Source: Paludibacteraceae bacterium (GTDB lineage Bacteria; Bacteroidota; Bacteroidia; Bacteroidales; Paludibacteraceae). From it: a DNA stretch of 64,000 nucleotides. The stretch spans positions 124,001-188,000 of the forward strand of contig JAFTOD010000004.1 of assembly GCA_017451525.1 (NCBI GenBank), given 5' to 3'. Positions within the stretch are counted from its first letter, which is position 1; each line of letters begins with the position of its first letter. A program made the translations under genes and the position numbers. The notes below the pieces were generated by a model. It ran no database searches and was not told the origin of the DNA. It saw only the letters and a list, made by a program, of their open reading frames with translations. Positions 1-64,000 of this stretch are shown piece by piece.

Positions 1-320
1 ATACCCGTATCCACAATATCTTCAATCACGATCACATCGCGTCCTTTCACGTCCACTTGCAGCGGAATTAGCATATTCACTTTGCCTGTCGTTTCTGTCC
101 CCTCATACGATTTCATGCGAACGAAAGTGATTTCGCAGGGTAGGGTGATACGTTTCATCAAATCCGATGCGTACATAAATGCGCCATTCAGCACGCATAC
201 AAACAGTGGCTCTCGCCCAGCGTAATCGGCATTGATTGCTGTTGCCACACGATTGACTGCTTCTTGTATCTCATTGGCCGAGATACTTTCTGCAAATTCC
301 ATTCCTTCGTACTTTACCAT
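1..320 (-). CDS. hpt: Hypoxanthine phosphoribosyltransferase, 3' end cut by window edge
   Basis: Purine salvage enzyme that joins hypoxanthine or guanine to PRPP. The first 106 residues are visible. They include the LNGAFMYASDL strand near residues 44-54, the flexible catalytic loop SYEGTETTGK at 71-80 and the start of the PRPP-binding motif VIVIEDIVDTG at 96-106. The ATG at 318-320 is used; a second Met at residue 7 is possible. A promoter lies just upstream on the minus strand. The remaining C-terminal third is outside the window. The family call rests on the order of these three motifs and is firm. Confidence 0.9.
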   Translation of the reverse strand, partial: MVKYEGMEFAESISANEIQEAVNRVATAINADYAGREPLFVCVLNGAFMYASDLMKRITLPCEITFVRMKSYEGTETTGKVNMLIPLQVDVKGRDVIVIEDIVDTG

Positions 321-363
321 AAGACTAATTACCGTTTCGAGTTGGATATTTCAAAAACCGCTA

Positions 364-394
364 CAAAATTACTACTTTTTTTTGAGATATGCAA
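364..394 (-). promoter_or_regulatory. Bacteroidota sigma promoter for hpt
   Basis: On the minus strand the -33 TTG is at 394-392 and the -7 box TAATTTTG at 371-364, with exactly 20 bases between. Transcription would run into hpt, whose start codon is about 45 bases further on. Confidence 0.7.
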
Positions 395-487
395 ATATAT
401 ACACTGTAAATGAAATAATTTTCCTGCTTGTTCTTATCTCATACAACTTTCAATGTCATGTCAATACCTTTTCAATCCCTTGTTAAT

Positions 488-569
488 TACGTAACATATA
501 CGTAGGATATACGTACCATATACGTAGGATAAACGTATGATAAACGTATGATAATCGGGTTAATAACCA
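488..569. repeat. 11-bp tandem array, TACGTAGGATA type, copy 1
   Basis: Six consecutive 11-base units: TACGTAACATA (488), TACGTAGGATA (499), TACGTACCATA (510), TACGTAGGATA (521) and AACGTATGATA twice (532, 543). They are followed by ATCGGGTTAATAACC, which contains a GGTT-AAT-AACC palindrome. The first four units carry the palindrome TACGTA. A second copy with the same ending lies at 40488-40545. Confidence 0.9.
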
Positions 570-689
570 GAGAACTCCGAACCAATCTGCTACTATCCCG
601 CTATCTCTTCTCAATGCTCAATAATATACTTTCTAGCTTGTTATGCTATTATATTTTGCGATTTTACACCTCATTATTCTATTCAAAAA

Positions 690-800
690 ATAGGTCGATT
701 TTTATGAAAAACACCTCACTCCTTTATATTCGTACACATACGCGGGCGAAAAATTTGCATGTTCCAAATGCTTATATTAATTTTGCGCCGTTTTTCGGCT
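690..800 (+). promoter_or_regulatory. Promoter region shared with the 6.4 kb promoter
   Basis: The -33 TTTG is at 754-757 and the -7 TAATTTTG at 778-785, with 20 bases between. The surrounding stretch from about 700 to 795 is repeated with few changes at about 6317-6404, ahead of the second large secreted protein. Both leaders downstream also carry the phrase AATCTTAATAAA. Confidence 0.75.
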
Positions 801-862
801 TTTTTGGAAGCGTATTAGTCATTAAAATCTTAATAAAAGGTACTTTTTAATTAAATAAACGT

Positions 863-3800
863 ATGATGAAAACTATCTGTAAATACATCCTAACAACCAT
901 GACCGTTTTGGTAGCAACAATCAATGCATGGGGTGCAAGATATTACGCAAAGGCAATAGCGTATTCATCACCAGAAAATTGTGGTTATGTTTGGGTAACT
1001 ATAAATAATTCTAGCTTTAATGAATCACAATTCAGCCAAAAAGTAATGGATTCATCGGATAATGACAAATACGTAGTAGCATGGGAAAAATATGCTACAT
1101 TTACTGCAGAATACTATGCAAAACCGATTGATGGATATAAATTTATTGGCTGGTATGATGAGAATGGGACAGAAAAATCGACATCAACAAATAGTAATTG
1201 TTACCATACTTTTGATTTTGATGCAACATCTAAAGATGAAAACAATAGAACAACTGTATATCGTTACGCTTATTTCGTAAAATACAACCCTTCAGTCACA
1301 ATAGTCGACTTTGGGGATGTAGCATATAATAGCGGCACAAAAACTAACACCTTTACAATCGATTGCCATAACGTTGGTACGTGGAATACAAACCAAACTG
1401 TTGAACAAGGACCATTCACCATAACTTTTGCCAATCGAAAAAATGATGATACAGAGCATTCTGTTACTGCCACTGTTACTCTCAAGACATCCACTTCAGG
1501 TTCTTTTCAAGAGAATTTGAAGATTACAACAACCAAAGGTGGGACAATAACTATCGCATTAAAAGCCAATATAGATGCTAATCCGTCATACACATGGAAT
1601 CCTGAATATTGGAACGCAGATGGCACACAGAAACGCGCCGTATATGTGGATGATATTATAAACGATGTAGTTAGTAGTACAAGTGAGGGAGTTATTACCT
1701 ATTCCTATGAATTAACTAATCCATCTGCAAATAACACTGGAGCTGTCAACGAAAGCAAATTTGAAAATAATATTGCCACATGCGGAAAAGCTGGTACTCT
1801 TAAACTAATTATCAATCAAACAGCTGAAGTCGGTGGTTATAATGCGGGTAGTGATTCGCGAACCCTTACTATTTCCAAACACACTCCAGTATTCACTTGG
1901 ACACCATCAACTGTATACTACAATCAACCATATACCGATTATTTCTCTACTTCCAACAAGGATACGGAGATTACTATCAACGAGATAGTGGGTCAAACAG
2001 ATAACGAAGTTGCTGAACTGCAGTTTAGTTCCAACAATAGCGACAAACATACGCTTGATTTAAATACCTACTACAAAGAAACCAACCCAGCGTCATCTAC
2101 CACCATCACAGTCACACAGGCGGAGAATTATTATTGGGCACCTAAATCGGAAACTAGAACCATCACGCCCACCAATGAGAACGATCACGTCCAATTTACA
2201 ATCGACAAAAATAATTACACTGATTTAATTAAAAACTTACCGCGTGAGACGTTTACTTGGAGTGATAGCAAGCATTTTGTCCTTGGAAATGATAATTTAG
2301 ATCCTGGAGGTTATGGCGATAAATATGTCATCATTTCTTTCTCAGGAATACCTAAAGACATTGAATTCGACTATGCAGTCACTCAATCAGGTTTAGCTAC
2401 AGGCATACAATGGTATGTTCAAGAAAGTACTAATGGTACTGATTGGAGTAACGTATTCGATGAAACTAACAAAAACGCAGAGAGAGTAAAAAGAAATCTT
2501 AAGCAATCAACTAGATACATCAAATTCATTTATTCGGGCAATTACGGTGGTGTATTCAAAAATATCACTATCACCGAACTCAATGACTTCGAGGCTGTTC
2601 TCGGAAATGACGACAGAACCACCATCAACGATGATGAATTGGATTTTGGTGATAATCCTGTCAATAAGAACAACTACCCTCAAAAAACCTTCGACCTTCG
2701 CTATGCCAATGCAGGATACAAAGTATCGCTCTCAGTAGAGGGAGACGACCGATTCACTGTTTCGCCTACTTCCATCACCACCATTGGCGGTGAAAAGTCT
2801 GGCACTTATTCGCCAATCACTGTGATTTACGAAACTTCAAGCCAACATACATCCGCTGCTAATGCCAAATTGGTGATTACAGATGAGAAGGGCTTCCGAG
2901 AAGAAATCGCTCTTGTGGGCTCTACTTATCCAAGCCCACAGACCTTGTCATGGACTGCCGAATGGACTGCGGACAAACCAATTGTCATCCTCAATCAAAC
3001 AGTTACTAATGCGGCTACCAATGGAATGACCGACGCTTTGCCTATCAAATACCGCTCTTCTGATGAGACCGTACTGGATGTTTCTGATGATGGATACAGC
3101 TTTACAGCATTAAAAACGGGCGAAGCGCTCATCACAGCTTACCAAGAGGGCAACGAGGAATATGCCTCTGCTGAAATTTCAAAGACATTCATGGTGTCTA
3201 ATAAATACGTACAAAACATTGTCTTTGAAAACGACCTAACATCATTGCATGTCGGAGATGCCGATGTAACCCTAACGGCAAAAGTCTATGTACTGAACGC
3301 TGAAACACACGAATGGAATTTCAGTCAAGAACGCACTGACTTGCTGACTTACACTTCTCCTAACCCATCAGTCGTTTCAATCAGCGGTAACGTCTTATCA
3401 ATTCATGGTATAGGCGAGATGTTCATACAAGCAGCGGTGGCTGGAAACGAACGATACGAAGCCACCTCCTTGTCTATACCCGTGCGCGTACGCGAAGTGC
3501 CACAGGGGTGTGATGATGTGTTACTACCAATCAAAGGGCGCAATTTTACCGATCAATTAGAATATAATCCATATCAAGGCACCGAACAGTTTACCTTGGA
3601 AATCGACCGTTCGTATGGTGTTCCTGGACAGTTATCCTTCTATTACTATGGTAGCAAAGCTTGGGGAACGCTGGATGGAGAGATACAGGTAATGCAATCC
3701 ACCGATGGAGGTGCCAATTGGACACCACTCACTACTGTCACTCCTACCACCGATGCTACTTACTCACCAACTCTCCCGCTTTCACGAGAGGCTACTCACC

Positions 3801-5812
3801 TACGCTTCCAGCGTATCAATCAACTAAATTTTGGCTATCACTATGTTCAGTATGTAGCCATTCAACCTGCACAATATATCGAAAGTCATACAATTGATTT
3901 CGGAGATATTGTGGTGAATAGTTCGTCCACACGCAACTTAACCGTGGCATATTCCAATATCAAAGATACTGAGTTGGCTATCTCTACGCCTACACCTTCT
4001 TTGATACGCTTCTCTGCCAATGCGATTGAAGATGATTGCGGAGCATGGGGAGAACAAACAATCAGCGTAACGCTAACGCCTAATCAAATAGGTGCTTTTG
4101 AAGATTATGTATATATCAAAGATGAAGTCACACAAATCACTTGCACGGCTAAGGTAGTGGCGAATGTACAAAGTGCTACACCTATCTTCGTCGGAGGTGG
4201 AGTGGACAACTCATGGAAAACGCCTACAAACTGGAATCTCAACCGCGTGCCCAATGCAGAAGACTCGGTGATTATCAATGCTCCTGTTGAAATTACTGAT
4301 AGTGCAAAAGTATTAGGTATGACTATCAATGCAGGTGGCACTATTCATATTACTCCTACAGGTGGTCTTACAGTTGGAGAGGGAGGCATCGTTGGCGCTA
4401 CTGAAGATAATTTTACAATCGACAACAACACGCAAGGTGTCGGGTTCCTACGCATAAATCCAGATGCTAAATCCATACCGACCAATGTCACTATCAACTA
4501 TACCACACGTGGCAAATCAGGCAATCCGCGTGACGAGGTGTGGCAGTATATCGGCGCACCAGGAGCGAATATGAGCATGACCAACGAGGGTGTGCTAATC
4601 TACCATTGGAGCGAACAAAATGGATGGGTGAAAGCCACTACGGCAATGGCTCCATTTGTTGGCTATGCCATCTCACGCACAACTACGGGCAATGATACCT
4701 ATACCATCACCACTACTCCTGTCTTGGACAACCATACTGTCCAACTAACGCGAACACCAAGCGGTATGGACGGTAGCAACTTGTTCGTGAATAGTTACCT
4801 TGCACCAATTGATTTAGCTAAGTTTGAATCGGGAGATATTGACGGAGACGTAGAGCAAACCTTCTATTTATTCAATTCGGGCTCATGGAATGATTGGCAA
4901 AACGATGGAGGAGGCGACGAGAGTATTGTGAATGGTTCTTCACCAGGACAATACTTCGCTATCACACCTGGCAGTGCTGCGCTATTAGATGCCAGCATGG
5001 ATCAAACCACTATCCCACCGATGCAGGGAGTATATGTCGTAGCAAATGAGAGCGCAACCATTCATCTTAACTACAACAAACACGTATTCACCAGCACATC
5101 CGCTGACATGAATCGACCAATGCGTGCGCCACAACAGCAAGACCAAAACTTTATGCGCGTACGTATCCAAGTCAATAGCGATAATAGTGGCGCAGATCGT
5201 ATGTATGTCATTCAGCACGAGAATGCTACAAAGGGCTACGACAATGGATATGATGCCAAAAATATCTTAGCAGACGGACAGGCGAATATCTATACCCATG
5301 AACAGGACGGACAAATGGAGATTTCTGTCACGAATCAGTTGGATAGTACCTATATCGGTTTCGCTGCGGGTGACGATGCTGTATATACGCTTACTTTCAC
5401 ATCGCTCGTAGGCGAAGAAATGTATTTGTATGATATCGAGCAAGATATCCTTATCCCATTGGCAGAGCAAGAGCAATATACCTTCTACGCACAACCCAAT
5501 TCAGTCAATAACCAACGTTTCATACTATTGCTGAATCCCGATGATGCGGGTAATATATCAGGCGGAGATGGGGTAGCTACTGATATTGAGAATCTCTCTG
5601 CTTCTTCACATATATGGTTTAGTGGAAAGACCTTGCATGTGGCAGACGCGCCTGCTAATACCACCTTGGCTATTTATTCGGCATGTGGTATGTGTATCAT
5701 GGCGCCTAATGTGATACCTTCTGTGCCATATGCTTTAGACTTGTCCCATTTGCCAATGGGCGTATATGTATTACGCTTGAATAACCAAGCCTATAAGTTT
5801 GTTTGTAAATGA
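863..5812 (+). CDS. Large secreted multidomain protein with T9SS type A sorting tail
   Basis: 1,649 residues. A signal peptide occupies about residues 1-25 (hydrophobic stretch ending AWGA). It is followed by an InlB-like GYKFIGWYDENG segment (about 88-100), an immunoglobulin/HYDIN-like domain starting VDFGDV (about 150), several further Ig-like beta modules, and a segment from about 3190 to 4180 that is paralogous to the next large protein (shared GCDDVLL and GVPGQL landmarks). The C-terminal 75 or so residues form a T9SS type A sorting domain (IYSACGM, LPMGVYVLRLNN). It is therefore expected to cross the outer membrane through T9SS and be surface-bound or released. Substrate unknown. The start may be either Met of the ATGATG at 863. 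A 4-base ATGA overlap couples it to the next gene. Confidence 0.85.
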   Translation: MMKTICKYILTTMTVLVATINAWGARYYAKAIAYSSPENCGYVWVTINNSSFNESQFSQKVMDSSDNDKYVVAWEKYATFTAEYYAKPIDGYKFIGWYDENGTEKSTSTNSNCYHTFDFDATSKDENNRTTVYRYAYFVKYNPSVTIVDFGDVAYNSGTKTNTFTIDCHNVGTWNTNQTVEQGPFTITFANRKNDDTEHSVTATVTLKTSTSGSFQENLKITTTKGGTITIALKANIDANPSYTWNPEYWNADGTQKRAVYVDDIINDVVSSTSEGVITYSYELTNPSANNTGAVNESKFENNIATCGKAGTLKLIINQTAEVGGYNAGSDSRTLTISKHTPVFTWTPSTVYYNQPYTDYFSTSNKDTEITINEIVGQTDNEVAELQFSSNNSDKHTLDLNTYYKETNPASSTTITVTQAENYYWAPKSETRTITPTNENDHVQFTIDKNNYTDLIKNLPRETFTWSDSKHFVLGNDNLDPGGYGDKYVIISFSGIPKDIEFDYAVTQSGLATGIQWYVQESTNGTDWSNVFDETNKNAERVKRNLKQSTRYIKFIYSGNYGGVFKNITITELNDFEAVLGNDDRTTINDDELDFGDNPVNKNNYPQKTFDLRYANAGYKVSLSVEGDDRFTVSPTSITTIGGEKSGTYSPITVIYETSSQHTSAANAKLVITDEKGFREEIALVGSTYPSPQTLSWTAEWTADKPIVILNQTVTNAATNGMTDALPIKYRSSDETVLDVSDDGYSFTALKTGEALITAYQEGNEEYASAEISKTFMVSNKYVQNIVFENDLTSLHVGDADVTLTAKVYVLNAETHEWNFSQERTDLLTYTSPNPSVVSISGNVLSIHGIGEMFIQAAVAGNERYEATSLSIPVRVREVPQGCDDVLLPIKGRNFTDQLEYNPYQGTEQFTLEIDRSYGVPGQLSFYYYGSKAWGTLDGEIQVMQSTDGGANWTPLTTVTPTTDATYSPTLPLSREATHLRFQRINQLNFGYHYVQYVAIQPAQYIESHTIDFGDIVVNSSSTRNLTVAYSNIKDTELAISTPTPSLIRFSANAIEDDCGAWGEQTISVTLTPNQIGAFEDYVYIKDEVTQITCTAKVVANVQSATPIFVGGGVDNSWKTPTNWNLNRVPNAEDSVIINAPVEITDSAKVLGMTINAGGTIHITPTGGLTVGEGGIVGATEDNFTIDNNTQGVGFLRINPDAKSIPTNVTINYTTRGKSGNPRDEVWQYIGAPGANMSMTNEGVLIYHWSEQNGWVKATTAMAPFVGYAISRTTTGNDTYTITTTPVLDNHTVQLTRTPSGMDGSNLFVNSYLAPIDLAKFESGDIDGDVEQTFYLFNSGSWNDWQNDGGGDESIVNGSSPGQYFAITPGSAALLDASMDQTTIPPMQGVYVVANESATIHLNYNKHVFTSTSADMNRPMRAPQQQDQNFMRVRIQVNSDNSGADRMYVIQHENATKGYDNGYDAKNILADGQANIYTHEQDGQMEISVTNQLDSTYIGFAAGDDAVYTLTFTSLVGEEMYLYDIEQDILIPLAEQEQYTFYAQPNSVNNQRFILLLNPDDAGNISGGDGVATDIENLSASSHIWFSGKTLHVADAPANTTLAIYSACGMCIMAPNVIPSVPYALDLSHLPMGVYVLRLNNQAYKFVCK

Positions 5813-6288
5813 TGAATATGTTTAGTTATAATACTTTGAACCGTATAGTTGTAACCCTACTTATCCTATATGTATGGGGTGCTAATCCTATGCAGGCTGC
5901 TCCTATATATACTACATCATCGGTTAAAATGCGTTCTACTGCTCCAGGAGGATTGCACCCAACAGCTCAACTCCAATTCTTCAGCACAAGTGGATTTGCC
6001 AAACGGAATGCAGCCACTTATACGCCCTCTCGTACTTATTCCACGGCACCTATGTTTGTCGCTAATGGCACAGTCCGAACAGTAGCTTCTGAGATAGTAG
6101 GAGGCACACTGACTGAGCAACCTGCTGAACCTGCTCGTATATCACCCAGACAAAGGGCGGTTATTCCAGGCACACCCGACTTGCCAATAGGCGAGGGATG
6201 GGATGTCGCTTTACTGTTATCTATGATGTGTGCTATATACATCTTCTATCTGAAAACCACTCAATCTAAGAGGCACATAGCGAAGTAG
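5809..6288 (+). CDS. Small secreted protein with exosortase-like C-terminal tail
   Basis: 159 residues with no recognised domain. It has an N-terminal signal segment (about 10-31), a Ser/Thr/Pro-rich middle with no predicted fold, and then a tripartite C-terminus: PDLPIGEG at 123-130, a hydrophobic stretch at 131-148, and a basic end KTTQSKRHIAK. That order (short motif, membrane helix, basic residues) is the architecture of exosortase/archaeosortase substrates, and an exosortase-family protein is encoded at 35877-36449. It overlaps the preceding secreted protein by ATGA, so the two are probably translated together; it could serve as a surface anchor or partner. Function unknown. Alternatively it is just a tail-anchored membrane protein. 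Confidence 0.7.
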   Translation: MMNMFSYNTLNRIVVTLLILYVWGANPMQAAPIYTTSSVKMRSTAPGGLHPTAQLQFFSTSGFAKRNAATYTPSRTYSTAPMFVANGTVRTVASEIVGGTLTEQPAEPARISPRQRAVIPGTPDLPIGEGWDVALLLSMMCAIYIFYLKTTQSKRHIAK

Positions 6289-6316
6289 TTACCTAAAAAA
6301 CATACCTTTTCTTACG

Positions 6317-6404
6317 AAAAATACCTCACTCCTTTATATTCGTACGCATACGCGTGCAAAAATTTGCACGTTTCAAAGAATTGTATTAATTTTGCACCGA
6401 TTTT
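6317..6404 (+). promoter_or_regulatory. Promoter of second secreted protein
   Basis: The -33 TTTG is at 6363-6366 and the -7 TAATTTTG at 6387-6394, with 20 bases between. This is the duplicate of the region at about 700-795. A leader of about 90 bases follows, with AATCTTAATAAAC present twice before the ATG at 6496. Confidence 0.75.
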
Positions 6405-6495
6405 CGTGCTGTACTGTATGTGTTAAGTACTATAAATCTTAATAAACAGCACAAAATCTTAATAAACGGAATATTAACTAAAAACATTTTATAGT

Positions 6496-9400
6496 ATGAA
6501 AAAGATTTTTACTAAATTATTCTTGCTTGCTACTCTTTTCCTCGCAAGCACAAACCTCTCCGCCCAAACCTACATCATAAATGACAGTGGTTCATATGAG
6601 GTAATGAACGGTTGGTCCCAATCTAAAACAAAAACTTTCACTATTTCCAATCCTCGCCCTTGTGATAAGTTAACGTTTACAAATTCACAAAGTGGGGCTG
6701 CAACTGGTGGTGTCACTGTTACTGCAACGTATGTTGATGGAAGTTCTGCAGAGATAGCAAGTAACAAAGGAAATGGCACACACACAATAAATCTTGATCG
6801 CAAAATTGTAAAAGAGTTAAGTTTCAAAGGAACATGGACCTTATCGAAAAAGATTAGCAATATCAAACTTACTATGGCTACCTATGCAGATGCGCCAGAT
6901 GCAACAGAGTGGACTGCTCCTACTGCTACAGTAGGCTCTCCTGATGAATCTGCTTCTACCACTATGGAATGGTGTAATACATCTCCTTTTACGCTGTCTA
7001 TGACAGGAGATGAATCACAGTTTACATACTCTATTTCCAATAATGCCTCTGCTGGTAATTATGGTACAGCCACTATCACAGCCACTTACAAACATAATAA
7101 AGTTGGAACACACAAAGCAACATTAACAATCAAAACAGCTTTGGGCAACCACGATATTACTCTCATTGGCACAACCACCAAGAAAAATTCATCCATCACT
7201 TGGAACTTGACCGAAACAAAACTTCCCAAAGGCAAGATTGTAGAAAACGCCGCAAAAGCAAATAGCGGAAATACTGTAACATATACCACAAGCAACGATA
7301 CTGTTATTAAGGTCATCAATGATGGTACTGCTTTGCAAGCGGTTGGTTTAGGTACTGCTGAAATTACCGCTACTGTAGCAGAAAACGATGAATGGTTTGG
7401 TGCTTCAGATAAAAAAACATTTACAGTTACCAATAAAACCATCCAAACCATTGCTTGGAATGACAACCTTACTCGTTTAAAAGTCGATGACGAACAGATT
7501 ACATTAAGTGCCACTGTTTACTTGCTTGTTGATGCAGAAACGAATGAAAAGACCTATTCTGAAGAGCGTACCGCCCGCCTCACATACACCAGTGCTGACG
7601 ACAAGGTAGTTTCCGTTTCTGGTAATGTGCTCAACATTGTTGGTGAAGGAGAAACCACCCTTACTGCTCATGTAGCAGGAGATGAGAACTATGAAGAAGC
7701 ATCTGTAGTTATTCCTGTTAAAGTGCGTCAACTTTCTACAGGTTGCGATGATGTGTTGCTGTTGAACTATCCTACTGAGATTGAGTTCTTTGAGATGAAT
7801 ACGGGTCAAATTACCAAAGGAGCAATCGCACTTAATACTTCTGTTGGCGTACCAGGACAATTAACTTTCCAGCACAAAGGAGAATATTGGACGCTCGGTA
7901 TAAAATACTACAAAGGTTCTATCAAAGCGCAACAATCTATTGATGGCGGAAATAACTGGTCTGACATCGCTGGTAGTGAAGTGACTCCTACCGTAGGAAC
8001 TTACAAATCGCTCACTGTATCTCTTGACCGTCGTGCAACTCACATTCGTTTTGTGCGCCCAGAAGGAGGAGAAGGTTATCACTATATCAACGCAGTAGTG
8101 GTTACCCCTGCGCAATATCTTGAAACATCTGTTTCTTCTATATCTGAAAATGCAATTATTGGGGACATCATTACGAAAGACATTACTATCAATTATGCCA
8201 ATATGAAGGATGAAGTAATGCTTTCTAATACGCATGATGATGTCCAACTTTCTACAACAGGTTTAGGTAATGATTGCGGTGCTTTTGGTACGGCTACTAT
8301 TCAAGTAACTATTAAGCCAACTCAAATTGGTACTATCACAGATGAGATTGTTATCGCTGACGCAGTCAGTGGCAAACAAGTGCGTATCCCTGTAAATGTA
8401 GCAGTGAATCGCAATACCCAAACCATCACTTGGGAGCAAGACTTGGCTAATATCCACACTACCGACAATATCACCCTCAATGCTAAGGCGAAAACTGAAG
8501 TATATTATACTTCTTCAGACTCTACCATTGCATATGCAGAGGGCAACGTATTAAAAATCAATAAGTATGGTCAATTCACTCTTACTGCTGTAGCTCCTCA
8601 AGATGAGAATTACGAGCAAGCAACTGTTGATAAAGAGATTACCATCAATACGGTTCGACCTACTGTATCTGCATGGCCAACTGTTGAGCCTATCGCATAT
8701 GCACAAGCCCTTACAACTGACATGCTCATAGGTGGTGAGGCAGAGGTAGAAGGTTACTTCGATTGGAACACCGAACTCAACCAAACACTCGTTCCTAACA
8801 CATACGACCTCGCTGTGCGCTTCATACCTACTAATGCCAACTACTATGCTCCAGTAGATGGTAAAGTATCCGTAACAATCAATAAGTCTGCACAATCCAT
8901 CATTTGGAACGATAGCTTCGACAACATCACCGTCACTGATTCCATCGTATTGAACGCTTCTGCTCAAACCCAAGTTACATACGAAGTATCAGACATGGAA
9001 ATCGCCTATATCACAGAAAACAACGTGCTCTATTTCCTCCATGGTGGTAAAGTCCATGTTACTGCTTATGCAGAGGAAGACGCCTACTACCTCGCTACTG
9101 AAACCGTGCGTGAACTAACCATCCTCCCTGCAAAACCAAATATTCTCGTTAAGCCAAATGCTACTGCCATCACTTATGGTCAAACCATAGGCGAGTCATT
9201 CCTCGAAGGTGGTGAGGCATCTGTACTTGGTACATTCAACTGGTTAGATTCTTTGGCTATGCCAAATGCAGGTACTTATTGGCAATACGTACGCTTTACT
9301 CCAGATGACCAAGAGTCATTCAAGCCAGTTGACTTCCAAGTAGAAGTACATGTCAATAAAGCTCCTCAAACCATCACTTGGGAATTAACTAATTTTGTGA

Positions 9401-9765
9401 TGAAGGTAGGAGATATACTCAACTTAACTGCTGTGGCTACAAGCGGTTTAGAGGTAACCTATACATTGGATGATGATACCTACGCAGAAATCAACAACAA
9501 TGTTCTTACTGCATTGCAAGTGGGTACGGTTACTGTCACTGCTTCGCAAGATGGTACTTATGTAGATGAGTTTGGAGACGAATACACCAACTATTTCGCA
9601 GCAGAATCCGTTTTACAAACCATTACTATTGTTGCCAAAGATGTCAATACTGGTACTGATTTGACCTTCCCCGAGGTAAAAGCCACCAAGATTATTCGTG
9701 ACGGTCGTCTCTACATCATTCGCAACGGTCACACCTACAACGTCAATGGTCAAGTGGTAGAATAA
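6496..9765 (+). CDS. Large secreted Ig-repeat protein with short RDG/RNG-type C-terminal tail
   Basis: 1,089 residues. The signal peptide is at about 1-24 (ends NLSAQT). Beta-rich modules follow: Big_2-like Ig repeats, a block paralogous to the 863-5812 protein (about 7435-8410), then alternating modules beginning QTITWE or QSIIWND and MBG/YDG-like modules (landmarks PTVEPIAYAQ and NANYYAPVDG). The last 30 residues do not match the usual T9SS type A domain. They carry KIIRDGRLYIIRNGHTYNV, close to the tail of the LRR protein at 41192-41998, and may be an alternative sorting or cleavage signal. No enzymatic domain is visible. A strong terminator follows. Confidence 0.8.
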   Translation: MKKIFTKLFLLATLFLASTNLSAQTYIINDSGSYEVMNGWSQSKTKTFTISNPRPCDKLTFTNSQSGAATGGVTVTATYVDGSSAEIASNKGNGTHTINLDRKIVKELSFKGTWTLSKKISNIKLTMATYADAPDATEWTAPTATVGSPDESASTTMEWCNTSPFTLSMTGDESQFTYSISNNASAGNYGTATITATYKHNKVGTHKATLTIKTALGNHDITLIGTTTKKNSSITWNLTETKLPKGKIVENAAKANSGNTVTYTTSNDTVIKVINDGTALQAVGLGTAEITATVAENDEWFGASDKKTFTVTNKTIQTIAWNDNLTRLKVDDEQITLSATVYLLVDAETNEKTYSEERTARLTYTSADDKVVSVSGNVLNIVGEGETTLTAHVAGDENYEEASVVIPVKVRQLSTGCDDVLLLNYPTEIEFFEMNTGQITKGAIALNTSVGVPGQLTFQHKGEYWTLGIKYYKGSIKAQQSIDGGNNWSDIAGSEVTPTVGTYKSLTVSLDRRATHIRFVRPEGGEGYHYINAVVVTPAQYLETSVSSISENAIIGDIITKDITINYANMKDEVMLSNTHDDVQLSTTGLGNDCGAFGTATIQVTIKPTQIGTITDEIVIADAVSGKQVRIPVNVAVNRNTQTITWEQDLANIHTTDNITLNAKAKTEVYYTSSDSTIAYAEGNVLKINKYGQFTLTAVAPQDENYEQATVDKEITINTVRPTVSAWPTVEPIAYAQALTTDMLIGGEAEVEGYFDWNTELNQTLVPNTYDLAVRFIPTNANYYAPVDGKVSVTINKSAQSIIWNDSFDNITVTDSIVLNASAQTQVTYEVSDMEIAYITENNVLYFLHGGKVHVTAYAEEDAYYLATETVRELTILPAKPNILVKPNATAITYGQTIGESFLEGGEASVLGTFNWLDSLAMPNAGTYWQYVRFTPDDQESFKPVDFQVEVHVNKAPQTITWELTNFVMKVGDILNLTAVATSGLEVTYTLDDDTYAEINNNVLTALQVGTVTVTASQDGTYVDEFGDEYTNYFAAESVLQTITIVAKDVNTGTDLTFPEVKATKIIRDGRLYIIRNGHTYNVNGQVVE

Positions 9766-9786
9766 CTACCAACAACATACCAAACA

Positions 9787-9819
9787 AAAAACTCCGTAAT
9801 CATCATTACGGAGTTTTTT
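9787..9819 (+). terminator. Intrinsic terminator after the secreted protein
   Basis: Ten-base stem ACTCCGTAAT (9791-9800) pairs with ATTACGGAGT (9805-9814) around a 4-base loop, with A residues before and a T run after. Confidence 0.85.
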
Positions 9820-9847
9820 GTTTATATCCGATTACCGTTATACGACA

Positions 9848-9890
9848 GCCACTGAGTGGCGCGTTATCCGATAACCAGCGACTATGTCGC
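9848..9890. repeat. Pair of 3-base-loop palindromes abutting sdhB
   Basis: GCCAC-TGA-GTGGC at 9848-9860 and GCGAC-TAT-GTCGC at 9878-9890, separated by a spacer containing GTTATC-C-GATAAC. The second palindrome ends two bases before the sdhB stop codon. These belong to the tiny-palindrome family seen through the window. Confidence 0.8.
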
Positions 9891-9892
9891 AA

Positions 9893-10648
9893 TTAGTCTT
9901 TCAGTTTTGCGCAGAGGAACTCGCGGTTGAGGCGAGCGATGTTAGCCAAAGATACTTGTTTTGGGCACTCAGCTGCACATGCACCTGTGTTGGTACAGTT
10001 ACCAAAGCCCAACTCATCCATCTTAGCCACCATTGCCTTAGCACGAGCAGCTGCCTCTACCTTACCTTGTGGCAAGAGAGCCAGTTGGCTTACCTTAGCA
10101 GAAACGAACAACATAGCAGAACCGTTCTTACATGCAGCAGCACAAGCACCGCAACCGATACAACTTGCAGCATCCATTGCCTCGTCAGCGTGAGCCTTAG
10201 GAATTGGAATGGCGTTTGCATCAGGTACACCACCTGTATTAACTGACACGAAACCACCCGCTTGCATAATCTTGTCGTATGCCTCGCGATCCACCATCAA
10301 GTCCTTGATTACAGGGAATGCACGGCTACGCCATGGCTCGATAGTGATAGTCTCGCCATCTTTGAACTTACGCATGTGCAATTGGCAAGTGGTGATAGCA
10401 CTGTCTGGTCCGTGTGGGTGACCGTTGACATACATAGAGCACATACCGCAGATACCCTCGCGGCAGTCGTGGTCGAATGCGATAGGATCTTTGTGCTCGC
10501 TGATGAGTTGCTCGTTGAGGATGTCAATCATCTCCAAGAACGAAGCACCTTGGAAGATGTGTTTGAGTTCGTAGGTCTCGAAATGACCTTCTGCCTTTGG
10601 TCCTGCCTGTCTCCAGACACGCACCTTTATGTCTATATAATTATCCAT
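9893..10648 (-). CDS. sdhB: Succinate dehydrogenase/fumarate reductase iron-sulfur subunit
   Basis: 251 residues, normal for the family. It passes electrons between the flavoprotein and cytochrome b in the inner membrane complex. Ligands for the 2Fe-2S centre are Cys62, Cys67, Cys70 and Cys88. The two further clusters are bound by [11 protein letters not shown] (Cys162/165/168/172) and by Cys217, Cys223 and Cys227 ([12 protein letters not shown]). It is the last gene of sdhCAB, 5 bases after sdhA. In Bacteroidales this complex usually works as a fumarate reductase in anaerobic respiration; the sequence alone does not settle the direction. Confidence 0.95.
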
Positions 10649-10653
10649 ATTGC

Positions 10654-12642
10654 TTAGCTCTTATAGTTACGAGTTTTACGTTCGGTGAATTCATAGTCGA
10701 GTGGCTCCTTGATAAGCTCTGGTTCGCTGTCCTCGCCAGTGTATTTCCAGCAAGCTACATAAGAGAACTTATCGTCTTGACGCATTGCCTCGCCCTCTGG
10801 AGTTTGATACTCCTCGCGGAAGTGACCACCGCAAGACTCCTCACGGTTCAAAGCGTCAACTGCCATCAAACGACCAATCTCAATAAAGTCTGCCAAGCGG
10901 AGAGCCTTCTCCAACTCGTTGTTCAATGAGTTAGCCTCACCTGGGATATATACATTGCTCCAGAACTCTTTCTTGATTGCGTCAATCTTCTCAACAGCAG
11001 TCTTCAAGCTCTCAGCTGTACGACCCATACCTACGAAATCCCACATCACAAGACCAAGCTCCTTGTGGATAGAATCCACAGAACGCTTACCTTGGATAGC
11101 CATGAGTTTCTCAATCTTCTCGGTGATACCCTTCTCTGCCTCAGCGAACTCTGGGAGGTCGGTGGACATACGTGGAACGCCGATTTGGTCGCTCAAGTAG
11201 TTTTGGATAGTATAAGGCAATACGAAGTAACCGTCAGCCAAACCTTGCATCAACGCAGAAGCACCGAGGCGGTTAGCACCGTGGTCAGAGAAGTTGGCCT
11301 CACCAATACAGAAGAGACCCTTCACGCTGGTTTGCAACTCATAGTCCACCCAGATACCACCCATAGTATAGTGGATAGCAGGGAAGATCATCATTGGCTC
11401 CTCGTATGGGTTCTCGTCCACGATCTTCTCGTACATTTGGAAGAGGTTACCATACTTTTGCTCTACTACATCCTTGCCAAGGCGTTGGATAGCGTCAGAG
11501 AAATCGAGGAACACAGCAAGACCCGTATTGTTTACACCATAGCCCTTGTCGCAACGCTCTTTAGCAGCGCGAGAAGCCACGTCACGTGGAACGAGGTTAC
11601 CGAAAGCAGGATAACGGCGCTCCAAGTAGTAGTCGCGATCCTCTTCTGGGATGTCTTTACCCTTGATCTCACCGCGTTGGAGGCGTTGAGCGTCTTCAAG
11701 TTTCTTAGGTACCCAGATACGACCATCGTTACGGAGTGACTCTGACATCAAAGTGAGTTTAGATTGGAAGTCACCATGCTTTGGAATACAAGTTGGGTGG
11801 ATTTGTGCGTAGCAAGGGTTAGCGAAGTAAGCACCATGGCGGTACATTTGCATAGCAGCCGAACCGTTAGATGCCATCGCGTTGGTAGAGAGGAAGAAAG
11901 CATTACCATAACCACCAGTAGCTACAACCACAGCGTGACCGAAATAACGCTCGATGCGGCCAGTAACAAGGTTACGAGCGATGATACCACGAGCGCGGTT
12001 CTCGCCGTTCTCGTCCTTGATCATAACTACATCCAACATCTCGTGACGGTTGTACATCTTCACTTTGCCCTTACCGATTTGGCGGCTGAGTGCAGAGTAA
12101 GCACCGAGGAGGAGCTGTTGACCTGTTTGACCCTTAGCATAGAAAGTACGAGATACTTGCGCACCACCGAAAGAACGGTTGTCGAGCAAGCCGCCGTATT
12201 CGCGAGCGAAAGGAACACCTTGAGCCACACATTGGTCGATGATGCTGTTGCTCACCTCAGCAAGACGGTACACGTTTGCCTCACGAGCACGGTAGTCACC
12301 ACCCTTGATTGTGTCGTAGAAGAGGCGATAAACAGAGTCGCCATCGTTTTGGTAGTTCTTAGCCGCGTTGATACCACCTTGTGCAGCGATAGAGTGTGCA
12401 CGACGTGGAGAGTCTTGGATACAGAAGTTGAGGACGTTGAAGCCCATCTCTGCGAGAGAAGCCGCAGCAGATGCACCAGCCAAACCAGTACCAACTACGA
12501 TCACGTCAAGACGACGTTTGTTGGCAGGGTTGACCAACTTCTGATGGTCTTTGTAATTGGTCCATTTCTTCTCGAGTGGACCAGCAGGGATCTTCGCCAT
12601 TTCAGGCGTAATAACCTGCGCAGTTGCTTTTTTTGTTGCCAT
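10654..12642 (-). CDS. sdhA: Succinate dehydrogenase/fumarate reductase flavoprotein subunit
   Basis: 662 residues. FAD dinucleotide-binding motif [10 protein letters not shown] at about 49-58. His83 in AHSIAAQGG is at the position of the covalently flavinylated histidine of the family. The substrate-site segment QIHPTCIP follows mid-protein. It catalyses interconversion of succinate and fumarate at the cytoplasmic face. It sits between sdhC and sdhB but is separated from sdhC by an unusual repeat-filled spacer (12643-12836). Long antisense open frames over this gene are codon-usage shadows. Confidence 0.96.
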
Positions 12643-12690
12643 ATGTTTTTGAATTTTTTATGCAAAAAAATGTTATTGGTTCGCCTGTCG

Positions 12691-12831
12691 GCTCACGAAA
12701 ATGATTCGCTTTGCTCATGAAAATGGTTCGCTTTGCTCACGAAATTAGTTTATTCGCATACTTTTACGTCGAAGACCATTTTCGCTTTAGCCATTTTCGC
12801 GGCTATGCCGCCATGTTCGTGCCGAAGGCAC
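12691..12831. repeat. 22-bp direct repeats and two triloop palindromes between sdhC and sdhA
   Basis: Units starting GCTCACGAAAATG (12691) and GCTCATGAAAATG (12713) are 22 bases long, each ending TTCGCTTT; a partial third copy starts at 12735. Further on are GCGGC-TAT-GCCGC (12799-12811) and GTGCC-GAA-GGCAC (12819-12831). All of this would lie inside the sdhCAB message. Confidence 0.85.
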
Positions 12832-12836
12832 TTATT

Positions 12837-13562
12837 TTATACGCAGAGCATGCCGATACCGTAGCCAAGATAGTAGAGAACTACGATAGCGAAGAGACCT
12901 GCAACCAAAGTTGCTACTACAGCGCTAATCACTTTCACGCGCTTCATCCATACGAGGTTGTTAAAGCCCATTGTGTGAAGAGCAGACCATACGCCATGAC
13001 GGAGGTGGAACCACAAAGCGGTCAACCATACGAGGTACAATACGCAGTACACTTGACCCCAGATAGGAGTAGTGAACAACGCTTTTACCATACCTGCACC
13101 ATCAGTTGGAGCATAAACAGTACCAAAAGTAGCTACTGCAAAGTCCTCAGCACCGCACATGTGCATAATCTCAGTAAACTGCATCTTGAACCAGAAGTTA
13201 GCCAAGTGAAGAACGATGAAACCAATCACCACGAAGCCAAGAACGAGCATGTTCTCCGACTCCCACTCAACGCCTTCGCGCTTAGCAGTAACCGCATAGC
13301 GGTCTTTACCGCGAGCCATACGGTTTTGGATTGTCAGATAGATAGCATAGAGGAAGTGAATGAGCACGAGTGCGCCCAAGCCCAATGTTGCTACCAATGC
13401 ATACCAATTTGCGCCCAAAACGGAGCAAATCCAGTTGTAAGCCTCCTCCGAGAACACCAAAGCCAAGTTCATGCAGCCATGGAAAAGCAGGAAGAAGACC
13501 AAGCCCAAGCCCGAAATACTCATAACGAGCTTACGACCAATAGATGAATCTTTTAACCACAT
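12837..13562 (-). CDS. sdhC: Succinate dehydrogenase cytochrome b558 subunit
   Basis: 241 residues with five hydrophobic segments, matching the single-subunit b558-type membrane anchor (SdhC/FrdC family of Bacteroidota and Firmicutes) rather than the separate C and D anchors of proteobacteria. Conserved histidines that could bind haem occur in the membrane segments (LLFHGCMNLA near the N-terminus, VLIHFLYA, IVLHLANFWF, LWFHLRHGVW). It carries electrons to or from menaquinone. First gene of the operon, with a good promoter directly upstream. Confidence 0.93.
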   Translation of the reverse strand: MWLKDSSIGRKLVMSISGLGLVFFLLFHGCMNLALVFSEEAYNWICSVLGANWYALVATLGLGALVLIHFLYAIYLTIQNRMARGKDRYAVTAKREGVEWESENMLVLGFVVIGFIVLHLANFWFKMQFTEIMHMCGAEDFAVATFGTVYAPTDGAGMVKALFTTPIWGQVYCVLYLVWLTALWFHLRHGVWSALHTMGFNNLVWMKRVKVISAVVATLVAGLFAIVVLYYLGYGIGMLCV

Positions 13563-13660
13563 AAGTTTTTTAGTTTATTAATTTATTAGTTGATTTGTTT
13601 ATATGCAATTTATTGTTACTAAGTTTTTAATGCATAGAAATATGCACACCTATCAGCGTG

Positions 13661-13691
13661 CAAAGTTACAAAAAATATTTCACTCTACCAA
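13661..13691 (-). promoter_or_regulatory. Promoter of sdhCAB
   Basis: Minus-strand -33 TTG at 13691-13689 and -7 TAACTTTG at 13668-13661, with 20 bases between. The leader to the sdhC ATG is close to 95 bases. Confidence 0.75.
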
Positions 13692-13791
13692 ATTTATTGT
13701 TAAAATGTGTTGTAGAATATAAAAAACATGTATTATATTCCTAAATTAACAATTCGTCTACTGAAAAATACTATTTTCTTGAATATAGATA

Positions 13792-13822
13792 TTGTGTATG
13801 TCAAAAAAAAATAGTAATTTTG
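13792..13822 (+). promoter_or_regulatory. Promoter of the YfhO-like gene
   Basis: -33 TTG at 13792-13794 and -7 TAATTTTG at 13815-13822, with 20 bases between. The start codon is 28 bases downstream of the -7 box. Confidence 0.75.
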
Positions 13823-13850
13823 CGCACAAAATTGCTAAAACGTAAACGAT

Positions 13851-16448
13851 ATGAATATGAAAATAGATTGGAAGAAACTGGTGCCCTATGCCGTGGCTAT
13901 TGTGGCATTTGTGGCGATAGCAATGATTTATTGTGCACCTCTGCTGGAGGGTAAAGTGCTAGTGCAAGGTGATGTCAACAACTGGAAAGGTGCTGCACAA
14001 GAGGCACTGGAATACAAAGCCAAGACGGGTAACGCTACATCTTGGACCAACTCCATGTTTGGTGGTATGCCTACCTACCAAATCACAGGTAGTTTGCCAT
14101 CAAGTAAATTTCGTCAAGTAATATCGGATGCATTGCATCTCGGATTCCAAGACAGCAATCCCTTTGGACTAGTGTTTGCCTATTTTGTAGGCTTCTTCAT
14201 CATGCTGCTTTGTTTTGGCGTCAATCCTTGGTTGAGTCTCATAGGTGCTCTGGCAATGGGATTGAGTAGCTACTTCTTTATCATCATTCCTGCTGGACAC
14301 GTTACCAAAGCAATAGCTATCAGCTACTTAGCACCTATCATAGGCGGATTCCACCTGATTATGCAGCGTAAGTATTGGGTGGGCGCTCCGTTAATCATAT
14401 TTTATGGTTTTCTGGGTATTGCTTCACACGCGCAGATGACCTATTATATATTCTTATTGATAGGTGTGATGGCATGTGCTGAACTCTATATCCATATCCG
14501 CGAGAAACGTTGGAAAGATTTGGGCATATCAGTTGGCGTTCTTGCTATCAGTTTGCTTCTAGTGTTTGGCACAAAATGGAGTTGGTTTGAGATGAATCAG
14601 TCTTATCTCAAAGAGACTATGCGTGGCGGACATTCAGAACTAACATCTAACAGCGATAGCGGTCCAACTTCTAACAGCAATAGCGGTCTTAGTCTTGACT
14701 ACGCTACCGCATGGAGCTATGGTGTGGATGAGACAATGACCTTCCTTATTCCTAACTGGGAAGGTGGTGCGAGTGGCTATAATGTGGGCGAGAAGTCGCA
14801 ACTTTGCGAGACAATGAAGGATAATGGCGTGCCTAAACGCTCTGCCGAGCAGTTCTGCCGACAAGTGCCTACCTATCGTGGAGAGAAGGCCTTTACCAGT
14901 GGCCCTGTGTATATGGGAGCGATTATCTGCTTCTTGTTTGTACTGGGCTTGCTGATTGTGCCAGGACCATACAAATGGGCACTATTGGTGGCTACACTCT
15001 TCTCTGTGGCGTTGGCGTGGGGAAGAAACATGATGTGGCTCACGGAATTGTTCTTCAACTATTTCCCAATGTACAACAAGTTCCGCGCAGTGGAGAGTAT
15101 CCTCGTAGTGGCAGAGATTACGATGCCGTTGCTGGGTATTTTGGCTCTGCAGCAGATTGTGGATAAAAAGATAGCATGGGAGAAACTGCGTGTAAATATG
15201 TTCATCGCTGGCGGTGTGACTGCGGGCTTGTGCCTCTTCTTTGCATTGTTTGCAAGCGTGGTGGATGTTACCAGCAGTTATGATGCACAATGGGTGAACC
15301 AAGTGCCTGCATGGCTGCGCGATGCTATCTTCGATGAGCGTACTGCTATGATCAAAGCCGATGCATGGCGTTCGTTTATCTTCATCGCTTTGGGCTTTGC
15401 AGTGGTATATTGGTATGCTTGGAAGTTAAATACCCAGCCTCTCGCCTCATCGCCTTATCGCCTTATCGCCTTTTATGGTGCATTAGCAGTATTAGTACTC
15501 GCAGACATGTTGCCTGTTAATAAGCGTTTCTTTGGCAATGACCATTTCGTAAAAGCTAAAGATGCGGATGCGTATTTTGCTATGCAGCCATACGAGCAAC
15601 AGATTCTGCAAGATGAATCGTATTATCGTGTGTTGAACTTGGCTACTAATACGTTCAATGATGCGCGCACAAGCTACCGACTGAAGTCTATTGGTGGTTA
15701 TTCCGCAGCCAAACTGCGCCGTTATCAGGACTTGATTGATGAGCATATCTCCAAAGAGATGAATCCATTGATGCAAACAGTGATGCGCACACAAGGTTTT
15801 ATGCTACCTGATGAGAACGAAGGCAAAGATTTCCCTGTTCTGAATATGCTCAATATGAAGTATGCGGTGGTGCCATTGCAAGGTGGAAAACAAGCCCCCG
15901 TGCAGAATCCATATGCTATGGGCAACTGTTGGTTTGTGGATGAGGTGATTTTGGTGGATACGCCAGACGAGGAGTGCGCTTTGCTTAGCGAGATTGACTT
16001 GCACAAGCAAGCTGTAGCCGATAAGAAATTCGCTGAAGCATTGGATATTACCAAGCCCGAAGTAACACCATTGATGGCGTTTGATGAGAGCCGTATCGAA
16101 TTAACTTCGTATGCACCGAACTGCCTCCAATATGAGTCAATGAACGAGCGCAACCAAGTGGCAGTGTTCTCAGAGATCTATTATCCATACGATTGGCACT
16201 TGTATATTGTAAATGCAAATGGCGAAAAGATGGAATTGCCATTGGCTCGCGTGAACTATACGCTGCGTGCTGCGGTAATTCCTGCTGGTCACCATCAACT
16301 CCTCATGGAGTTCCGCCCACATGCTATGCAAACGGATAAATGGTGTATGGCAATATCTATTATGATTCTGATATTATGCCTAATAGGCTTCGGGTTACGT
16401 TGGCGCGGAAGGAAATCAATTTGTTCCCTTTTTGAGGTTGCAAAATAA
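13851..16448 (+). CDS. YfhO-family integral membrane protein
   Basis: 865 residues with about a dozen hydrophobic segments, a large extracytoplasmic C-terminal region and a final membrane helix, as in the YfhO family (GT-C-like membrane proteins thought to act in cell-surface glycosylation). The family landmark FGGMPTYQI lies near residue 64. Two stretches look like in-frame repeat insertions: residues about 264-283 (TSNSDSGPTSNSNSG) and about 528-541 (built from GCCTTATC units). The gene's last 89 bases overlap the 3' end of the convergent GT2 gene. The family call is good; the exact substrate is unknown. Confidence 0.85.
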   Translation: MNMKIDWKKLVPYAVAIVAFVAIAMIYCAPLLEGKVLVQGDVNNWKGAAQEALEYKAKTGNATSWTNSMFGGMPTYQITGSLPSSKFRQVISDALHLGFQDSNPFGLVFAYFVGFFIMLLCFGVNPWLSLIGALAMGLSSYFFIIIPAGHVTKAIAISYLAPIIGGFHLIMQRKYWVGAPLIIFYGFLGIASHAQMTYYIFLLIGVMACAELYIHIREKRWKDLGISVGVLAISLLLVFGTKWSWFEMNQSYLKETMRGGHSELTSNSDSGPTSNSNSGLSLDYATAWSYGVDETMTFLIPNWEGGASGYNVGEKSQLCETMKDNGVPKRSAEQFCRQVPTYRGEKAFTSGPVYMGAIICFLFVLGLLIVPGPYKWALLVATLFSVALAWGRNMMWLTELFFNYFPMYNKFRAVESILVVAEITMPLLGILALQQIVDKKIAWEKLRVNMFIAGGVTAGLCLFFALFASVVDVTSSYDAQWVNQVPAWLRDAIFDERTAMIKADAWRSFIFIALGFAVVYWYAWKLNTQPLASSPYRLIAFYGALAVLVLADMLPVNKRFFGNDHFVKAKDADAYFAMQPYEQQILQDESYYRVLNLATNTFNDARTSYRLKSIGGYSAAKLRRYQDLIDEHISKEMNPLMQTVMRTQGFMLPDENEGKDFPVLNMLNMKYAVVPLQGGKQAPVQNPYAMGNCWFVDEVILVDTPDEECALLSEIDLHKQAVADKKFAEALDITKPEVTPLMAFDESRIELTSYAPNCLQYESMNERNQVAVFSEIYYPYDWHLYIVNANGEKMELPLARVNYTLRAAVIPAGHHQLLMEFRPHAMQTDKWCMAISIMILILCLIGFGLRWRGRKSICSLFEVAK
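14640..14697. repeat. In-frame repeat insertion in the YfhO-like gene
   Basis: Two copies of a unit of about 24 bases, CTAACAGCnATAGCGGTC with variants, encode a Ser/Asn/Thr/Gly-rich run. The same words (CTAACAGC, AGCGGTC) recur inside uvrA at 33960-34014 and, in reverse, in the cmk-ispH spacer near 31180. Confidence 0.7.
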
Positions 16449-17277
16449 GCAGGAAATAGAACCATAGCACAATCGTTCCACCCCATTTGATACCTTCTTT
16501 CAAAAGGCGAGTAGCGTATTTAGATTTCGAAATTGCGAGTGTCCGTTGACGCTCGCTTTTTCCCATCTGTAGCGTGAGTCTATCAAAGTAATCTTGCTCT
16601 AATTTCTTTTGTGGAATGATATGGTGCAAAATCATTTGGGGCAAATAGATAGGTCGCCAACCTTTGGCGCGCATTTTATCAAAGATATCTTTCTCCTCTG
16701 CTCCCATTAAACTATCTCCCTTGCGACCGAGATTGGTATTGAAAAGCCCTACTTCTCTGAAGACTTGAGCTCGATATGCAGCATTCCCACCTCCTGGATA
16801 ACGTTCCCCCGGATAGACGCGTTCTTTATCTCCAAAATACATGTAGGCAGTCAGCAATTCTTTGGTCCAATGGCTCATCCATTTAGGTTCATCCGTTTCG
16901 TAGAGCGGTATGATAGGACCACCACAAGCCATGCAATTGTGGTTGCTATCCATGTGTTCTATGATAGTTCGTAGATACCATATGTCAACTATTGCATCAT
17001 CATCTATATATACCAGAATATTTCCTTTCGCCTCTTTGATACCCTTATTGCGAGCAGCAGAAAGCCCTTGCTCAGGTTCAATAGTATAGCGAAACATTAC
17101 ATCTGAATGATCGTTAGCAAAATTACTGCAAATCTCGCGGGTGTTATCCGTACAATTGTTGTCCACCAAAAGAATCTCGTACTCTTGTTTTGGTACATCA
17201 TTCGCGACAATACTTTCTAAAAGTGGACGGATATATTTCGCGCGGTTGTATGTACAAATAATGATAGATAGTTTCAT
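16360..17277 (-). CDS. Glycosyltransferase family 2
   Basis: 305 residues. GT-A fold N-terminus (LSIIICTYNRA at 3-13), aspartates for nucleotide binding in VDNNCTDN and the metal-binding DDD at 92-94 (YIDDDAIVD), then the acceptor-side AARNKG and GAEEKDIFDKM segments. One hydrophobic segment near the C-terminus (TIVLWFYFLLIL) suggests membrane association. Last gene of the glycan operon; its start overlaps the preceding GT4 gene by ATGA. It would add a sugar to the lipid-linked or LPS-type glycan built by this locus. Confidence 0.88.
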   Translation of the reverse strand: MKLSIIICTYNRAKYIRPLLESIVANDVPKQEYEILLVDNNCTDNTREICSNFANDHSDVMFRYTIEPEQGLSAARNKGIKEAKGNILVYIDDDAIVDIWYLRTIIEHMDSNHNCMACGGPIIPLYETDEPKWMSHWTKELLTAYMYFGDKERVYPGERYPGGGNAAYRAQVFREVGLFNTNLGRKGDSLMGAEEKDIFDKMRAKGWRPIYLPQMILHHIIPQKKLEQDYFDRLTLQMGKSERQRTLAISKSKYATRLLKEGIKWGGTIVLWFYFLLILQPQKGNKLISFRANVTRSLLGIISES

Positions 17278-18446
17278 AGTGATTGTAATAAATTATTCCA
17301 AAGAGTTGCTACATTTTCGACAGAGAAACGGAGACTTGACTCAGCACATTGAATACTCATGTCTTTGCGGAGTTGTTCTTCTAACATCAGATGCTTTAAT
17401 TTTTCTACAAATGCTTCTCTATCGTTGTTCTTTACCAGAATTCCACTTTCTCCATCTGTTACCAATTCATGTGCGGTGGGAAAACTATCATACACAACAG
17501 GAACACATCCACATTGCTGTGCTTCTAGAGTAGTCATAGAAAATCCTTCGCATGCAGATGTTACTAAAAAAATGCTTGCTTGTTGGTAATAGGGTAATGG
17601 TTTTTGTTGTCCCTCAAAAATGACGTTTGTGAGTTTTTTGTTCTTTACAAAGTCTTTATAGAAAGGCGCATCAATACCATCACCAACTATGCGCAACACC
17701 CAATCGCAGAAGCGATGGTCTTTTTGAAGGTCTGTCCAAATGTAGAGAATTTCGCTAATGCGCTTGTGCCAATCATCCAATCTTGCTACTACCAACACTT
17801 CCTTGTTTCGGTGTTTGTCATGCGGTATTTCTATCTTGTCAAAAGAGCAGGCATTGGGAATAGCGACAAAGTCGCTTGATCTCCCACGTGCAATGGACTG
17901 ATAGTTTTCAATCGCTTCTTTGGATAGAACTACAATTTTGCGAGCATTCTCGTAAGGGCGAGCATACTTAGGACGCAGTTTTTTGAGGAAATACGGCTTT
18001 GGGAGCACCATCATAGCTAATTGCAATATGGCTTGCTTCAATGTCCAACGTGTATCAATGTTGTGACTTAATCTATATGTGATAATATTCCATCGAAGTG
18101 GAACGATTTCAAATGCAGGGGCACCATGAAAAACATTGACTATTTTTATAGATGGTAGTAATGGAACGCAGTCGAAAATATCTTGTGCTAAAGTGCAAGG
18201 TGCTTGCACAATGACAATGCCTCCTCCGATACGATTGATCCATGAGCAGAAATCTTCTTTGTTCTGCCAAAGATGCGTTTCTACAAAGGCTGGTGCAGGC
18301 GTAATTTGTTGGGTTGGAGTTGCATAAACAGAATAGCATACGTGCCCAAACTGTTGGCTAAGTGCTTCAGCCATGACATAGGAAATTCGTGCTATTCCAC
18401 CTGATAGCGGATTGACGTAATTATCTGTAACATAGATTAGGTTCAT
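17274..18446 (-). CDS. Glycosyltransferase family 4 (GT-B)
   Basis: 390 residues. The N-terminal GT-B half begins with an IYVTDNYVNPLSGGIAR segment typical of GT4 enzymes, and the C-terminal half has the donor-site pattern (ACEGFSMTTLEAQQCGCVPVV, then GESGILV). It overlaps licD upstream and the GT2 gene downstream by ATGA, so it is part of one transcript. The donor and acceptor cannot be read from the sequence. Confidence 0.88.
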   Translation of the reverse strand: MNLIYVTDNYVNPLSGGIARISYVMAEALSQQFGHVCYSVYATPTQQITPAPAFVETHLWQNKEDFCSWINRIGGGIVIVQAPCTLAQDIFDCVPLLPSIKIVNVFHGAPAFEIVPLRWNIITYRLSHNIDTRWTLKQAILQLAMMVLPKPYFLKKLRPKYARPYENARKIVVLSKEAIENYQSIARGRSSDFVAIPNACSFDKIEIPHDKHRNKEVLVVARLDDWHKRISEILYIWTDLQKDHRFCDWVLRIVGDGIDAPFYKDFVKNKKLTNVIFEGQQKPLPYYQQASIFLVTSACEGFSMTTLEAQQCGCVPVVYDSFPTAHELVTDGESGILVKNNDREAFVEKLKHLMLEEQLRKDMSIQCAESSLRFSVENVATLWNNLLQSL

Positions 18447-19231
18447 CGCTCGCTATAAAACTCTATTTTTGAACTATGTACTCTACGTTTATCTTCTGCT
18501 GGTATTTGCATATAGTCACCAAAAAGGGCTGTAAGCACGGCATCAGGATTATTAGGTACGCATACTTGAAATCCCTCAAAAGACATACGCTTAATAGGAT
18601 AGTAATCTTTTTTAGAAAAACCATTGTAGGCGTACCATCCATATACGTGCGCTAATTGGTCTATGTGGCGGAACTTATTGATAAAGCGTGTTAGAACGGT
18701 GAGTCCCCATGCAAAGGGAAGAACAATCCATGAAAGTATGGTATCTTTGGTGTCTGCATAATGGTGGATACCACGCAAACAGTGTCCGTACCAATAATCC
18801 AATTTTGCTTTCCACGCTAGATTGGGGATTTCTTCGATAGGAATAATGTCAATGAATATCCCTTTTTCTTTGAGTTTATCAGTACAAGGTTCTTCATACA
18901 TATATGAATCTTTTTCTCGCACTTTGGCTATGAGGGTGGGATAGTATGGATCCGTAAAATAGTCTTGATAAACCAAATGAGATGGGAGTTCGCGGGGGAG
19001 AATCTTGCGCAGTTTTGTTAAGTCTTCTCTTGTTACATTGATATCAATATCATCGTCCCATGGGATAAAACCACCATGTCTAACAGCTCCTAATAGTGTA
19101 CCACCATCAAGTGTGTATTGGATACCATGTTTGGTACATATATCATCTACCACTTTAAGTATCTCCAACATACGCAGTTGCGCTCTGCGAAGTGTGGAAC
19201 CTTCGGGATTATAGTGTGATAAATCTTCCAT
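18443..19231 (-). CDS. LicD-family phosphotransferase
   Basis: 262 residues. Family signature at residues 42-63: DGGTLLGAVRHGG, then IPWDDDIDI. LicD proteins move a phospho-alcohol (phosphocholine, or phospho-alditols in the FKTN/FKRP relatives) from a CDP carrier onto a glycan. The two CDP-forming enzymes immediately upstream (19232-21393) fit that role. It starts one base after the fusion gene's stop codon and overlaps the GT4 downstream. Confidence 0.9.
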   Translation of the reverse strand: MEDLSHYNPEGSTLRRAQLRMLEILKVVDDICTKHGIQYTLDGGTLLGAVRHGGFIPWDDDIDINVTREDLTKLRKILPRELPSHLVYQDYFTDPYYPTLIAKVREKDSYMYEEPCTDKLKEKGIFIDIIPIEEIPNLAWKAKLDYWYGHCLRGIHHYADTKDTILSWIVLPFAWGLTVLTRFINKFRHIDQLAHVYGWYAYNGFSKKDYYPIKRMSFEGFQVCVPNNPDAVLTALFGDYMQIPAEDKRRVHSSKIEFYSER

Positions 19232-20686
19232 TTATTTTTCTCCTCTTAATTTGTGCAATGTTTCGTTGATAAGGGTGCTAGATGTGCCTTTGGTGTAAGG
19301 GAAATATACTACCTTTGCTCCTACAGCATTGAGGTCGGCTTCTATTTTGTTCCATTTGTCGGTACCTTTCCAATCATCGCCTACGAACATAACGTTGAAG
19401 CGGTATTTCTCCCACGCTTCCATCTTGTTCATATTTTCTTGTGTTACTACCTCATCGACATATTTGATAGCTGCTACAATCTCTTTGCGCTCTTCAAATG
19501 GGATGACAGCATGTTTGTGCTTGTAGCTAACCAATTCATCAGTGGAAACGCCAACAATCAAGTAGTCGCATTGCGCTTTGGCTTTGCGCAGTAGATTGAG
19601 ATGACCAATGTGGAATAGGTCATAGACACCTGTTGTATAGCCAATAGTGATTGGCTCATACATATTGAGGAATTGCTCCAAGCAATATAGTTGCCATTTC
19701 TGATTGCCTGTGAGTTGGGTCATGTCAATATCGCGACGGAATTCTGGACGAGTAGGACCTTGCCAATCTTTGAAGTATGCATCTACGGGGCGAGGCATAG
19801 GTACTTTATTTGGCACAGGAATCTCAGGGTATTTTATCTGCATCAGTTCGCGGATAAGATATTTAGATTCGCCACTGCGTACACGTGTCAAATCCAAAGC
19901 ATCTGCCATACGGAGTAGAGCGTAAGGGTCTGTATATGGAATGTCTGCAGCCAAGAAAGCGTTATAGTAGGAACTACTAGATTCAATATCGTATATATCC
20001 AACAAAAAACGTTGGAAATCAATATTTTCTCCTTGCTTGTATGGCTCAAATAGATACGACATATCTACAGGATTTTTCAATACAATAGTAGGATCAAGGA
20101 ATGTGTATCGTTTCTTGAAATCATTAAATTTCCAATCTTTTGATAATAATTGATCTAGTCCTCCAAATAAGACGTCGCTACAGTCACCTATAATCATATG
20201 GGTGACGCCATCTGCTTTGGCTTGTATGGCTGCTTGGTAGAGTTGTGGTTCGATAGAGTGAACGGGGGCGTTCTTCTTGCGCATTACAATAGGCAGATAT
20301 TGCTCTACAGTATGCCAATCTATGTCCACATAGTGGAGGTTTAGTCCGTAATACTTCGCATAATATTCTGCACGAGCCAATTCTTCTTTTTGATATTCAC
20401 CACCTAAGAAACGGAAAGTATAGGCATCGCAGCCACGCATATAGGATGCTAAGATGGCAGAGTCCATACCACCAGAAAGGCAGATACCCAGTTTCTCGCC
20501 TTTGAGCGAATCAAAGACTTTTTGAATGGCGTGGTCAATATCTTGTGCGGTATGCACATAAGTGAATTGCTCTGGATTTGGCAGCGGTATATTTTCGTGA
20601 TGAAGTCCTTCGTAAAAGTCCATGCCTTCACGCTCAATGTAGCGGAAAGCTAAGTAGGAACTCATGCAAAAATTCTTGTTAATCAT
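19232..20686 (-). CDS. Fusion: PP-loop asparagine-synthase-like domain plus cytidylyltransferase
   Basis: 484 residues. Residues about 50-330 resemble the C-terminal ATP-pyrophosphatase domain of asparagine synthetase, with the PP-loop SGGMDS at 71-76; no N-terminal glutaminase domain is present. Residues 346-484 form a nucleotidyltransferase of the TagD/glycerol-3-phosphate cytidylyltransferase type: GVYDLFHIGH (353-362, catalytic HxGH) and the C-terminal KGTSST (466-471). The second half would make a CDP-linked alcohol for the adjacent LicD. The first half may adenylate and amidate or otherwise modify the same precursor; this is inference. It starts within the IspD/TarI stop (ATGA overlap). 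Confidence 0.85.
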   Translation of the reverse strand: MINKNFCMSSYLAFRYIEREGMDFYEGLHHENIPLPNPEQFTYVHTAQDIDHAIQKVFDSLKGEKLGICLSGGMDSAILASYMRGCDAYTFRFLGGEYQKEELARAEYYAKYYGLNLHYVDIDWHTVEQYLPIVMRKKNAPVHSIEPQLYQAAIQAKADGVTHMIIGDCSDVLFGGLDQLLSKDWKFNDFKKRYTFLDPTIVLKNPVDMSYLFEPYKQGENIDFQRFLLDIYDIESSSSYYNAFLAADIPYTDPYALLRMADALDLTRVRSGESKYLIRELMQIKYPEIPVPNKVPMPRPVDAYFKDWQGPTRPEFRRDIDMTQLTGNQKWQLYCLEQFLNMYEPITIGYTTGVYDLFHIGHLNLLRKAKAQCDYLIVGVSTDELVSYKHKHAVIPFEERKEIVAAIKYVDEVVTQENMNKMEAWEKYRFNVMFVGDDWKGTDKWNKIEADLNAVGAKVVYFPYTKGTSSTLINETLHKLRGEK

Positions 20687-21393
20687 ATATCTTCTTTGAA
20701 TGTTATTTTCTTGTTTTGTTCTTCGCCCTCCACAATGTAGATGGATACCTCAGGCATATGCTCATGCACTATACCACAATCATCTGTGGCGGGGAGATGA
20801 GCCGCGGCGCAGGCTGCGGTGCTGAGGTCGGTTACCCCCAATGCTTTTGCGTATGCCTCGGCAATTAATGGCAGGCGGAAGGCCTGTGGTGTTTGGGCAC
20901 GCATGATGGTAGCGCGATTTGGAATACGAGCCACCTTACCGTCTATCATCTCATAAACTGTATCTGTGGAAGGTATAGCCACTACTACTGCTTCGTGCTC
21001 CTTGAGTGCTTCGCATACATTGGCTATAATCTCTTGGCTTATGAATGGGCGGGCAGCGTCATGGAGGAGGAGGTTGGTTATTGGTGTAGGATGTAGAGTG
21101 TAGGGTGTAAAGGCACGAATAGCATTCACACTGGATTCCCAACGTTCTTTGCCGCCTGGGATGATGTGGCGAACTTTTTGCCATGCGTTGGCAAGGAGCA
21201 TTTGTTCGGCATGCATGATATAGTCGGGGTGCATCACAATGCACACTTCATCAACGCAATCGGCCTGCTCAAAGGCACTGACTGCATGCTCCAATACCGA
21301 TCGACCGTCTTCGAGAGGCAACAATTGCTTTGGCAGCGTGCCTCCGACACGTGCGCCAATACCTCCTGCTAATATGACTGCGATGTTATACAT
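20683..21393 (-). CDS. IspD/TarI-family cytidylyltransferase
   Basis: 236 residues. N-terminal CTP-binding motif LAGGIGARVGGTLPKQ (8-23), then HDAARPFIS and a C-terminal GEEQNKKITFKEDI. The fold covers both IspD (MEP pathway) and TarI (CDP-ribitol formation). Its place in an operon with a second cytidylyltransferase and LicD argues for TarI-like CDP-alditol synthesis. An ispH gene elsewhere in the window shows that an IspD must exist in the genome, so the MEP role is also possible. Residues about 93-108 (TPYTLHPTP) derive from repeated ACACCCTAC words and look like an insertion before the active-site strand. Confidence 0.8.
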   Translation of the reverse strand: MYNIAVILAGGIGARVGGTLPKQLLPLEDGRSVLEHAVSAFEQADCVDEVCIVMHPDYIMHAEQMLLANAWQKVRHIIPGGKERWESSVNAIRAFTPYTLHPTPITNLLLHDAARPFISQEIIANVCEALKEHEAVVVAIPSTDTVYEMIDGKVARIPNRATIMRAQTPQAFRLPLIAEAYAKALGVTDLSTAACAAAHLPATDDCGIVHEHMPEVSIYIVEGEEQNKKITFKEDI

Positions 21394-21456
21394 TCCTTAG
21401 TTTATCGTTGAAAGGTTATAATCTAAAAGCTGTGGGTGCATCTCGACGATATTCAC

Positions 21457-21957
21457 TTATGCTTTTTTAGCGGCGAGGATCATTTCGCAGAGTTCGCGGA
21501 TGGCACCGTCGCCGCCGTTTTTGGTAAGGTGGATGATGCCTGGGACGGCTTTCACTACGGCTACGGCGTTGGCGGGGCATGCGGCTACGCCTGCATGTTG
21601 CAAGAGGTCAAGGTCATTGACATCATCGCCCACAAAGCAGACATTTTCTAATGTGATACCCAACTCCTCGCAAATCTCGTTGGCAGCATCGAGTTTGGTC
21701 ATTTTTACGCCATCCACTACGCGACCGACACCTGTATATATATATTCCAAACCAAGTTTTTGTCCTCGTTTCAAGCCAATGGCGGTGTTCTCGCTGGTGA
21801 GGATTCCGCAAGGGATTCCCGCTTTGCGCAGGAGCACAATACCCATGCCGTCGTATACGCAAAAGCGTTTGAACTCGTCACCGCTCTCGGTGTAGTACAT
21901 TCCGCCGTCGGTCATACAACCGTCCACATCGGTGAGGAAAAGTTTTACATCTTTCAT
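21457..21957 (-). CDS. kdsC: KdsC-type HAD phosphatase
   Basis: 166 residues from the ATG at 21957, which overlaps the upstream GT4 stop as ATGA; an in-frame upstream start at 22002 would add 15 residues and is less likely. HAD motif I is DVDGCMTDG near residues 10-18, motif II is in ILTSEN, and motif III is GDDVNDLDLL. The short, capless form fits 3-deoxy-manno-octulosonate 8-phosphate phosphatase, which supplies KDO for LPS. Related acyl-neuraminate 9-phosphatases cannot be excluded. Confidence 0.82.
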   Translation of the reverse strand: MKDVKLFLTDVDGCMTDGGMYYTESGDEFKRFCVYDGMGIVLLRKAGIPCGILTSENTAIGLKRGQKLGLEYIYTGVGRVVDGVKMTKLDAANEICEELGITLENVCFVGDDVNDLDLLQHAGVAACPANAVAVVKAVPGIIHLTKNGGDGAIRELCEMILAAKKA

Positions 21958-23087
21958 ATGTTGTTGTATATTGTTACAAAGGATTTTGCCAATTTTGACC
22001 ATGAATACTTATCTTTCTCTTTTATAAGATAGGTGGTGTAGTCGCGTTGGCGGTTGTGGGTGTAGTAGTCGGTGAGGGCTTGGGCAATGGCTTCGGCATT
22101 AGGTTCTACCGCATAGCCCATCTTGTGGTCGTGGACTATCTCGCCCAATCCGCCGACATTGGTTACAAGCATAGGTTTCTCGAAATGGAAAGCCACTTGT
22201 GTTACGCCACTCTGCGTAGCAGATTTGTAGGGTTGGACAATCAAATCGGCTGCTCCGAAGTACTTGCGCAGGTCGGCATCTGCTATAAACTCGTTCTTGA
22301 TGATTACCCTGTCTGTCAAACCATTATTGGCTATTTGTGCGCGGTACTTGTCTTCCTCTTCGTAGAATTCGCCCGCGATAATCAGTTGCAAATTAGGCAG
22401 TTGGTCTTTGACTTTGCCGAAAGCATCTAACAAGAGGTCAAGCCCTTTGTATGCACGCACTAAGCCGAAGAAGAGCATGTATTGGTTTTCGGGCTTGAGG
22501 TGGAGTGCTTGGCATGCCTCCTCCTTGCTCATCTGTTCGCCATAGTGGTCGTAGATAGGATGAGGATAGGAGGTCTTTGGCTTGGTGCCGTGGTCAAAGC
22601 GGTTGATGTCTTGCACTACGCTCTCGGAGAGTGCGACAAAGCCATCGGTATGGCGCACGAAGAATGGGGCAAAGAGTTTGTCAAGGATACTCGGTTCGTG
22701 CGGTATCATATTGTGTACCAATGCAATACAGCGTGTTTTGCCATTGCGTTGGACAATGCGCTGAATCATGCCATAGCAGGGAGCGAAGAACGCCATCCAA
22801 TAGCAAGTGATGAGCATATCGGGTTGCATCTTGCGGATACGGCGACCGACTTTTATCCAGTTGAATGGGTTGCAGGAATGGACTTGCTGGCTGATTCGTA
22901 GGTCAGTAGGCGCTTTCTCGGTGGAGTATTGCGTTTTGCCAGGGAAGAGGAAAGACGGATATTGCAGGGTGAAAGTGATGACTTCCACCGTATATCCTTC
23001 CGCTTGCAGTTGGCGTGCAAGACGTTCGTTGAAAGTGGCTAATCCGCCACGGAAGGGATATGCTGTGCCTAATATAACTATGTTCAT
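21954..23087 (-). CDS. Glycosyltransferase family 4 (GT-B)
   Basis: 377 residues. The start IVILGTAYPFRGGLATFNERLA is typical of the GT4 nucleotide-sugar glycosyltransferases of Bacteroidota surface polysaccharide loci. The C-terminal donor site reads LIVQPYKSATQSGVTQVA and then PMLVTNVGGLGE. It follows thiL after a 35-base spacer made of the triloop repeat and overlaps kdsC by ATGA, so it is probably the first gene of the glycan operon proper. Confidence 0.87.
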   Translation of the reverse strand: MNIVILGTAYPFRGGLATFNERLARQLQAEGYTVEVITFTLQYPSFLFPGKTQYSTEKAPTDLRISQQVHSCNPFNWIKVGRRIRKMQPDMLITCYWMAFFAPCYGMIQRIVQRNGKTRCIALVHNMIPHEPSILDKLFAPFFVRHTDGFVALSESVVQDINRFDHGTKPKTSYPHPIYDHYGEQMSKEEACQALHLKPENQYMLFFGLVRAYKGLDLLLDAFGKVKDQLPNLQLIIAGEFYEEEDKYRAQIANNGLTDRVIIKNEFIADADLRKYFGAADLIVQPYKSATQSGVTQVAFHFEKPMLVTNVGGLGEIVHDHKMGYAVEPNAEAIAQALTDYYTHNRQRDYTTYLIKEKDKYSWSKLAKSFVTIYNNI

Positions 23088-23145
23088 GTTTAGTGTTTAG
23101 TGAACGCCCTTAGGGCTACTGTTTAGTGCTTAGAGGTAGGGTCAA
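23088..23145. repeat. Triloop repeat forming the 3' end of thiL
   Basis: GTTTAG words flank GAACGCCC-TTA-GGGCTAC (palindrome GCCC-TTA-GGGC at 23106-23116). The repeat supplies the thiL stop codon and its final codons. Confidence 0.8.
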
Positions 23146-24163
23146 AGGCATTCCAGCCTTGGGCTTTGAGGGAGATCTCTTCGCCGTTGCGACCAATGAG
23201 GTTGATGCCGTATTCGGGTTTGGTGATATGACCAATGAGATAAACGTCATCCAATGGGATGAGTTTCTCGTAATCATCTAAACTACAGGTGAATAGCAGT
23301 TCGTAGTCTTCGCCGCCATTGAGGGCACAAGTTACGATATTGAGGTTCATCTCTTCGGCAAGGGCTGCGGCTTGGTAGTCGATTGGCAGTTTGTCTTCAT
23401 AGACAGCGCAACCAACATTGGACTGCGTGCAGATGTGCATGAGTTCGCTGCTCAGTCCGTCGGAGATGTCCATCATGGCGGTAGGTTTGATACCTGCCTC
23501 GTGGAGTTTGGCTATGATGTCGCGGCGCGCTTCGGGTTTGAGTTGTCGTTCGAGCAGGTACTCGCGACCTTCAAAGGCAGGTGTGGCATTCTCGTTGGCC
23601 TGCATGACAATGCGTTCGCGTTCAAGGAGTTGCAGACCCATGTATGCAGTGCCGAGATTACCCGTAACGCAGATGAGGTCGTTGATTTTGGCTCCGTTGC
23701 GATAGACAATTTCTTTGGCTGCTGCTGTGCCAAGGCAAGTGATAGAGATGGTGAGTCCCGTCATGGAAGCGCAGGTGTCGCCACCCACGAGATCGACGTT
23801 GTAGCGTTCGCAAGCGAGGCGGATACCGCTGTATAGTTCTTCGAGGTCTTCTACGGAGAAGCGTTTGCTAATTCCCAAAGAAACAGTAATTTGCGTGGGC
23901 GTAGCGTTCATGGCGTAGATGTCGGAGAAATTGACAACCGCCGCCTTGTAACCAAGGTGCTTGAGAGGCACATATTCGAGGTTGAAATGTATGCCTTCGA
24001 GCAAGAGGTCGGTAGTGACAAGGGTACGTTTATCCTTGAAATTGAGCACAGCCGCATCGTCGCCAATGCCAATTTGTGTGGATGGTTGGGCGTGCTTGAT
24101 GTCCTTTGTGAGGTGTTTGATTAGTCCAAATTCGCCTAATGTAGAAATCTCAGTTTTAGCCAT
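23123..24163 (-). CDS. thiL: Thiamine-monophosphate kinase
   Basis: 346 residues, normal length. It makes thiamine diphosphate from thiamine phosphate and ATP. Motifs: IGDDAAVL near 33-40 for Mg-ATP binding, VGGDTCAS, MDISDGLSSEL and GGEDYELLF. Its own promoter lies at 24216-24246. The last few codons (TSKH) fall in a short repeat that continues into the spacer before the glycosyltransferase operon. Confidence 0.94.
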   Translation of the reverse strand: MAKTEISTLGEFGLIKHLTKDIKHAQPSTQIGIGDDAAVLNFKDKRTLVTTDLLLEGIHFNLEYVPLKHLGYKAAVVNFSDIYAMNATPTQITVSLGISKRFSVEDLEELYSGIRLACERYNVDLVGGDTCASMTGLTISITCLGTAAAKEIVYRNGAKINDLICVTGNLGTAYMGLQLLERERIVMQANENATPAFEGREYLLERQLKPEARRDIIAKLHEAGIKPTAMMDISDGLSSELMHICTQSNVGCAVYEDKLPIDYQAAALAEEMNLNIVTCALNGGEDYELLFTCSLDDYEKLIPLDDVYLIGHITKPEYGINLIGRNGEEISLKAQGWNAFDPTSKH

Positions 24164-24215
24164 GGAGTACTTTTGAATTTTGAATTATGAATTTTAATCA
24201 CACATATTAAGTGCG

Positions 24216-24246
24216 CAAAGGTACAAAAAAAATACGACGTATGCAA
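24216..24246 (-). promoter_or_regulatory. Promoter of thiL and possibly the glycan operon
   Basis: Minus-strand -33 TTG at 24246-24244 and -7 TACCTTTG at 24223-24216, with 20 bases between. Divergent from the rpe promoter. Confidence 0.78.
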
Positions 24247-24292
24247 AAAAACATTGAAAAAATCGCTATTTTCAAAAAAAATGCTCGTTTAC

Positions 24293-24323
24293 TTGTGTAT
24301 GTGCATTATTTGTAGTAACTTTG
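24293..24323 (+). promoter_or_regulatory. Promoter of rpe
   Basis: -33 TTG at 24293-24295 and -7 TAACTTTG at 24316-24323, with 20 bases between. It lies inside the N-terminal extension of the longest open frame, so translation must start downstream, at 24332 or 24344. Confidence 0.75.
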
Positions 24324-24343
24324 TAGCGGAAATGAATGAATCT

Positions 24344-24991
24344 ATGCGAGCAATATCTCCTTCTTTATTAGCAGCAGACTTTGGTAATCTGCAACGCGAG
24401 TGCGAAATGATTAACGCAAGTAGTGCGGAGTACTTGCACATTGATGTGATGGACGGTGTGTTTGTGCCTAACATCTCGTTTGGTTTTCCCATCATGGAGG
24501 CATGTAAGAAACATTGCACGAAACCATTGGACGTGCATTTGATGATTACTCATCCTGAAAACTACGTAGAACGGTTCTGCGACGCAGGTGCATGGAGCGT
24601 AGGATTTCATATCGAAGCAGTAGATGACCCTATGCCTGCGATAGAGCTGATTCGCAAGAAAGGTGTGCGTACTTGCTTGACTATCAATCCGAAAACAGAT
24701 ATTCACAGTTTGGACCCATACTTGGGCGAAGTGGATATGGTGCTATTGATGTCGGTACAAGCGGGCTATGGAGGACAAGGATTTATTCCAGAGTCTTTGG
24801 AGAGATTGCGTTATCTTCGTCAGGCGATTGATGAGCGAGGTTTGAAGACCTTAATCGAAGTGGACGGCGGTGTGAATGCCAAGTGGGCACCCGAATTGTG
24901 GAACGCCGGAGCAGATATCTTGGTAGCTGGTAGTGCGGTGTTTAACGCCCCTGATCCTATAGCAATGGTCAACCGCTTGAAAGAAGTTTAA
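24344..24991 (+). CDS. rpe: Ribulose-phosphate 3-epimerase
   Basis: 215 residues from the ATG at 24344 (MRAISPSLLAADF), which matches the usual family N-terminus; Met at 24332 is possible. The open frame extends upstream to 24254, but the promoter falls within that part. Pentose phosphate pathway enzyme that interconverts ribulose 5-phosphate and xylulose 5-phosphate. Metal and catalytic motifs: HIDVMDGVFVPN, DVHLMI, and VDGGVN near the C-terminus. A triloop repeat follows the stop codon. Confidence 0.93.
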   Translation: MRAISPSLLAADFGNLQRECEMINASSAEYLHIDVMDGVFVPNISFGFPIMEACKKHCTKPLDVHLMITHPENYVERFCDAGAWSVGFHIEAVDDPMPAIELIRKKGVRTCLTINPKTDIHSLDPYLGEVDMVLLMSVQAGYGGQGFIPESLERLRYLRQAIDERGLKTLIEVDGGVNAKWAPELWNAGADILVAGSAVFNAPDPIAMVNRLKEV

Positions 24992-25043
24992 CCATTGCTG
25001 TTTAGAGGACGCTCTACGAGCTACAGTTTAGAGGCTAGAGTTT
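24992..25043. repeat. Triloop repeat spacer between rpe and comEC
   Basis: GTTTAGAGGACGC then palindrome GCTC-TAC-GAGC (25011-25021), followed by CTACAGTTTAGAGGCTAGAG. It runs up to the comEC start codon. Confidence 0.8.
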
Positions 25044-26450
25044 ATGAGATGGTTGGCGGCACATACGTGGTTGATAGCATTGGTGCCGTTGGTGGTGATA
25101 ATTCTAATAAGCGGCTATGTCGGTAAGCCGCTTAACTTGTTGAAAGACACCGAAGTAGATTACATAGGAAAAGATACGGTTTTGGCTATGCGCCTACAAA
25201 GTGATGGGCAAGAAAGGGCTAAAACCATACGCTATGATGCAGAGATGGAAGACGGGAGCAAAGTGTTGCTCTACCTGCAAAAAGATAGTTTGGCTATGCC
25301 ACAGATGGGGGATATCTTGCTGGTAAAAACCCAAGTAGAACGTGGTGGAAGATTAGGGGATTTCGATTATGGTTTGTATTTGCGCAGACAAGGGATTGTA
25401 GGCAGTTGTTGGGCATACAGACGCAACTGGCAAGTGATTGGTCATGAGGAAGATAGAAGCATTAGAGGATATGCACGGAGATGCCAATATCGTTTGCACG
25501 AGCAATACAGAAAGATGGGGATAGATGGCAAGGAATTGGGCATATTATCTGCCCTCACTTTGGGCTATCGCGAAGAACTAGATAAAGACGTACAACGGGC
25601 GTTTTCTGCTTCTGGTGCCATGCACGTATTGGCAGTCAGTGGATTGCATACAGGCATAGTCTGGGGTATAGTGATTTGGGTGTTGACCTTAGGCGGCAGG
25701 CGCAAGCCACTATATGAAGAACGATGGAAACGATGGCTACTGAGTACCTTGATTATCACGATATTATGGGGATATGCCTTTATCACAGGACTAAGCCCAT
25801 CGGTGATGCGAAGTGCATTGATGCTGACATTTGTGGAATGTAGTTTGCTATTCAAGCAACAGACTTCTCGCTGGAATGCCGTTTTAGCCGCAGCAGTGAT
25901 AATATTGATTATCAATCCCTTATCATTATGGAGCGTGAGTTTTCAGTTGAGTTTTGCAGCCGTACTGAGCATTATGTTGGTAGGGAGCAAGATGCAACAG
26001 AAGGTGGTTTTGCGAGGAAAGATGTGGCAATATATAGGAGGATTGCTAATCGTTTCGATTGCCGCACAAATAGGCACCATGCCACTCACATTGCATTATT
26101 TTGGGCAAACGAGCAACTACTTTGCACTGACTAATCTAATTGTTATTCCGATGGCAGGTGTGCTTTTGTGGCTGGGTTTCAGCACGTTAGCCATGTCATG
26201 GTGCGTAGTAGGTGAGTGGCTAGGCGTGGCAACCAAATGGTGTACATGGGTACTGCGTGAGGCAGTAGAATGGATAGAGAGTCTCCCCTACTCCACTACC
26301 CAACTCAGTCTCTCGGCTGGGAGTGTGCTAGGGCTGTATGGGGCAATCATTTGCGGCTTGCTCATGCTACGTGGCGGCAAAGTACATTGGTGGTGGCTAC
26401 TAGGAGTGGTTACCAGTTTGGCGGTAATTGTGAATTTTGAATTAAGATGA
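25044..26450 (+). CDS. comEC: ComEC/Rec2-family DNA uptake channel, short form
   Basis: 468 residues. A truncated-looking N-terminal region with one or two membrane helices and an OB-like part (residues about 1-140) precedes the competence domain, whose signature HVLAVSGLHTGIVWG is at about 194-208, followed by a series of membrane helices. No C-terminal metallo-beta-lactamase domain is present. ComEC forms the inner membrane channel for single-stranded DNA in natural transformation. It overlaps xseA by ATGA and is two genes upstream of a ComEA-like HhH protein, which supports a DNA-handling role. Confidence 0.87.
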   Translation: MRWLAAHTWLIALVPLVVIILISGYVGKPLNLLKDTEVDYIGKDTVLAMRLQSDGQERAKTIRYDAEMEDGSKVLLYLQKDSLAMPQMGDILLVKTQVERGGRLGDFDYGLYLRRQGIVGSCWAYRRNWQVIGHEEDRSIRGYARRCQYRLHEQYRKMGIDGKELGILSALTLGYREELDKDVQRAFSASGAMHVLAVSGLHTGIVWGIVIWVLTLGGRRKPLYEERWKRWLLSTLIITILWGYAFITGLSPSVMRSALMLTFVECSLLFKQQTSRWNAVLAAAVIILIINPLSLWSVSFQLSFAAVLSIMLVGSKMQQKVVLRGKMWQYIGGLLIVSIAAQIGTMPLTLHYFGQTSNYFALTNLIVIPMAGVLLWLGFSTLAMSWCVVGEWLGVATKWCTWVLREAVEWIESLPYSTTQLSLSAGSVLGLYGAIICGLLMLRGGKVHWWWLLGVVTSLAVIVNFELR

Positions 26451-27601
26451 AGCAATATAGTTTGTCAGAGTTGTGTAGTTGGATTCAGGAAGCAGTAACA
26501 ACTGATTTGCCTGACCGCTATTGGGTGCGTGCAGAAATCGCTTCGATGAGTGTGCGCGGGCACTGCTATATGGAGTTGGTGGAGAAAGCCGAGAATGGCA
26601 CTTTGGCAGCCAAAGTGAGAGCCACTTGTTGGAGCAATGTATATGGTCTATTATCCGCATATTTTCAGCAAGAGACAGGGCAAACCTTACACACGGGTCT
26701 GCAGGTCTTGCTAGAGGTAAGTGTGGAGTTTCATGCCGTATATGGATTGAGTCTGAATATCTGGAATGTGGATCCCACCTACACCATGGGTGACTTGGCC
26801 AAACAACGCCAAGCTACTATCCGACAACTGACCGAAGATGGCGTGATGGAGTTGCAACGTTCGTTGGAGTTGCCTAGTTTGCTGCGCAGAGTGGCAGTAG
26901 TGTCGTCTGCAGATGCGGCTGGTTATGGCGATTTCTGCGATCAATTGCAGCACAATCGCTTTGGCTTCAAGTTTCATGCTCAGTTGTATCCTGCTGTCAT
27001 GCAAGGAGATACAGCAGCCAGAAGCATCGTTCAAGCCCTCGAAGCCATTGCAGCGCAAGAGGAAGAATGGGATGTGGTGGTGATTATTCGAGGAGGAGGT
27101 GCAACCACCGATTTGCAGTGCTTTGATGACTATGTATTGGCTAGCCATTGTGCACAGTTCCCGTTGCCTATTGTGGCAGGAATTGGTCATACGAGGGATG
27201 TGAGTGTGGTAGATATGGTGGTACATACGAGTGTGAAGACACCTACTGCAGCAGCCGAATGGTTGATTGAGCGCGTGGCTGAGCAAGTGGAAAGAGTGAA
27301 CGGGTTGCTGCTACGATTGCAACGCGCTACTCAAGTGGCTGTGATGAAAGAGAAGAATAGTCTGTTGCTCTTTCAGCAGCGTATGCACAGTGCTACCCAA
27401 CGACTGCTATCACAAGAAAGAAACAAACTCGCTATATGGCAGAAAACTATCGAGTTATACTCCCCAGAACGGATATTTAAGATGGGCTATAGTTTGACTA
27501 CAGTCAATGGCAAAGTTGTTCGTAATCAAGAAGATATCAAGTCTGGAGACATCATTGAGACTCACCTCCAAGATGGTGTAGTAGAATCGGTAGTGAAATG
27601 A
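26447..27601 (+). CDS. xseA: Exodeoxyribonuclease VII large subunit
   Basis: 384 residues. The N-terminal OB-fold domain (residues about 1-100) is followed by the Exonuc_VII_L domain with VVIIRGGGATTDLQCFDDY, GIGHTRDVSVVDMVVHTSVKTPTAAAE and a C-terminal coiled region. It degrades single-stranded DNA together with XseB, but no xseB-like small gene is seen next to it, where it often lies. ATGA overlaps couple it to comEC upstream and to the HhH gene downstream. Confidence 0.92.
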   Translation: MKQYSLSELCSWIQEAVTTDLPDRYWVRAEIASMSVRGHCYMELVEKAENGTLAAKVRATCWSNVYGLLSAYFQQETGQTLHTGLQVLLEVSVEFHAVYGLSLNIWNVDPTYTMGDLAKQRQATIRQLTEDGVMELQRSLELPSLLRRVAVVSSADAAGYGDFCDQLQHNRFGFKFHAQLYPAVMQGDTAARSIVQALEAIAAQEEEWDVVVIIRGGGATTDLQCFDDYVLASHCAQFPLPIVAGIGHTRDVSVVDMVVHTSVKTPTAAAEWLIERVAEQVERVNGLLLRLQRATQVAVMKEKNSLLLFQQRMHSATQRLLSQERNKLAIWQKTIELYSPERIFKMGYSLTTVNGKVVRNQEDIKSGDIIETHLQDGVVESVVK

Positions 27602-28512
27602 AGAAACAAAGAAAGATATATTTTCTATTGACCGCAGAGCAATGGTTGGGCGTGGCATTGTTGGTGATTCTGGTGGTGGGCACACTGATGGCAGTCAAGC
27701 ATTTTCAACCTGAGAAAGAGGAAGATTCTATTTGGGTAAACGACTCCACAATGACACACTTCACTGCTCACCAAGCCCAACAAGACAGCCTCCGCAAGGC
27801 ACAGTGGAAGAAGATATATCCCCGTGATACTATTATTCGTATGCAAGCGTTTGACCCCAATACGGCAGATAGCAGTACGTTGGTGCATTTAGGCTTCAAG
27901 CCATGGCAGGCAAAGAATATGTTGAAATACCGCGCCAAAGGAGGCAAATACCGTAAGCCAGATGACCTGAAAAGGTTGTACGGTATGACGGATAGTATGT
28001 ATCAAGCATTGACTCCTTATATACACATCGCGCGCGAGGAGATAGATAGTTTGGTAGATTCTGTGCGAATGGATTCGTTGCCCCAATGGCAGAAGGAAAA
28101 CAAAGATACTATTATTAATTTACGTACAGCAGATACTACAGAATTGAAAATGCTTTATGGTATTGGTTCTTATCGTGCCAGACAGATTGTCCGTTATCGT
28201 GAGCAGTTGGGTGGGTTTGTACGGGTGGAGCAAGTCCTAGAGGCAAAGGGGATGGACGGTGTAAATGCTGACACGCTCTTGCAACATCTTTATATGGATA
28301 GTGTGATTGTAGAGCAGATTCCTATCAATCAAGTGGGTGTACAACGATTGGCACGTCATCCGTATTTACGCTTTGAACAGGCAAAAACTATCTATGAATT
28401 GAGAAGGCAGAAAATTCGTTTGGATTCTATTCAACAATTGAATGAACTAGATTGTTTATCTACAGAAACAGTTGAGAAAATAGCTCCATATCTTAATTTT
28501 GATAAAAATTAG
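27598..28512 (+). CDS. Membrane-anchored helix-hairpin-helix (ComEA-like) protein
   Basis: 304 residues. One N-terminal membrane helix (about 15-33), then repeated HhH DNA-binding units: FDPNTADSSTLVHLGF, NLRTADTTELKMLYGIGSYRARQIV (the clearest ComEA-type unit), PINQVGVQRLARHPY and a last unit ending CLSTETVEKIAPYL. The periplasmic DNA receptor ComEA has the same general design. The gene overlaps xseA by ATGA in a comEC-xseA-HhH cluster. Role in DNA uptake is inferred from family and neighbours. Confidence 0.85.
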   Translation: MKKQRKIYFLLTAEQWLGVALLVILVVGTLMAVKHFQPEKEEDSIWVNDSTMTHFTAHQAQQDSLRKAQWKKIYPRDTIIRMQAFDPNTADSSTLVHLGFKPWQAKNMLKYRAKGGKYRKPDDLKRLYGMTDSMYQALTPYIHIAREEIDSLVDSVRMDSLPQWQKENKDTIINLRTADTTELKMLYGIGSYRARQIVRYREQLGGFVRVEQVLEAKGMDGVNADTLLQHLYMDSVIVEQIPINQVGVQRLARHPYLRFEQAKTIYELRRQKIRLDSIQQLNELDCLSTETVEKIAPYLNFDKN

Positions 28513-28528
28513 CTGAAAATAGTTGGGT

Positions 28529-28545
28529 TTGGCACGGTATTTGCA
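28529..28545 (+). promoter_or_regulatory. Consensus sigma-54 (-24/-12) promoter
   Basis: TTGGCACGGTATTTGCA matches the sigma-54 consensus TGGCACG-N4-TTGCA at every fixed position. The GG is at 28531-28532 and the GC at 28543-28544, predicting a start of transcription about 12 bases further on and a leader of roughly 20 bases to the response regulator. It is the only such site noticed in the window. Confidence 0.85.
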
Positions 28546-28574
28546 GTAATGCTGGCGTTAGTAAAACTTATGTG

Positions 28575-29261
28575 ATGAATAAAAGGTCAACCAACATATT
28601 GTTAGTAGAAGATGATGCTAGTTTGAGCACTGTACTTGCAGATTATTTGCGTAGCAAGGATTATACAGTGGAGACTGCGAATAATGGTAAAGAGGCGTGG
28701 GAACTGATAATGATTAAGCATTATGACTTGATTATCAGTGATATAATGATGCCTCGTATGAATGGCTATGATTTGCTGAAACAAATCCGTGTGTCTCTGC
28801 CGAATATGCCAGTTATTATATTAACAGCGAAGACCGATCGTGATGATATTATATATGCATATGAGTTGGGATGTGATGATTACGTGACAAAACCATTCTC
28901 AATGGACATTCTGATATGTAGGATAGAGGCTGTGATGCGTAGATATCGCCACACACTAGAAGCGGAACAAACGGAATGGCAATTAGGGGATTTGGTATTT
29001 GACTCTATGCGACAGTTACTAGGAGAGCGTCACTTGAGTTCACGTGAGAATGATTTGCTCAAAATACTTTGCCAAAATATGAATGAATTAGTAGATCGTA
29101 ATCGTATATTGATGACTATTTGGGGAGCAGATACCTATTTTAATGCACGTTCTTTAAGTGTGTATATCAATCATTTGCGCAAATATTTAGGCGAAGCAAC
29201 ACCAGTACGAATTATGAGTGTACATAGCAAAGGGTATAAGTTGGTTATCATGAATAACTAA
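28575..29261 (+). CDS. OmpR-family response regulator behind a sigma-54 promoter
   Basis: 228 residues from the ATG at 28575; a GTG three bases upstream is an alternative. Receiver domain with acidic pair ED at 12-13, phospho-acceptor Asp56 (LIISDIMMP), LTAK and the TKPF lysine. A winged-helix DNA-binding domain follows from about 130 (SSRENDLLKIL, ending VHSKGYKLV). No histidine kinase gene is adjacent. The family resembles Bacteroides RprY. Two terminators follow it, so it is probably a single-gene transcript activated through sigma-54. Confidence 0.9.
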   Translation: MNKRSTNILLVEDDASLSTVLADYLRSKDYTVETANNGKEAWELIMIKHYDLIISDIMMPRMNGYDLLKQIRVSLPNMPVIILTAKTDRDDIIYAYELGCDDYVTKPFSMDILICRIEAVMRRYRHTLEAEQTEWQLGDLVFDSMRQLLGERHLSSRENDLLKILCQNMNELVDRNRILMTIWGADTYFNARSLSVYINHLRKYLGEATPVRIMSVHSKGYKLVIMNN

Positions 29262-29269
29262 TTAAAAGA

Positions 29270-29304
29270 AAAAAACACGATGTTGAGAAGAGGTCGTGTT
29301 TTTG
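29270..29304 (+). terminator. Intrinsic terminator after the response regulator
   Basis: AAAAACACGA (29271-29280) pairs with TCGTGTTTTT (29294-29303), a 10-base perfect stem. Confidence 0.85.
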
Positions 29305-29326
29305 TAAATAGTGTTTTTCATAATAT

Positions 29327-29363
29327 GCGAGAGAGTTCGATGTGATATCGCGCTCTCTTTTTG
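29327..29363 (+). terminator. Second, weaker terminator
   Basis: GAGAG (29331-29335) pairs with CTCTC (29353-29357), with an inner CGAT/ATCG helix, followed by five T residues. Confidence 0.6.
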
Positions 29364-29415
29364 ATGCCACAGCCCCTAAATAATGTATCACTATAATAAA
29401 AAAATAACTTGAGAG

Positions 29416-29446
29416 TTGCATATTTCAAAAAAAAACACTACCTTTG
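29416..29446 (+). promoter_or_regulatory. Promoter of porQ
   Basis: -33 TTG at 29416-29418 and -7 TACCTTTG at 29439-29446, with 20 bases between. It overlaps the start of the longest open frame, which shows that the true start is the downstream ATG at 29481. Confidence 0.78.
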
Positions 29447-29480
29447 CGGTCTAAATATTTTGGGTGAGTTTGCGAAAAAA

Positions 29481-30497
29481 ATGAATAAGCAGAAAGTTTT
29501 AAGTATTATATTGTTATTATTTACTATCTTACCATTATCGGTCGCTCAAATAGATGGAGCAGGTAGTGGCGTGTTCCACTTTTTGAATTTACCAGTTTCT
29601 TCGCGCTTGAACGCTTTGGGAGGTGAGAATGTGGCTATAGCTGATGATGATATCAGTATGGCATTTGTGAACCCTGCTCTATTGACCGCACACACAGACA
29701 AAGTGCTGCAACTGAACTACGCGTACTACCTTGCGGGAACTATGTTTGGAAGCGTGATGTATGGACATAATTATAAGGAGAATTACTTCGGTGCTGCAGT
29801 GCATTACTTGGATTATGGGCAAATGCAGTATGCCGATGAGATGGGCAACCTGCTTGGCACTACATTTACCGCCAAAGACATATGCGTTAATCTCATGTAT
29901 GCTAGACAGTTAGGCCCAATGTTTCGCATAGGAGCAACCATCAAACCAATCTTTAGCGTGTATGAGCAATACACTAGTTTTGCACTTGGAGCTGATGTAG
30001 GTGGACATTTTCAGACTACCGATAGTTTATTTCAAATGGGATTGACATTGCGTAACATAGGTTGGCAACTCAAGGCGTTTTATGAAGAAGATTTTGGTCA
30101 ACACACTGAGATGCTTCCGCTAAATTTGGAGTTAGGTATGAGTTTGCGATTGGCCCATGCTCCGATTCGTTTCTCAATGACTGCTCACAACTTACAGCGA
30201 TGGGATATAGCCCCACGCGAGCAAAATGTCAAATGGTATGATATGCTTTTCCGTCACACGATTTGGGCTATAGACATTGTGCCTAAAAGTGAGAAATTTT
30301 ATCTTACACTCAGTTATAATCACCGTCGTCAAGCAGAGATGAACTTGACAGATGTCCGCAGTTTAGCGGGATTTGCTTTTGGTGCAGGGGTTAAGATATA
30401 TAAGTTTCGTCTAGGTTTTGCGATGAGCCAATACACGAAAAGTAACTTTACTTATCAGGTGTCGCTATCAACTGATATTAATAGTTTTTTGAAATAA
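29481..30497 (+). CDS. porQ: Type IX secretion system protein PorQ
   Basis: 338 residues from the ATG at 29481. Signal peptide of about 21 residues ending SVAQ, then an outer-membrane beta-barrel protein of the PorQ type: FLNLPVSSRLNALGG and DDDISMAFVNPALL are the family's N-terminal landmarks, and alternating amphipathic strands follow. PorQ belongs to the attachment module of T9SS, which links cargo to the surface. Its presence agrees with the T9SS sorting tails at 5812 and 52774. It is followed directly by cmk. Confidence 0.85.
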   Translation: MNKQKVLSIILLLFTILPLSVAQIDGAGSGVFHFLNLPVSSRLNALGGENVAIADDDISMAFVNPALLTAHTDKVLQLNYAYYLAGTMFGSVMYGHNYKENYFGAAVHYLDYGQMQYADEMGNLLGTTFTAKDICVNLMYARQLGPMFRIGATIKPIFSVYEQYTSFALGADVGGHFQTTDSLFQMGLTLRNIGWQLKAFYEEDFGQHTEMLPLNLELGMSLRLAHAPIRFSMTAHNLQRWDIAPREQNVKWYDMLFRHTIWAIDIVPKSEKFYLTLSYNHRRQAEMNLTDVRSLAGFAFGAGVKIYKFRLGFAMSQYTKSNFTYQVSLSTDINSFLK

Positions 30498-30498
30498 C

Positions 30499-31173
30499 AT
30501 GAAACCAATTATTGTAGCCATTGATGGCTATTCATCTTGTGGCAAGTCCACAATCGCAAAGGCACTCGCCAAGTATGCAGGTTATACCTATGTCGATACA
30601 GGAGCGATGTACCGCGCTGTGGCGCTGTATGCATTTAGGTTATTAGGCGATGAGGCGATAAGGCGAGAGGCGGTGATTCCTATTTTGACCAACATACATA
30701 TAGGTTTTATTCAAGCTGCAGATGGTCAGCATGTGACGCTGAATGGCGAGGATGTAGAGTCGCAGATTCGTACACTGGAGATAGGTAACTTGGCTTCGCA
30801 AATCTCTACTATCAAAGAGGTACGTGCGTTCCTTGTGGCACAGCAACAAGCGATGGGCGAAAAGAAAGGTATTGTGATGGACGGAAGGGATATAGGTACA
30901 GTGGTTTTCCCACAAGCAGAGCTAAAACTCTTTCTCACCGCTTCGCCCGAAGTGCGTGCAGAGCGTCGATTCAAAGAGTTGGAAGCTAAAGGTGAGAAGC
31001 CAGTTTTAGAGGAAGTATTGGCTGATGTGAACGACCGCGACTATCGCGACACACACCGTGCGGAGAGTCCACTACGTCAGGCAGAAGATGCTGTAGTAGT
31101 GGATAATAGCGAGATGACACGTGAGGAGCAGATGGCGAAAATCGTGGAGATTTTCGATCGCGCTACGCGCTGA
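30499..31173 (+). CDS. cmk: Cytidylate kinase
   Basis: 224 residues. P-loop DGYSSCGKST at 8-17, YVDTGAMYRAVALYA and MDGRDIGTVVFP are the family motifs. It phosphorylates CMP and dCMP, and so recycles the CMP released by CDP/CMP-linked transferases. Residues about 46-58 (LLGDEAIRREAV) are encoded by GGCGATGA/GGCGATAA units and look like an inserted repeat. The last codons overlap a GCGC-TAC-GCGC palindrome (31160-31170). Confidence 0.93.
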   Translation: MKPIIVAIDGYSSCGKSTIAKALAKYAGYTYVDTGAMYRAVALYAFRLLGDEAIRREAVIPILTNIHIGFIQAADGQHVTLNGEDVESQIRTLEIGNLASQISTIKEVRAFLVAQQQAMGEKKGIVMDGRDIGTVVFPQAELKLFLTASPEVRAERRFKELEAKGEKPVLEEVLADVNDRDYRDTHRAESPLRQAEDAVVVDNSEMTREEQMAKIVEIFDRATR

Positions 31174-31298
31174 TAGATGTTAGACCGCTGCGCTATTGTT
31201 TAGGGGACGCTCGCAGGGCGAGCTATTGGTTAGAGGTTAGAGGTTAAAGGCGAGAGGTTAAAGGTTAAAGGCGAGAGGTTAAAGGTTAAAGGCGAAGG
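31160..31298. repeat. Composite repeat spacer between cmk and ispH with heptamer array
   Basis: Contains GCGC-TAC-GCGC (31160-31170), GCTCGC-AGG-GCGAGC (31209-31223) and then, from 31228 to 31298, ten consecutive units: GGTTAGA twice, GGTTAAA, GGCGAGA, GGTTAAA twice, GGCGAGA, GGTTAAA twice and GGCGAAGG. The ispH start codon follows the last unit directly. Confidence 0.9.
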
Positions 31299-32195
31299 AT
31301 GAAGATTACGATAGATGAGAATTCGGGATTTTGTTTCGGTGTGACGACTGCTATTGAGACTGCCGAACGTGAACTACAGAAGGGGCAACTCTTCTGCCTC
31401 GGAGATATTGTACACAATGGTCAAGAAGTGGAGCGACTAGACAAACTGGGATTAGAAACCATTGACTATGACGACTTACGCACTTTGCACAATGTACGCG
31501 TGTTGCTGCGCGCTCATGGAGAGCCACCTAGTACCTATCATATCGCCAAACGCAATAATATTGAGATTATTGATGCTTCGTGTCCTGTGGTATTGCACTT
31601 GCAAAAGCGTATTCGTGATACCTATTTGCAGCATCATGGCACAGACGCACAGATTGTCATTTTCGGCAAAAAAGGACACGCCGAGGTGATTGGATTAGAG
31701 GGACAAACCAATAATACGGCTATCGTGATTGAGAGTATCCACGATTTGGATAAACTGAACTATGAGCACCCAATATACCTCTTCTCACAAACGACTAAGT
31801 CGGTAGAGGAGTTTCATGCGATAGTAGATAAGATTAAGGAGATGAGGCGATTAGGCGAAGAGGCGAAAGGCGAGGAGATTGTATTTGAATATCACGATAC
31901 GATTTGTAGGAATGTAGCTAATCGTGTGAAGAAATTGCAGGATTTTGCTCGGAGTAACGATGTGGTGGTGTTTGTAGGAGGAAAGAAGTCATCGAATGCA
32001 AAAGTGCTGTACAATCATTGTTTGGAAGTGAACTCTAGCACGGTTTTTGTGAGTAGTGAAGCAGACCTTACACCTGAGATACTGCAGCAATGCCACGCGG
32101 CAGAACGAGTGGGTATCTGCGGAGCGACCTCTACCCCGAAGTGGCTGATGGAGCAGCTTCGCTGCAGTTTAGAGAACGGCGCAAAGCGCCTATAG
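31299..32195 (+). CDS. ispH: 4-hydroxy-3-methylbut-2-enyl diphosphate reductase
   Basis: 298 residues. Last enzyme of the MEP isoprenoid pathway, with an iron-sulfur cluster held by cysteines in GFCFGV (about 12), DASCPVV (about 98) and ICGATSTP near the C-terminus. HGEPPS and GGKKSSNAKVL are further family motifs. Residues about 183-196 (MRRLGEEAKGEE) come from AGGCGAnn units. The final residues (RCSLENGAKRL) are encoded by a triloop repeat containing GGCGC-AAA-GCGCC (32178-32190), so the C-terminus is repeat-derived. Confidence 0.93.
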   Translation: MKITIDENSGFCFGVTTAIETAERELQKGQLFCLGDIVHNGQEVERLDKLGLETIDYDDLRTLHNVRVLLRAHGEPPSTYHIAKRNNIEIIDASCPVVLHLQKRIRDTYLQHHGTDAQIVIFGKKGHAEVIGLEGQTNNTAIVIESIHDLDKLNYEHPIYLFSQTTKSVEEFHAIVDKIKEMRRLGEEAKGEEIVFEYHDTICRNVANRVKKLQDFARSNDVVVFVGGKKSSNAKVLYNHCLEVNSSTVFVSSEADLTPEILQQCHAAERVGICGATSTPKWLMEQLRCSLENGAKRL

Positions 32196-32218
32196 TTTAA
32201 AGTTTATAGTTTAATGGT
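32178..32218. repeat. Triloop repeat at the 3' end of ispH
   Basis: GAACGGCGC-AAA-GCGCCTATAG followed by AGTTTAAAGTTTATAGTTTAA. The same layout (GGACGC, small palindrome, GCTAT, then TTTAG/TTTAA words) occurs at 23101, 25009, 31206 and, reversed, 42071. Confidence 0.8.
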
Positions 32219-32226
32219 AAGAATAT

Positions 32227-33210
32227 ATGGAATTTAAACCTAAAACAATTGGTGTACTCACCTCTGGAGGCGATGCACCGGGAATGAATGCAGCTTTGCG
32301 CGCAGTGACGCGTGCTGCTATATCAAATGACATTAGAGTGAAAGCTATCTATCGTGGTTATAAGGGACTTATAGATGGCGAAGTCAAAGAGTTTACTACG
32401 CAAGATGTGAGTGGTATTATTCAACGTGGTGGCACGATTATCAAATCCGCTCGTTGCCCAGAATTTACTACCAAAGAGGGGCGTCTGCAGGCTTATGAAA
32501 CCATCAAGCGTGAAAACATTGAGGCACTGATTGTGATTGGTGGTGATGGCTCGTTTACAGGCGGCAGATTATTTGCCCAAGAGTTTAATATCCCTGTGAT
32601 AGGTATTCCTGGTACGATTGACAATGATCTATGGGGTACGGATGCCACAATCGGCTATGATACTGCACTGAATACGATTATGAATTGTGTGGATATTCTG
32701 CGTGATACGGCCACCAGCCACGAGCGCGTATTCTTGGTAGAAGTAATGGGACGTGACGCAGGTTTCCTCACCTTGAATGCAGCTATTGCAGCAGGTGCAG
32801 AGGCGGCGATTATCCCAGAGCGCGCTACGATTATTGAGCAGATTGAGGCTGCTATTGGTCATGGTAGGCGCAAAAGCAAGAACTCTAGTATCGTGCTCGT
32901 GCAAGAGCATGCCATCGAAGGCGGCGCGCAAGCAGTGGCTAAGATGATGGAAGAAGCGCACCCTGAGTTTAGTTCGCGCGTGACTATTTTGGGTCACTTG
33001 CAACGCGGAGGTTCACCTTCGGCGAGTGACCGAATTTTGGCATCGCGCATGGGTATAGCTGCCGTACAGGCACTATTGGAAGACCAACGTAATATTATGG
33101 TAGGCGTGAAGAATGGTGAGATAGACTATGTGCCACTGAGCAAAGCTATCAAGCAAAAGAAAGATATCAATGATGATAAATGGACCGCATTGCAAGTGTT
33201 GAGTATTTAA
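32227..33210 (+). CDS. pfkA: 6-phosphofructokinase (ATP type)
   Basis: 327 residues, normal for bacterial PfkA. ATP site [18 protein letters not shown] (9-26), the catalytic [10 protein letters not shown] segment (proton acceptor Asp in TIDND) and MGRDAGFL for substrate binding. It phosphorylates fructose 6-phosphate and commits carbon to glycolysis. It lies 16 bases before uvrA and follows ispH across a short repeat. Confidence 0.94.
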
Positions 33211-33225
33211 TCCGTTGAGAAATAG

Positions 33226-35880
33226 ATGGTAACTAACGATGATATCGTAGTCACTGGCGCGCGCGTACATAATCTAAAGAATGTAGATGTGCGTATTCCA
33301 CGAGAAAAACTAGTGGTGATTACTGGCTTGTCGGGTAGCGGCAAATCATCCCTAGCCTTTGATACCATCTTTGCCGAAGGACAACGCCGATATATGGAGA
33401 CATTCTCCTCTTATGCGCGCGGATACATAGGTACAATGCAACGCCCTGATGTGGATAAGATTACAGGTCTCTCGCCTGTCATCAGCATTGACCAAAAGAC
33501 CACTTCGCGCAATCCGCGCTCTACCGTTGGTACAGTCACAGAGGTGTATGATTTTCTGCGTCTTCTCTTCGCTCGTGCTGCGGATGCATACTCCTATGCT
33601 TCGGGCGAGAAGATGGTGCAATATACCGATGACCAAATTATTGATCTTATTCTCAAAGATTATACGGGTCAGAAGGTGCTCGTACTTGCCCCAATGGTCA
33701 ATAACCGTAAAGGACACTACAAAGAACTCTTTGAGACTATTCGCCGTAAGGGCTATTTATATGTGCGTGTGGATGGCGAAGTACAAGAGATTTACGCAGG
33801 CATGAAGCTTGATCGCTACAAGAACCACACCATTGAAGTAGTCGTAGATCGCCTCAAATTAAAAGGCGAAAGCGAAGAAGATCTCAAACGCCTTCGTGCC
33901 ACCGTGGACAAAGCCATGACACAAGGCGATGGCGTGATGGCAATAGCCCTACCATCTAACCGTGTCAGCGGTCTAATTTCTAACAGCGAACAACGTGAGC
34001 GGTCTAATATTCGCTATTTCTCTCGCCACCTCATGTGTCCTACTACGGGCATGAGTTATGCCGAACCAGCGCCACATACCTTCTCTTTTAACTCGCCACA
34101 GGGGTGGTGCCCTTGCTGCCGAGGATTAGGAAAAATCAAATCGGGACTCGGGAATCGGGAATCGGATAATGAGGAATTAGACAACATTATCAAGGATGAT
34201 GAGAATTGGTACACGCGCATGTTGGCATATGTACAACAGGGCGATGATGAAAAAGAGGATAAGGAGGAAGAAATATTGATTACTTGCCCTGTGTGTCAAG
34301 GGCAACGTCTCAATCGTGAAGCACTTAGTTTCCGCATCGCAGATAAGAATATCGCCGAACTGTCGGCTATGGACATAACTGACCTCAGGGCATGGCTGAT
34401 GAATGTCCCTGCCTGCCTAACTAACAAGCAACGCGCTATTGCAGAACCGATTATCAAAGAAATTATCTCTCGTCTGGGATTTATGCTGAGTGTGGGCTTA
34501 TCTTATCTCTCCCTCTCTCGCTCATCGGATAGCCTTTCGGGTGGTGAGAACCAACGCATTCGTTTGGCTACACAAGTGGGCAGTAAGTTGGTCAATGTCC
34601 TCTATATTCTTGACGAACCAAGTATCGGTTTGCATCAACGCGATAATCAACGCCTCATTGATTCGCTCAAGCAACTGCGCGATATGGGTAACTCGGTCAT
34701 TGTCGTAGAGCATGACGAGGACATGATGCGACAAGCAGATTATATCATAGATATTGGTCCTAAAGCGGGTCGATTGGGTGGGCATATCGTCTTTAGTGGC
34801 ACACCTGCCGAACTACTCAAGTCTGACACGCTGACTGCCAAATACCTCAGTGGCGAACTCTCCGCAACTTTGCCAATCACTAATAACCAATCGCCAATTG
34901 CCAACGCCCTCGTTCTTCGAGGCTGCCGCGGTAACAATCTTAAAGGTGTAGATGTCTCTTTCCCTTCGGGAAAGATGATAGCCGTGACGGGTGTGTCGGG
35001 TAGTGGTAAATCCACTTTGGTAAATCAAACGCTTTATCCAATCTTGAGCCAACATTTTTACCGTAGTTTGCGTGCGCCTTTGGCATATGAGAGTATTGAT
35101 GGAATTGAGCATATTGATAAGGTTATCGCAGTAGATCAGTCGCCTATCGGACGTACACCGCGAAGTAACCCAGCGACTTATACGGGCGTGTTCACGGATA
35201 TACGCAACCTCTTTGCCCAGCTACCAGAGAGTAAGATTCGCTCATGGAAAGCGGGTCGTTTCTCGTTTAACAACTCGGGTGGACGATGTGAGGAGTGTAG
35301 CGGAAATGGTTACAAGACTATCCAAATGAATTTCTTGCCGAATGTGTATGTGCCATGCGAAGTATGTGGTGGGAAGCGCTACAACCGTGAGACATTGGAG
35401 GCACGCTTCAAAGGCAAGTCTATTGCCGATGTATTGGACATGACCATCAATCAAGCAGTAGAGTTCTTTGAGAGTCAGCCATATATCTTGAAGAAGATCA
35501 AGACTTTGCAAGATGTAGGTCTTGGGTATATCAAACTGGGACAATCATCTACTACCTTATCTGGTGGCGAGAGTCAGCGTGTGAAGCTTGCCACAGAATT
35601 GGCTCGCCCTAGCACTGGAAGAACATTATACATATTAGACGAACCAACCACAGGTTTGCACTTTGAGGATGTACGGGTGTTGATGGGTGTGTTGCGCCAA
35701 CTGGTGGATAAAGGCAATACGGTAATCATCATTGAGCACAACCCTGATGTCATTCGTTCGTGCGATTATCTTATTGATATGGGACCAGATGGCGGTCGTG
35801 ATGGTGGTACCGTAGTGGCCACAGGCACCATAGATGATATTCGCAACAATCCAAAGAGTATAACTGGAAGATACATTTAA
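33226..35880 (+). CDS. uvrA: UvrA-family excinuclease subunit with a degenerate first zinc finger
   Basis: 884 residues with two ABC ATPase halves: Walker [12 protein letters not shown] near 34-44 and [11 protein letters not shown] in the second half, with signatures [12 protein letters not shown] and [12 protein letters not shown]. The second zinc finger is intact (CEECSGNGY ... CEVCGGKRY). In the first, the N-terminal pair is reduced to MCPTTGMSY, so one expected cysteine is missing, while [10 protein letters not shown] is kept. This and the shorter length suggest a UvrA paralogue rather than the main NER UvrA. Three low-complexity stretches (residues about 245-263, 305-317 and 549-560) look repeat-derived. 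The stop overlaps the convergent exosortase gene by 4 bases. Confidence 0.88.
33959..34014. repeat. In-frame AGCGGTCTAA repeat in uvrA
   Basis: AGCGGTCTAAT occurs twice around TCTAACAGCGAAC. These are the same words as in the YfhO-like gene at 14640-14697. Confidence 0.65.
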
Positions 35881-36449
35881 TCTTCTTGGTGCAACCCACT
35901 AATCTTGTGAGTCCACCAAACCCATAAGCAGAATAGCATTCCATAGAATAAGTACTTAAACAAGTATTCATGCAAGAAATCAAACCATTCTGGATGGTGT
36001 TCTAATGCTATGGCAATTAGTGTAATTCGTAGAATGTTGAATACGTAAGCACACATCAGTCCAAGAGGAATAAACCATAGTTTGTGCTTCCAGTTGCCTC
36101 GTGCGACTAACATAATTATAATCCAAATAAATGATTGCTTAAGTCCTGTGCAACTCCACACAATGCGTGTGCCAGTGCCAGTTTCAAAACGTATTAGGTT
36201 CGGTTCGAAGAAATGCACGTGTTCATTGGTCTGCGAAATTATCCAATAGACTACGCTGGCAATATGATGTGCCATCCAATCAAATGGGCGGGTGATATCC
36301 CACCCAAACCACGTGACTTGCGTTCCTCCCTCGTCGCCCAGTACGGTGAATTTCCAGAAGTAGTTTGCGACCAATAATGCCACCACAAACAAAATAATGT
36401 CTGTGTATGGTCGGATAGACTCTCGAATATGTTTAATTTGGTGTAACAT
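35877..36449 (-). CDS. Exosortase/archaeosortase-family membrane protein
   Basis: 190 residues from the ATG at 36449; a GTG at 36458, directly after the tsaD stop, would add three. Several membrane helices. The three residues expected of the exosortase active site are present: Cys100 in WSCTGLKQ, Arg141 in NILRITL and His160 in FLHEYLFKYL. Exosortases cleave a C-terminal motif-helix-basic tail and attach the target to the cell surface. It is the last gene of a compact run (activator, lptE, panB, tsaD). The only tail of the right kind seen here is on the small protein at 5809-6288. Confidence 0.87.
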   Translation of the reverse strand: MLHQIKHIRESIRPYTDIILFVVALLVANYFWKFTVLGDEGGTQVTWFGWDITRPFDWMAHHIASVVYWIISQTNEHVHFFEPNLIRFETGTGTRIVWSCTGLKQSFIWIIIMLVARGNWKHKLWFIPLGLMCAYVFNILRITLIAIALEHHPEWFDFLHEYLFKYLFYGMLFCLWVWWTHKISGLHQED

Positions 36450-36458
36450 GCCTCTCAC

Positions 36459-37484
36459 CTAAATCTTTGTCTTTGCATATGGTACTGCATCTATTGGGCA
36501 AAATTCGCCATCCATATATTTGAAGTATCCCGCCTGACAAACCATAGCCGCGTTGTCGGTGGTATATGAGAAAGGTGGAATATGCACTGTCCAACGGTGA
36601 CGCCGCCCCAAATCCAATAGTGCATCGCGTAATCCGCTATTGGCACTCACACCACCAGCTACGGCAATCTCGTTGACTTTTAAGTCTTTAGCTGCACGTT
36701 TGAGTTTGTTAATGAGTATTTCAATAATGGTCTTTTGTAAGGATGCACATAGGTTGGCTTTGTTCTCCTCAATGAAATTAGGATTCTCTTTCAGATGATC
36801 GCGCAAGAAGTACAAAAAAGAGGTCTTGAGTCCCGAAAAAGAATAGTTATATCCAGGAATGTTTGGCTTTGCAAACTGAAATGCCTCTGCATTGCCTTCT
36901 TTTGCCAGTCGGTCGATCCATGGTCCGCCAGGGTAGGGGAGTCCCATTATTTTGGCGCACTTGTCAAATGCCTCTCCTGCGGCATCATCAATGGTTTGTC
37001 CGATAATCTCCATCTCGCGATGTGACTTCACCAGTACAATCTGACTATTACCACCACTCACCAACAAGCAAAGGAATGGGAACTGTGGTTGTGCGGTTGT
37101 TCTCCCCTCTGATGGAGTAATGAAATGTGCGAGAATATGTGCTTGCAAGTGATTCACTTCTACCAACGGAATATTGAGCGACAATGCTAGTCCTTTGGCA
37201 AAGCTCACACCTACCAACAAACTCCCCAACAATCCAGGACCACGCGTAAAGGCGATAGCTGACAAATCTTTATTCTCTACACTTGCGCGCTTCAATGCTG
37301 CATCCACCACGGGCACAATATTCAGTTGATGGGCACGGCTCGCCAATTCGGGTACTACGCCACCAAACTCCTCGTGCACTCCTTGCGAAGCAGTCACATT
37401 ACTCAGCAGTATGCCATTACGAATAACGGCAGCTGAGGTGTCATCACAACTAGATTCTATCGCGAGAATAACAATATCCTTCAT
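36459..37484 (-). CDS. tsaD: tRNA N6-threonylcarbamoyladenosine transferase TsaD
   Basis: 341 residues. N-terminal LAIESSCDDTSAAV, metal-binding His112 and His116 in NHLQAH, and LVSGGNSQIVLV and GGVSANSGLR further on. It transfers the threonylcarbamoyl group to A37 of ANN-decoding tRNAs together with TsaB and TsaE. It starts 4 bases after the panB stop, and the exosortase gene follows without a gap. Confidence 0.95.
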   Translation of the reverse strand: MKDIVILAIESSCDDTSAAVIRNGILLSNVTASQGVHEEFGGVVPELASRAHQLNIVPVVDAALKRASVENKDLSAIAFTRGPGLLGSLLVGVSFAKGLALSLNIPLVEVNHLQAHILAHFITPSEGRTTAQPQFPFLCLLVSGGNSQIVLVKSHREMEIIGQTIDDAAGEAFDKCAKIMGLPYPGGPWIDRLAKEGNAEAFQFAKPNIPGYNYSFSGLKTSFLYFLRDHLKENPNFIEENKANLCASLQKTIIEILINKLKRAAKDLKVNEIAVAGGVSANSGLRDALLDLGRRHRWTVHIPPFSYTTDNAAMVCQAGYFKYMDGEFCPIDAVPYAKTKI

Positions 37485-37488
37485 ATTT

Positions 37489-38304
37489 TTAATAACTCTC
37501 CTCTTGGTTGGGGAAACTGCTGTCTTTCACTGCTGCAATATAGTTGCTTACTGCATTCTTTACGCCTTCGCCTAACTGTGCAAATTGGCGCAGGAATTTA
37601 GGCTTGAAGCCTTCGTTCAGACCCAACATATCATGCAATACCAGCACCTGACCATCGGTCACGTTGCCTGCACCAATACCTATTGTTGGACAGCTCACCG
37701 CCTCTGTCACGCGCTTTGCCAACTCCGCAGGAATCTTCTCCAGTACAATCGCAAAGCAGCCTGCTTCATCCAGCAACTTGGCATCGTTGAGTAATTTCTC
37801 TGCCTCTGCTTCGCCTTTGCCGCGCAAGCCATAGCCTCCCAGTTGATTCACACTTTGTGGGGTCAATCCCAAGTGTCCCATGACAGGTACACCTGCTTGT
37901 ACCATATGGCGGATTGCAGGCAGAATCTCTTTGCCACCTTCCAATTTTACGGCGTCAGCTCCCGACTCTTTCATCATCTTCAGCGCATTGGTAACTGCCT
38001 GCTCTTCACTTACTTGATAGCTTCCGAATGGCATGTCAATCACTACTAATGCGTGCTCCGCTGCGCGTACTACACCTTTGGTCAAGAATATCATCTCTTC
38101 TATTGTGATAGGCAGTGTATAGCGATTGCCGCACACGATATTCGAGGCGCTATCTCCCACCAAGATCATCTCTATTCCTGCTTCGTCCAGCAGTCGAGTA
38201 AGTGTGAAGTCATAGCTCGTAAGCATAGCTATTTTTTCGCCTTCTTGTTTCATTTTGCGCAGGCGTGTGGTCGTCATACGACTATTTTGAACATGTACTG
38301 ACAT
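37489..38304 (-). CDS. panB: 3-methyl-2-oxobutanoate hydroxymethyltransferase
   Basis: 271 residues. First step of pantothenate synthesis, adding a hydroxymethyl group from methylene-THF to 2-oxoisovalerate. Family motifs: MLTSYDFTLTRLLDEAG, GDSASNIVCG (Mg-binding Asp), DMPFGSY and MGHLGLTPQS, then IGIGAG. Unlinked to other pan genes here; transcribed with tsaD. Confidence 0.95.
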   Translation of the reverse strand: MSVHVQNSRMTTTRLRKMKQEGEKIAMLTSYDFTLTRLLDEAGIEMILVGDSASNIVCGNRYTLPITIEEMIFLTKGVVRAAEHALVVIDMPFGSYQVSEEQAVTNALKMMKESGADAVKLEGGKEILPAIRHMVQAGVPVMGHLGLTPQSVNQLGGYGLRGKGEAEAEKLLNDAKLLDEAGCFAIVLEKIPAELAKRVTEAVSCPTIGIGAGNVTDGQVLVLHDMLGLNEGFKPKFLRQFAQLGEGVKNAVSNYIAAVKDSSFPNQEESY

Positions 38305-38356
38305 GAATTAACTATGATTTTAATGATTAGACAAATCGTTTTTCTAATGATTTTAC

Positions 38357-38857
38357 CTACCATTTGGCGACGGTGTCGTTGTATATTTGATCAGCTATTT
38401 CTGCTATCATCGTATTGCACAAATCATCTTGTACGTCGTTGAGCATCTGCGATGAGTCAAATGTCTGATAGGCGGTGTATGTTTTCTCAAAACTCTCTTC
38501 AGGTGCAACGTTGTTGGTAAATCGCACTTTTACGGTAATGGTCAGTTTCGTTTCTGCTGCATAGCTATCTGCCGACACTGCCATTGGAGTGAGTTGGTAT
38601 CCTGTGATTTCGCCCTCAATCTCTAAGTTTCCACCGCGTCTTACTTGCTCCAAACGTGTCTGTCGCTGAAATAGGTCTCGAATACCATCCGACAAATTGT
38701 TCGACAATGGTGCATATACCAGGGGTGCTACGTTAGGGAAGTCGGCTATTGAAATAGTCTTGGTAGTAGAATAGTCAATAGACGCGCCGTTAAACTTATA
38801 CGAGATTGTGCATGCATTCAACAGCCCTACACAAAGCAATATGATTATTTTTTTCAT
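38357..38857 (-). CDS. LptE-like LPS assembly lipoprotein
   Basis: 166 residues. Lipoprotein signal with Cys16 (LLNAC), then a compact alpha/beta domain of the LptE kind found in Bacteroidota (YKFNGASIDYSTTKTI near the N-terminus). LptE plugs LptD in the outer membrane for LPS export. It overlaps the sigma-54 activator gene by 4 bases; this pairing is common in the phylum as far as I recall. Confidence 0.8.
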   Translation of the reverse strand: MKKIIILLCVGLLNACTISYKFNGASIDYSTTKTISIADFPNVAPLVYAPLSNNLSDGIRDLFQRQTRLEQVRRGGNLEIEGEITGYQLTPMAVSADSYAAETKLTITVKVRFTNNVAPEESFEKTYTAYQTFDSSQMLNDVQDDLCNTMIAEIADQIYNDTVAKW

Positions 38858-40047
38858 AGTCCGTAGTCTTTTATTTTGCGATATAATGTGCGTTCGCTCA
38901 GTCCTAGTTCCACTGCCGTAGCTTTGCGATTACCATTGTTTTTTGCCAATGCTTTTTGTATGGTGTATCGCTCCATATCGGCTAATTTTAGTTCTGTGCT
39001 TTCTTCCACTGCCACTTCTGCCACCTCTTCTTCTGTTATTGGTGTAGGGGCTATCAACTGTCCGGGTTGCCAATCCACAATCTGATCTTCCATTTGGGCA
39101 TGTGGATTTTGATTATTGTGCAGTTGCTCCACTTGTTCCTCCAGCATATCGATTTTTCGTTTCATTGCCCCTATCACATTGTATAGCACTTTCATTTCTT
39201 CCATAGGTGCTCCTTGGTGTGTTTGTTGCCCAATCAGTGCCAATCCTTTGTGCATCTGGTGAGCGGGCAGATAGGTCGCTAAGATGTCTGGAGTTATTTC
39301 TCGACGTTCTTCTATCAGACTAATCTGCTGCGCCACGTTTTTTAGTTGGCGCACGTTGCCTTGCCAGTAATATGACTTGAGCATCTCGTTGGCTTCTTCG
39401 GTCAGACGGATAGCGGGCATGCGATATTTTTCTGCAAAATCCACCACGAACTTACGGAACAGCAGTGGTATATCTTCTTTACGTTCGCGTAGTGCAGGCA
39501 CTTTGATTTCAATGGTGTTCAGACGATAGTATAGGTCTTCTCTGAAGCGTCCTTCTTCGATGGCTCGTGGGATATTCAGGTTCGTAGCGGCTACCACGCG
39601 TACATTGGTTTTTTGTACTTTCGAGTCACCTACTCGAATAAACTCGCCCGTTTCCAGCACGCGCAATAATCGTGCTTGTGTCGAGAGTGGTAGTTCGCCC
39701 ACTTCGTCAAGGAACAATGTACCCCCATCTGCAATCTCGAAGTAGCCTTTACGTTCGCTTTTCGCATCGGTGAAGGCGCCTTTCGTATGTCCAAAGAGTT
39801 CCGCGTCAATGGTTCCTTCGGGAATAGCACCGCAGTTGATTGCGAAGTATGGTCCATGCTTACGTGGTGAGTACTGGTGTATGATTTTTGGGAAGTGCTC
39901 TTTTCCTACACCGCTTTCTCCTGTAATGAGTACACTCAGATCGGTAAGTGCCACTTGTACGGCTATTTCTATTCCCCGATTGAGTTGAGCACTATTACCG
40001 ATAATGCTAAATTGTTGTTTTATTCGTTGCAAATCTTTCTGTTCCAT
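38854..40047 (-). CDS. Sigma-54-interacting transcription activator without receiver domain
   Basis: 397 residues. The AAA+ domain starts near residue 15. Walker A GESGVGKE (43-50), sigma-54 contact loop GAFTDA (90-95) with Asp where GAFTGA has Gly, Walker B TLFLDE (110-115), and an arginine-rich sensor region (REDLYYRLN). The C-terminus (about 355-397) is a Fis-type helix-turn-helix. No N-terminal sensing or receiver domain is present. It is a candidate activator for the sigma-54 promoter at 28529. First gene of the lptE-panB-tsaD-exosortase run, with its own promoter. Confidence 0.9.
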   Translation of the reverse strand: MEQKDLQRIKQQFSIIGNSAQLNRGIEIAVQVALTDLSVLITGESGVGKEHFPKIIHQYSPRKHGPYFAINCGAIPEGTIDAELFGHTKGAFTDAKSERKGYFEIADGGTLFLDEVGELPLSTQARLLRVLETGEFIRVGDSKVQKTNVRVVAATNLNIPRAIEEGRFREDLYYRLNTIEIKVPALRERKEDIPLLFRKFVVDFAEKYRMPAIRLTEEANEMLKSYYWQGNVRQLKNVAQQISLIEERREITPDILATYLPAHQMHKGLALIGQQTHQGAPMEEMKVLYNVIGAMKRKIDMLEEQVEQLHNNQNPHAQMEDQIVDWQPGQLIAPTPITEEEVAEVAVEESTELKLADMERYTIQKALAKNNGNRKATAVELGLSERTLYRKIKDYGL

Positions 40048-40116
40048 AGTGGATTAAATGTCTCAAAGTCTTTAGGTTTCAAAGTTTAATAATGCGTAAT
40101 CTGCCAAAATGGCAGA

Positions 40117-40147
40117 CAAAGGTACTACAAAAAATGCACATACGCAA
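40117..40147 (-). promoter_or_regulatory. Promoter of the sigma-54 activator operon
   Basis: Minus-strand -33 TTG at 40147-40145 and -7 TACCTTTG at 40124-40117, with 20 bases between. A CTGCC-AAAAT-GGCAG palindrome sits just downstream (40101-40115) near the expected transcription start. Confidence 0.78.
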
Positions 40148-40190
40148 GAAAAGCGAGTATTTTTTTCAAAAAAGATATATTTTATCTATC

Positions 40191-40253
40191 TGTAATACAA
40201 TCCTATTGTTCAGCGGAAGTTTATTCACAGATGAACAGTAGGATTGTATTACA
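40191..40253. repeat. 22-bp inverted repeat with 19-base loop
   Basis: The left arm 40191-40212 and right arm 40232-40253 are reverse complements except at one position, which could still pair as G-U in RNA. There is no T run on either side, so it is not an ordinary terminator. No gene lies within about 140 bases to the left or 900 to the right. Confidence 0.85.
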
Positions 40254-40487
40254 AAAGGTGCAAACCGATTTTTGAAAAAATGCGAGCGTTCTTGCGTATT
40301 TACCGCATTTTGCGAACGTACTTTCGAGGTGGGATTGCCCAAAGGCAATGTCGGTGTCCTCGAAGGTACTATTTCTTTTTGACATACGCAAATTTACGAG
40401 CACTTTTTTTGAAAAACACCATTATCCCATAGCCCTCGTAGTGTCCCCATAGACCTCAGGGCGTCCATTAAGTATTCCTTTATCATT

Positions 40488-40545
40488 TACGTAGGATATA
40501 CGTAACATATACGTAGGATATACGTAGGATAATCGGGTTGTTAAC
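40488..40545. repeat. 11-bp tandem array, TACGTAGGATA type, copy 2
   Basis: Four 11-base units: TACGTAGGATA (40488), TACGTAACATA (40499) and TACGTAGGATA twice (40510, 40521). They are followed by ATCGGGTTGTTAACC with a GGTT-GTT-AACC palindrome. Copy 1 ends the same way but with loop AAT. Confidence 0.9.
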
Positions 40546-40748
40546 CTGAGAATACCCTATCTTCCTCCTATCTTCTATGTACTTCTTTCCCGCTATCTTT
40601 CCCGAAACCATCTCGTTATCACTCTGATACCACTCCATTGCCATCCAGTACTTTCCCCGTACCTTGCTACTTATCCTCCGCTCGACTGCGTTAATTCGCC
40701 GAGTATCCCCGCCTCTACACCCTACACTTTTCACTTTTCTCCTCAAAA

Positions 40749-40780
40749 ATTTGCACACCTGCAAATTTTTCACTACCTTT
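40749..40780 (+). promoter_or_regulatory. Promoter of the candidate structured RNA
   Basis: -33 TTTG at 40749-40752 and -7 TACCTTTG at 40773-40780, with 20 bases between. Transcription is expected to start around 40786. Confidence 0.8.
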
Positions 40781-40785
40781 GCAAC

Positions 40786-41104
40786 CGAATCCTACGCTGG
40801 AGGGAAATATGTCCTGCGAAAAGCGTTTCGCAAAGGGTCTTTCTTATGGGTAGGTTTTGACATATTTAAATAGCGTTTATTGACGCTTTGCGTTTGACAA
40901 ATCGAAAACTTAGCAACTTTTCTTATTTGGGTCAAAATCAAAGTAACAGTAAATGCCTATGGGTATGATTATATCCATGCTACATCTCATTTAGGTGTAG
41001 TGTGTTTTCATACCAGCGTAGGTTTCCTGTTGTTTATTTGACCCAAAAGGCAATGCTAAGGCCTCGATTTGTGAATAAGCAACTCGAGGTCTACGCTTTT
41101 TTTT
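40786..41104 (+). ncRNA. Candidate structured non-coding RNA of about 320 bases
   Basis: A strong promoter upstream and a terminator at the end delimit a stretch dense in helices. AAATATGTC (40804-40812) pairs with GACATATTT (40858-40866) around the hairpin TGCGAAA-AGCG-TTTCGCA (40814-40831). AGCGT (40871) pairs with ACGCT (40882). TTTGGGTCAAA (40926-40936) pairs with TTTGACCCAAA (41037-41047), enclosing GGTATGA/TCATACC and a CTACATC/GGTGTAG hairpin. CCTACGCTGG (40790-40799) can pair perfectly with CCAGCGTAGG (41013-41022). Motifs of tmRNA, RNase P RNA and SRP RNA were not found. It may act on its own (a 6S-like regulator cannot be excluded) or as a long leader of the LRR gene at 41192. Confidence 0.7.
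41062..41104 (+). terminator. Terminator of the candidate RNA
   Basis: CCTCGA (41062-41067) pairs with TCGAGG (41084-41089), extended by TTG/CAA, and the segment ends in eight T residues (41097-41104). CTACGCT just before the T run could alternatively pair with AGCGTAG at 41015-41021. Confidence 0.7.
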
Positions 41105-41191
41105 GTGTGTACAAACATGCAAAAAAATGAAAACAACAATAATAATATCAAAAACCGATGGGCCAATGGGATATAACTGGCAAAGAGAATC

Positions 41192-41998
41192 ATGAAAAAA
41201 ATTTTACTATCGCTACTTAGTACAGTTATAATGCTATCAGTAGCAACGAGTATTCAAGCACAAGAAACCTTTGAGGTTGATGGAATTAAGTATGAAATAA
41301 CGGACGCAAGTGCACAGACTGTAAAAATCATCGACAATTGGTACACCTCAAAAGACTATGTGCTTGTAAGTTCTGTTACGCATAATGATATTACTTATAA
41401 GGTGACAGAAATCGGTGATTATGCTTTTGCATCATGTTATATCACAGGCGTTGTTATACCAGAAGGAATCGAAGTAATTGGTAAACAAGCATTTTATAAT
41501 TCTAGTTTTACATCTTTAGAGCTTCCTTCAACCGTAAAAAGCATAGGCGTAAATGCATTTAGAGATTGTAAATATCTCAAAGATTTAGTATTAAATGAAG
41601 GCCTAACTACTATTGACAATGCTGCTTTCTACATGTGTGTAAGTTTGACTGAGATTACGCTTCCTTCCACACTTACGTCTATGAATAATGCATTCATGGG
41701 ATCTGCATTTATTACGACGGTTGTTTCTAAAATTCAAGCACCTATGACGATCACATACGATACGTTCCACCCTGACGTATATAGCAAGGCTGTTCTCCAA
41801 GTTCCAGCAGGAACAAAAGAAGCGTACGAGGCCGTTGATTGTTGGAGACGTTTTCAAACTATTACCGAAACAGGTACTCCAACAGCACTGCACAACACTA
41901 TTATTAATGAAGAAATACAAAAGAAGATTCTAAACGGTCAACTCCTCATCCTCCGCGATGGTAAGACCTATAATGTGATGGGTGCAGAAGTCAAATAA
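41192..41998 (+). CDS. Secreted BspA-type leucine-rich repeat protein with short C-terminal tail
   Basis: 268 residues. Signal peptide of about 24 residues (ends SIQAQE). Residues about 55-190 are LRR_5 repeats of the BspA kind (VTEIGDYAFASC, EVIGKQAFYNS, KSIGVNAFRDC, TTIDNAAFYMC). The last 30 residues carry KKILNGQLLILRDGKTYNV, the same kind of tail as the protein ending at 9765 and unlike the T9SS type A domain. Likely surface-exposed; BspA proteins bind host or matrix proteins in some oral species, which is only an analogy. It begins 88 bases after the candidate RNA's terminator and has no clear promoter of its own. Confidence 0.85.
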   Translation: MKKILLSLLSTVIMLSVATSIQAQETFEVDGIKYEITDASAQTVKIIDNWYTSKDYVLVSSVTHNDITYKVTEIGDYAFASCYITGVVIPEGIEVIGKQAFYNSSFTSLELPSTVKSIGVNAFRDCKYLKDLVLNEGLTTIDNAAFYMCVSLTEITLPSTLTSMNNAFMGSAFITTVVSKIQAPMTITYDTFHPDVYSKAVLQVPAGTKEAYEAVDCWRRFQTITETGTPTALHNTIINEEIQKKILNGQLLILRDGKTYNVMGAEVK

Positions 41999-42021
41999 TT
42001 GCAGTACCACATACCAACCCC

Positions 42022-42050
42022 AAACCGAGCGGCATCACCGCTCGGTTTTT
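42022..42050 (+). terminator. Intrinsic terminator after the LRR gene
   Basis: ACCGAGCGG (42024-42032) pairs with CCGCTCGGT (42038-42046), loop CATCA, followed by T residues. Confidence 0.88.
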
Positions 42051-42060
42051 CATTACCCCT

Positions 42061-42150
42061 TATCCCTTACCCAATAGCCCAACGGGCGTCCTATAGCTTC
42101 GCGTCCTTTACCCAATAGCCCAACGGGCGTCCCATAGCTTCGCGTCCATT
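42061..42150. repeat. Tandem pair of triloop repeats (reverse orientation)
   Basis: Two copies of a unit of about 42 bases. Each holds ATAGCCC-AAC-GGGCGTCC (palindromes at 42077-42087 and 42118-42128) followed by ATAGCTTCGCGTCC. Read on the other strand this is GGACGC...GCTAT twice per unit, matching the spacers at 23101, 25009, 31206 and 32175. Confidence 0.88.
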
Positions 42151-42182
42151 ATCCTGAAAATTGCGAAAAATTTGCTATTTTC

Positions 42183-42213
42183 TTGCATACCTGCAAATAA
42201 TTTTGTACCTTTG
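42183..42213 (+). promoter_or_regulatory. Promoter of the Orf3-like/miaA pair
   Basis: -33 TTG at 42183-42185 and -7 TACCTTTG at 42206-42213, with 20 bases between. Confidence 0.8.
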
Positions 42214-42253
42214 CGCCAAATTGTAAACTATCAACTGTCAATAGTAAACAAAT

Positions 42254-42805
42254 ATGATATACAAGATTACTTTTTCTTGCGACGATGCAGATGATTTTCG
42301 TCGCGTATTTGAAGCCGATAGTGATGCTACATTTTTGGAGTTGCATCAAGCTATTCTCAAGAGCGCTGGTTATCCAGATGACCAAATGACTTCGTTCTTT
42401 ATGTGCAACGATCGTTGGGAGAAAGAGCAAGAGGTCACTCTCGTAGAGATGGGTAGCAACTTCGAGTATGACAACATGATTATGGAGTCAACGCGCCTCA
42501 GCGACCTTATGGAAGAACGCGGACAACGACTCATCTACGTCTTCGATCCAATGTACGAACGCTATTTCTTCGGCAATCTAACAGAGATTATGCCTGGGTA
42601 TTGCAACGGCGTAGCATGTACCGAGTCGCGCGGAGATGCGCCTAAGCAGTTGCAAACTGAGGATATGGCGGAGGCTGCGCGTGCGAAGGATGCCAAGGAT
42701 TGGGGTTTGGACGACGACCTCTTTGGTGATAGTCAATTCGACATGGATGACTTGGATGCTGACGGCTTCCAAGACTTGAGCTTCGACGACGGCTCCATGT
42801 TCTAA
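42254..42805 (+). CDS. pRiA4b Orf3-like (IS1096 passenger TnpR-type) protein
   Basis: 183 residues, acidic. The N-terminal 120 residues follow the plasmid pRiA4b ORF-3-like family (YKITFSCDDADDFRRVFE, TFLELHQAIL, SFFMCNDRWEKE, LIYVFDPM). The C-terminal 60 residues are Asp-rich and low in complexity. No transposase or inverted repeats are nearby, so the family's mobile-element name is misleading here. It overlaps miaA (TAATG), so the two are translated together. Function unknown. Confidence 0.82.
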   Translation: MIYKITFSCDDADDFRRVFEADSDATFLELHQAILKSAGYPDDQMTSFFMCNDRWEKEQEVTLVEMGSNFEYDNMIMESTRLSDLMEERGQRLIYVFDPMYERYFFGNLTEIMPGYCNGVACTESRGDAPKQLQTEDMAEAARAKDAKDWGLDDDLFGDSQFDMDDLDADGFQDLSFDDGSMF

Positions 42806-43695
42806 TGCCTACGCTGGTTGTTATATTAGGTCCTACGGGCGTAGGCAAAACCGAACTCAGTCTCCGCTTGGCAGAAGAGTACGGTTGCCCCATTGTGAGT
42901 GCCGATTCGCGCCAAATATATAGCGACTTGCCTATCGGTACGGCAGCGCCTACAATGGATGAACAAGCGCGAGTGAAGCATTATTTTGTAGGCTGCAAGG
43001 AACTATACGAAACCTACAACGCGGGGCAATATGCACGCGATTGCAGGGTATTGCTGAGCGAACTATTCCAGACACACGAACGTGTGGTGATGGTGGGAGG
43101 CAGTATGATGTATATTGATGCAGTATGCAACGGTTTGGATGATATTCCCGATGTACCAGCGGCTATTCGTCAGGAAGTGCGCAAGGCGTACGACCAATAC
43201 GGATTAGAGTGGTTGCAGACAGAAGTACAGCACTTAGACCCTGCCTATTGGGCAGAGGTGGATCAGCACAATCCACAACGATTGATGCATTGCGTGGAGA
43301 TATGTCGAGTGACAGGGAAACCCTATTCCTGTTTGAGAAAGAATGGCGCAACCGCTGCGGAACGAGAATTTGATGTCGAATATCGTGTGGTAGCCCGTCC
43401 GCGTGAAGAATTGTACGAACGTATCAACCAGCGCGTACACCAGATGATTGAGGCAGGATTGCTGGATGAAGCACGAGCTGCGTTAGAGAAAGTGGGAGCG
43501 ATGGAGAATGGCGTGCTCAAAGATGATGTTGAACTGCCTAATAGCCTCAACACAGTGGGATACAAAGAACTATTACCCTTTTTCAGAGGAGAATATACGC
43601 TCGAAAGAGCCATTGAATTGATACAGCAAAATAGCCGCCATTACGCCAAACGCCAAATGACGTGGTGGAGGTCAAAAGGATTTAATTTTGAATAA
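42805..43695 (+). CDS. miaA: tRNA dimethylallyltransferase
   Basis: 296 residues. P-loop GPTGVGKT at 9-16, then SADSRQIYSDLPIGTAAP and GGSMMYIDAVCNGLDDIP. It adds a dimethylallyl group to A37 of tRNAs reading UNN codons, using dimethylallyl diphosphate made by the MEP pathway (ispH is in this window). The start codon overlaps the stop of the previous gene. Confidence 0.95.
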   Translation: MPTLVVILGPTGVGKTELSLRLAEEYGCPIVSADSRQIYSDLPIGTAAPTMDEQARVKHYFVGCKELYETYNAGQYARDCRVLLSELFQTHERVVMVGGSMMYIDAVCNGLDDIPDVPAAIRQEVRKAYDQYGLEWLQTEVQHLDPAYWAEVDQHNPQRLMHCVEICRVTGKPYSCLRKNGATAAEREFDVEYRVVARPREELYERINQRVHQMIEAGLLDEARAALEKVGAMENGVLKDDVELPNSLNTVGYKELLPFFRGEYTLERAIELIQQNSRHYAKRQMTWWRSKGFNFE

Positions 43696-43719
43696 TCAAC
43701 ATCTTGATTTCAAAGAAGT

Positions 43720-44766
43720 ATGAAGCAAATAGTAACTATATTTTGTGCGCTAGCATTGCTGGTTGGCTGCAAAAAAGTGACAGTAGATTTTACATACTCA
43801 CCTACAGCACCCAAGGCAGGAGAAACTATCAAGTTTACCAACAATAGTAGCGCAGGCGAGAGTTGGGCATGGACCTTTGGCGATAATACAACCAGTGTGA
43901 CCAAAAATCCGAGCAAAGTGTATAAAAAACCAGGTGAGTATTTGGTAACACTGATGGTGGATAGTGCCAAATATCAGACACGTAGCCAACTAATCACTGT
44001 TTACGACACGATACCTACTTTTGTAGTATCGTCCGATTCTATCCTACACTACCATGATGTCACTTTGAAGGCGAATGTATATAATCCCTTTAAGTACGAG
44101 CTGACTTATCAGTGGACTTTACCCGATAATGCAATCATTGTGGCAGGCAACTTGAATAGCGCATCGGTGGAAGTGTACTTCACTACTGCTGGAGCCGCAG
44201 AAGTTGGGTTGACGATTCTCCAAAAGGACAAGCAGTATGATATTGAGCGTACACTCACCATTCATCCTGCCAAGGCACCTGCTATCGTCATGCGCAAAAC
44301 GGACAAGACAGTGGCGCGTCAGCGCATAATCAACGACCGTTTAGAGCAACCTGCCAATGCCACTAGCCAAGATGTACATCTCATTGAGCAAGCATGCGAT
44401 ACAGCAATCACTTTCAATGGCACTACTTTCACAGCAAGTCAATTGCCTGCGCAGGTGGCAGGTCTTGCTGGTATGCAGGTGGAGCATCTGCAAATAGATG
44501 CTATGCAAATGAAGTGGTATATCACCACGCCTAATGGATTATTTGTCGCCTCCTTTGATGGTAGCAATATCACTCCTATTGATGCAGAAGCTACAGGAGC
44601 TATCTTTGTGGACGATACGCGCAGCCGTATCTATTGGGCGACCCTATCGGGAGTGTTTGCCATGCCATTAGTCAAGAGCAAAAACAATCAGTTCACTACT
44701 ACGCCTCAGCAATATAATGAACTCAATAACATTGACCTAATCATAGTCAATAACACGCCTCAATAA
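43720..44766 (+). CDS. PKD-domain lipoprotein
   Basis: 348 residues. Lipoprotein signal with Cys17 (LLVGCKK). A PKD domain at about residues 22-92 has the SWAWTFGDN and PGEYLVTLMV landmarks. A second Ig-like domain (about 95-190) and a C-terminal region with beta-propeller-like phrases (WYITTPNGLFVASFDG, IYWATLSGVFAMPL) follow. Likely outer-membrane attached; ligand unknown. It is 24 bases after miaA and 38 before glgA, so it may share their transcript. Confidence 0.8.
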   Translation: MKQIVTIFCALALLVGCKKVTVDFTYSPTAPKAGETIKFTNNSSAGESWAWTFGDNTTSVTKNPSKVYKKPGEYLVTLMVDSAKYQTRSQLITVYDTIPTFVVSSDSILHYHDVTLKANVYNPFKYELTYQWTLPDNAIIVAGNLNSASVEVYFTTAGAAEVGLTILQKDKQYDIERTLTIHPAKAPAIVMRKTDKTVARQRIINDRLEQPANATSQDVHLIEQACDTAITFNGTTFTASQLPAQVAGLAGMQVEHLQIDAMQMKWYITTPNGLFVASFDGSNITPIDAEATGAIFVDDTRSRIYWATLSGVFAMPLVKSKNNQFTTTPQQYNELNNIDLIIVNNTPQ

Positions 44767-44804
44767 CTCATCACTTATAACTCATAGTTCATCACTCACT
44801 ACAC

Positions 44805-46316
44805 ATGCAACCAGAATACATTTTCGAAACTAGTTGGGAAGTGTGCAATCGTGTAGGCGGCATTTATGCCGTTCTCTCTACGCGTGCCGCTTCTATGCAA
44901 GCAGAATACAAAGATAAAGTTATTTTCTTCGGTCCCGATTTCGGTGACCACTCCAATCTCACCTTCAAGGAGAGCAAGACCCTCCTCAAAGGCTGGCGCC
45001 CTAAAAGTGTGCGCGTAGGTCGTTGGCAAGTGCCAGGCAACCCTATTGCCGTACTCCTCAAATGGGACGAACTGTGGGCAAAAAAAGACCAAATCTTCGG
45101 TCATATGTGGGAGAAGTTTGGCATCCAAAGCCATGCTGCTTATGGCGATTATGATGAGAGTTGCCTCTTCGCTTATGCCGTCGGACAAGTAGCTGAGAGT
45201 TTGTATCGTCATTTGGATATGCCTACCACCGTGATGCATTGCAACGAGTGGCAAACGGCATTCACTATCCTTTACTTGCGCGAACATTGTCCCGCTATCG
45301 GTACGCTCTTTACCACCCATGCCACCAGCATTGGTCGCAGTATCGCAGGCAATGGAAAGCCGCTATACGATTGCTTTGATGGCTTCCATGGCGATCAGAT
45401 GGCGCAGGAACTGAATATGGTCAGCAAGCACTCTGCCGAGAAGAAAGCAGCGCACTATGCCGACTGCTTCACTACTGTGAGCAACATCACTGCTCGCGAG
45501 TGTAAACAACTGCTTGACAAACCAGTGGATATTGTTACCCCAAATGGCTTTGAACAGGGCTTCGTACCACATGGCAAGGACTTTGATGCCGCGCGCAAGC
45601 GTGCACGCAATACCTTAATATCCCTCGCACGCGCGAAGGGCATTGACGCGCAAGGCACCGATATGCTGATTGGTACGGCAGGTCGCTTCGAATGGAAGAA
45701 CAAAGGCATTGATGTGTTTCTGGAGGCAATGAGGCAATTAGGCGAAGCTAATCTACTATCTACAGGCGCAGCCGATCTACAGCCCGTAGGGCGATCTACA
45801 GCGCAGCGATCTATCATCGCTTTTGTCATGATCCCTTACCTCGACCGCCAAGACTTCACCGTCGGCAATGTGCATGTCATCTTCGTACCTACTTATCTCA
45901 ACGGAAACGATGGTGTGCTAAACTTGCCTTATTACGACCTACTCATCGGTCTAGACTTGACTGTCTTCCCAAGTTATTACGAGCCATGGGGATATACGCC
46001 ACTAGAGAGTATGGCGTTCCATGTGCCTACCATCACAACCAGCTTGAGTGGCTATGGCGTTTGGTGCGAGGAACAAGGCTGTACTACGATTGACAAGGGT
46101 GTCGCGGTTATCTATCGCAACGACAGCAATACCGACGATGTAATTAATCATATTGTCAATACGATTGAGTATTACCTTACGCTCTCGCCACAGAAGACGG
46201 CTGCTATCCGCAAATCGGCTGTTCGATTGGCATTGCAAGCCGAGTGGAAGAACTTTTTCACCTACTACCGCGATGCCTATAGTATTGCTCTGAAGAAAGC
46301 GTTTGCTCGACAATAA
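44805..46316 (+). CDS. Glycogen synthase, shortened middle region
   Basis: 503 residues. The N-terminal half (FETSWEVCNRVGGIYAVLSTRA, FTTHATSIGRSIAGN) and C-terminal half (FPSYYEPWGYTPLESMAFHVPTI) match the GT3/GT5-like glycogen synthase of Bacteroidales, which makes the alpha-1,4 glucan chain. Between about residues 309 and 339 the expected sequence is replaced by a run coded by GATCTACA words and triloop palindromes (LSTGAADLQPVGRSTAQRS), and the protein is shorter than I remember for relatives in this region. Both halves of the active site are still recognisable. A strong terminator follows. Confidence 0.88.
   Translation: MQPEYIFETSWEVCNRVGGIYAVLSTRAASMQAEYKDKVIFFGPDFGDHSNLTFKESKTLLKGWRPKSVRVGRWQVPGNPIAVLLKWDELWAKKDQIFGHMWEKFGIQSHAAYGDYDESCLFAYAVGQVAESLYRHLDMPTTVMHCNEWQTAFTILYLREHCPAIGTLFTTHATSIGRSIAGNGKPLYDCFDGFHGDQMAQELNMVSKHSAEKKAAHYADCFTTVSNITARECKQLLDKPVDIVTPNGFEQGFVPHGKDFDAARKRARNTLISLARAKGIDAQGTDMLIGTAGRFEWKNKGIDVFLEAMRQLGEANLLSTGAADLQPVGRSTAQRSIIAFVMIPYLDRQDFTVGNVHVIFVPTYLNGNDGVLNLPYYDLLIGLDLTVFPSYYEPWGYTPLESMAFHVPTITTSLSGYGVWCEEQGCTTIDKGVAVIYRNDSNTDDVINHIVNTIEYYLTLSPQKTAAIRKSAVRLALQAEWKNFFTYYRDAYSIALKKAFARQ
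45750..45813. repeat. Triloop palindromes inside glgA
   Basis: GGC-GCA-GCC (45765-45773) and GCCC-GTA-GGGC (45782-45792), separated and followed by the constant spacer GATCTACA, then GCGCAGC. The frame is kept throughout. Confidence 0.8.
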
Positions 46317-46341
46317 TTTATTGAGGGGCTCTACACTCAAC

Positions 46342-46384
46342 AAAAGACCATTTGTGTGCGAAACACAAATGGTCTTTTATTTTT
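46342..46384 (+). terminator. Strong intrinsic terminator after glgA
   Basis: A 16-base perfect stem (46342-46357 with 46363-46378), loop GCGAA, followed by a T-rich run. The A tract on the other side makes it usable in both directions, so it could also end pepD transcription. Confidence 0.92.
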
Positions 46385-46460
46385 AAGATTGCCATTCTCT
46401 TTACCATCCCCCATTCCACCGAGCGACAACCAAGAGAAGAGCGAGCCAATTACTAGGCGA

Positions 46461-47930
46461 TTACAGCGTTTCGAGTACGCGTTGGAGCCATTGCCAGCAT
46501 TTGCCAGTAGAACTGATGCTCAGGCGCTCTTGAGGTGAGTGGACACCGAACATTTGAGGACCGATAGACACCATATCCAAATATGGATACTTCTCCAAGA
46601 ACAAACCGCACTCCAAGCCCGCATGGATAGCCAATACCTTTGGCTCCGCAGCAAACAAGTCTTGGTATGCTTTCTTCGTCACTTCCAACAATGGCGATTG
46701 TGGGTTAGGTGCCCAACCTGGATAGCCGTCGCCATGAGTCACCTCATCACAAGCCAATGCCAAAGCACATTCTACCATCTGCTTCAGGTCGTGTTTCTTG
46801 CTCTCAATAGAAGAACGTTGGCTGGTGTTCACCTCGATATATGCGCCCTTATCATCCTCGCGCATCTTCACGCTGGCGAGGTTGGTGCTGGTCTCTACCA
46901 AACCCGGCATGGTCTTCGACATAGCCATCATACCATGAGGGCAAGCGTAGAGGGCTTGCAAGAGGCGTTTGGCCTCTGCCTCAGGGATAAACAACTCAGG
47001 CATATCGGTGGTCTCGAGGGACATGAAGAAATCCTTCTCCACATCGCCGATCTCCGCTTCAATAGTAGCGATATAGTGATTTAGCATCACGCGGATATCC
47101 TCTTTGTAAGCCATAGGAATAGCGATGACTGCCTCCGCCTCGCGAGCAATAGCATTGCGGAGGTTACCGCCGTTGATAGTAGCGAGTTGCATATCAGTTG
47201 CTTGCATTACTTGATAGAGGAAACGTACGAGAATCTTGTTGGCATTGCCACGACCTTTGTTGATGTCATCGCCCGAGTGGCCGCCCATCAGTCCGCCGAC
47301 TTTGAGGTGGATGGCGAGATGAGAGGTTAAAGGTGAAAGGTTAGAGGAGAGAGGCGAGTAGTGCATCTTGGCGAGGGTGTCGATACCGCCTGCGCAGCCG
47401 ATGAAGACTTGACCGTCGTCCTCGGAGTCGAGGTTGATGAGTTGTTTGCCTTGCAGGCAACCGTCTTGCAGACGGAAAGCACCTGTGAGGCCAGTCTCCT
47501 CATCCACAGTGAAAAGGCACTCCAATGCTGGGTGCTTCAAAGTGTCGGAAGTGATAGCCGCCAACATCAATGCCATACCGATGCCGTTATCTGCGCCAAG
47601 GGTAGTGCCCTGAGCTTTGATGAAATCGCCATCGATATAGGTGTGGATAGGGTCATTGTCGAAATCGTGTGCGGTGTCGTTGTTCTTCTCGCATACCATA
47701 TCCATATGCGCTTGGAGGATTACGCCTGGTTTATCTTCGTAGCCAGGAGTAGCAGGTTTGCGCATGATAATATTGCCTGCTTCGTCCACAGTGTGTTCTA
47801 GGTTATGCTTTACGGCAAACGCCTTGAGCCATTCGATAATCTTGCCTTCGCGCTTCGATGGGCGAGGCACTTGGGTAATCTCATGGAAGATAGAGAAAAC
47901 CTCTTTGGGTTGTAATTCTTGTATATTCAT
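46461..47930 (-). CDS. pepD: Aminoacyl-histidine dipeptidase
   Basis: 489 residues, M20-family zinc dipeptidase. Metal ligands and catalytic residues: QAHMDMVCEK (about 70-80), GADNGIGMA (about 118-126), DEETGLTGA (about 148-156) and DSEDDGQVFIGC; the C-terminal HAGLECGLF holds the last ligand. It cuts carnosine-like and other X-His dipeptides in the cytoplasm. Residues about 190-206 (SPLSSNLSPLTSH) are coded by five heptamers of the GGTTAAA type on the plus strand and look inserted. Confidence 0.94.
   Translation of the reverse strand: MNIQELQPKEVFSIFHEITQVPRPSKREGKIIEWLKAFAVKHNLEHTVDEAGNIIMRKPATPGYEDKPGVILQAHMDMVCEKNNDTAHDFDNDPIHTYIDGDFIKAQGTTLGADNGIGMALMLAAITSDTLKHPALECLFTVDEETGLTGAFRLQDGCLQGKQLINLDSEDDGQVFIGCAGGIDTLAKMHYSPLSSNLSPLTSHLAIHLKVGGLMGGHSGDDINKGRGNANKILVRFLYQVMQATDMQLATINGGNLRNAIAREAEAVIAIPMAYKEDIRVMLNHYIATIEAEIGDVEKDFFMSLETTDMPELFIPEAEAKRLLQALYACPHGMMAMSKTMPGLVETSTNLASVKMREDDKGAYIEVNTSQRSSIESKKHDLKQMVECALALACDEVTHGDGYPGWAPNPQSPLLEVTKKAYQDLFAAEPKVLAIHAGLECGLFLEKYPYLDMVSIGPQMFGVHSPQERLSISSTGKCWQWLQRVLETL
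47321..47358. repeat. In-frame heptamer array in pepD
   Basis: Plus-strand units GGTTAAA, GGTGAAA, GGTTAGA, GGAGAGA and GGCGAGT. This is the same heptamer family as in the cmk-ispH spacer. Five units of 7 plus flanks keep the frame. Confidence 0.8.
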
Positions 47931-47973
47931 ATTTCCTTGTCTTTAAACGTTAAACTATAATCTTTCAACTTTT

Positions 47974-49605
47974 TTACTCGTGAGCAATGTGCTCGTGTAT
48001 ATTCTCAAGGAATGATCTTGGGTAAGGTGTGCGGTTCGGACCTTCTGGTTCGCCATAAGGATTACGCAGGAACTGTCCGTCCTTCTCCTTGCGCTCTTGA
48101 CCGTCAAGATACTTGACAAACAAGTATATACCCAATTCTTTCCATGCTGCGGTGGACTCTTGTGCTTGAGCACAAGAATACTTTGTCAAGAACTCGGTAG
48201 CCTTCTCTTTATCCATTACTGCCACTTGAGCATCAATTGCCTCTACTTGCGCATTGAACTTATCCTCCCAAGCCGATTGCACTTTCTGAATGTCAGGGAG
48301 CATCGCTGAATATTTACTATATGCCCAGTTGGCTACGATATTGTAGGTCCACCATGCTGATGTAGGCGAATAGGTGTACATGTCGCCATTGCTCTCAGCA
48401 AAACACTCTGGCACCTCTGTGATGGTGCTATACATAGGCACATAGAGCGAAGTAGCTGCGTCGTCCACACCAAACCAGAGGATTCCGCCCGCATGAGCAC
48501 CCTCGTAGCCACGCATCTGTGCTACCATTGACCAGCCTGTTTGTTGGGTAGCGATAGGACGCTCAAACCAATATTGTACGGAGTCGTATTGGAAGCCAAG
48601 TGAGCCATAGCGCAGTTTGCTATTCCAAGGACCTGCATCTGGACCTTGGGTGATGTCGAGAGGCGTGCCTTCGTATTGATCACGCATGCAGTCTTTGAGT
48701 TCTTGGGCGCTGACTTTGTGATTAGGTTTGATATAGAGTGGCATACGCTCACCTGCGTACTTACCGCCTGTCTCAACGAAAGTCTTGCCCGACGCAAAGT
48801 CAAAATACTTATCCATATCATCGGAGAACTTACGGAAGAATGACCATACGCGTGCTTCGCATACGTACAAACCCGAGAAATCGTATGGCGCATATGCTTC
48901 TTGGAAATTGAAGTCTTTGTCCTTGCCCTCGAAGTAGCCCTGTTTGCGTGCAAAAGATACGACATCTTTGCTCCACATCCAATTGTCTTTGTCCTTGAAG
49001 TTGATGGTGGTAACACGTGCTTGGTTGGCGTGTGCAGCGATACAGTCGTCAGGTACACGGGTGGCTACCCATACGGCACCTTTCTCCACTTTGCCTTTGC
49101 CGATGAGTTCCATCAGCCATACCTCGTTAGGGTCGGCGATAGAGAAAGTCTCACCGCTGCTGGCATAGCCATACTCAGCCACGAGGTCGGTCATGCACTT
49201 GATGGCTTCGCGGGCAGTCTTGCAACGCTCCAGTGCAATGTAAATCAGTGATCCATAGTCGATTCCTTCGCCACATTCCAGTTCTGGACGTCCGCCCCAA
49301 GTGGTCTCGCCAATAGCGAGTTGGTGCTCGTTCATATTGCCTACCACGTTGTAGGTATGTGGCACTTGTGGGATGGTGCAAAGGGGTTTGCCTGTATCCC
49401 AATCTTTCACTTCGCGCACAGCACCTTCTGCATGGTCAGCTGCGGGAACAAAGTGCAGAAAACCATAGAGGGCATAACTATCGGCAGCATACGAAATCAT
49501 CGTACTGCCATCCACAGAGGCATCTTTGCCTACTAAGAAATTGGTGCAGGCCATTCCTGCCACCCATGCACTACAAAGTGCGAGTATCAAATAAAATCGT
49601 TTCAT
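47974..49605 (-). CDS. C69-family secreted dipeptidase
   Basis: 543 residues from the ATG at 49605, chosen because it sits 4 bases after the upstream gene's stop and starts a clean signal peptide; an upstream in-frame start at 49623 is possible. The signal ends at GMA and exposes Cys20 (CTNFLVGKDAS), the expected N-terminal nucleophile of the family. GSTMISYAADS and the GETTWGGRPEL segment are family landmarks. It probably digests dipeptides in the periplasm. It pairs with the nucleotidase-like lipoprotein in one transcript. Confidence 0.9.
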   Translation of the reverse strand: MKRFYLILALCSAWVAGMACTNFLVGKDASVDGSTMISYAADSYALYGFLHFVPAADHAEGAVREVKDWDTGKPLCTIPQVPHTYNVVGNMNEHQLAIGETTWGGRPELECGEGIDYGSLIYIALERCKTAREAIKCMTDLVAEYGYASSGETFSIADPNEVWLMELIGKGKVEKGAVWVATRVPDDCIAAHANQARVTTINFKDKDNWMWSKDVVSFARKQGYFEGKDKDFNFQEAYAPYDFSGLYVCEARVWSFFRKFSDDMDKYFDFASGKTFVETGGKYAGERMPLYIKPNHKVSAQELKDCMRDQYEGTPLDITQGPDAGPWNSKLRYGSLGFQYDSVQYWFERPIATQQTGWSMVAQMRGYEGAHAGGILWFGVDDAATSLYVPMYSTITEVPECFAESNGDMYTYSPTSAWWTYNIVANWAYSKYSAMLPDIQKVQSAWEDKFNAQVEAIDAQVAVMDKEKATEFLTKYSCAQAQESTAAWKELGIYLFVKYLDGQERKEKDGQFLRNPYGEPEGPNRTPYPRSFLENIHEHIAHE

Positions 49606-49609
49606 ATTC

Positions 49610-50359
49610 TTATTTTGCAACATTCATTCGTCCATCCACTTTCGCTTGTACTACTTTCACCTGCTTGATATATTCGATGTATAGGTCACGGATTTTCTCT
49701 TCGGAGTTCCAACATTTGATATAGTTTTTCAGTGGCAGCATACCATCGTTGCCTTGACTGAGATAATCGCTCGTGGCAACAGTGTATGTCTTATCCATTT
49801 CGAGAGGTTTGCCATTGATGGTGACAAGGGCTTCTTGTTGCATTACTCTGTCGCCAATGGCTTTGATTCGCATACCTGCTATGCCTTGTCCGTTTTCATA
49901 GGCGAACATCTCGCAGAGTTGTTGCAGGTCGCTACCTTTTAGGGTGAGCACCACCAGCATATTGTCGAAAGGCATGAGTTCGAATACGTGTCGGAAAGTG
50001 ATATCTCCTGCTGGCCATTCGCATCGCATACCACCAATATTTACCACGGCTACATCTACGGGATCTGGGCATTTCTGTCTAGCCATAGCTAGTAGCGCAT
50101 CGCTAGCCCAGTTGAGCATAGTGCATTCAGGTTGGTGCACTTCGAGTGCTACAGGGGCATAACCAATAGGAACTTCTAACTTAGCTTCCAGATCGGCCTT
50201 AATAGGTGCTAATGCTTGCAGATAATTACTATCTTGTAGTGCATCGAAAGCACTATCAATAAGGATTGTTTCCCCTGTAATGTGAACTACCTTGTGTGGT
50301 TGATGTCCGCAGGAGATCAATCCTAACAGTAGAATGATAATGTAAATTTCCTTTTTCAT
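49610..50359 (-). CDS. 5'-nucleotidase C-terminal domain lipoprotein
   Basis: 249 residues. Lipobox LISC with Cys17, then a 5'-nucleotidase C-terminal domain (NWASDALLAMARQ, VAVVNIGGMRCEWPAGDIT, FELMPFDNMLVVLTLKG, ending VATSDYLSQGNDG). This domain normally binds the nucleoside while a separate metallophosphatase domain does catalysis. That second half is not fused here and not encoded next to it; a C69 dipeptidase follows instead. On its own it is not expected to hydrolyse nucleotides. Confidence 0.85.
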   Translation of the reverse strand: MKKEIYIIILLLGLISCGHQPHKVVHITGETILIDSAFDALQDSNYLQALAPIKADLEAKLEVPIGYAPVALEVHQPECTMLNWASDALLAMARQKCPDPVDVAVVNIGGMRCEWPAGDITFRHVFELMPFDNMLVVLTLKGSDLQQLCEMFAYENGQGIAGMRIKAIGDRVMQQEALVTINGKPLEMDKTYTVATSDYLSQGNDGMLPLKNYIKCWNSEEKIRDLYIEYIKQVKVVQAKVDGRMNVAK

Positions 50360-50378
50360 TGTGATTTAACTTTACGCT

Positions 50379-50410
50379 GCAAAGTTACTATTTTTTTTTT
50401 ACATATGCAA
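50379..50410 (-). promoter_or_regulatory. Promoter of the nucleotidase-like/C69 pair
   Basis: Minus-strand -33 TTG at 50410-50408 and -7 TAACTTTG at 50387-50380, with 20 bases between. Confidence 0.78.
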
Positions 50411-50420
50411 ATCTATCTAT

Positions 50421-50460
50421 AAAATAGGCGAGCCAACTATAGAGCAGGCTCGCCTATTTT
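50421..50460 (-). terminator. Terminator after the GDSL hydrolase
   Basis: A 14-base perfect stem (50421-50434 with 50447-50460) around a 12-base loop, directly downstream of the GDSL gene's stop on the minus strand. Confidence 0.85.
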
Positions 50461-50477
50461 ATATCAATATCTTTTGT

Positions 50478-51167
50478 TTAGATGGCGCTTAAAATGGATT
50501 TTGCAATAAGGAATTGGCCTTTATTATTGGGGTGAATACCATCTTCGCATAAATAATCTTTTTGTCGAAGTAATGCTGAATTGACATCAATCAAACGCGT
50601 GTTGGTGGCTGTGGCAACACGTTTTACGACATCGTTGTATAATTCATGTCCAGCCCAAATAGTGTCAATATTACCTTTTAGCCATTTGAGCACATTTTTC
50701 TTTTGTCCTTCATCAAAGTGTTGTGTGAAATGTTCAAAATATTGCTGTGCGTTTATTGGAGGAAGCGTAAGAACGAGTGGGGTATATCCCATTTCCTTGA
50801 CCTTATTTATCACACGCACGTAGGTCTTTTCGAAGATGCTTAATGGAGTTTTTGGGTGGTGTTCGGCTTCTGGGCAATTGGCAATGGCTTTCCAGTTGTA
50901 GTCACTATCATTGCCCCCATAGCACATTAGTACGTAATTGGCACCATCTAGGCGTTCTGTACTGCGTGACAAAATGCGTTCTCCATTCTCAATGGTGCAT
51001 CCCATCTTACCCAAATTTATAGCTTCGCAATGCAACTGGTCAGCTACGTAATCTACCATATTATGATCTGATAGGGCATAATGCCATCGTCCGTTTTCTT
51101 CTTGACTAAATAGTACTCCTTTTACAATAGAGTCGCCTAATGCTACTAATTTCATCATCAAATCCAT
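50478..51167 (-). CDS. SGNH/GDSL-family hydrolase
   Basis: 229 residues; translation may begin at the second or third Met (MMKLVALGDS), closer to family norms. Block I VALGDSIVKG with the nucleophile Ser, block III GGNDSDYNW, and the C-terminal catalytic Asp-His in DGIHPNNKG. No signal peptide, so likely cytoplasmic. Esterase or lipase of unknown substrate. A -7 box TACCTTTG lies upstream at 51218-51211 on the minus strand, with a weaker -33. Confidence 0.9.
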   Translation of the reverse strand: MDLMMKLVALGDSIVKGVLFSQEENGRWHYALSDHNMVDYVADQLHCEAINLGKMGCTIENGERILSRSTERLDGANYVLMCYGGNDSDYNWKAIANCPEAEHHPKTPLSIFEKTYVRVINKVKEMGYTPLVLTLPPINAQQYFEHFTQHFDEGQKKNVLKWLKGNIDTIWAGHELYNDVVKRVATATNTRLIDVNSALLRQKDYLCEDGIHPNNKGQFLIAKSILSAI

Positions 51168-51288
51168 AAGTTTATTGTTGTTAGTTTGTGATATGTTTCA
51201 AATTTCGCTGCAAAGGTACTGCCATTTTTTCAGTTGATGAAATTTCTGTGATGTTACGGCATAGTTTTTGTACAAAATCAAAATACAG

Positions 51289-51361
51289 TGACTAAATTGG
51301 TATATTTGTGACAAAATAGAGCGACACATTATTTCGTCACACTAAATAAAATGACTAAAAT
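51289..51361 (+). promoter_or_regulatory. Candidate LytTR-type direct repeats
   Basis: GTGACTAAAT (51289-51298) and GTGACAAAAT (51309-51318) are 20 bases apart start to start, with a third relative ATGACTAAAA at 51352. Tandem direct repeats about two helical turns apart are the usual LytTR target, and the gene downstream encodes a LytTR protein. Autoregulation is inferred. Confidence 0.45.
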
Positions 51362-52162
51362 ATGAGTAAATTACCTACTATTTTCACTTCATTGCGCAGC
51401 AATTTATCTTTTCTGTTGGTGCTGCCTATTTTTTGGCTTTGTTTTGTATTGCTCTATCAGCCGTCTCGATTGGTAGAGTTACTCAATATGGGCGATAGCA
51501 TGCTCAATTTCAATACGACGATTATTATGTGCATCTTATTGGGTGTAATGATGATTTCACGCACTGTGCTCATGGCAATTCATCATACGCTACAGATGAA
51601 TTGGTTTAAATTTATGCTATGGGAAGTAGCAGAATTGATAGCGATGAGTATGTTCTCTTCACTGTATATTACGCTGATGTACCATGGCGAGTTTAATTAT
51701 TTCTATATGACAGGGCAATGCTTATACCATCTATTGTTGATATTGCTCTTCCCTTATGTGATTTTTGATTTGGCTTTTGCATACGTAGGTGTGCTTGAGC
51801 AGGATACGATATACGATGATAGTTTGATGCGTTTTGTTGATAATACTCAAAAACTTAAACTCATGATAGCTTCATCCGCAGTTTTGTATATTGAGGCAGA
51901 TGAAAATTATGTACACGTACGTTATATGGAGGGTGACCGCTCAAAAGATTATCCTTTACGTACGTCTATGAAGTCTCTTGAAGAACTGATGCATAAGCAT
52001 GGTTTGATTCGCTGTCAGCGTAGTTATTATATTAATCCGCAACATATTAAGGTATTGCGTCGTGATAAAGAGGGTATGATTTCTGCAGAGTTGGATGTTC
52101 CAAATCAGAAGTCCATTCCTGTATCTCCCAAATATTACGATTCGCTTGCTAAATGGCTCTAA
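51362..52162 (+). CDS. Membrane-bound LytTR transcription regulator
   Basis: 266 residues. Four hydrophobic segments in the N-terminal 145 residues (first at about 17-33), then a LytTR DNA-binding domain at about 165-266 (VLYIEADENYVHVRY, LEELMHKHGLIRCQRSYYIN, ending IPVSPKYYDSLAKWL). No receiver domain, so it is not a classical response regulator; the membrane part may sense a signal directly. No kinase or peptide gene is adjacent. Confidence 0.88.
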   Translation: MSKLPTIFTSLRSNLSFLLVLPIFWLCFVLLYQPSRLVELLNMGDSMLNFNTTIIMCILLGVMMISRTVLMAIHHTLQMNWFKFMLWEVAELIAMSMFSSLYITLMYHGEFNYFYMTGQCLYHLLLILLFPYVIFDLAFAYVGVLEQDTIYDDSLMRFVDNTQKLKLMIASSAVLYIEADENYVHVRYMEGDRSKDYPLRTSMKSLEELMHKHGLIRCQRSYYINPQHIKVLRRDKEGMISAELDVPNQKSIPVSPKYYDSLAKWL

Positions 52163-52196
52163 TTGGAAGAAAATCTAAACTTTTTTATTATTTTGC

Positions 52197-52227
52197 TTGC
52201 ATATATGCATTTTTTGTAGTACCTTTG
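52197..52227 (+). promoter_or_regulatory. Promoter of rpsO
   Basis: -33 TTG at 52197-52199 and -7 TACCTTTG at 52220-52227, with 20 bases between. The leader of about 90 bases up to 52323 could hold an S15 autoregulatory structure, but none was worked out. Confidence 0.8.
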
Positions 52228-52323
52228 CACGCTTTTTTGAGAAAAGCACATAGATGTGACATCGTTTGGATCATAGCATCATGCGAGGTCATTATTGTTT
52301 AACTTATTAAATCTCAATTACAA

Positions 52324-52593
52324 ATGTATTTGACATCTGAGAAAAAAGCAGAACTCTTTGCTAAGTATGGCAATGACGCTAAGAACACTGGTTCTGCAGA
52401 GAGCCAAATCGCTCTGTTCACTTTCCGTATCAACCACCTTACAGAGCACCTCAAGAAGAACCACAAGGACTTCGGTACTGAGCGCGCTTTGACTATGTTG
52501 GTAGGTAAGCGTCGTCGTTTGCTTGACTACTTGAAGGCAAAAGACATTGAGCGTTATCGTGCTATCATCAAGGAGTTGGGTATCCGTAAGTAA
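52324..52593 (+). CDS. rpsO: 30S ribosomal protein S15
   Basis: 89 residues, full length. Family landmarks: GSAESQIALFTFRINHLTEHL and KDFGTERALTMLVGKRRRLLDYLK. It binds the central domain of 16S rRNA. Single-gene transcript with its own promoter and a strong terminator. Confidence 0.97.
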   Translation: MYLTSEKKAELFAKYGNDAKNTGSAESQIALFTFRINHLTEHLKKNHKDFGTERALTMLVGKRRRLLDYLKAKDIERYRAIIKELGIRK

Positions 52594-52617
52594 TTACCTG
52601 CTACTCAATCTAACAAG

Positions 52618-52652
52618 AGACGTTGCATCAACGATGCAACGTCTTTCTTTTT
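52618..52652 (+). terminator. Intrinsic terminator after rpsO
   Basis: AGACGTTGCATC (52618-52629) pairs with GATGCAACGTCT (52633-52644), with a 3-base loop AAC and a T-rich tail. Confidence 0.9.
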
Positions 52653-52705
52653 GTGCTTATATTCATTGTTCATTTATTGAGGTATATGCCATGCATAATT
52701 AACAA

Positions 52706-52740
52706 CGCTACCCTTGCGCATAAGTTGCGCAAGGGTAGCG
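52706..52740 (-). terminator. Likely terminator of the giant secreted protein gene
   Basis: A 15-base perfect stem (52706-52720 with 52726-52740), loop TAAGT, 33 bases after the stop codon. There is no long T run, so the assignment rests on position and stem strength. Confidence 0.65.
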
Positions 52741-52773
52741 AATGTGAAATGCTAATAATTAGCGAATATTGCT

Positions 52774-55700
52774 TTATTCCACGCGAACTTTTTTCACGCC
52801 GCTGCTGGTACGTATTAGATACAAACCAGCACTTGGTACTGTGAATGAAGCGATACGTGTGTGTGGCTGTTGTTCGATCAAGTGACCTACTAAGTCATAT
52901 AGAGCAATATCTTGCGCTTGAGTAGCCTCCACGGTTATTGTCCACTGTTCAACCAAAATAGTGATACCATCGTAGATATTTTCTACGCCCACTTGATTTG
53001 GTATGAATGTAGGCATTACCGTATAGTCTTTGTCCATGACAAGTACGAGTACAGAGTCGGTGTTTACCTCATCGTTAACAACCCACTGATCAAATAGGTA
53101 GTCAGTGTCTGCAATAGGTAATAAGGTGACTTCTTCGCCTTCTTGATAAGTGTAAGTACCTGCTTCCATATTTGCTTTACCATATTCACCTGGCAAGATG
53201 GTTAGCGTGTAGGTAGGAATTGGCTTGCTCACACATACTGGATATACGCTATAATCTTGTGTCATCACGAGCGTGAGCGTTTCAGTTGTGTTCTCGATAC
53301 CATTCACTACCCAGTGGTCAAATACATATCCATCGTATGGAAGTGGAGTAATAGTTACCTCTTCATTCTCTTTATAGGTATAAGAGCCTGCAGCCATGCT
53401 TGCAAGACCATTTTCACCTTCAGAGATGGTCAGCGTGTAGGTAGGAATGCGACTGAAACTAGCTGTGAGATAGTAGTCTTGGTTCATAACCAATGTGCGT
53501 TTAGCATTGGTGTCGCCATCATCCCACATCTTGAATCGGTATCCATTCTTAGGTGTAGCAACGATTTCTACAGTCTCACCATCTACGTAATCACCATTGA
53601 CTTCTTCGTTTACAGTACCAGCATTTTCATTCTCTGTGGAAATAAATAATGAGTATTTCATTACTAAAGTTACTGTTTTAGAATCTTCAATACCAATCTG
53701 TTGATCGGAGGCATTCAATGGCTTGATTGTTACGGTGTATGTTCCTAACTTCTTAGCAGTATATTTATACACTTTACTGTCATCAGTAATATCCACTTTC
53801 TCGCTGTGCTCAACTTCATTATTGCGATCGGTGATTACTACTTCGAAGCGTGTAGCAATACTCTCCCATTTAGCAGTAATTCGTTTGTTGCTGCTAGTAA
53901 CGCTCAGGTTCGTAATGTCATAGTTAGATGCGATACGTTTGAATGTAGCATGTAACTCTACATTTTGTGTCATTGTAATGTCACGTACACTATTCTTATC
54001 GCCATCGCTCCAACTTACGAACTCAAATCCTTCATTTGCTTGTGCAGTGATAGTAACTACAGAACCAGCAGCATATGATGGTTGATCTGGTGTCTTAGTT
54101 ACAGTACCACCTTCACCAGCTGTAAGGGTCAGCGTGAATTGCTCTTTTTGTTCTTCAACAAATGTAGCGTGCAATACCATATCTTGGGTCATCGTAATAC
54201 TGCGTACATTTTCAGTATTTCCGTCGCTCCATTGTACGAACTTGTAGCCTTCATTTGCGTTTGCAAAGATAGTTACTGTAGAGTTCTCCTCGTAGTATTC
54301 ATAGTTTGGATTTTTACCTACCGTACCACCTTCATTGCATGTAAGAGTCAGTGTATAGTTGTTAGTAGGAATGCTTGTACTGCGGAATGTTGCAGTCAAG
54401 TTGTAATCCTTATCCATCACGATAGTACGTTGTGCCGATGTATTACCATCGCTCCAAGTAACAAATTCATAGCCGTCATTAGCAATTGCTGCAATAACTA
54501 CTGATGTGCCATCTTCGTATGATGGTTGATCAGGTGTCTTAGTTACAGTACCACCTTCACCAGCTGTAAGGGTCAGCGTGAATTGCTCTTTCTGTTCTTC
54601 AACAAATGTAGCGTGCAATACCATATCTTGAGTAATTGTAATACTACGTACGTTTTCAGTATTTCCATCGCTCCAACGCACAAACTTGTATCCTTCATTT
54701 GCATTAGCAAATATTAATACAGTAGCATTTTCTTCGTAGTAATCTTGTTCTGGAGCACGTCCTACAGTACCGCCTTCGTCGTACGTGAGCGTGAGCGTGT
54801 AGTTATTAGCAGGAATAGTTGTGCTACGGAAAGTAGCAGTCAAGCTATAGTTCTTATCCATCACAATAGTACGTTGCGCGGAGGTATTGCCATCGCTCCA
54901 AGTAACAAATTCATAACCTTCGTTAGGTGTAGCAGTAACAATTACTTGTGTACCCGCCTCATATTGCTCTGCTTGTGGTGAAACATCTACACTACCGCCC
55001 TCTGTTGCATCAACCATGAGTGTGTAGTAAACGATAGGTTGTTCTTCCACCTCGAAGTAAGCTCGCAATTCATAATCTTGTGTCATAACAACGATTCGTT
55101 GTGCAGAAGTATCGCCATCGCTCCAACTTACGAATTTATAACCAGTATGCGCTACTGCGGTCACTGCAACTTCTGTGCCTTCATCATAACAATCATAAGA
55201 AGGATTTGCATATGCATAACCACCTTCTTCCGCGGTTACAATCAGTGTATAGCATTCGGATGTAGAAACACATTCTGTTGGGTATATGCTATATTTATTA
55301 TTCCAATCAGATTCATCTATATCACCAATCATCAAACAAATGTCACCGACAACACCCTCATAATCTACGGTTTGTTGGCTACCAACCCAATCGTTGATAG
55401 TAACATCTGTATTAACTGCCAAACAGTTGATTGTACTTTCTGTTGTAATAATAGTTGCTGTATACCAACCCTCATCATCTATGGTTGTACCTGCTAGTCC
55501 GTATTCATACACATCATCTGTCCACCACCAAATATACAATCCATTGGATATATCCATAGTACTATTCTCATCCTTCTTTACACGAATGGTGAAAGAATAT
55601 TCTTCTGTAGAAGTACTTGTGAATTCAGCAGTAAGAGAGAGGTCTTCTGTCATAACTATTGTGCGAGGGTTATCTGTGCTACCATCGCTCCATTGAGAGA

Positions 55701-58700
55701 ACTGATAGCCATCATAAGCCTCTGCAGTTAGAGCAACTTCTGTGCCTTCATCATAGCAATCTGCCTCTGGAGACACAAGCACATAACCTCCATCATTTGC
55801 AGTAACATTCAATGAGTAGCAAGGAGTTTCTGGAATAGTAATGGCAATATTCAAATAGTATGCAGGTGAGGTATAGTACATCGTATCCGCATCTACAGAA
55901 CGTATTTGGAATTGATATAAGCCAGTTTCGGTGAGTGTATCGCAATAGTGATTGGTGTTGATAAATTCACTATTCAATAATTCACCAGAATTATCATACA
56001 TCCAAACTCGATATAGAGGAGCTTCACTTACCCATGTAACATTTACGATAGAATCGTTGGTTGTGGAGTATGTCAAGTCATAAATCTCAGGATCTACACA
56101 TCCTTCTAAACTGATTGTAAATGTTTGTTGTACAGCATCACCAGCGTAATCGCCTTCGGCGGTTGAATACATCGGAATAACTTGCCAAATATATTCACCT
56201 GCATCCAAAGGATCTACATTGCTACAGTTCTTGTTAAAGTCAATTATTCCATATACTACAGTTTCCCCATTGGAGTTGAATACAGAAACCTCATAATATG
56301 GTGCATCTGATGTCCACGAAACGTGTGCAAAGCCACAGTCTGTGGTTATGACCAAATCAGAAACAGGATACGTCAATCTACTAAACTGAGCAGTAAGGGT
56401 TGTGTATTCTGTGATTGTCAAAACACGTGGGTTTTCTGTGCTACCATCGCTCCATTGAGTGAATTGATATCCTTCATAAGCCTCTGCAGTTAGAGTAACT
56501 TCTGTGCCTTCCTCATAGCAATCAGCCTCTGGAGAAATATTCACATGACCACCCTCTGTAGCATCAACAACTAATGTATAGCATGGAGTAGGAGCGTCAG
56601 TGCCTTCTGGATAGTGTTGATAGATGTATCCCTTAATCTCTGGCGTTGTACCAAGATAGTTTTGCAAATTACCATATACTACTACATTATCACCCAATGC
56701 TATTTCATGACCAGTAGTAAAGTCTGAATTGTTCAACCACTTGGTGTTGTAGCAATAGAATTGGTTGTTGGTGGTACCATCATCAGAAATATCGAAGCGT
56801 GCTCGTGTGTATAGCACAATCTCTTCAGGAGTATTTCTCATATGTGAAATTACTCCAGATACGAAGTATGGTATTGTTGTCATATCCGTATGCTCAAGAC
56901 TTTGTGTCAATTCTAACGCTTCTGCCGCAGTCAATGCAGTTACACCTATACCAGAGAAATCTTCATTATTGTACGAAGTTAACAATTCTGAAGATATAGT
57001 ACAAATATTAGCGTACGTTTTACCTGTACCGTCAGTGATATCAAAACTGAATACATAATTATCCTCATTATCGCGCATTACCGTTACCACACCACTGACA
57101 AATGAATCTGAAGTAATACCGTTGTAACTGATATTTGAATATTCTATAGAACAATCACCAGGATTGTAGGATGCTTGTACGATATATGTACCTAAGATAG
57201 AATTATCATAATCAGAATACAAATCTAATCTCAAATGGGTTTTTCCATCTTGAGAGAAGAGATGGATTTCTTTATTATTGGCACCATATCCAAGTACATA
57301 ACCATTCGTAAAGTTCAAATCATACTCCCAATTGCTATACACAATGTCAAATGATATATTTTGCCATGATGAGAATTGCGTTTGATCCTCGTTGTATCCT
57401 AGAACATAAAAACTATATCTACCCATTTCTGGAAGAGTATAAGAGTAACTATTGGTATTGATATACTCATCTGCAATGAGATTATTTTGATAGTCATACA
57501 ATTGCACGTGATATACATACGCTTCGCTATTCCAAGTCAAATTCACTGTTGTGTCATCTGTGATAGTATAGCTGAGGTCGTGTATCTCAATATCTACGCA
57601 GTTGTCAGCACTAATCGTGAATGGCGCTTGTACAGCTTCACCTGCATAATCGCCTTCTGAATTTGAATACATTGGGCGAACTTGGCAATAATAATCACCT
57701 TCTTCATATGGATTAGAATTGCTAACACCGTCTTTGTAATGGTTTGGTACAAGGTCATAAAGGACAACTGTTCCATCTATACTATACATAGTTAGTTCGT
57801 AATATGGCGCATCACCTTCCCATGAAGCATATGCTTTTCCGCAGTTGGTAGTCACTACCAAATTGGTTACAGGATAGGTCAATATTGTAAACTCTGCGGT
57901 AAGTGCAATATCCTCGGTGAGTGTCAAGATGCGTGGATTGTCGGTGTTACCATCGCTCCATTGAGTAAATACATAGCGCTCTTCTGGATATGCCTCAATA
58001 GTCACGGTATTGGTTGCGCAATCCGATGCGGTAATCTGTGCATAACCACCTTCGGTAGTTGACAGTGTAACGGTGTAGTTGCTACCTTGCAGATTCAGAT
58101 CTTGCCATACAGAGGTTGCCAAGTATGTATCAAGTGCTGTACATGGCACGAAGATTGTTGCTTCGGATTTGAATGTAGAGCTTGAAATCGTAGGTGGCGT
58201 TGTTCCTTCCATAACGATAGTAGGACAGTAATAGAACGCCCAACTTCCGATTTCTGTTACGCTTGCAGGAATTGTGACGGATGTCATTGCATAGCAGTAC
58301 TCAAATGCGCTACCATGGATAGTTGTTATACCATCGCCTAAATCTACAGAAGATAAATTATCACAGTATGCAAAAGCAGAATATCCAATAGATGTTACGC
58401 TATTAGGTATGGCAATAGTTGTTAATCCTTCGCAACCGTAGAATGCTTTATCTCCGATAGTTGTTACTGTTTCGGGGATAATCGTGGATTGGCAACCAGC
58501 AATAAGAGTATTGCTTGCTGTTTCGATGATAGCATTGCAGTTGTTGCGGCTATCGTAAGCGGTATTGCCACTCTCCACTACAATCGAATTCAGCGAGTTG
58601 CAACTTACAAAAGTTGAATATCCAATGTAACTTACGCTGGCTGGGATTGTAACTGATGATAGTGAACTACAATCAGCAAATGCATAACTGTCTATAGTAG

Positions 58701-61700
58701 TTACGTTATTACCGAAGGCTACAGCGGATAAGTTGTAGCAATATCCGAACGCATAATTTCCAACATACGTTACATTATTAGGAATAGTAATTGATGTTAA
58801 ACTTTCGCAGTCATAGAAAGTACGATCTTCAATACTTGATATATTCTCCGAGAGTGTAACGGATTCGAGTGATCGGCAATAGGCAAATGCCATACGTCCT
58901 ATGCTTGTCACGCTATTTGGAATGGTCACTGACGTCAAATATCCACATTCCTTGAATGCGTTTTCACTAATAGATGTCACGGTATAGGTTGTGCCATTAT
59001 ACGTCACTACAGTCGGAATGGATACGTTTCCAGAATAATCGGTTGCGCATTTTACTACTGTAGCTGTACCATCCTCATTGAGTACATAAGTAAGAGGATA
59101 TTCGGTGGTGTTCAATGGTGTGGTAATCGCCATGTTGTCCACTGCGATAGGCATTTCGCCAATAGAGCCATCGTTATACCATCTCAAGCAGAGGTTGTAT
59201 TCACCATCTACACCTGCTATAGCGCTGAAATATTGCCAATCGGTTTGTCCGCTCAAGTATTCGCCCAATTGGATTGCACTATTTGGGATATAGGTGCTAC
59301 CAGCAATAGGAGTGCATCCTTTAGGGAATAAATATACTTGTAAATCATCACAATAAGATTCCCCTTCACCTTTCCAATAGAATGTGATGGAATCTATTGC
59401 GGTTACTGTGACTGGTATATATGCCCAAGAGGTAGAGCTTGCATTGTTATTATAGGTGTAGTTGTTTCCGTCCGAAGTGATGTACAACGCGTTGCTACCG
59501 CTGTCCATTGAACCTGCGGCAGAGCCTATGGTCCAATAGTTGGTTTGACCATTTTGTACGAAACGCCATTGTGCATTAGCCTCTGTATCCTCAAAGTCAT
59601 GCTCCGTAGTATATTCCATTGGACTGCAAGGAATCTCGTATAGATTGTAATTGTAGTTATAGATCCAATCCTTTGCACCAATTGCTAAGCAGACATCACC
59701 CGTGATGTTAGTATAGTCTATAGTTTGCTGCCCTGTCCAATCATTAGTATTTACGGCTAAACAGTTGATAGAGCTTGCAGTAGAAGTAATGGTTGTAGTG
59801 TACCAACCATCATCTCCTAAGGTCATATTCGCTAATTGTCCTGCTTGGTCATTATACCACCACCACAAGTACAATCCATTGGAGAGATCCATATCGCTAA
59901 CATCATCTTTCTTCACGCGAATGGTGTAGTCATTTTCTACACTTTCTGCTCCTTCTACCGTGAATTCATAACGAGCATAACCATTGTTATTGACATACAG
60001 ATAGAGGTATGCTTTGTTTCCTACCACTTCTACTGCAACTGGTGCTGTACGGCAACCGTTACCTGCGCTACCCATACCATTTGCAGGTAAATACCATAGA
60101 GGTTCCATACCGCTGAATGCGCGGTCCGCATCAGCGAACTTGTAGAGTGCGAAAGAAGAAGGAACGGATGAATTAGTATAACCTGCAGCCATCAAAAGGA
60201 AGTACTCATTGCCTACTTGGAACTCAACGAGACCATTGTGACCAGTGTTCATATTGAGTATTTCTCCTTCTGCATTATTAACTGATGTACCATATGGACA
60301 ATTAATGAAGTCCTCTATTAAACGACCATCTTCATCAAACAACATTGGCAAAGTGTTGTATCCATCCACATAGAAGCGTTCTCCTTTCTCATCTAATGGG
60401 AAAATATGAGATGCTGTGTAGAAACCACTTTGAGCCCAAAACAATGTGTGGTCTGAGTCAATGTCAATAGAGCAGTCTATCTGCTCACCCTCTTGAACCA
60501 CACCATCTACAATCAACCAGCGATATACTAACCAATTGCCATAAGTAGCATCAGCAGCCATGATTACACCATCCGTGGTAATATCACCAGCTACACCAAA
60601 TGCATCGAAGCGGCAAGAAATATCTGCGTAGTCAGGGTTATCAGCCAAGCGTTCGCTAAAGAGTAAATCTGCCTCACCAGTCTCAATATCTACTACATAA
60701 ATCATGAAGTGTTCATTAGGACTAGTGATTAGAGCACCTACCAAGCAGTGACCTTCTTGGTCAAATTTGATGTCGTTGAACGGGAAAGTAACCGCACTAC
60801 TCCATGTGCCGTCTTCGTTTTCTTTTTCGAACAAATGCTCGCCAGTAATCTTAATAGAAGCCAGCATTTCGCCTGTTTCACCATCTACCACCACGATGGA
60901 TTGTGTCTCGCGGTTAATGAAATACATCTTACCATCTTTTGCCGCCATACCGCGAACGTAGCCTTCAGAACCAGGCATATTATCCGCGAAATTACCCTCT
61001 ATATTGGAGATGACCCAATTGTTCGTTAAAGTGTATTTTCCATCATAACGAGCAGGATATTCATATTGGTCTTTTTTTGCAGTACTTACCTTTTCAATGC
61101 CAGCTACATCACCAACGAATTCAAATGTACCATTGTGTAAAGAAGCTACGGCAGTAATAGACACTTTTGTACCTACAGGGAATGTTGATTGGTCTGGCAT
61201 CATATAGTAGCCCTGCACTTTGTTCGCTCCATCTATATCAGCAATAAATATATCACCATAAGAGTCGTATTCAGCGACATAAACACCCAGCACTGACACG
61301 CGTTGACCGAAGTATTTTAATGGGTCAGCAAGCAATTCTGCCAATGTAGAAACTATCGGAGTGGCAAATTCTGCTGATTCTGCAGATTCAATCACAGCCC
61401 CCGATAATGTAGGTTTTCCATACAATGAACCACGTGTACCCTTGGCAACAATCTTGGTGCCAACTTCAGGCTTTGTTCCGCTGCAAGATAGATGGAATCC
61501 TCCAGTAGCATCTTGAATAAACACATCAGTACCGCGTACCCAGTTGACTACACCAGAAATCTTAGTTTCTACGCCATCTTCCATTGCCCAAACCTCAGCA
61601 ATCGTTGGGATGTACTCTACCCATTTTGCGTAAAGCGTGCCAGTGGTTTCTGCATTTACGGTAGTCACTTTCTCGCCAGAGAAGTCAGCAGTTGCATACC

Positions 61701-64000
61701 AACCATCAAACGTATAACCCTCTTTGTAAGGAGCATTGAGTACCCACTCGCCAGTTGGCTCGGTTGGGTTAGCATAAGCATGTTTCCATGTTGGGATATA
61801 TGCCGCATCTTGTCCTGCTTGTGAAAAATCAGCAGAATATGGCCAACTTGTGTGTTGAGTTTCTACGAAGAAAGCAGCCAAAGCATAACGCCATGTCGCA
61901 CCTGCAGCACCTTCAGTAAGAGCAGGAACTGTACCAGCACCTACAGTTTCTCCTACTTGTGGATTTTGGACATCCATAATGTATTTCTCCAGCCAATCCC
62001 ATTTTGCATTGTCAAGGATAGCTTGGCATTGAGAAGTTCCAAGAGGAGTACAAATAGCAGAAAGAGGGTTTGCATTTGCTTTTACCTCATCAAGAGTACC
62101 CAAAGTGATACCCGCGTCAGCGCAGAAAGCTGTCCACATGTCACCTTTGCCCAACCAATTATCGTCATTGGTCACACCACCATTGATTTCGTAGGTGATA
62201 CCTCCTGTAGGAGGTAATACGTCTTCACATAGGGTGTATTTTCCATTTGAATAATCAATAGTGATTGTAGTTTGCTCATCAAGAACAATATCTGAATTGT
62301 CCACCCACACGATTGAGCCATCATCACTTACATATGGTAATTGAATCTGGTTGCTCCAATCAGTATCAGTAGTTGCTTTAAATTTAAACGAACCACCCTC
62401 GTTATCTGTAAAAATGTAGGAATACGACCCGTCGGATTGTAACCACATTGCTACGCCCTCGCTCCAGTCATTAAAGCTACCAATGATGGCTGGTTCATAC
62501 CCACCGCAAGAAGGTGCAATTAAGTTAACCGTATATTCGTGACTCACAACATGACATGGTGAGTTATGATTTTTGAAATAGAGAGATTTCAAGATAACTG
62601 GTTCAGCGGAACTCCAGTATCTTAAATCAGATTCACCACTATAACCAGCTGTGATATCAACAGAACCTGAAATAAGTTCCCAAGAATTTACATCACCAGT
62701 TTGGTAATCCCAAGAGAAAGAACCATCGTTAGCGAGTTGGGCTGGTTTACCATCGTTAACTTCAACACCTTCCTCGTTAACAGTAACAGGAATAACAGCT
62801 ACATACCAGCCATCGAAGCCTTCGAGTGCCTCAAATTTAACCATAGATGCAGGATCAGTAGTAGCCCAACTATTGTAAGAACCAGCAAAAACTATATCGT
62901 TGCAGACCTCGCCTTGGAAGTTGATACATGCAACGAAGTAGCCATCTTGCTCGTATTCCGCCAAATCTTCAGCAGTAGGAACTGTACTAACTTCAGGGAT
63001 AAATTCTTCTTCGCATGATGTCTCATAGATGTCATAGTAGTAATATTCATCTGGAGCACCAATCTCTAAACAAATATCACCCGTGATGTCGGTGTAGTCA
63101 ATGGTTTGTTGGTGTCCTCCCCAACCATTATTAACTACATCAGTGTTTACTACTAAACAGTTGATAGAACTTGCAGTAGAAGTGATTGTTGTTGTGTACC
63201 ATCCGTCAGCATTCAATGTCAAATTCGCCAATTGTCCATCTTGATTAGTTACCCACCACCAAAGGTATAAACCGTCGGAAGTATACATGTCGCATGAAGC
63301 ACCTTTCTTCACGCGAATAGTGAATTCATTCAGTTCTACCTCTTCGCCGAAATAAGCGGTGTTGCCACTCACGCTAAATGCTACGCGAGGCAATTCACCT
63401 AGACCAGCTACCCAAATAGGGAAGATATTGCCGTTAGCATCATGATAGCAGACCTCTAATTGGTACTCTCCATTTGCCATTGAACTTGGAAGTGTCTCAG
63501 CTAAAGTAAGGGCATTGGTATAGTAATAATTAGGAGCCAATCCTATCTCCATAACAGGCAAACTATGTTGGAGCTGGTTGCTGCTATTGTAAATATCATA
63601 GTAGATAGAACCATCTGCTGCGACCAAACCGTTGTTCATCAACGTAGTCAAACGATAATTTACATTACTTGCACCGAGTGTCAAGGTGTTGCCAGAAGTA
63701 CGAGTGTATGAGTCGCAGGTGATATAGCTAACTGCTGCACCACCTTCATCAGGCTTGATATTAGAATAAACAACTACTAATTGCGTAAATGCAGAGTTGT
63801 CGCTACTTCCACCTGTACCTTGATCTTCAGGGTTGAGAGCAGAAAGTGCAAAATAGCCATCGCTATAGCCGTCCCAACCCCAGTTGATATGCAGATAACC
63901 ATCTTGTCTTATACCATCGCATACGAAAGCATGTCCTTCGTCGTTTACTGTTGAGCCACTGATATATACAGGACGTCCTAATTGCAAATCATTTGAGATA
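52774..64000 (-). CDS. Giant secreted protein: C10 peptidase end plus repeats and T9SS tail (5' end outside window)
   Basis: The frame is open to the window edge; about 3,740 residues are seen. In order from the visible N-terminus: the end of a C10 (streptopain-like) peptidase with catalytic His in GHAFVCDG (near 63933) and HINWGWDGYSDGYF; three modules of the kind FTIRVKKG...GLYLWWW resembling starch-binding CBM26 (near 63330-63060, 59930-59640, 55600-55250); a Listeria-Bacteroides repeat (near 61740-61610); an OB-like domain (near 61600-61050); BspA-type LRR_5 repeats (about 59000-58150); twelve InlB-like WSDGxT repeats mixed with fibronectin-like units (58080-53150); and a T9SS type A tail (52950-52774, ending LYLIRTSSGVKKVRVE). 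The nucleophile Cys is outside the window. Likely a surface protease/adhesin; targets unknown. Confidence 0.88.
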   Translation of the reverse strand, partial: ISNDLQLGRPVYISGSTVNDEGHAFVCDGIRQDGYLHINWGWDGYSDGYFALSALNPEDQGTGGSSDNSAFTQLVVVYSNIKPDEGGAAVSYITCDSYTRTSGNTLTLGASNVNYRLTTLMNNGLVAADGSIYYDIYNSSNQLQHSLPVMEIGLAPNYYYTNALTLAETLPSSMANGEYQLEVCYHDANGNIFPIWVAGLGELPRVAFSVSGNTAYFGEEVELNEFTIRVKKGASCDMYTSDGLYLWWWVTNQDGQLANLTLNADGWYTTTITSTASSINCLVVNTDVVNNGWGGHQQTIDYTDITGDICLEIGAPDEYYYYDIYETSCEEEFIPEVSTVPTAEDLAEYEQDGYFVACINFQGEVCNDIVFAGSYNSWATTDPASMVKFEALEGFDGWYVAVIPVTVNEEGVEVNDGKPAQLANDGSFSWDYQTGDVNSWELISGSVDITAGYSGESDLRYWSSAEPVILKSLYFKNHNSPCHVVSHEYTVNLIAPSCGGYEPAIIGSFNDWSEGVAMWLQSDGSYSYIFTDNEGGSFKFKATTDTDWSNQIQLPYVSDDGSIVWVDNSDIVLDEQTTITIDYSNGKYTLCEDVLPPTGGITYEINGGVTNDDNWLGKGDMWTAFCADAGITLGTLDEVKANANPLSAICTPLGTSQCQAILDNAKWDWLEKYIMDVQNPQVGETVGAGTVPALTEGAAGATWRYALAAFFVETQHTSWPYSADFSQAGQDAAYIPTWKHAYANPTEPTGEWVLNAPYKEGYTFDGWYATADFSGEKVTTVNAETTGTLYAKWVEYIPTIAEVWAMEDGVETKISGVVNWVRGTDVFIQDATGGFHLSCSGTKPEVGTKIVAKGTRGSLYGKPTLSGAVIESAESAEFATPIVSTLAELLADPLKYFGQRVSVLGVYVAEYDSYGDIFIADIDGANKVQGYYMMPDQSTFPVGTKVSITAVASLHNGTFEFVGDVAGIEKVSTAKKDQYEYPARYDGKYTLTNNWVISNIEGNFADNMPGSEGYVRGMAAKDGKMYFINRETQSIVVVDGETGEMLASIKITGEHLFEKENEDGTWSSAVTFPFNDIKFDQEGHCLVGALITSPNEHFMIYVVDIETGEADLLFSERLADNPDYADISCRFDAFGVAGDITTDGVIMAADATYGNWLVYRWLIVDGVVQEGEQIDCSIDIDSDHTLFWAQSGFYTASHIFPLDEKGERFYVDGYNTLPMLFDEDGRLIEDFINCPYGTSVNNAEGEILNMNTGHNGLVEFQVGNEYFLLMAAGYTNSSVPSSFALYKFADADRAFSGMEPLWYLPANGMGSAGNGCRTAPVAVEVVGNKAYLYLYVNNNGYARYEFTVEGAESVENDYTIRVKKDDVSDMDLSNGLYLWWWYNDQAGQLANMTLGDDGWYTTTITSTASSINCLAVNTNDWTGQQTIDYTNITGDVCLAIGAKDWIYNYNYNLYEIPCSPMEYTTEHDFEDTEANAQWRFVQNGQTNYWTIGSAAGSMDSGSNALYITSDGNNYTYNNNASSTSWAYIPVTVTAIDSITFYWKGEGESYCDDLQVYLFPKGCTPIAGSTYIPNSAIQLGEYLSGQTDWQYFSAIAGVDGEYNLCLRWYNDGSIGEMPIAVDNMAITTPLNTTEYPLTYVLNEDGTATVVKCATDYSGNVSIPTVVTYNGTTYTVTSISENAFKECGYLTSVTIPNSVTSIGRMAFAYCRSLESVTLSENISSIEDRTFYDCESLTSITIPNNVTYVGNYAFGYCYNLSAVAFGNNVTTIDSYAFADCSSLSSVTIPASVSYIGYSTFVSCNSLNSIVVESGNTAYDSRNNCNAIIETASNTLIAGCQSTIIPETVTTIGDKAFYGCEGLTTIAIPNSVTSIGYSAFAYCDNLSSVDLGDGITTIHGSAFEYCYAMTSVTIPASVTEIGSWAFYYCPTIVMEGTTPPTISSSTFKSEATIFVPCTALDTYLATSVWQDLNLQGSNYTVTLSTTEGGYAQITASDCATNTVTIEAYPEERYVFTQWSDGNTDNPRILTLTEDIALTAEFTILTYPVTNLVVTTNCGKAYASWEGDAPYYELTMYSIDGTVVLYDLVPNHYKDGVSNSNPYEEGDYYCQVRPMYSNSEGDYAGEAVQAPFTISADNCVDIEIHDLSYTITDDTTVNLTWNSEAYVYHVQLYDYQNNLIADEYINTNSYSYTLPEMGRYSFYVLGYNEDQTQFSSWQNISFDIVYSNWEYDLNFTNGYVLGYGANNKEIHLFSQDGKTHLRLDLYSDYDNSILGTYIVQASYNPGDCSIEYSNISYNGITSDSFVSGVVTVMRDNEDNYVFSFDITDGTGKTYANICTISSELLTSYNNEDFSGIGVTALTAAEALELTQSLEHTDMTTIPYFVSGVISHMRNTPEEIVLYTRARFDISDDGTTNNQFYCYNTKWLNNSDFTTGHEIALGDNVVVYGNLQNYLGTTPEIKGYIYQHYPEGTDAPTPCYTLVVDATEGGHVNISPEADCYEEGTEVTLTAEAYEGYQFTQWSDGSTENPRVLTITEYTTLTAQFSRLTYPVSDLVITTDCGFAHVSWTSDAPYYEVSVFNSNGETVVYGIIDFNKNCSNVDPLDAGEYIWQVIPMYSTAEGDYAGDAVQQTFTISLEGCVDPEIYDLTYSTTNDSIVNVTWVSEAPLYRVWMYDNSGELLNSEFINTNHYCDTLTETGLYQFQIRSVDADTMYYTSPAYYLNIAITIPETPCYSLNVTANDGGYVLVSPEADCYDEGTEVALTAEAYDGYQFSQWSDGSTDNPRTIVMTEDLSLTAEFTSTSTEEYSFTIRVKKDENSTMDISNGLYIWWWTDDVYEYGLAGTTIDDEGWYTATIITTESTINCLAVNTDVTINDWVGSQQTVDYEGVVGDICLMIGDIDESDWNNKYSIYPTECVSTSECYTLIVTAEEGGYAYANPSYDCYDEGTEVAVTAVAHTGYKFVSWSDGDTSAQRIVVMTQDYELRAYFEVEEQPIVYYTLMVDATEGGSVDVSPQAEQYEAGTQVIVTATPNEGYEFVTWSDGNTSAQRTIVMDKNYSLTATFRSTTIPANNYTLTLTYDEGGTVGRAPEQDYYEENATVLIFANANEGYKFVRWSDGNTENVRSITITQDMVLHATFVEEQKEQFTLTLTAGEGGTVTKTPDQPSYEDGTSVVIAAIANDGYEFVTWSDGNTSAQRTIVMDKDYNLTATFRSTSIPTNNYTLTLTCNEGGTVGKNPNYEYYEENSTVTIFANANEGYKFVQWSDGNTENVRSITMTQDMVLHATFVEEQKEQFTLTLTAGEGGTVTKTPDQPSYAAGSVVTITAQANEGFEFVSWSDGDKNSVRDITMTQNVELHATFKRIASNYDITNLSVTSSNKRITAKWESIATRFEVVITDRNNEVEHSEKVDITDDSKVYKYTAKKLGTYTVTIKPLNASDQQIGIEDSKTVTLVMKYSLFISTENENAGTVNEEVNGDYVDGETVEIVATPKNGYRFKMWDDGDTNAKRTLVMNQDYYLTASFSRIPTYTLTISEGENGLASMAAGSYTYKENEEVTITPLPYDGYVFDHWVVNGIENTTETLTLVMTQDYSVYPVCVSKPIPTYTLTILPGEYGKANMEAGTYTYQEGEEVTLLPIADTDYLFDQWVVNDEVNTDSVLVLVMDKDYTVMPTFIPNQVGVENIYDGITILVEQWTITVEATQAQDIALYDLVGHLIEQQPHTRIASFTVPSAGLYLIRTSSGVKKVRVE
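54073..54754 (-). repeat. Near-identical 444-bp tandem duplication inside the giant gene
   Basis: The stretch 54073-54310 recurs at 54517-54754 with few changes, an offset of 444 bases (148 codons, two WSDG repeats). A third, more diverged copy follows towards 55000. Confidence 0.85.

Follow-up and report, generated by a model that had tools for sequence, protein, structure and literature searches.

Arrays of tiny, stem-variable hairpins in spacers and genes of a Paludibacteraceae bacterium

The stretch of DNA analyzed here (the window, 64,000 nt), from one of a group of gut bacteria that are uncultured, carries a scatter of very small palindromes, raising the question of whether they belong to one family and, if so, of what kind and how it spreads. 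An initial annotation listed 13 of them, and all 13 were found exactly where it placed them. The units are GC-rich hairpins of 7-16 nt, mostly with stems of 2-6 bp that start with GC or GG and with triloops (the loop is 3 nt in 179 of 232 units). They stand head to tail, linked by 7-9-nt words such as TATNGGAC, GATCTACA, and TGTTAGACC; a unit with its word measures some 15-23 bp, and matches to the frame GGACGC..GCTAT span 14-22 nt. The word is nearly constant along one array and varies between loci and lineages, and the feet seen include GGAC, GATC, GACC, and GAAC, among others. A constant stem is absent, as is a constant tag except the word.

The triloops are mostly of the GNA or ANA type with a C-G closing pair, i.e., the class of the d(GCGNAGC) DNA mini-hairpins. 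Among 72 distinct triloop cores, the closing pair is C-G in 67, and the loop is GNA in 25 and ANA in 32 (either strand counted), compared with 147 GNA and 206 ANA among 1031 background triloop palindromes. The sequence form of a GNA-type loop on at least two G-C pairs is found in 103 of 174 triloop units (either strand); the remaining 71 do not fit it. Pyrimidine-first loops occur mostly with GCCC stems and purine loops with GCGGC. Since loop class is thereby tied to stem, the cores are mostly copied lineages and not newly made palindromes. Inversion of the loop, which would mark template switching, is rare (28 cases of GC-TTC-GC vs. 2 of GC-GAA-GC).

Members in the window include GTTTAGTGAAC-[GCCCTTAGGGC]-TACTGTTTAGTG (23095..23128, plus strand) and GTTTAGAGGAC-[GCTCTACGAGC]-TACAGTTTAGAGG (25000..25034, plus strand), with the hairpin units bracketed. 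A three-unit array, GATC-[GCGCTACGCGC]-TGATAGATGTTAGACC-[GCTGCGC]-TATTGTTTAGGGGAC-[GCTCGCAGGGCGAGC]-TATT (31156..31227, plus strand), begins within the cytidylate kinase gene cmk (30499..31173, plus strand; PF02224 over residues 6-219 of 224), such that the hairpin at 31160 forms the last cmk codons and the following word supplies the TGA stop. It is followed by a hairpin-free tract of the heptamer words GGTTAGA/GGTTAAA/GGCGAGA (31228..31290, plus strand), which lies directly upstream of the start codon of the IspH/LytB gene (31299..32195, plus strand; PF02401 over residues 3-288 of 298). The last ispH codons and the TAG stop in turn fall within a two-hairpin array, [GCAGCTTCGCTGC]-AGTTTAGAGAAC-[GGCGCAAAGCGCC]-TATAG (32153..32195, plus strand). 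A four-unit array at 42077..42147 has the plus-strand cores GCCCAACGGGC, GCTTCGC, GCCCAACGGGC, and GCTTCGC, with GGACGC..GCTAT on the minus strand, and contains two 41-nt repeats that are 95% alike. Finally, a glycogen synthase-like gene (44805..46316, plus strand; PF05693, 503 aa) contains the in-frame GATCTACA-word array [GGCGCAGCC]-GATCTACA-[GCCCGTAGGGC]-GATCTACA-[GCGCAGC] (45765..45807, plus strand), which encodes residues 321-335. Two groups without assigned strand are less certain members: GCCAC-TGA-GTGGC, GTTAT-CCG-ATAAC, and GCGAC-TAT-GTCGC (9848..9890), which are interspersed with CCGATAA-type words in a spacer that follows an intrinsic-terminator-like hairpin, and GCGGC-TAT-GCCGC with GTGCC-GAA-GGCAC, linked by the 7-nt word CATGTTC (12799..12831).

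The common frame proposed for many of the listed palindromes, GGACGC..GCTAT, applies in its strict form to 3 of the 13 (31209, 42077, and 42118) and does not extend to the rest. Near variants occur at 23106 (GAAC..TAC), 25011 (GGAC..TAC), and 32178 (GAAC..TAT); the GATC/GATCTACA word family includes the units at 31160, 45765, and 45782, and those at 9848, 9878, 12799, and 12819 stand among other words, their membership being less certain. Units missing from the initial list lie at 31187, 32153, 42096, 42137, and 45801; that several units are inside open reading frames had also gone unreported.

Could such palindromes simply be GC-rich chance matches picked by eye? Raw counts in the window lend this idea something, being modestly above dinucleotide shuffles: palindromes with arms of at least 5 and a 3-nt loop number 103 vs. 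69.4 ± 7.9 (20 shuffles), and those with GC-rich arms of at least 4 and a 3-nt loop number 47 vs. 33.9 ± 6.1. Chance would therefore supply about two thirds of the window's palindromes with 3-nt loops. Other loop sizes are likewise in excess (4-nt, 103 vs. 68.9; 5-nt, 117 vs. 72.3), and raw counting in the window is thus weak proof, as the excess is not special to the 3-nt loops by which the palindromes had been singled out. Genome-wide, the frame is far above its control. In the genome under study (G000, 84% complete), the strict frame GGACGC-N3..12-GCTAT occurs 76 times vs. 13 for a reversed-pattern control, and in the sister species G014 (98% complete and the richest in arrays) 167 times vs. 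4. Cores of the form GGAC..TA[TC] with a stem of at least 4 number 50 in G000 vs. 1-6 for five altered frames, and 96 vs. 0-3 in G014. Pairs of hairpins 4-12 nt apart in spacers, counted in stretches chosen around frame matches and hence enriched, number 12 vs. 0.75 ± 0.7 in G000 and 22 vs. 0.8 ± 0.7 in G014 (20 shuffles). Together with the re-dealing of arms and the matching sites without arrays described below, these tests refute chance for the family, for which it is hardly a credible account; it may still underlie individual palindromes that stand alone.

The initial annotation had also noted that both arms change together, and this is borne out. The 26 distinct cores that have 9 inner bases show pairing in 71 of 78 arm cells, compared with a mean of 34.9 and a maximum of 48 on arms re-dealt 500 times; these cores have 12 different 5' arms and no family consensus stem. 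Cores with 7 inner bases do not exceed the null (19 of 24 cells paired; re-dealt mean 16.3, maximum 21). Only one clean compensatory change was found at orthologous sites, in priA, where GGGC-AGA-GCCC in one species corresponds to GGCC-AAA-GGCC in another between near-identical flanks, i.e., G-C to C-G on both sides. In G014, priA carries two extra units, beside the changed one and at a different priA site. Templated palindrome formation, suggested earlier, is possible.

At orthologous coding sites, 4 of 156 arm positions and 10 of 74 loop positions changed in rows with a family word, and 8 of 196 and 15 of 90 with all 28 rows kept in. The five rows dropped from the 28 had no family word (four with an AATC foot and one with GCGAGGGC) and contain two of the three both-arm changes counted by script. 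The rows are not independent and were selected for near-perfect pairing, which biases them against arm changes. Selection could be an alternative cause of arm conservation at coding sites.

The arrays are not confined to spacers; others stand in frame at loops or termini of conserved proteins. In G000, glycogen synthase has such an array in its interior, and cmk and ispH have one at their ends; elsewhere, conserved genes with in-frame arrays include recQ, recJ, priA, nadA, and aroA. Coding units lie on either strand and are read in several frames, giving different peptides. For 27 gene families with hairpin units, an ortholog was present in a second fetched genome, a set that includes at least one chance match (L285, identical in another genome), and in 10 of the 27 a fetched ortholog is shorter and without hairpins, as judged by eye on alignments. 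Several of the 98 ORFs holding units are likewise chance. Glycogen synthase is a further case when set against more distant genus members, a comparison that leaves out some rows read in a wrong frame. In its structural model, the only run of at least three residues below pLDDT 50 lies in the array peptide (321-332), a low-confidence loop of the model. In recQ and iorA, arrays occupy one site in opposite orientation in two species, which may mean that a permissive loop was entered more than once or that the array was inverted. In the predicted proteins, in-frame arrays appear as short added stretches. Orthologous units recur in separate genomes, an indication that the short low-complexity inserts of these genomes are real and not assembly errors.

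Gain and loss between relatives is also seen, with arrays present in one and absent from the other at matching spacers (16 pairs, hand-picked from aligned blocks, not all of which hold arrays). Among 36 other genomes of the genus, only G014 and, weakly, G025 (29 vs. 13) clearly exceed control, and uniform presence across the genus was accordingly rejected. For example, G011 of the same genus shows no excess of spacer hairpins (3.50 vs. 3.38 per 10 kb over 200 kb); the process is therefore not genus-wide. The next relatives have a smaller excess, as in G331 (33 vs. 17) and, for a wider pattern, in G332 (89 vs. 41) and G333 (41 vs. 28). The pattern GCTCGCNNNGCGAGC occurs in 11 of 295 Bacteroidales genomes, with 12 sites in G000 and 7, with another word, in G192.

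No Rfam family reaches its gathering score in the window, and no described element combining all these features was found in the literature searched (open-licence papers only), which yielded relatives. The earlier statement that no described element has this form was nevertheless too strong, as REP superfamilies, Rickettsia palindromic elements (RPEs), and mitochondrial hairpin elements are close kinds. The GTAG and CGTC REP superfamilies, in the parts of the account drawn on here, likewise consist of small palindromes scattered over the genome, for the most part in spacers between same-direction or convergent genes, and their intra-ORF copies add tens of residues, often to replication and repair genes such as uvrA and recB (Di Nocera 2013, PMC3733652); the hosts here include recQ, recJ, priA, a mutY-like gene, and tatD. 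In contrast, REPs are described there as having a consensus stem for each family, 5-13 bp long or, for CGTC, 8-9 bp, together with a tag (GTAG or CGTC) and predominantly head-to-head dimers (PMC3733652), whereas the units here have mostly 2-6 bp stems without a consensus, mostly 3-nt loops, and head-to-tail arrays with 7-9-nt words. The unpaired GTAG tag at one end is absent from them, and they do not fit the form described for CGTC REPs, with A-T pairs in the first stem positions, a loop of 4-5, and a CCA tail (PMC3733652). Like the RPEs, which are palindromic repeats in frame in many unrelated genes, the units are inserted in frame in unrelated genes; the RPEs differ, as far as that source describes them, in measuring about 150 bp and encoding a conserved peptide (PMC10969869), compared with 15-23 bp and different peptides in several frames on both strands.

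Fungal mitochondria reportedly carry double hairpin elements, according to work on Allomyces. The hairpin elements of sponge and fungal mitochondria, as outlined in one report, are small, single or tandem, GC-rich in some sponges, and found in spacers and genes, with stems kept and loops changing (PMC2800124). Dispersal, tandem arrangement, and stems kept while loops change (arms 4/156, loops 10/74) are found here as well; the differences are that those elements reside in mitochondrial DNA and these in Bacteroidales contigs, and that the sections on those elements mention no word array (PMC2800124). Heptamer direct repeats such as TAACTGA, from Beggiatoaceae, Cyanobacteria, and some Bacteroidetes, are also 7-nt tandem words in gene-adjacent spacers, but each is one fixed word, and no hairpin units are described in the relevant part of that report (PMC4679880). 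The cores GCTTCGC, GCTACGC, and GCTGCGC are the complements of the mini-hairpins GCGAAGC, GCGTAGC, and GCGCAGC, which are treated in the corresponding text as a chemical structure in oligonucleotides, not as a genomic repeat family (PMC4686876). Overall, the interpretation offered in the initial annotation is partly supported.

The reading preferred here, which we consider evenly poised between right and wrong, is that the tiny hairpin units form a REP/RPE-like family, scattered over the genome and with changing stems, which spreads by template switching at hairpins and words, with arm-to-arm copying. The data show that the family exists, that its arms covary, which loop class it has, that arrays are present or absent between relatives and inserted in frame, that orthologous sites have seen one compensatory change and growth of arrays, and that the two richest genomes yield no Y1 transposase; we infer template switching, arm-to-arm correction, and the lack of a dedicated enzyme. 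During replication or repair, single-stranded DNA would fold on itself into mini-hairpins of the d(GC-GNA-GC) type, which are unusually stable, and template switching at hairpins and words would copy units to new places. Slippage and tandem duplication would then lengthen or shorten arrays, while arm-to-arm copying would preserve pairing as the sequence drifts. Gene-breaking insertions would be lost, and the in-gene insertions seen would therefore be in frame. DNA mini-hairpins with a GNA/GNNA loop on at least two G-C pairs are reported to be extraordinarily stable (Tm of GCGAAGC, 78 °C), in the portion of that study drawn on here (PMC4686876), and arm homogenization through template switching is reported in excerpts on other organisms (PMC8604942, PMC7202029). 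A bolder form of this reading, a protein-free DNA parasite of d(GCGNAGC)-class mini-hairpins that spreads and diversifies via host replication, snap-back priming, and template switching with no transposase, and that would write palindromes of constantly shifting stem into spacers and, in frame, into conserved proteins, is speculative and rather improbable.

Two other readings are each unlikely, by a slightly wider measure. If the hairpins acted in mRNA as 3'-end stabilizers or in processing or attenuation, the stems would covary under RNA selection. Array spacers indeed lie mostly between same-direction genes (15/17 in G000 and 29/34 in G014, compared with 159/213 and 163/214 for all spacers, on crude ORF calls that placed 26 G000 and 55 G014 units inside ORFs, some spurious). 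In same-direction spacers, the frame leans along gene direction (29/44; 21:8 in G014), stems change less than loops, and REPs have been argued, in part of one account, to act as RNA (PMC3733652). Yet orientation is nearly even in G000 (8:7), the loop class is reported as special in DNA in the excerpted study (PMC4686876), many units lie inside coding sequence on either strand, and the array at 42077-42147 follows a terminator-like hairpin and is probably outside the upstream transcript. Under microsatellite instability, slippage would generate the word array and hairpins of every locus independently, without inter-locus copying. The words are alike within an array, and hairpin-free heptamer tracts are common beside hairpin arrays, which, judging by DNA or peptide, they replace at the same protein loops in a yggS-like gene, MATE, and tatD. 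Moreover, heptamers were the most abundant 5-11-nt repeat class in most genomes of one survey, part of which proposes slippage (PMC4679880). Slippage alone is insufficient, however, to explain how one 8-nt word and one stock of cores recur at dozens of unlinked loci.

A classical MITE or REP that relies for its movement on a transposase, whether of the RAYT/IS200 type or of some other and whether its gene is in the genome or on a plasmid, would resemble what is seen, namely dispersed palindromes with presence and absence, and the gene could be missing from a genome that is 84% complete. This is very improbable: in a search of two genomes for one transposase family, Y1_Tnp (PF01797), it was found in neither G000 nor the 98% complete G014 (0 in each), and RAYT/IS200 was rejected for these two. 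The earlier remark that the palindromes are too small for REP/RAYT elements is right on size. There is also no constant stem or tag beyond the word, and no target duplication was noticed by eye in the ortholog pairs inspected.

Known bacterial palindromic repeats are recognized by the stem sequence of their family, whereas here the sequence is free and pairing and loop class are kept. Structure is thereby separated from sequence, pointing to the DNA hairpin as the thing kept. This offers a handle on the old question of whether palindromes arise and stay perfect via arm-to-arm copying, i.e., mutation, or via selection. With many in-frame copies in conserved enzymes (recQ, recJ, priA, nadA, aroA, and glycogen synthase), nature has in effect tried the addition of peptides to core proteins over and over; if the protein-free parasite were real, the lineage would keep adding short peptides to core enzymes. 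The 23S rRNA intervening-sequence protein (PF05635), encoded between two G014 arrays, was considered as a driver and rejected (0 in G000, 7 in G014). As for the frame itself, its letters fit the T-arm of tmRNA, a putative seed.

All 13 tiny palindromes with 3-base loops and covarying stems named by the initial annotation (9848..45792) were found at their window positions. Palindromes with arms of at least 5 nt and a 3-nt loop do exceed shuffled sequence (103 in the window versus 69.4 +/- 7.9 in 20 dinucleotide shuffles), but those with 4-nt and 5-nt loops show a similar or greater excess. By themselves, the 13 palindromes are little proof; the decisive test is the frame around the palindromic core. 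In G000, the window's own genome (assembly of 1.84 Mb, 84% complete), GGACGC-N3..12-GCTAT gave 34 + 42 matches versus 5 + 8 for the same pattern read backwards (76 versus 13). Among 60 relatives, the sister species G014 yielded 68 + 99 matches versus 2 + 2 (167 versus 4) and G025, of the same genus, 16 + 13 versus 3 + 10, with counts in the remaining genomes close to or under the control. The next relatives, reached through named loci, gave 33 matches versus 17 (G331) and, using a wider pattern, 89 versus 41 (G332). GGAC..TA[TC] cores with a stem of at least 4 numbered 50 in G000 and 96 in G014, versus 1-6 and 0-3 for five altered frames.

Each unit consists of a palindromic core followed by a 7-9-nt word, and successive units lie head to tail. 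The core starts with GC or GG in 212 of 232 units, the stem spans 2-6 bp in 231 and the loop is 3 nt long in 179. The G000 spacers contain 12 hairpin pairs separated by 4-12 nt, where 0.75 are expected, and the G014 spacers 22, where 0.8 are expected, an excess that does not represent the genome average because the stretches were picked around frame matches; the gap is 8 nt in 9/12 and 19/22 of these pairs, respectively. The most frequent word, TATNGGAC, forms with the core the frame originally described, and GATCTACA is the word of the array at window 45765-45807; others are TGTTAGACC, TACAGAAC, TAATGGAC and, at one G000 locus, CATYAAC. Words resemble adjoining hairpin-free heptamer tracts (e.g., GGTTAGA/GGTTAAA, window 31228-31290). 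The heptamer tract at window 31228-31299 nearly reaches the ispH start codon.

Pairing is kept though the sequence changes, as the claim of arms changing together had held. In ~830 kb of G000 and G014, GGACGC-N9-GCTA has 36 matches (one when read backwards) with 26 distinct cores and 12 different 5' arms, and 71 of 78 arm cells are paired, versus a mean of 34.9 and a maximum of 48 when the 3' arms were re-dealt 500 times. Paired cells for the other inner lengths were 16/22 for 8 bases (re-dealt mean 11.0, maximum 15), 17/21 for 10 (7.9, 17), 55/60 for 11 (41.7, 52) and 10/12 for 12 (5.7, 10); for 7 bases, 19/24 did not exceed the null (16.3, 21). Frame matches for inner lengths 3 to 12 were 50, 1, 0, 1, 34, 18, 36, 10, 20 and 3. 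Between species, orthologous coding-sequence units have differing arms at 4/156 positions and differing loops at 10/74, in non-independent rows selected for near-perfect pairing, 5 of 28 having been dropped for lacking a family word. One priA unit carries a double change, GGGC-AGA-GCCC in G000 versus GGCC-AAA-GGCC in G014, within near-identical flanks.

Arrays also differ between relatives in presence and unit number, and the gain or loss to be sought in related spacers was seen at matching sites. Sixteen matching stretch pairs were picked by hand, 15 between G000 and G014 and one against stretch L102. Several have an array in G014 and a short spacer in G000 (786 versus 51, 241 versus 36 and 211 versus 41 bases, flanks included); in the pair L072/L098 the array is retained with fewer units, and in L069/L056 both species carry arrays with different words. 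Two matching spacers have hairpins in G332 and none in G331, and a third array common to both shows two changes, both within words. A PF05635 (23S rRNA intervening-sequence protein) gene in G014 (G014:C7:32395-33130, L092) is flanked by two hairpin arrays; G000 has just a few intergenic bases at this site.

Units are also inserted in frame within genes. The array at window 45765-45807 lies within a 503-residue glycogen synthase-like protein. This site is shorter in those more distant genus members whose sequence was read in frame; it holds the same array, changed in loops and words, in the relative represented by L312, and a different sequence in G014 and G025. In an AlphaFold2 model (mean pLDDT 85.9, 23 sequences), 16 residues score below 50, and the sole run of at least three, 321-332, falls within the array-encoded peptide, predicted to lie between a helix and a strand. 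Hairpin units form the final codons of cmk and ispH. An ORF scan of four genomes returned 98 ORFs carrying one or more unit-like matches, some of them chance hits; when the unit was defined more strictly, the analyzed stretches held 14 in G000, 21 in G014, 17 in G332 and 9 in G331. In 10 of 27 unit-bearing families with an ortholog in another analyzed genome, an ortholog judged by eye is shorter and hairpin-free; by Pfam, these ten are RecJ, PriA, NadA, a MATE transporter, a GT28 glycosyltransferase, an Ala_racemase_N (YggS-like) protein, a carbon-nitrogen hydrolase and three others. G014 exceeds G000 by two units at two priA sites, and recQ and iorA carry oppositely oriented arrays at the same site in two species. 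Some protein loops have a hairpin array in one species and an in-frame, hairpin-free word tract in another (YggS-like, MATE and TatD genes of G000, matched to L291, L294 and L091).

As a mechanism, we favor template switching at snap-back hairpins, linked to replication or repair, by which units would spread and keep their arms paired, because a search for Y1 transposases, the one transposase family sought, found none in G000 or G014, because two reports describe arm homogenization through template switching in other organisms (PMC8604942, PMC7202029), and because human Pol theta is reportedly capable of extending stem-loops from two terminal base pairs (PMC11292364). Against this reading, most units are copies of earlier units, since in G000 and G014 cores the loop class is tied to the stem and loop inversions are rare. 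Alternatively, selection on RNA hairpins possibly keeps the stems: arrays sit mainly between same-direction genes, but so does the majority of all spacers, and the orientation lean amounts to 29/44.

The loops bear on what persists. Among 72 distinct triloop cores, 67 have a C-G closing pair and 57 a GNA (25) or ANA (32) loop on one strand, versus 353 of 1031 comparison triloop palindromes from the same DNA (arms of at least 5, without GGAC or GTCC nearby); by units, 103 GNA and 50 ANA loops occur in 174. The minimal cores among 50 matches are chiefly GC-TTC-GC (28), GC-TGC-GC (9) and GC-TAC-GC (8), complementary to GCGAAGC, GCGCAGC and GCGTAGC, respectively. A sheared pair can close ANA loops too. 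Because GNA loops on at least two G-C pairs are described as extraordinarily stable, nuclease-resistant DNA mini-hairpins (PMC4686876), the loop class is a hint, though not proof, that DNA structure rather than RNA structure persists.

In its genomic positions and its invasion of genes the family resembles REPs and RPEs; in keeping its stems while its loops change, it resembles the repetitive hairpin elements of mitochondria. It departs from REPs in four respects, namely the tag, a consensus for the stem, the type of dimer and RAYT, and from RPEs in size and conserved peptide. A named scan grouped the window with metagenome-assembled genomes of Paludibacteraceae and other Bacteroidales, many of which originate from the guts of herbivores; yak and water buffalo are the sources of the closest UvrA proteins (89-90% identity). 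A few other Bacteroidales genera have related hairpins with different words. In G192, from another Bacteroidales family, GCTCGC-GCA-GCGAGC hairpins are accompanied by TTATGAC-type words, and the palindrome TCACC-TGC-GGTGA is repeated (L213, L222, L335-L340). A second palindrome class with a variable inner stem, CACCCC-[stem-loop-stem]-CGGGGACCCCG, occurs in G000 (L064 ~19640), G014 (L081 ~14760, L056 ~1570) and G025 (L344), there once in frame within glycogen synthase. The tmRNA gene contains GGACGCGGGTTCGAATCCCGCTAT (L372 571-960, L373 201-590), which matches the family frame by letters and may be either chance or the seed of that frame.
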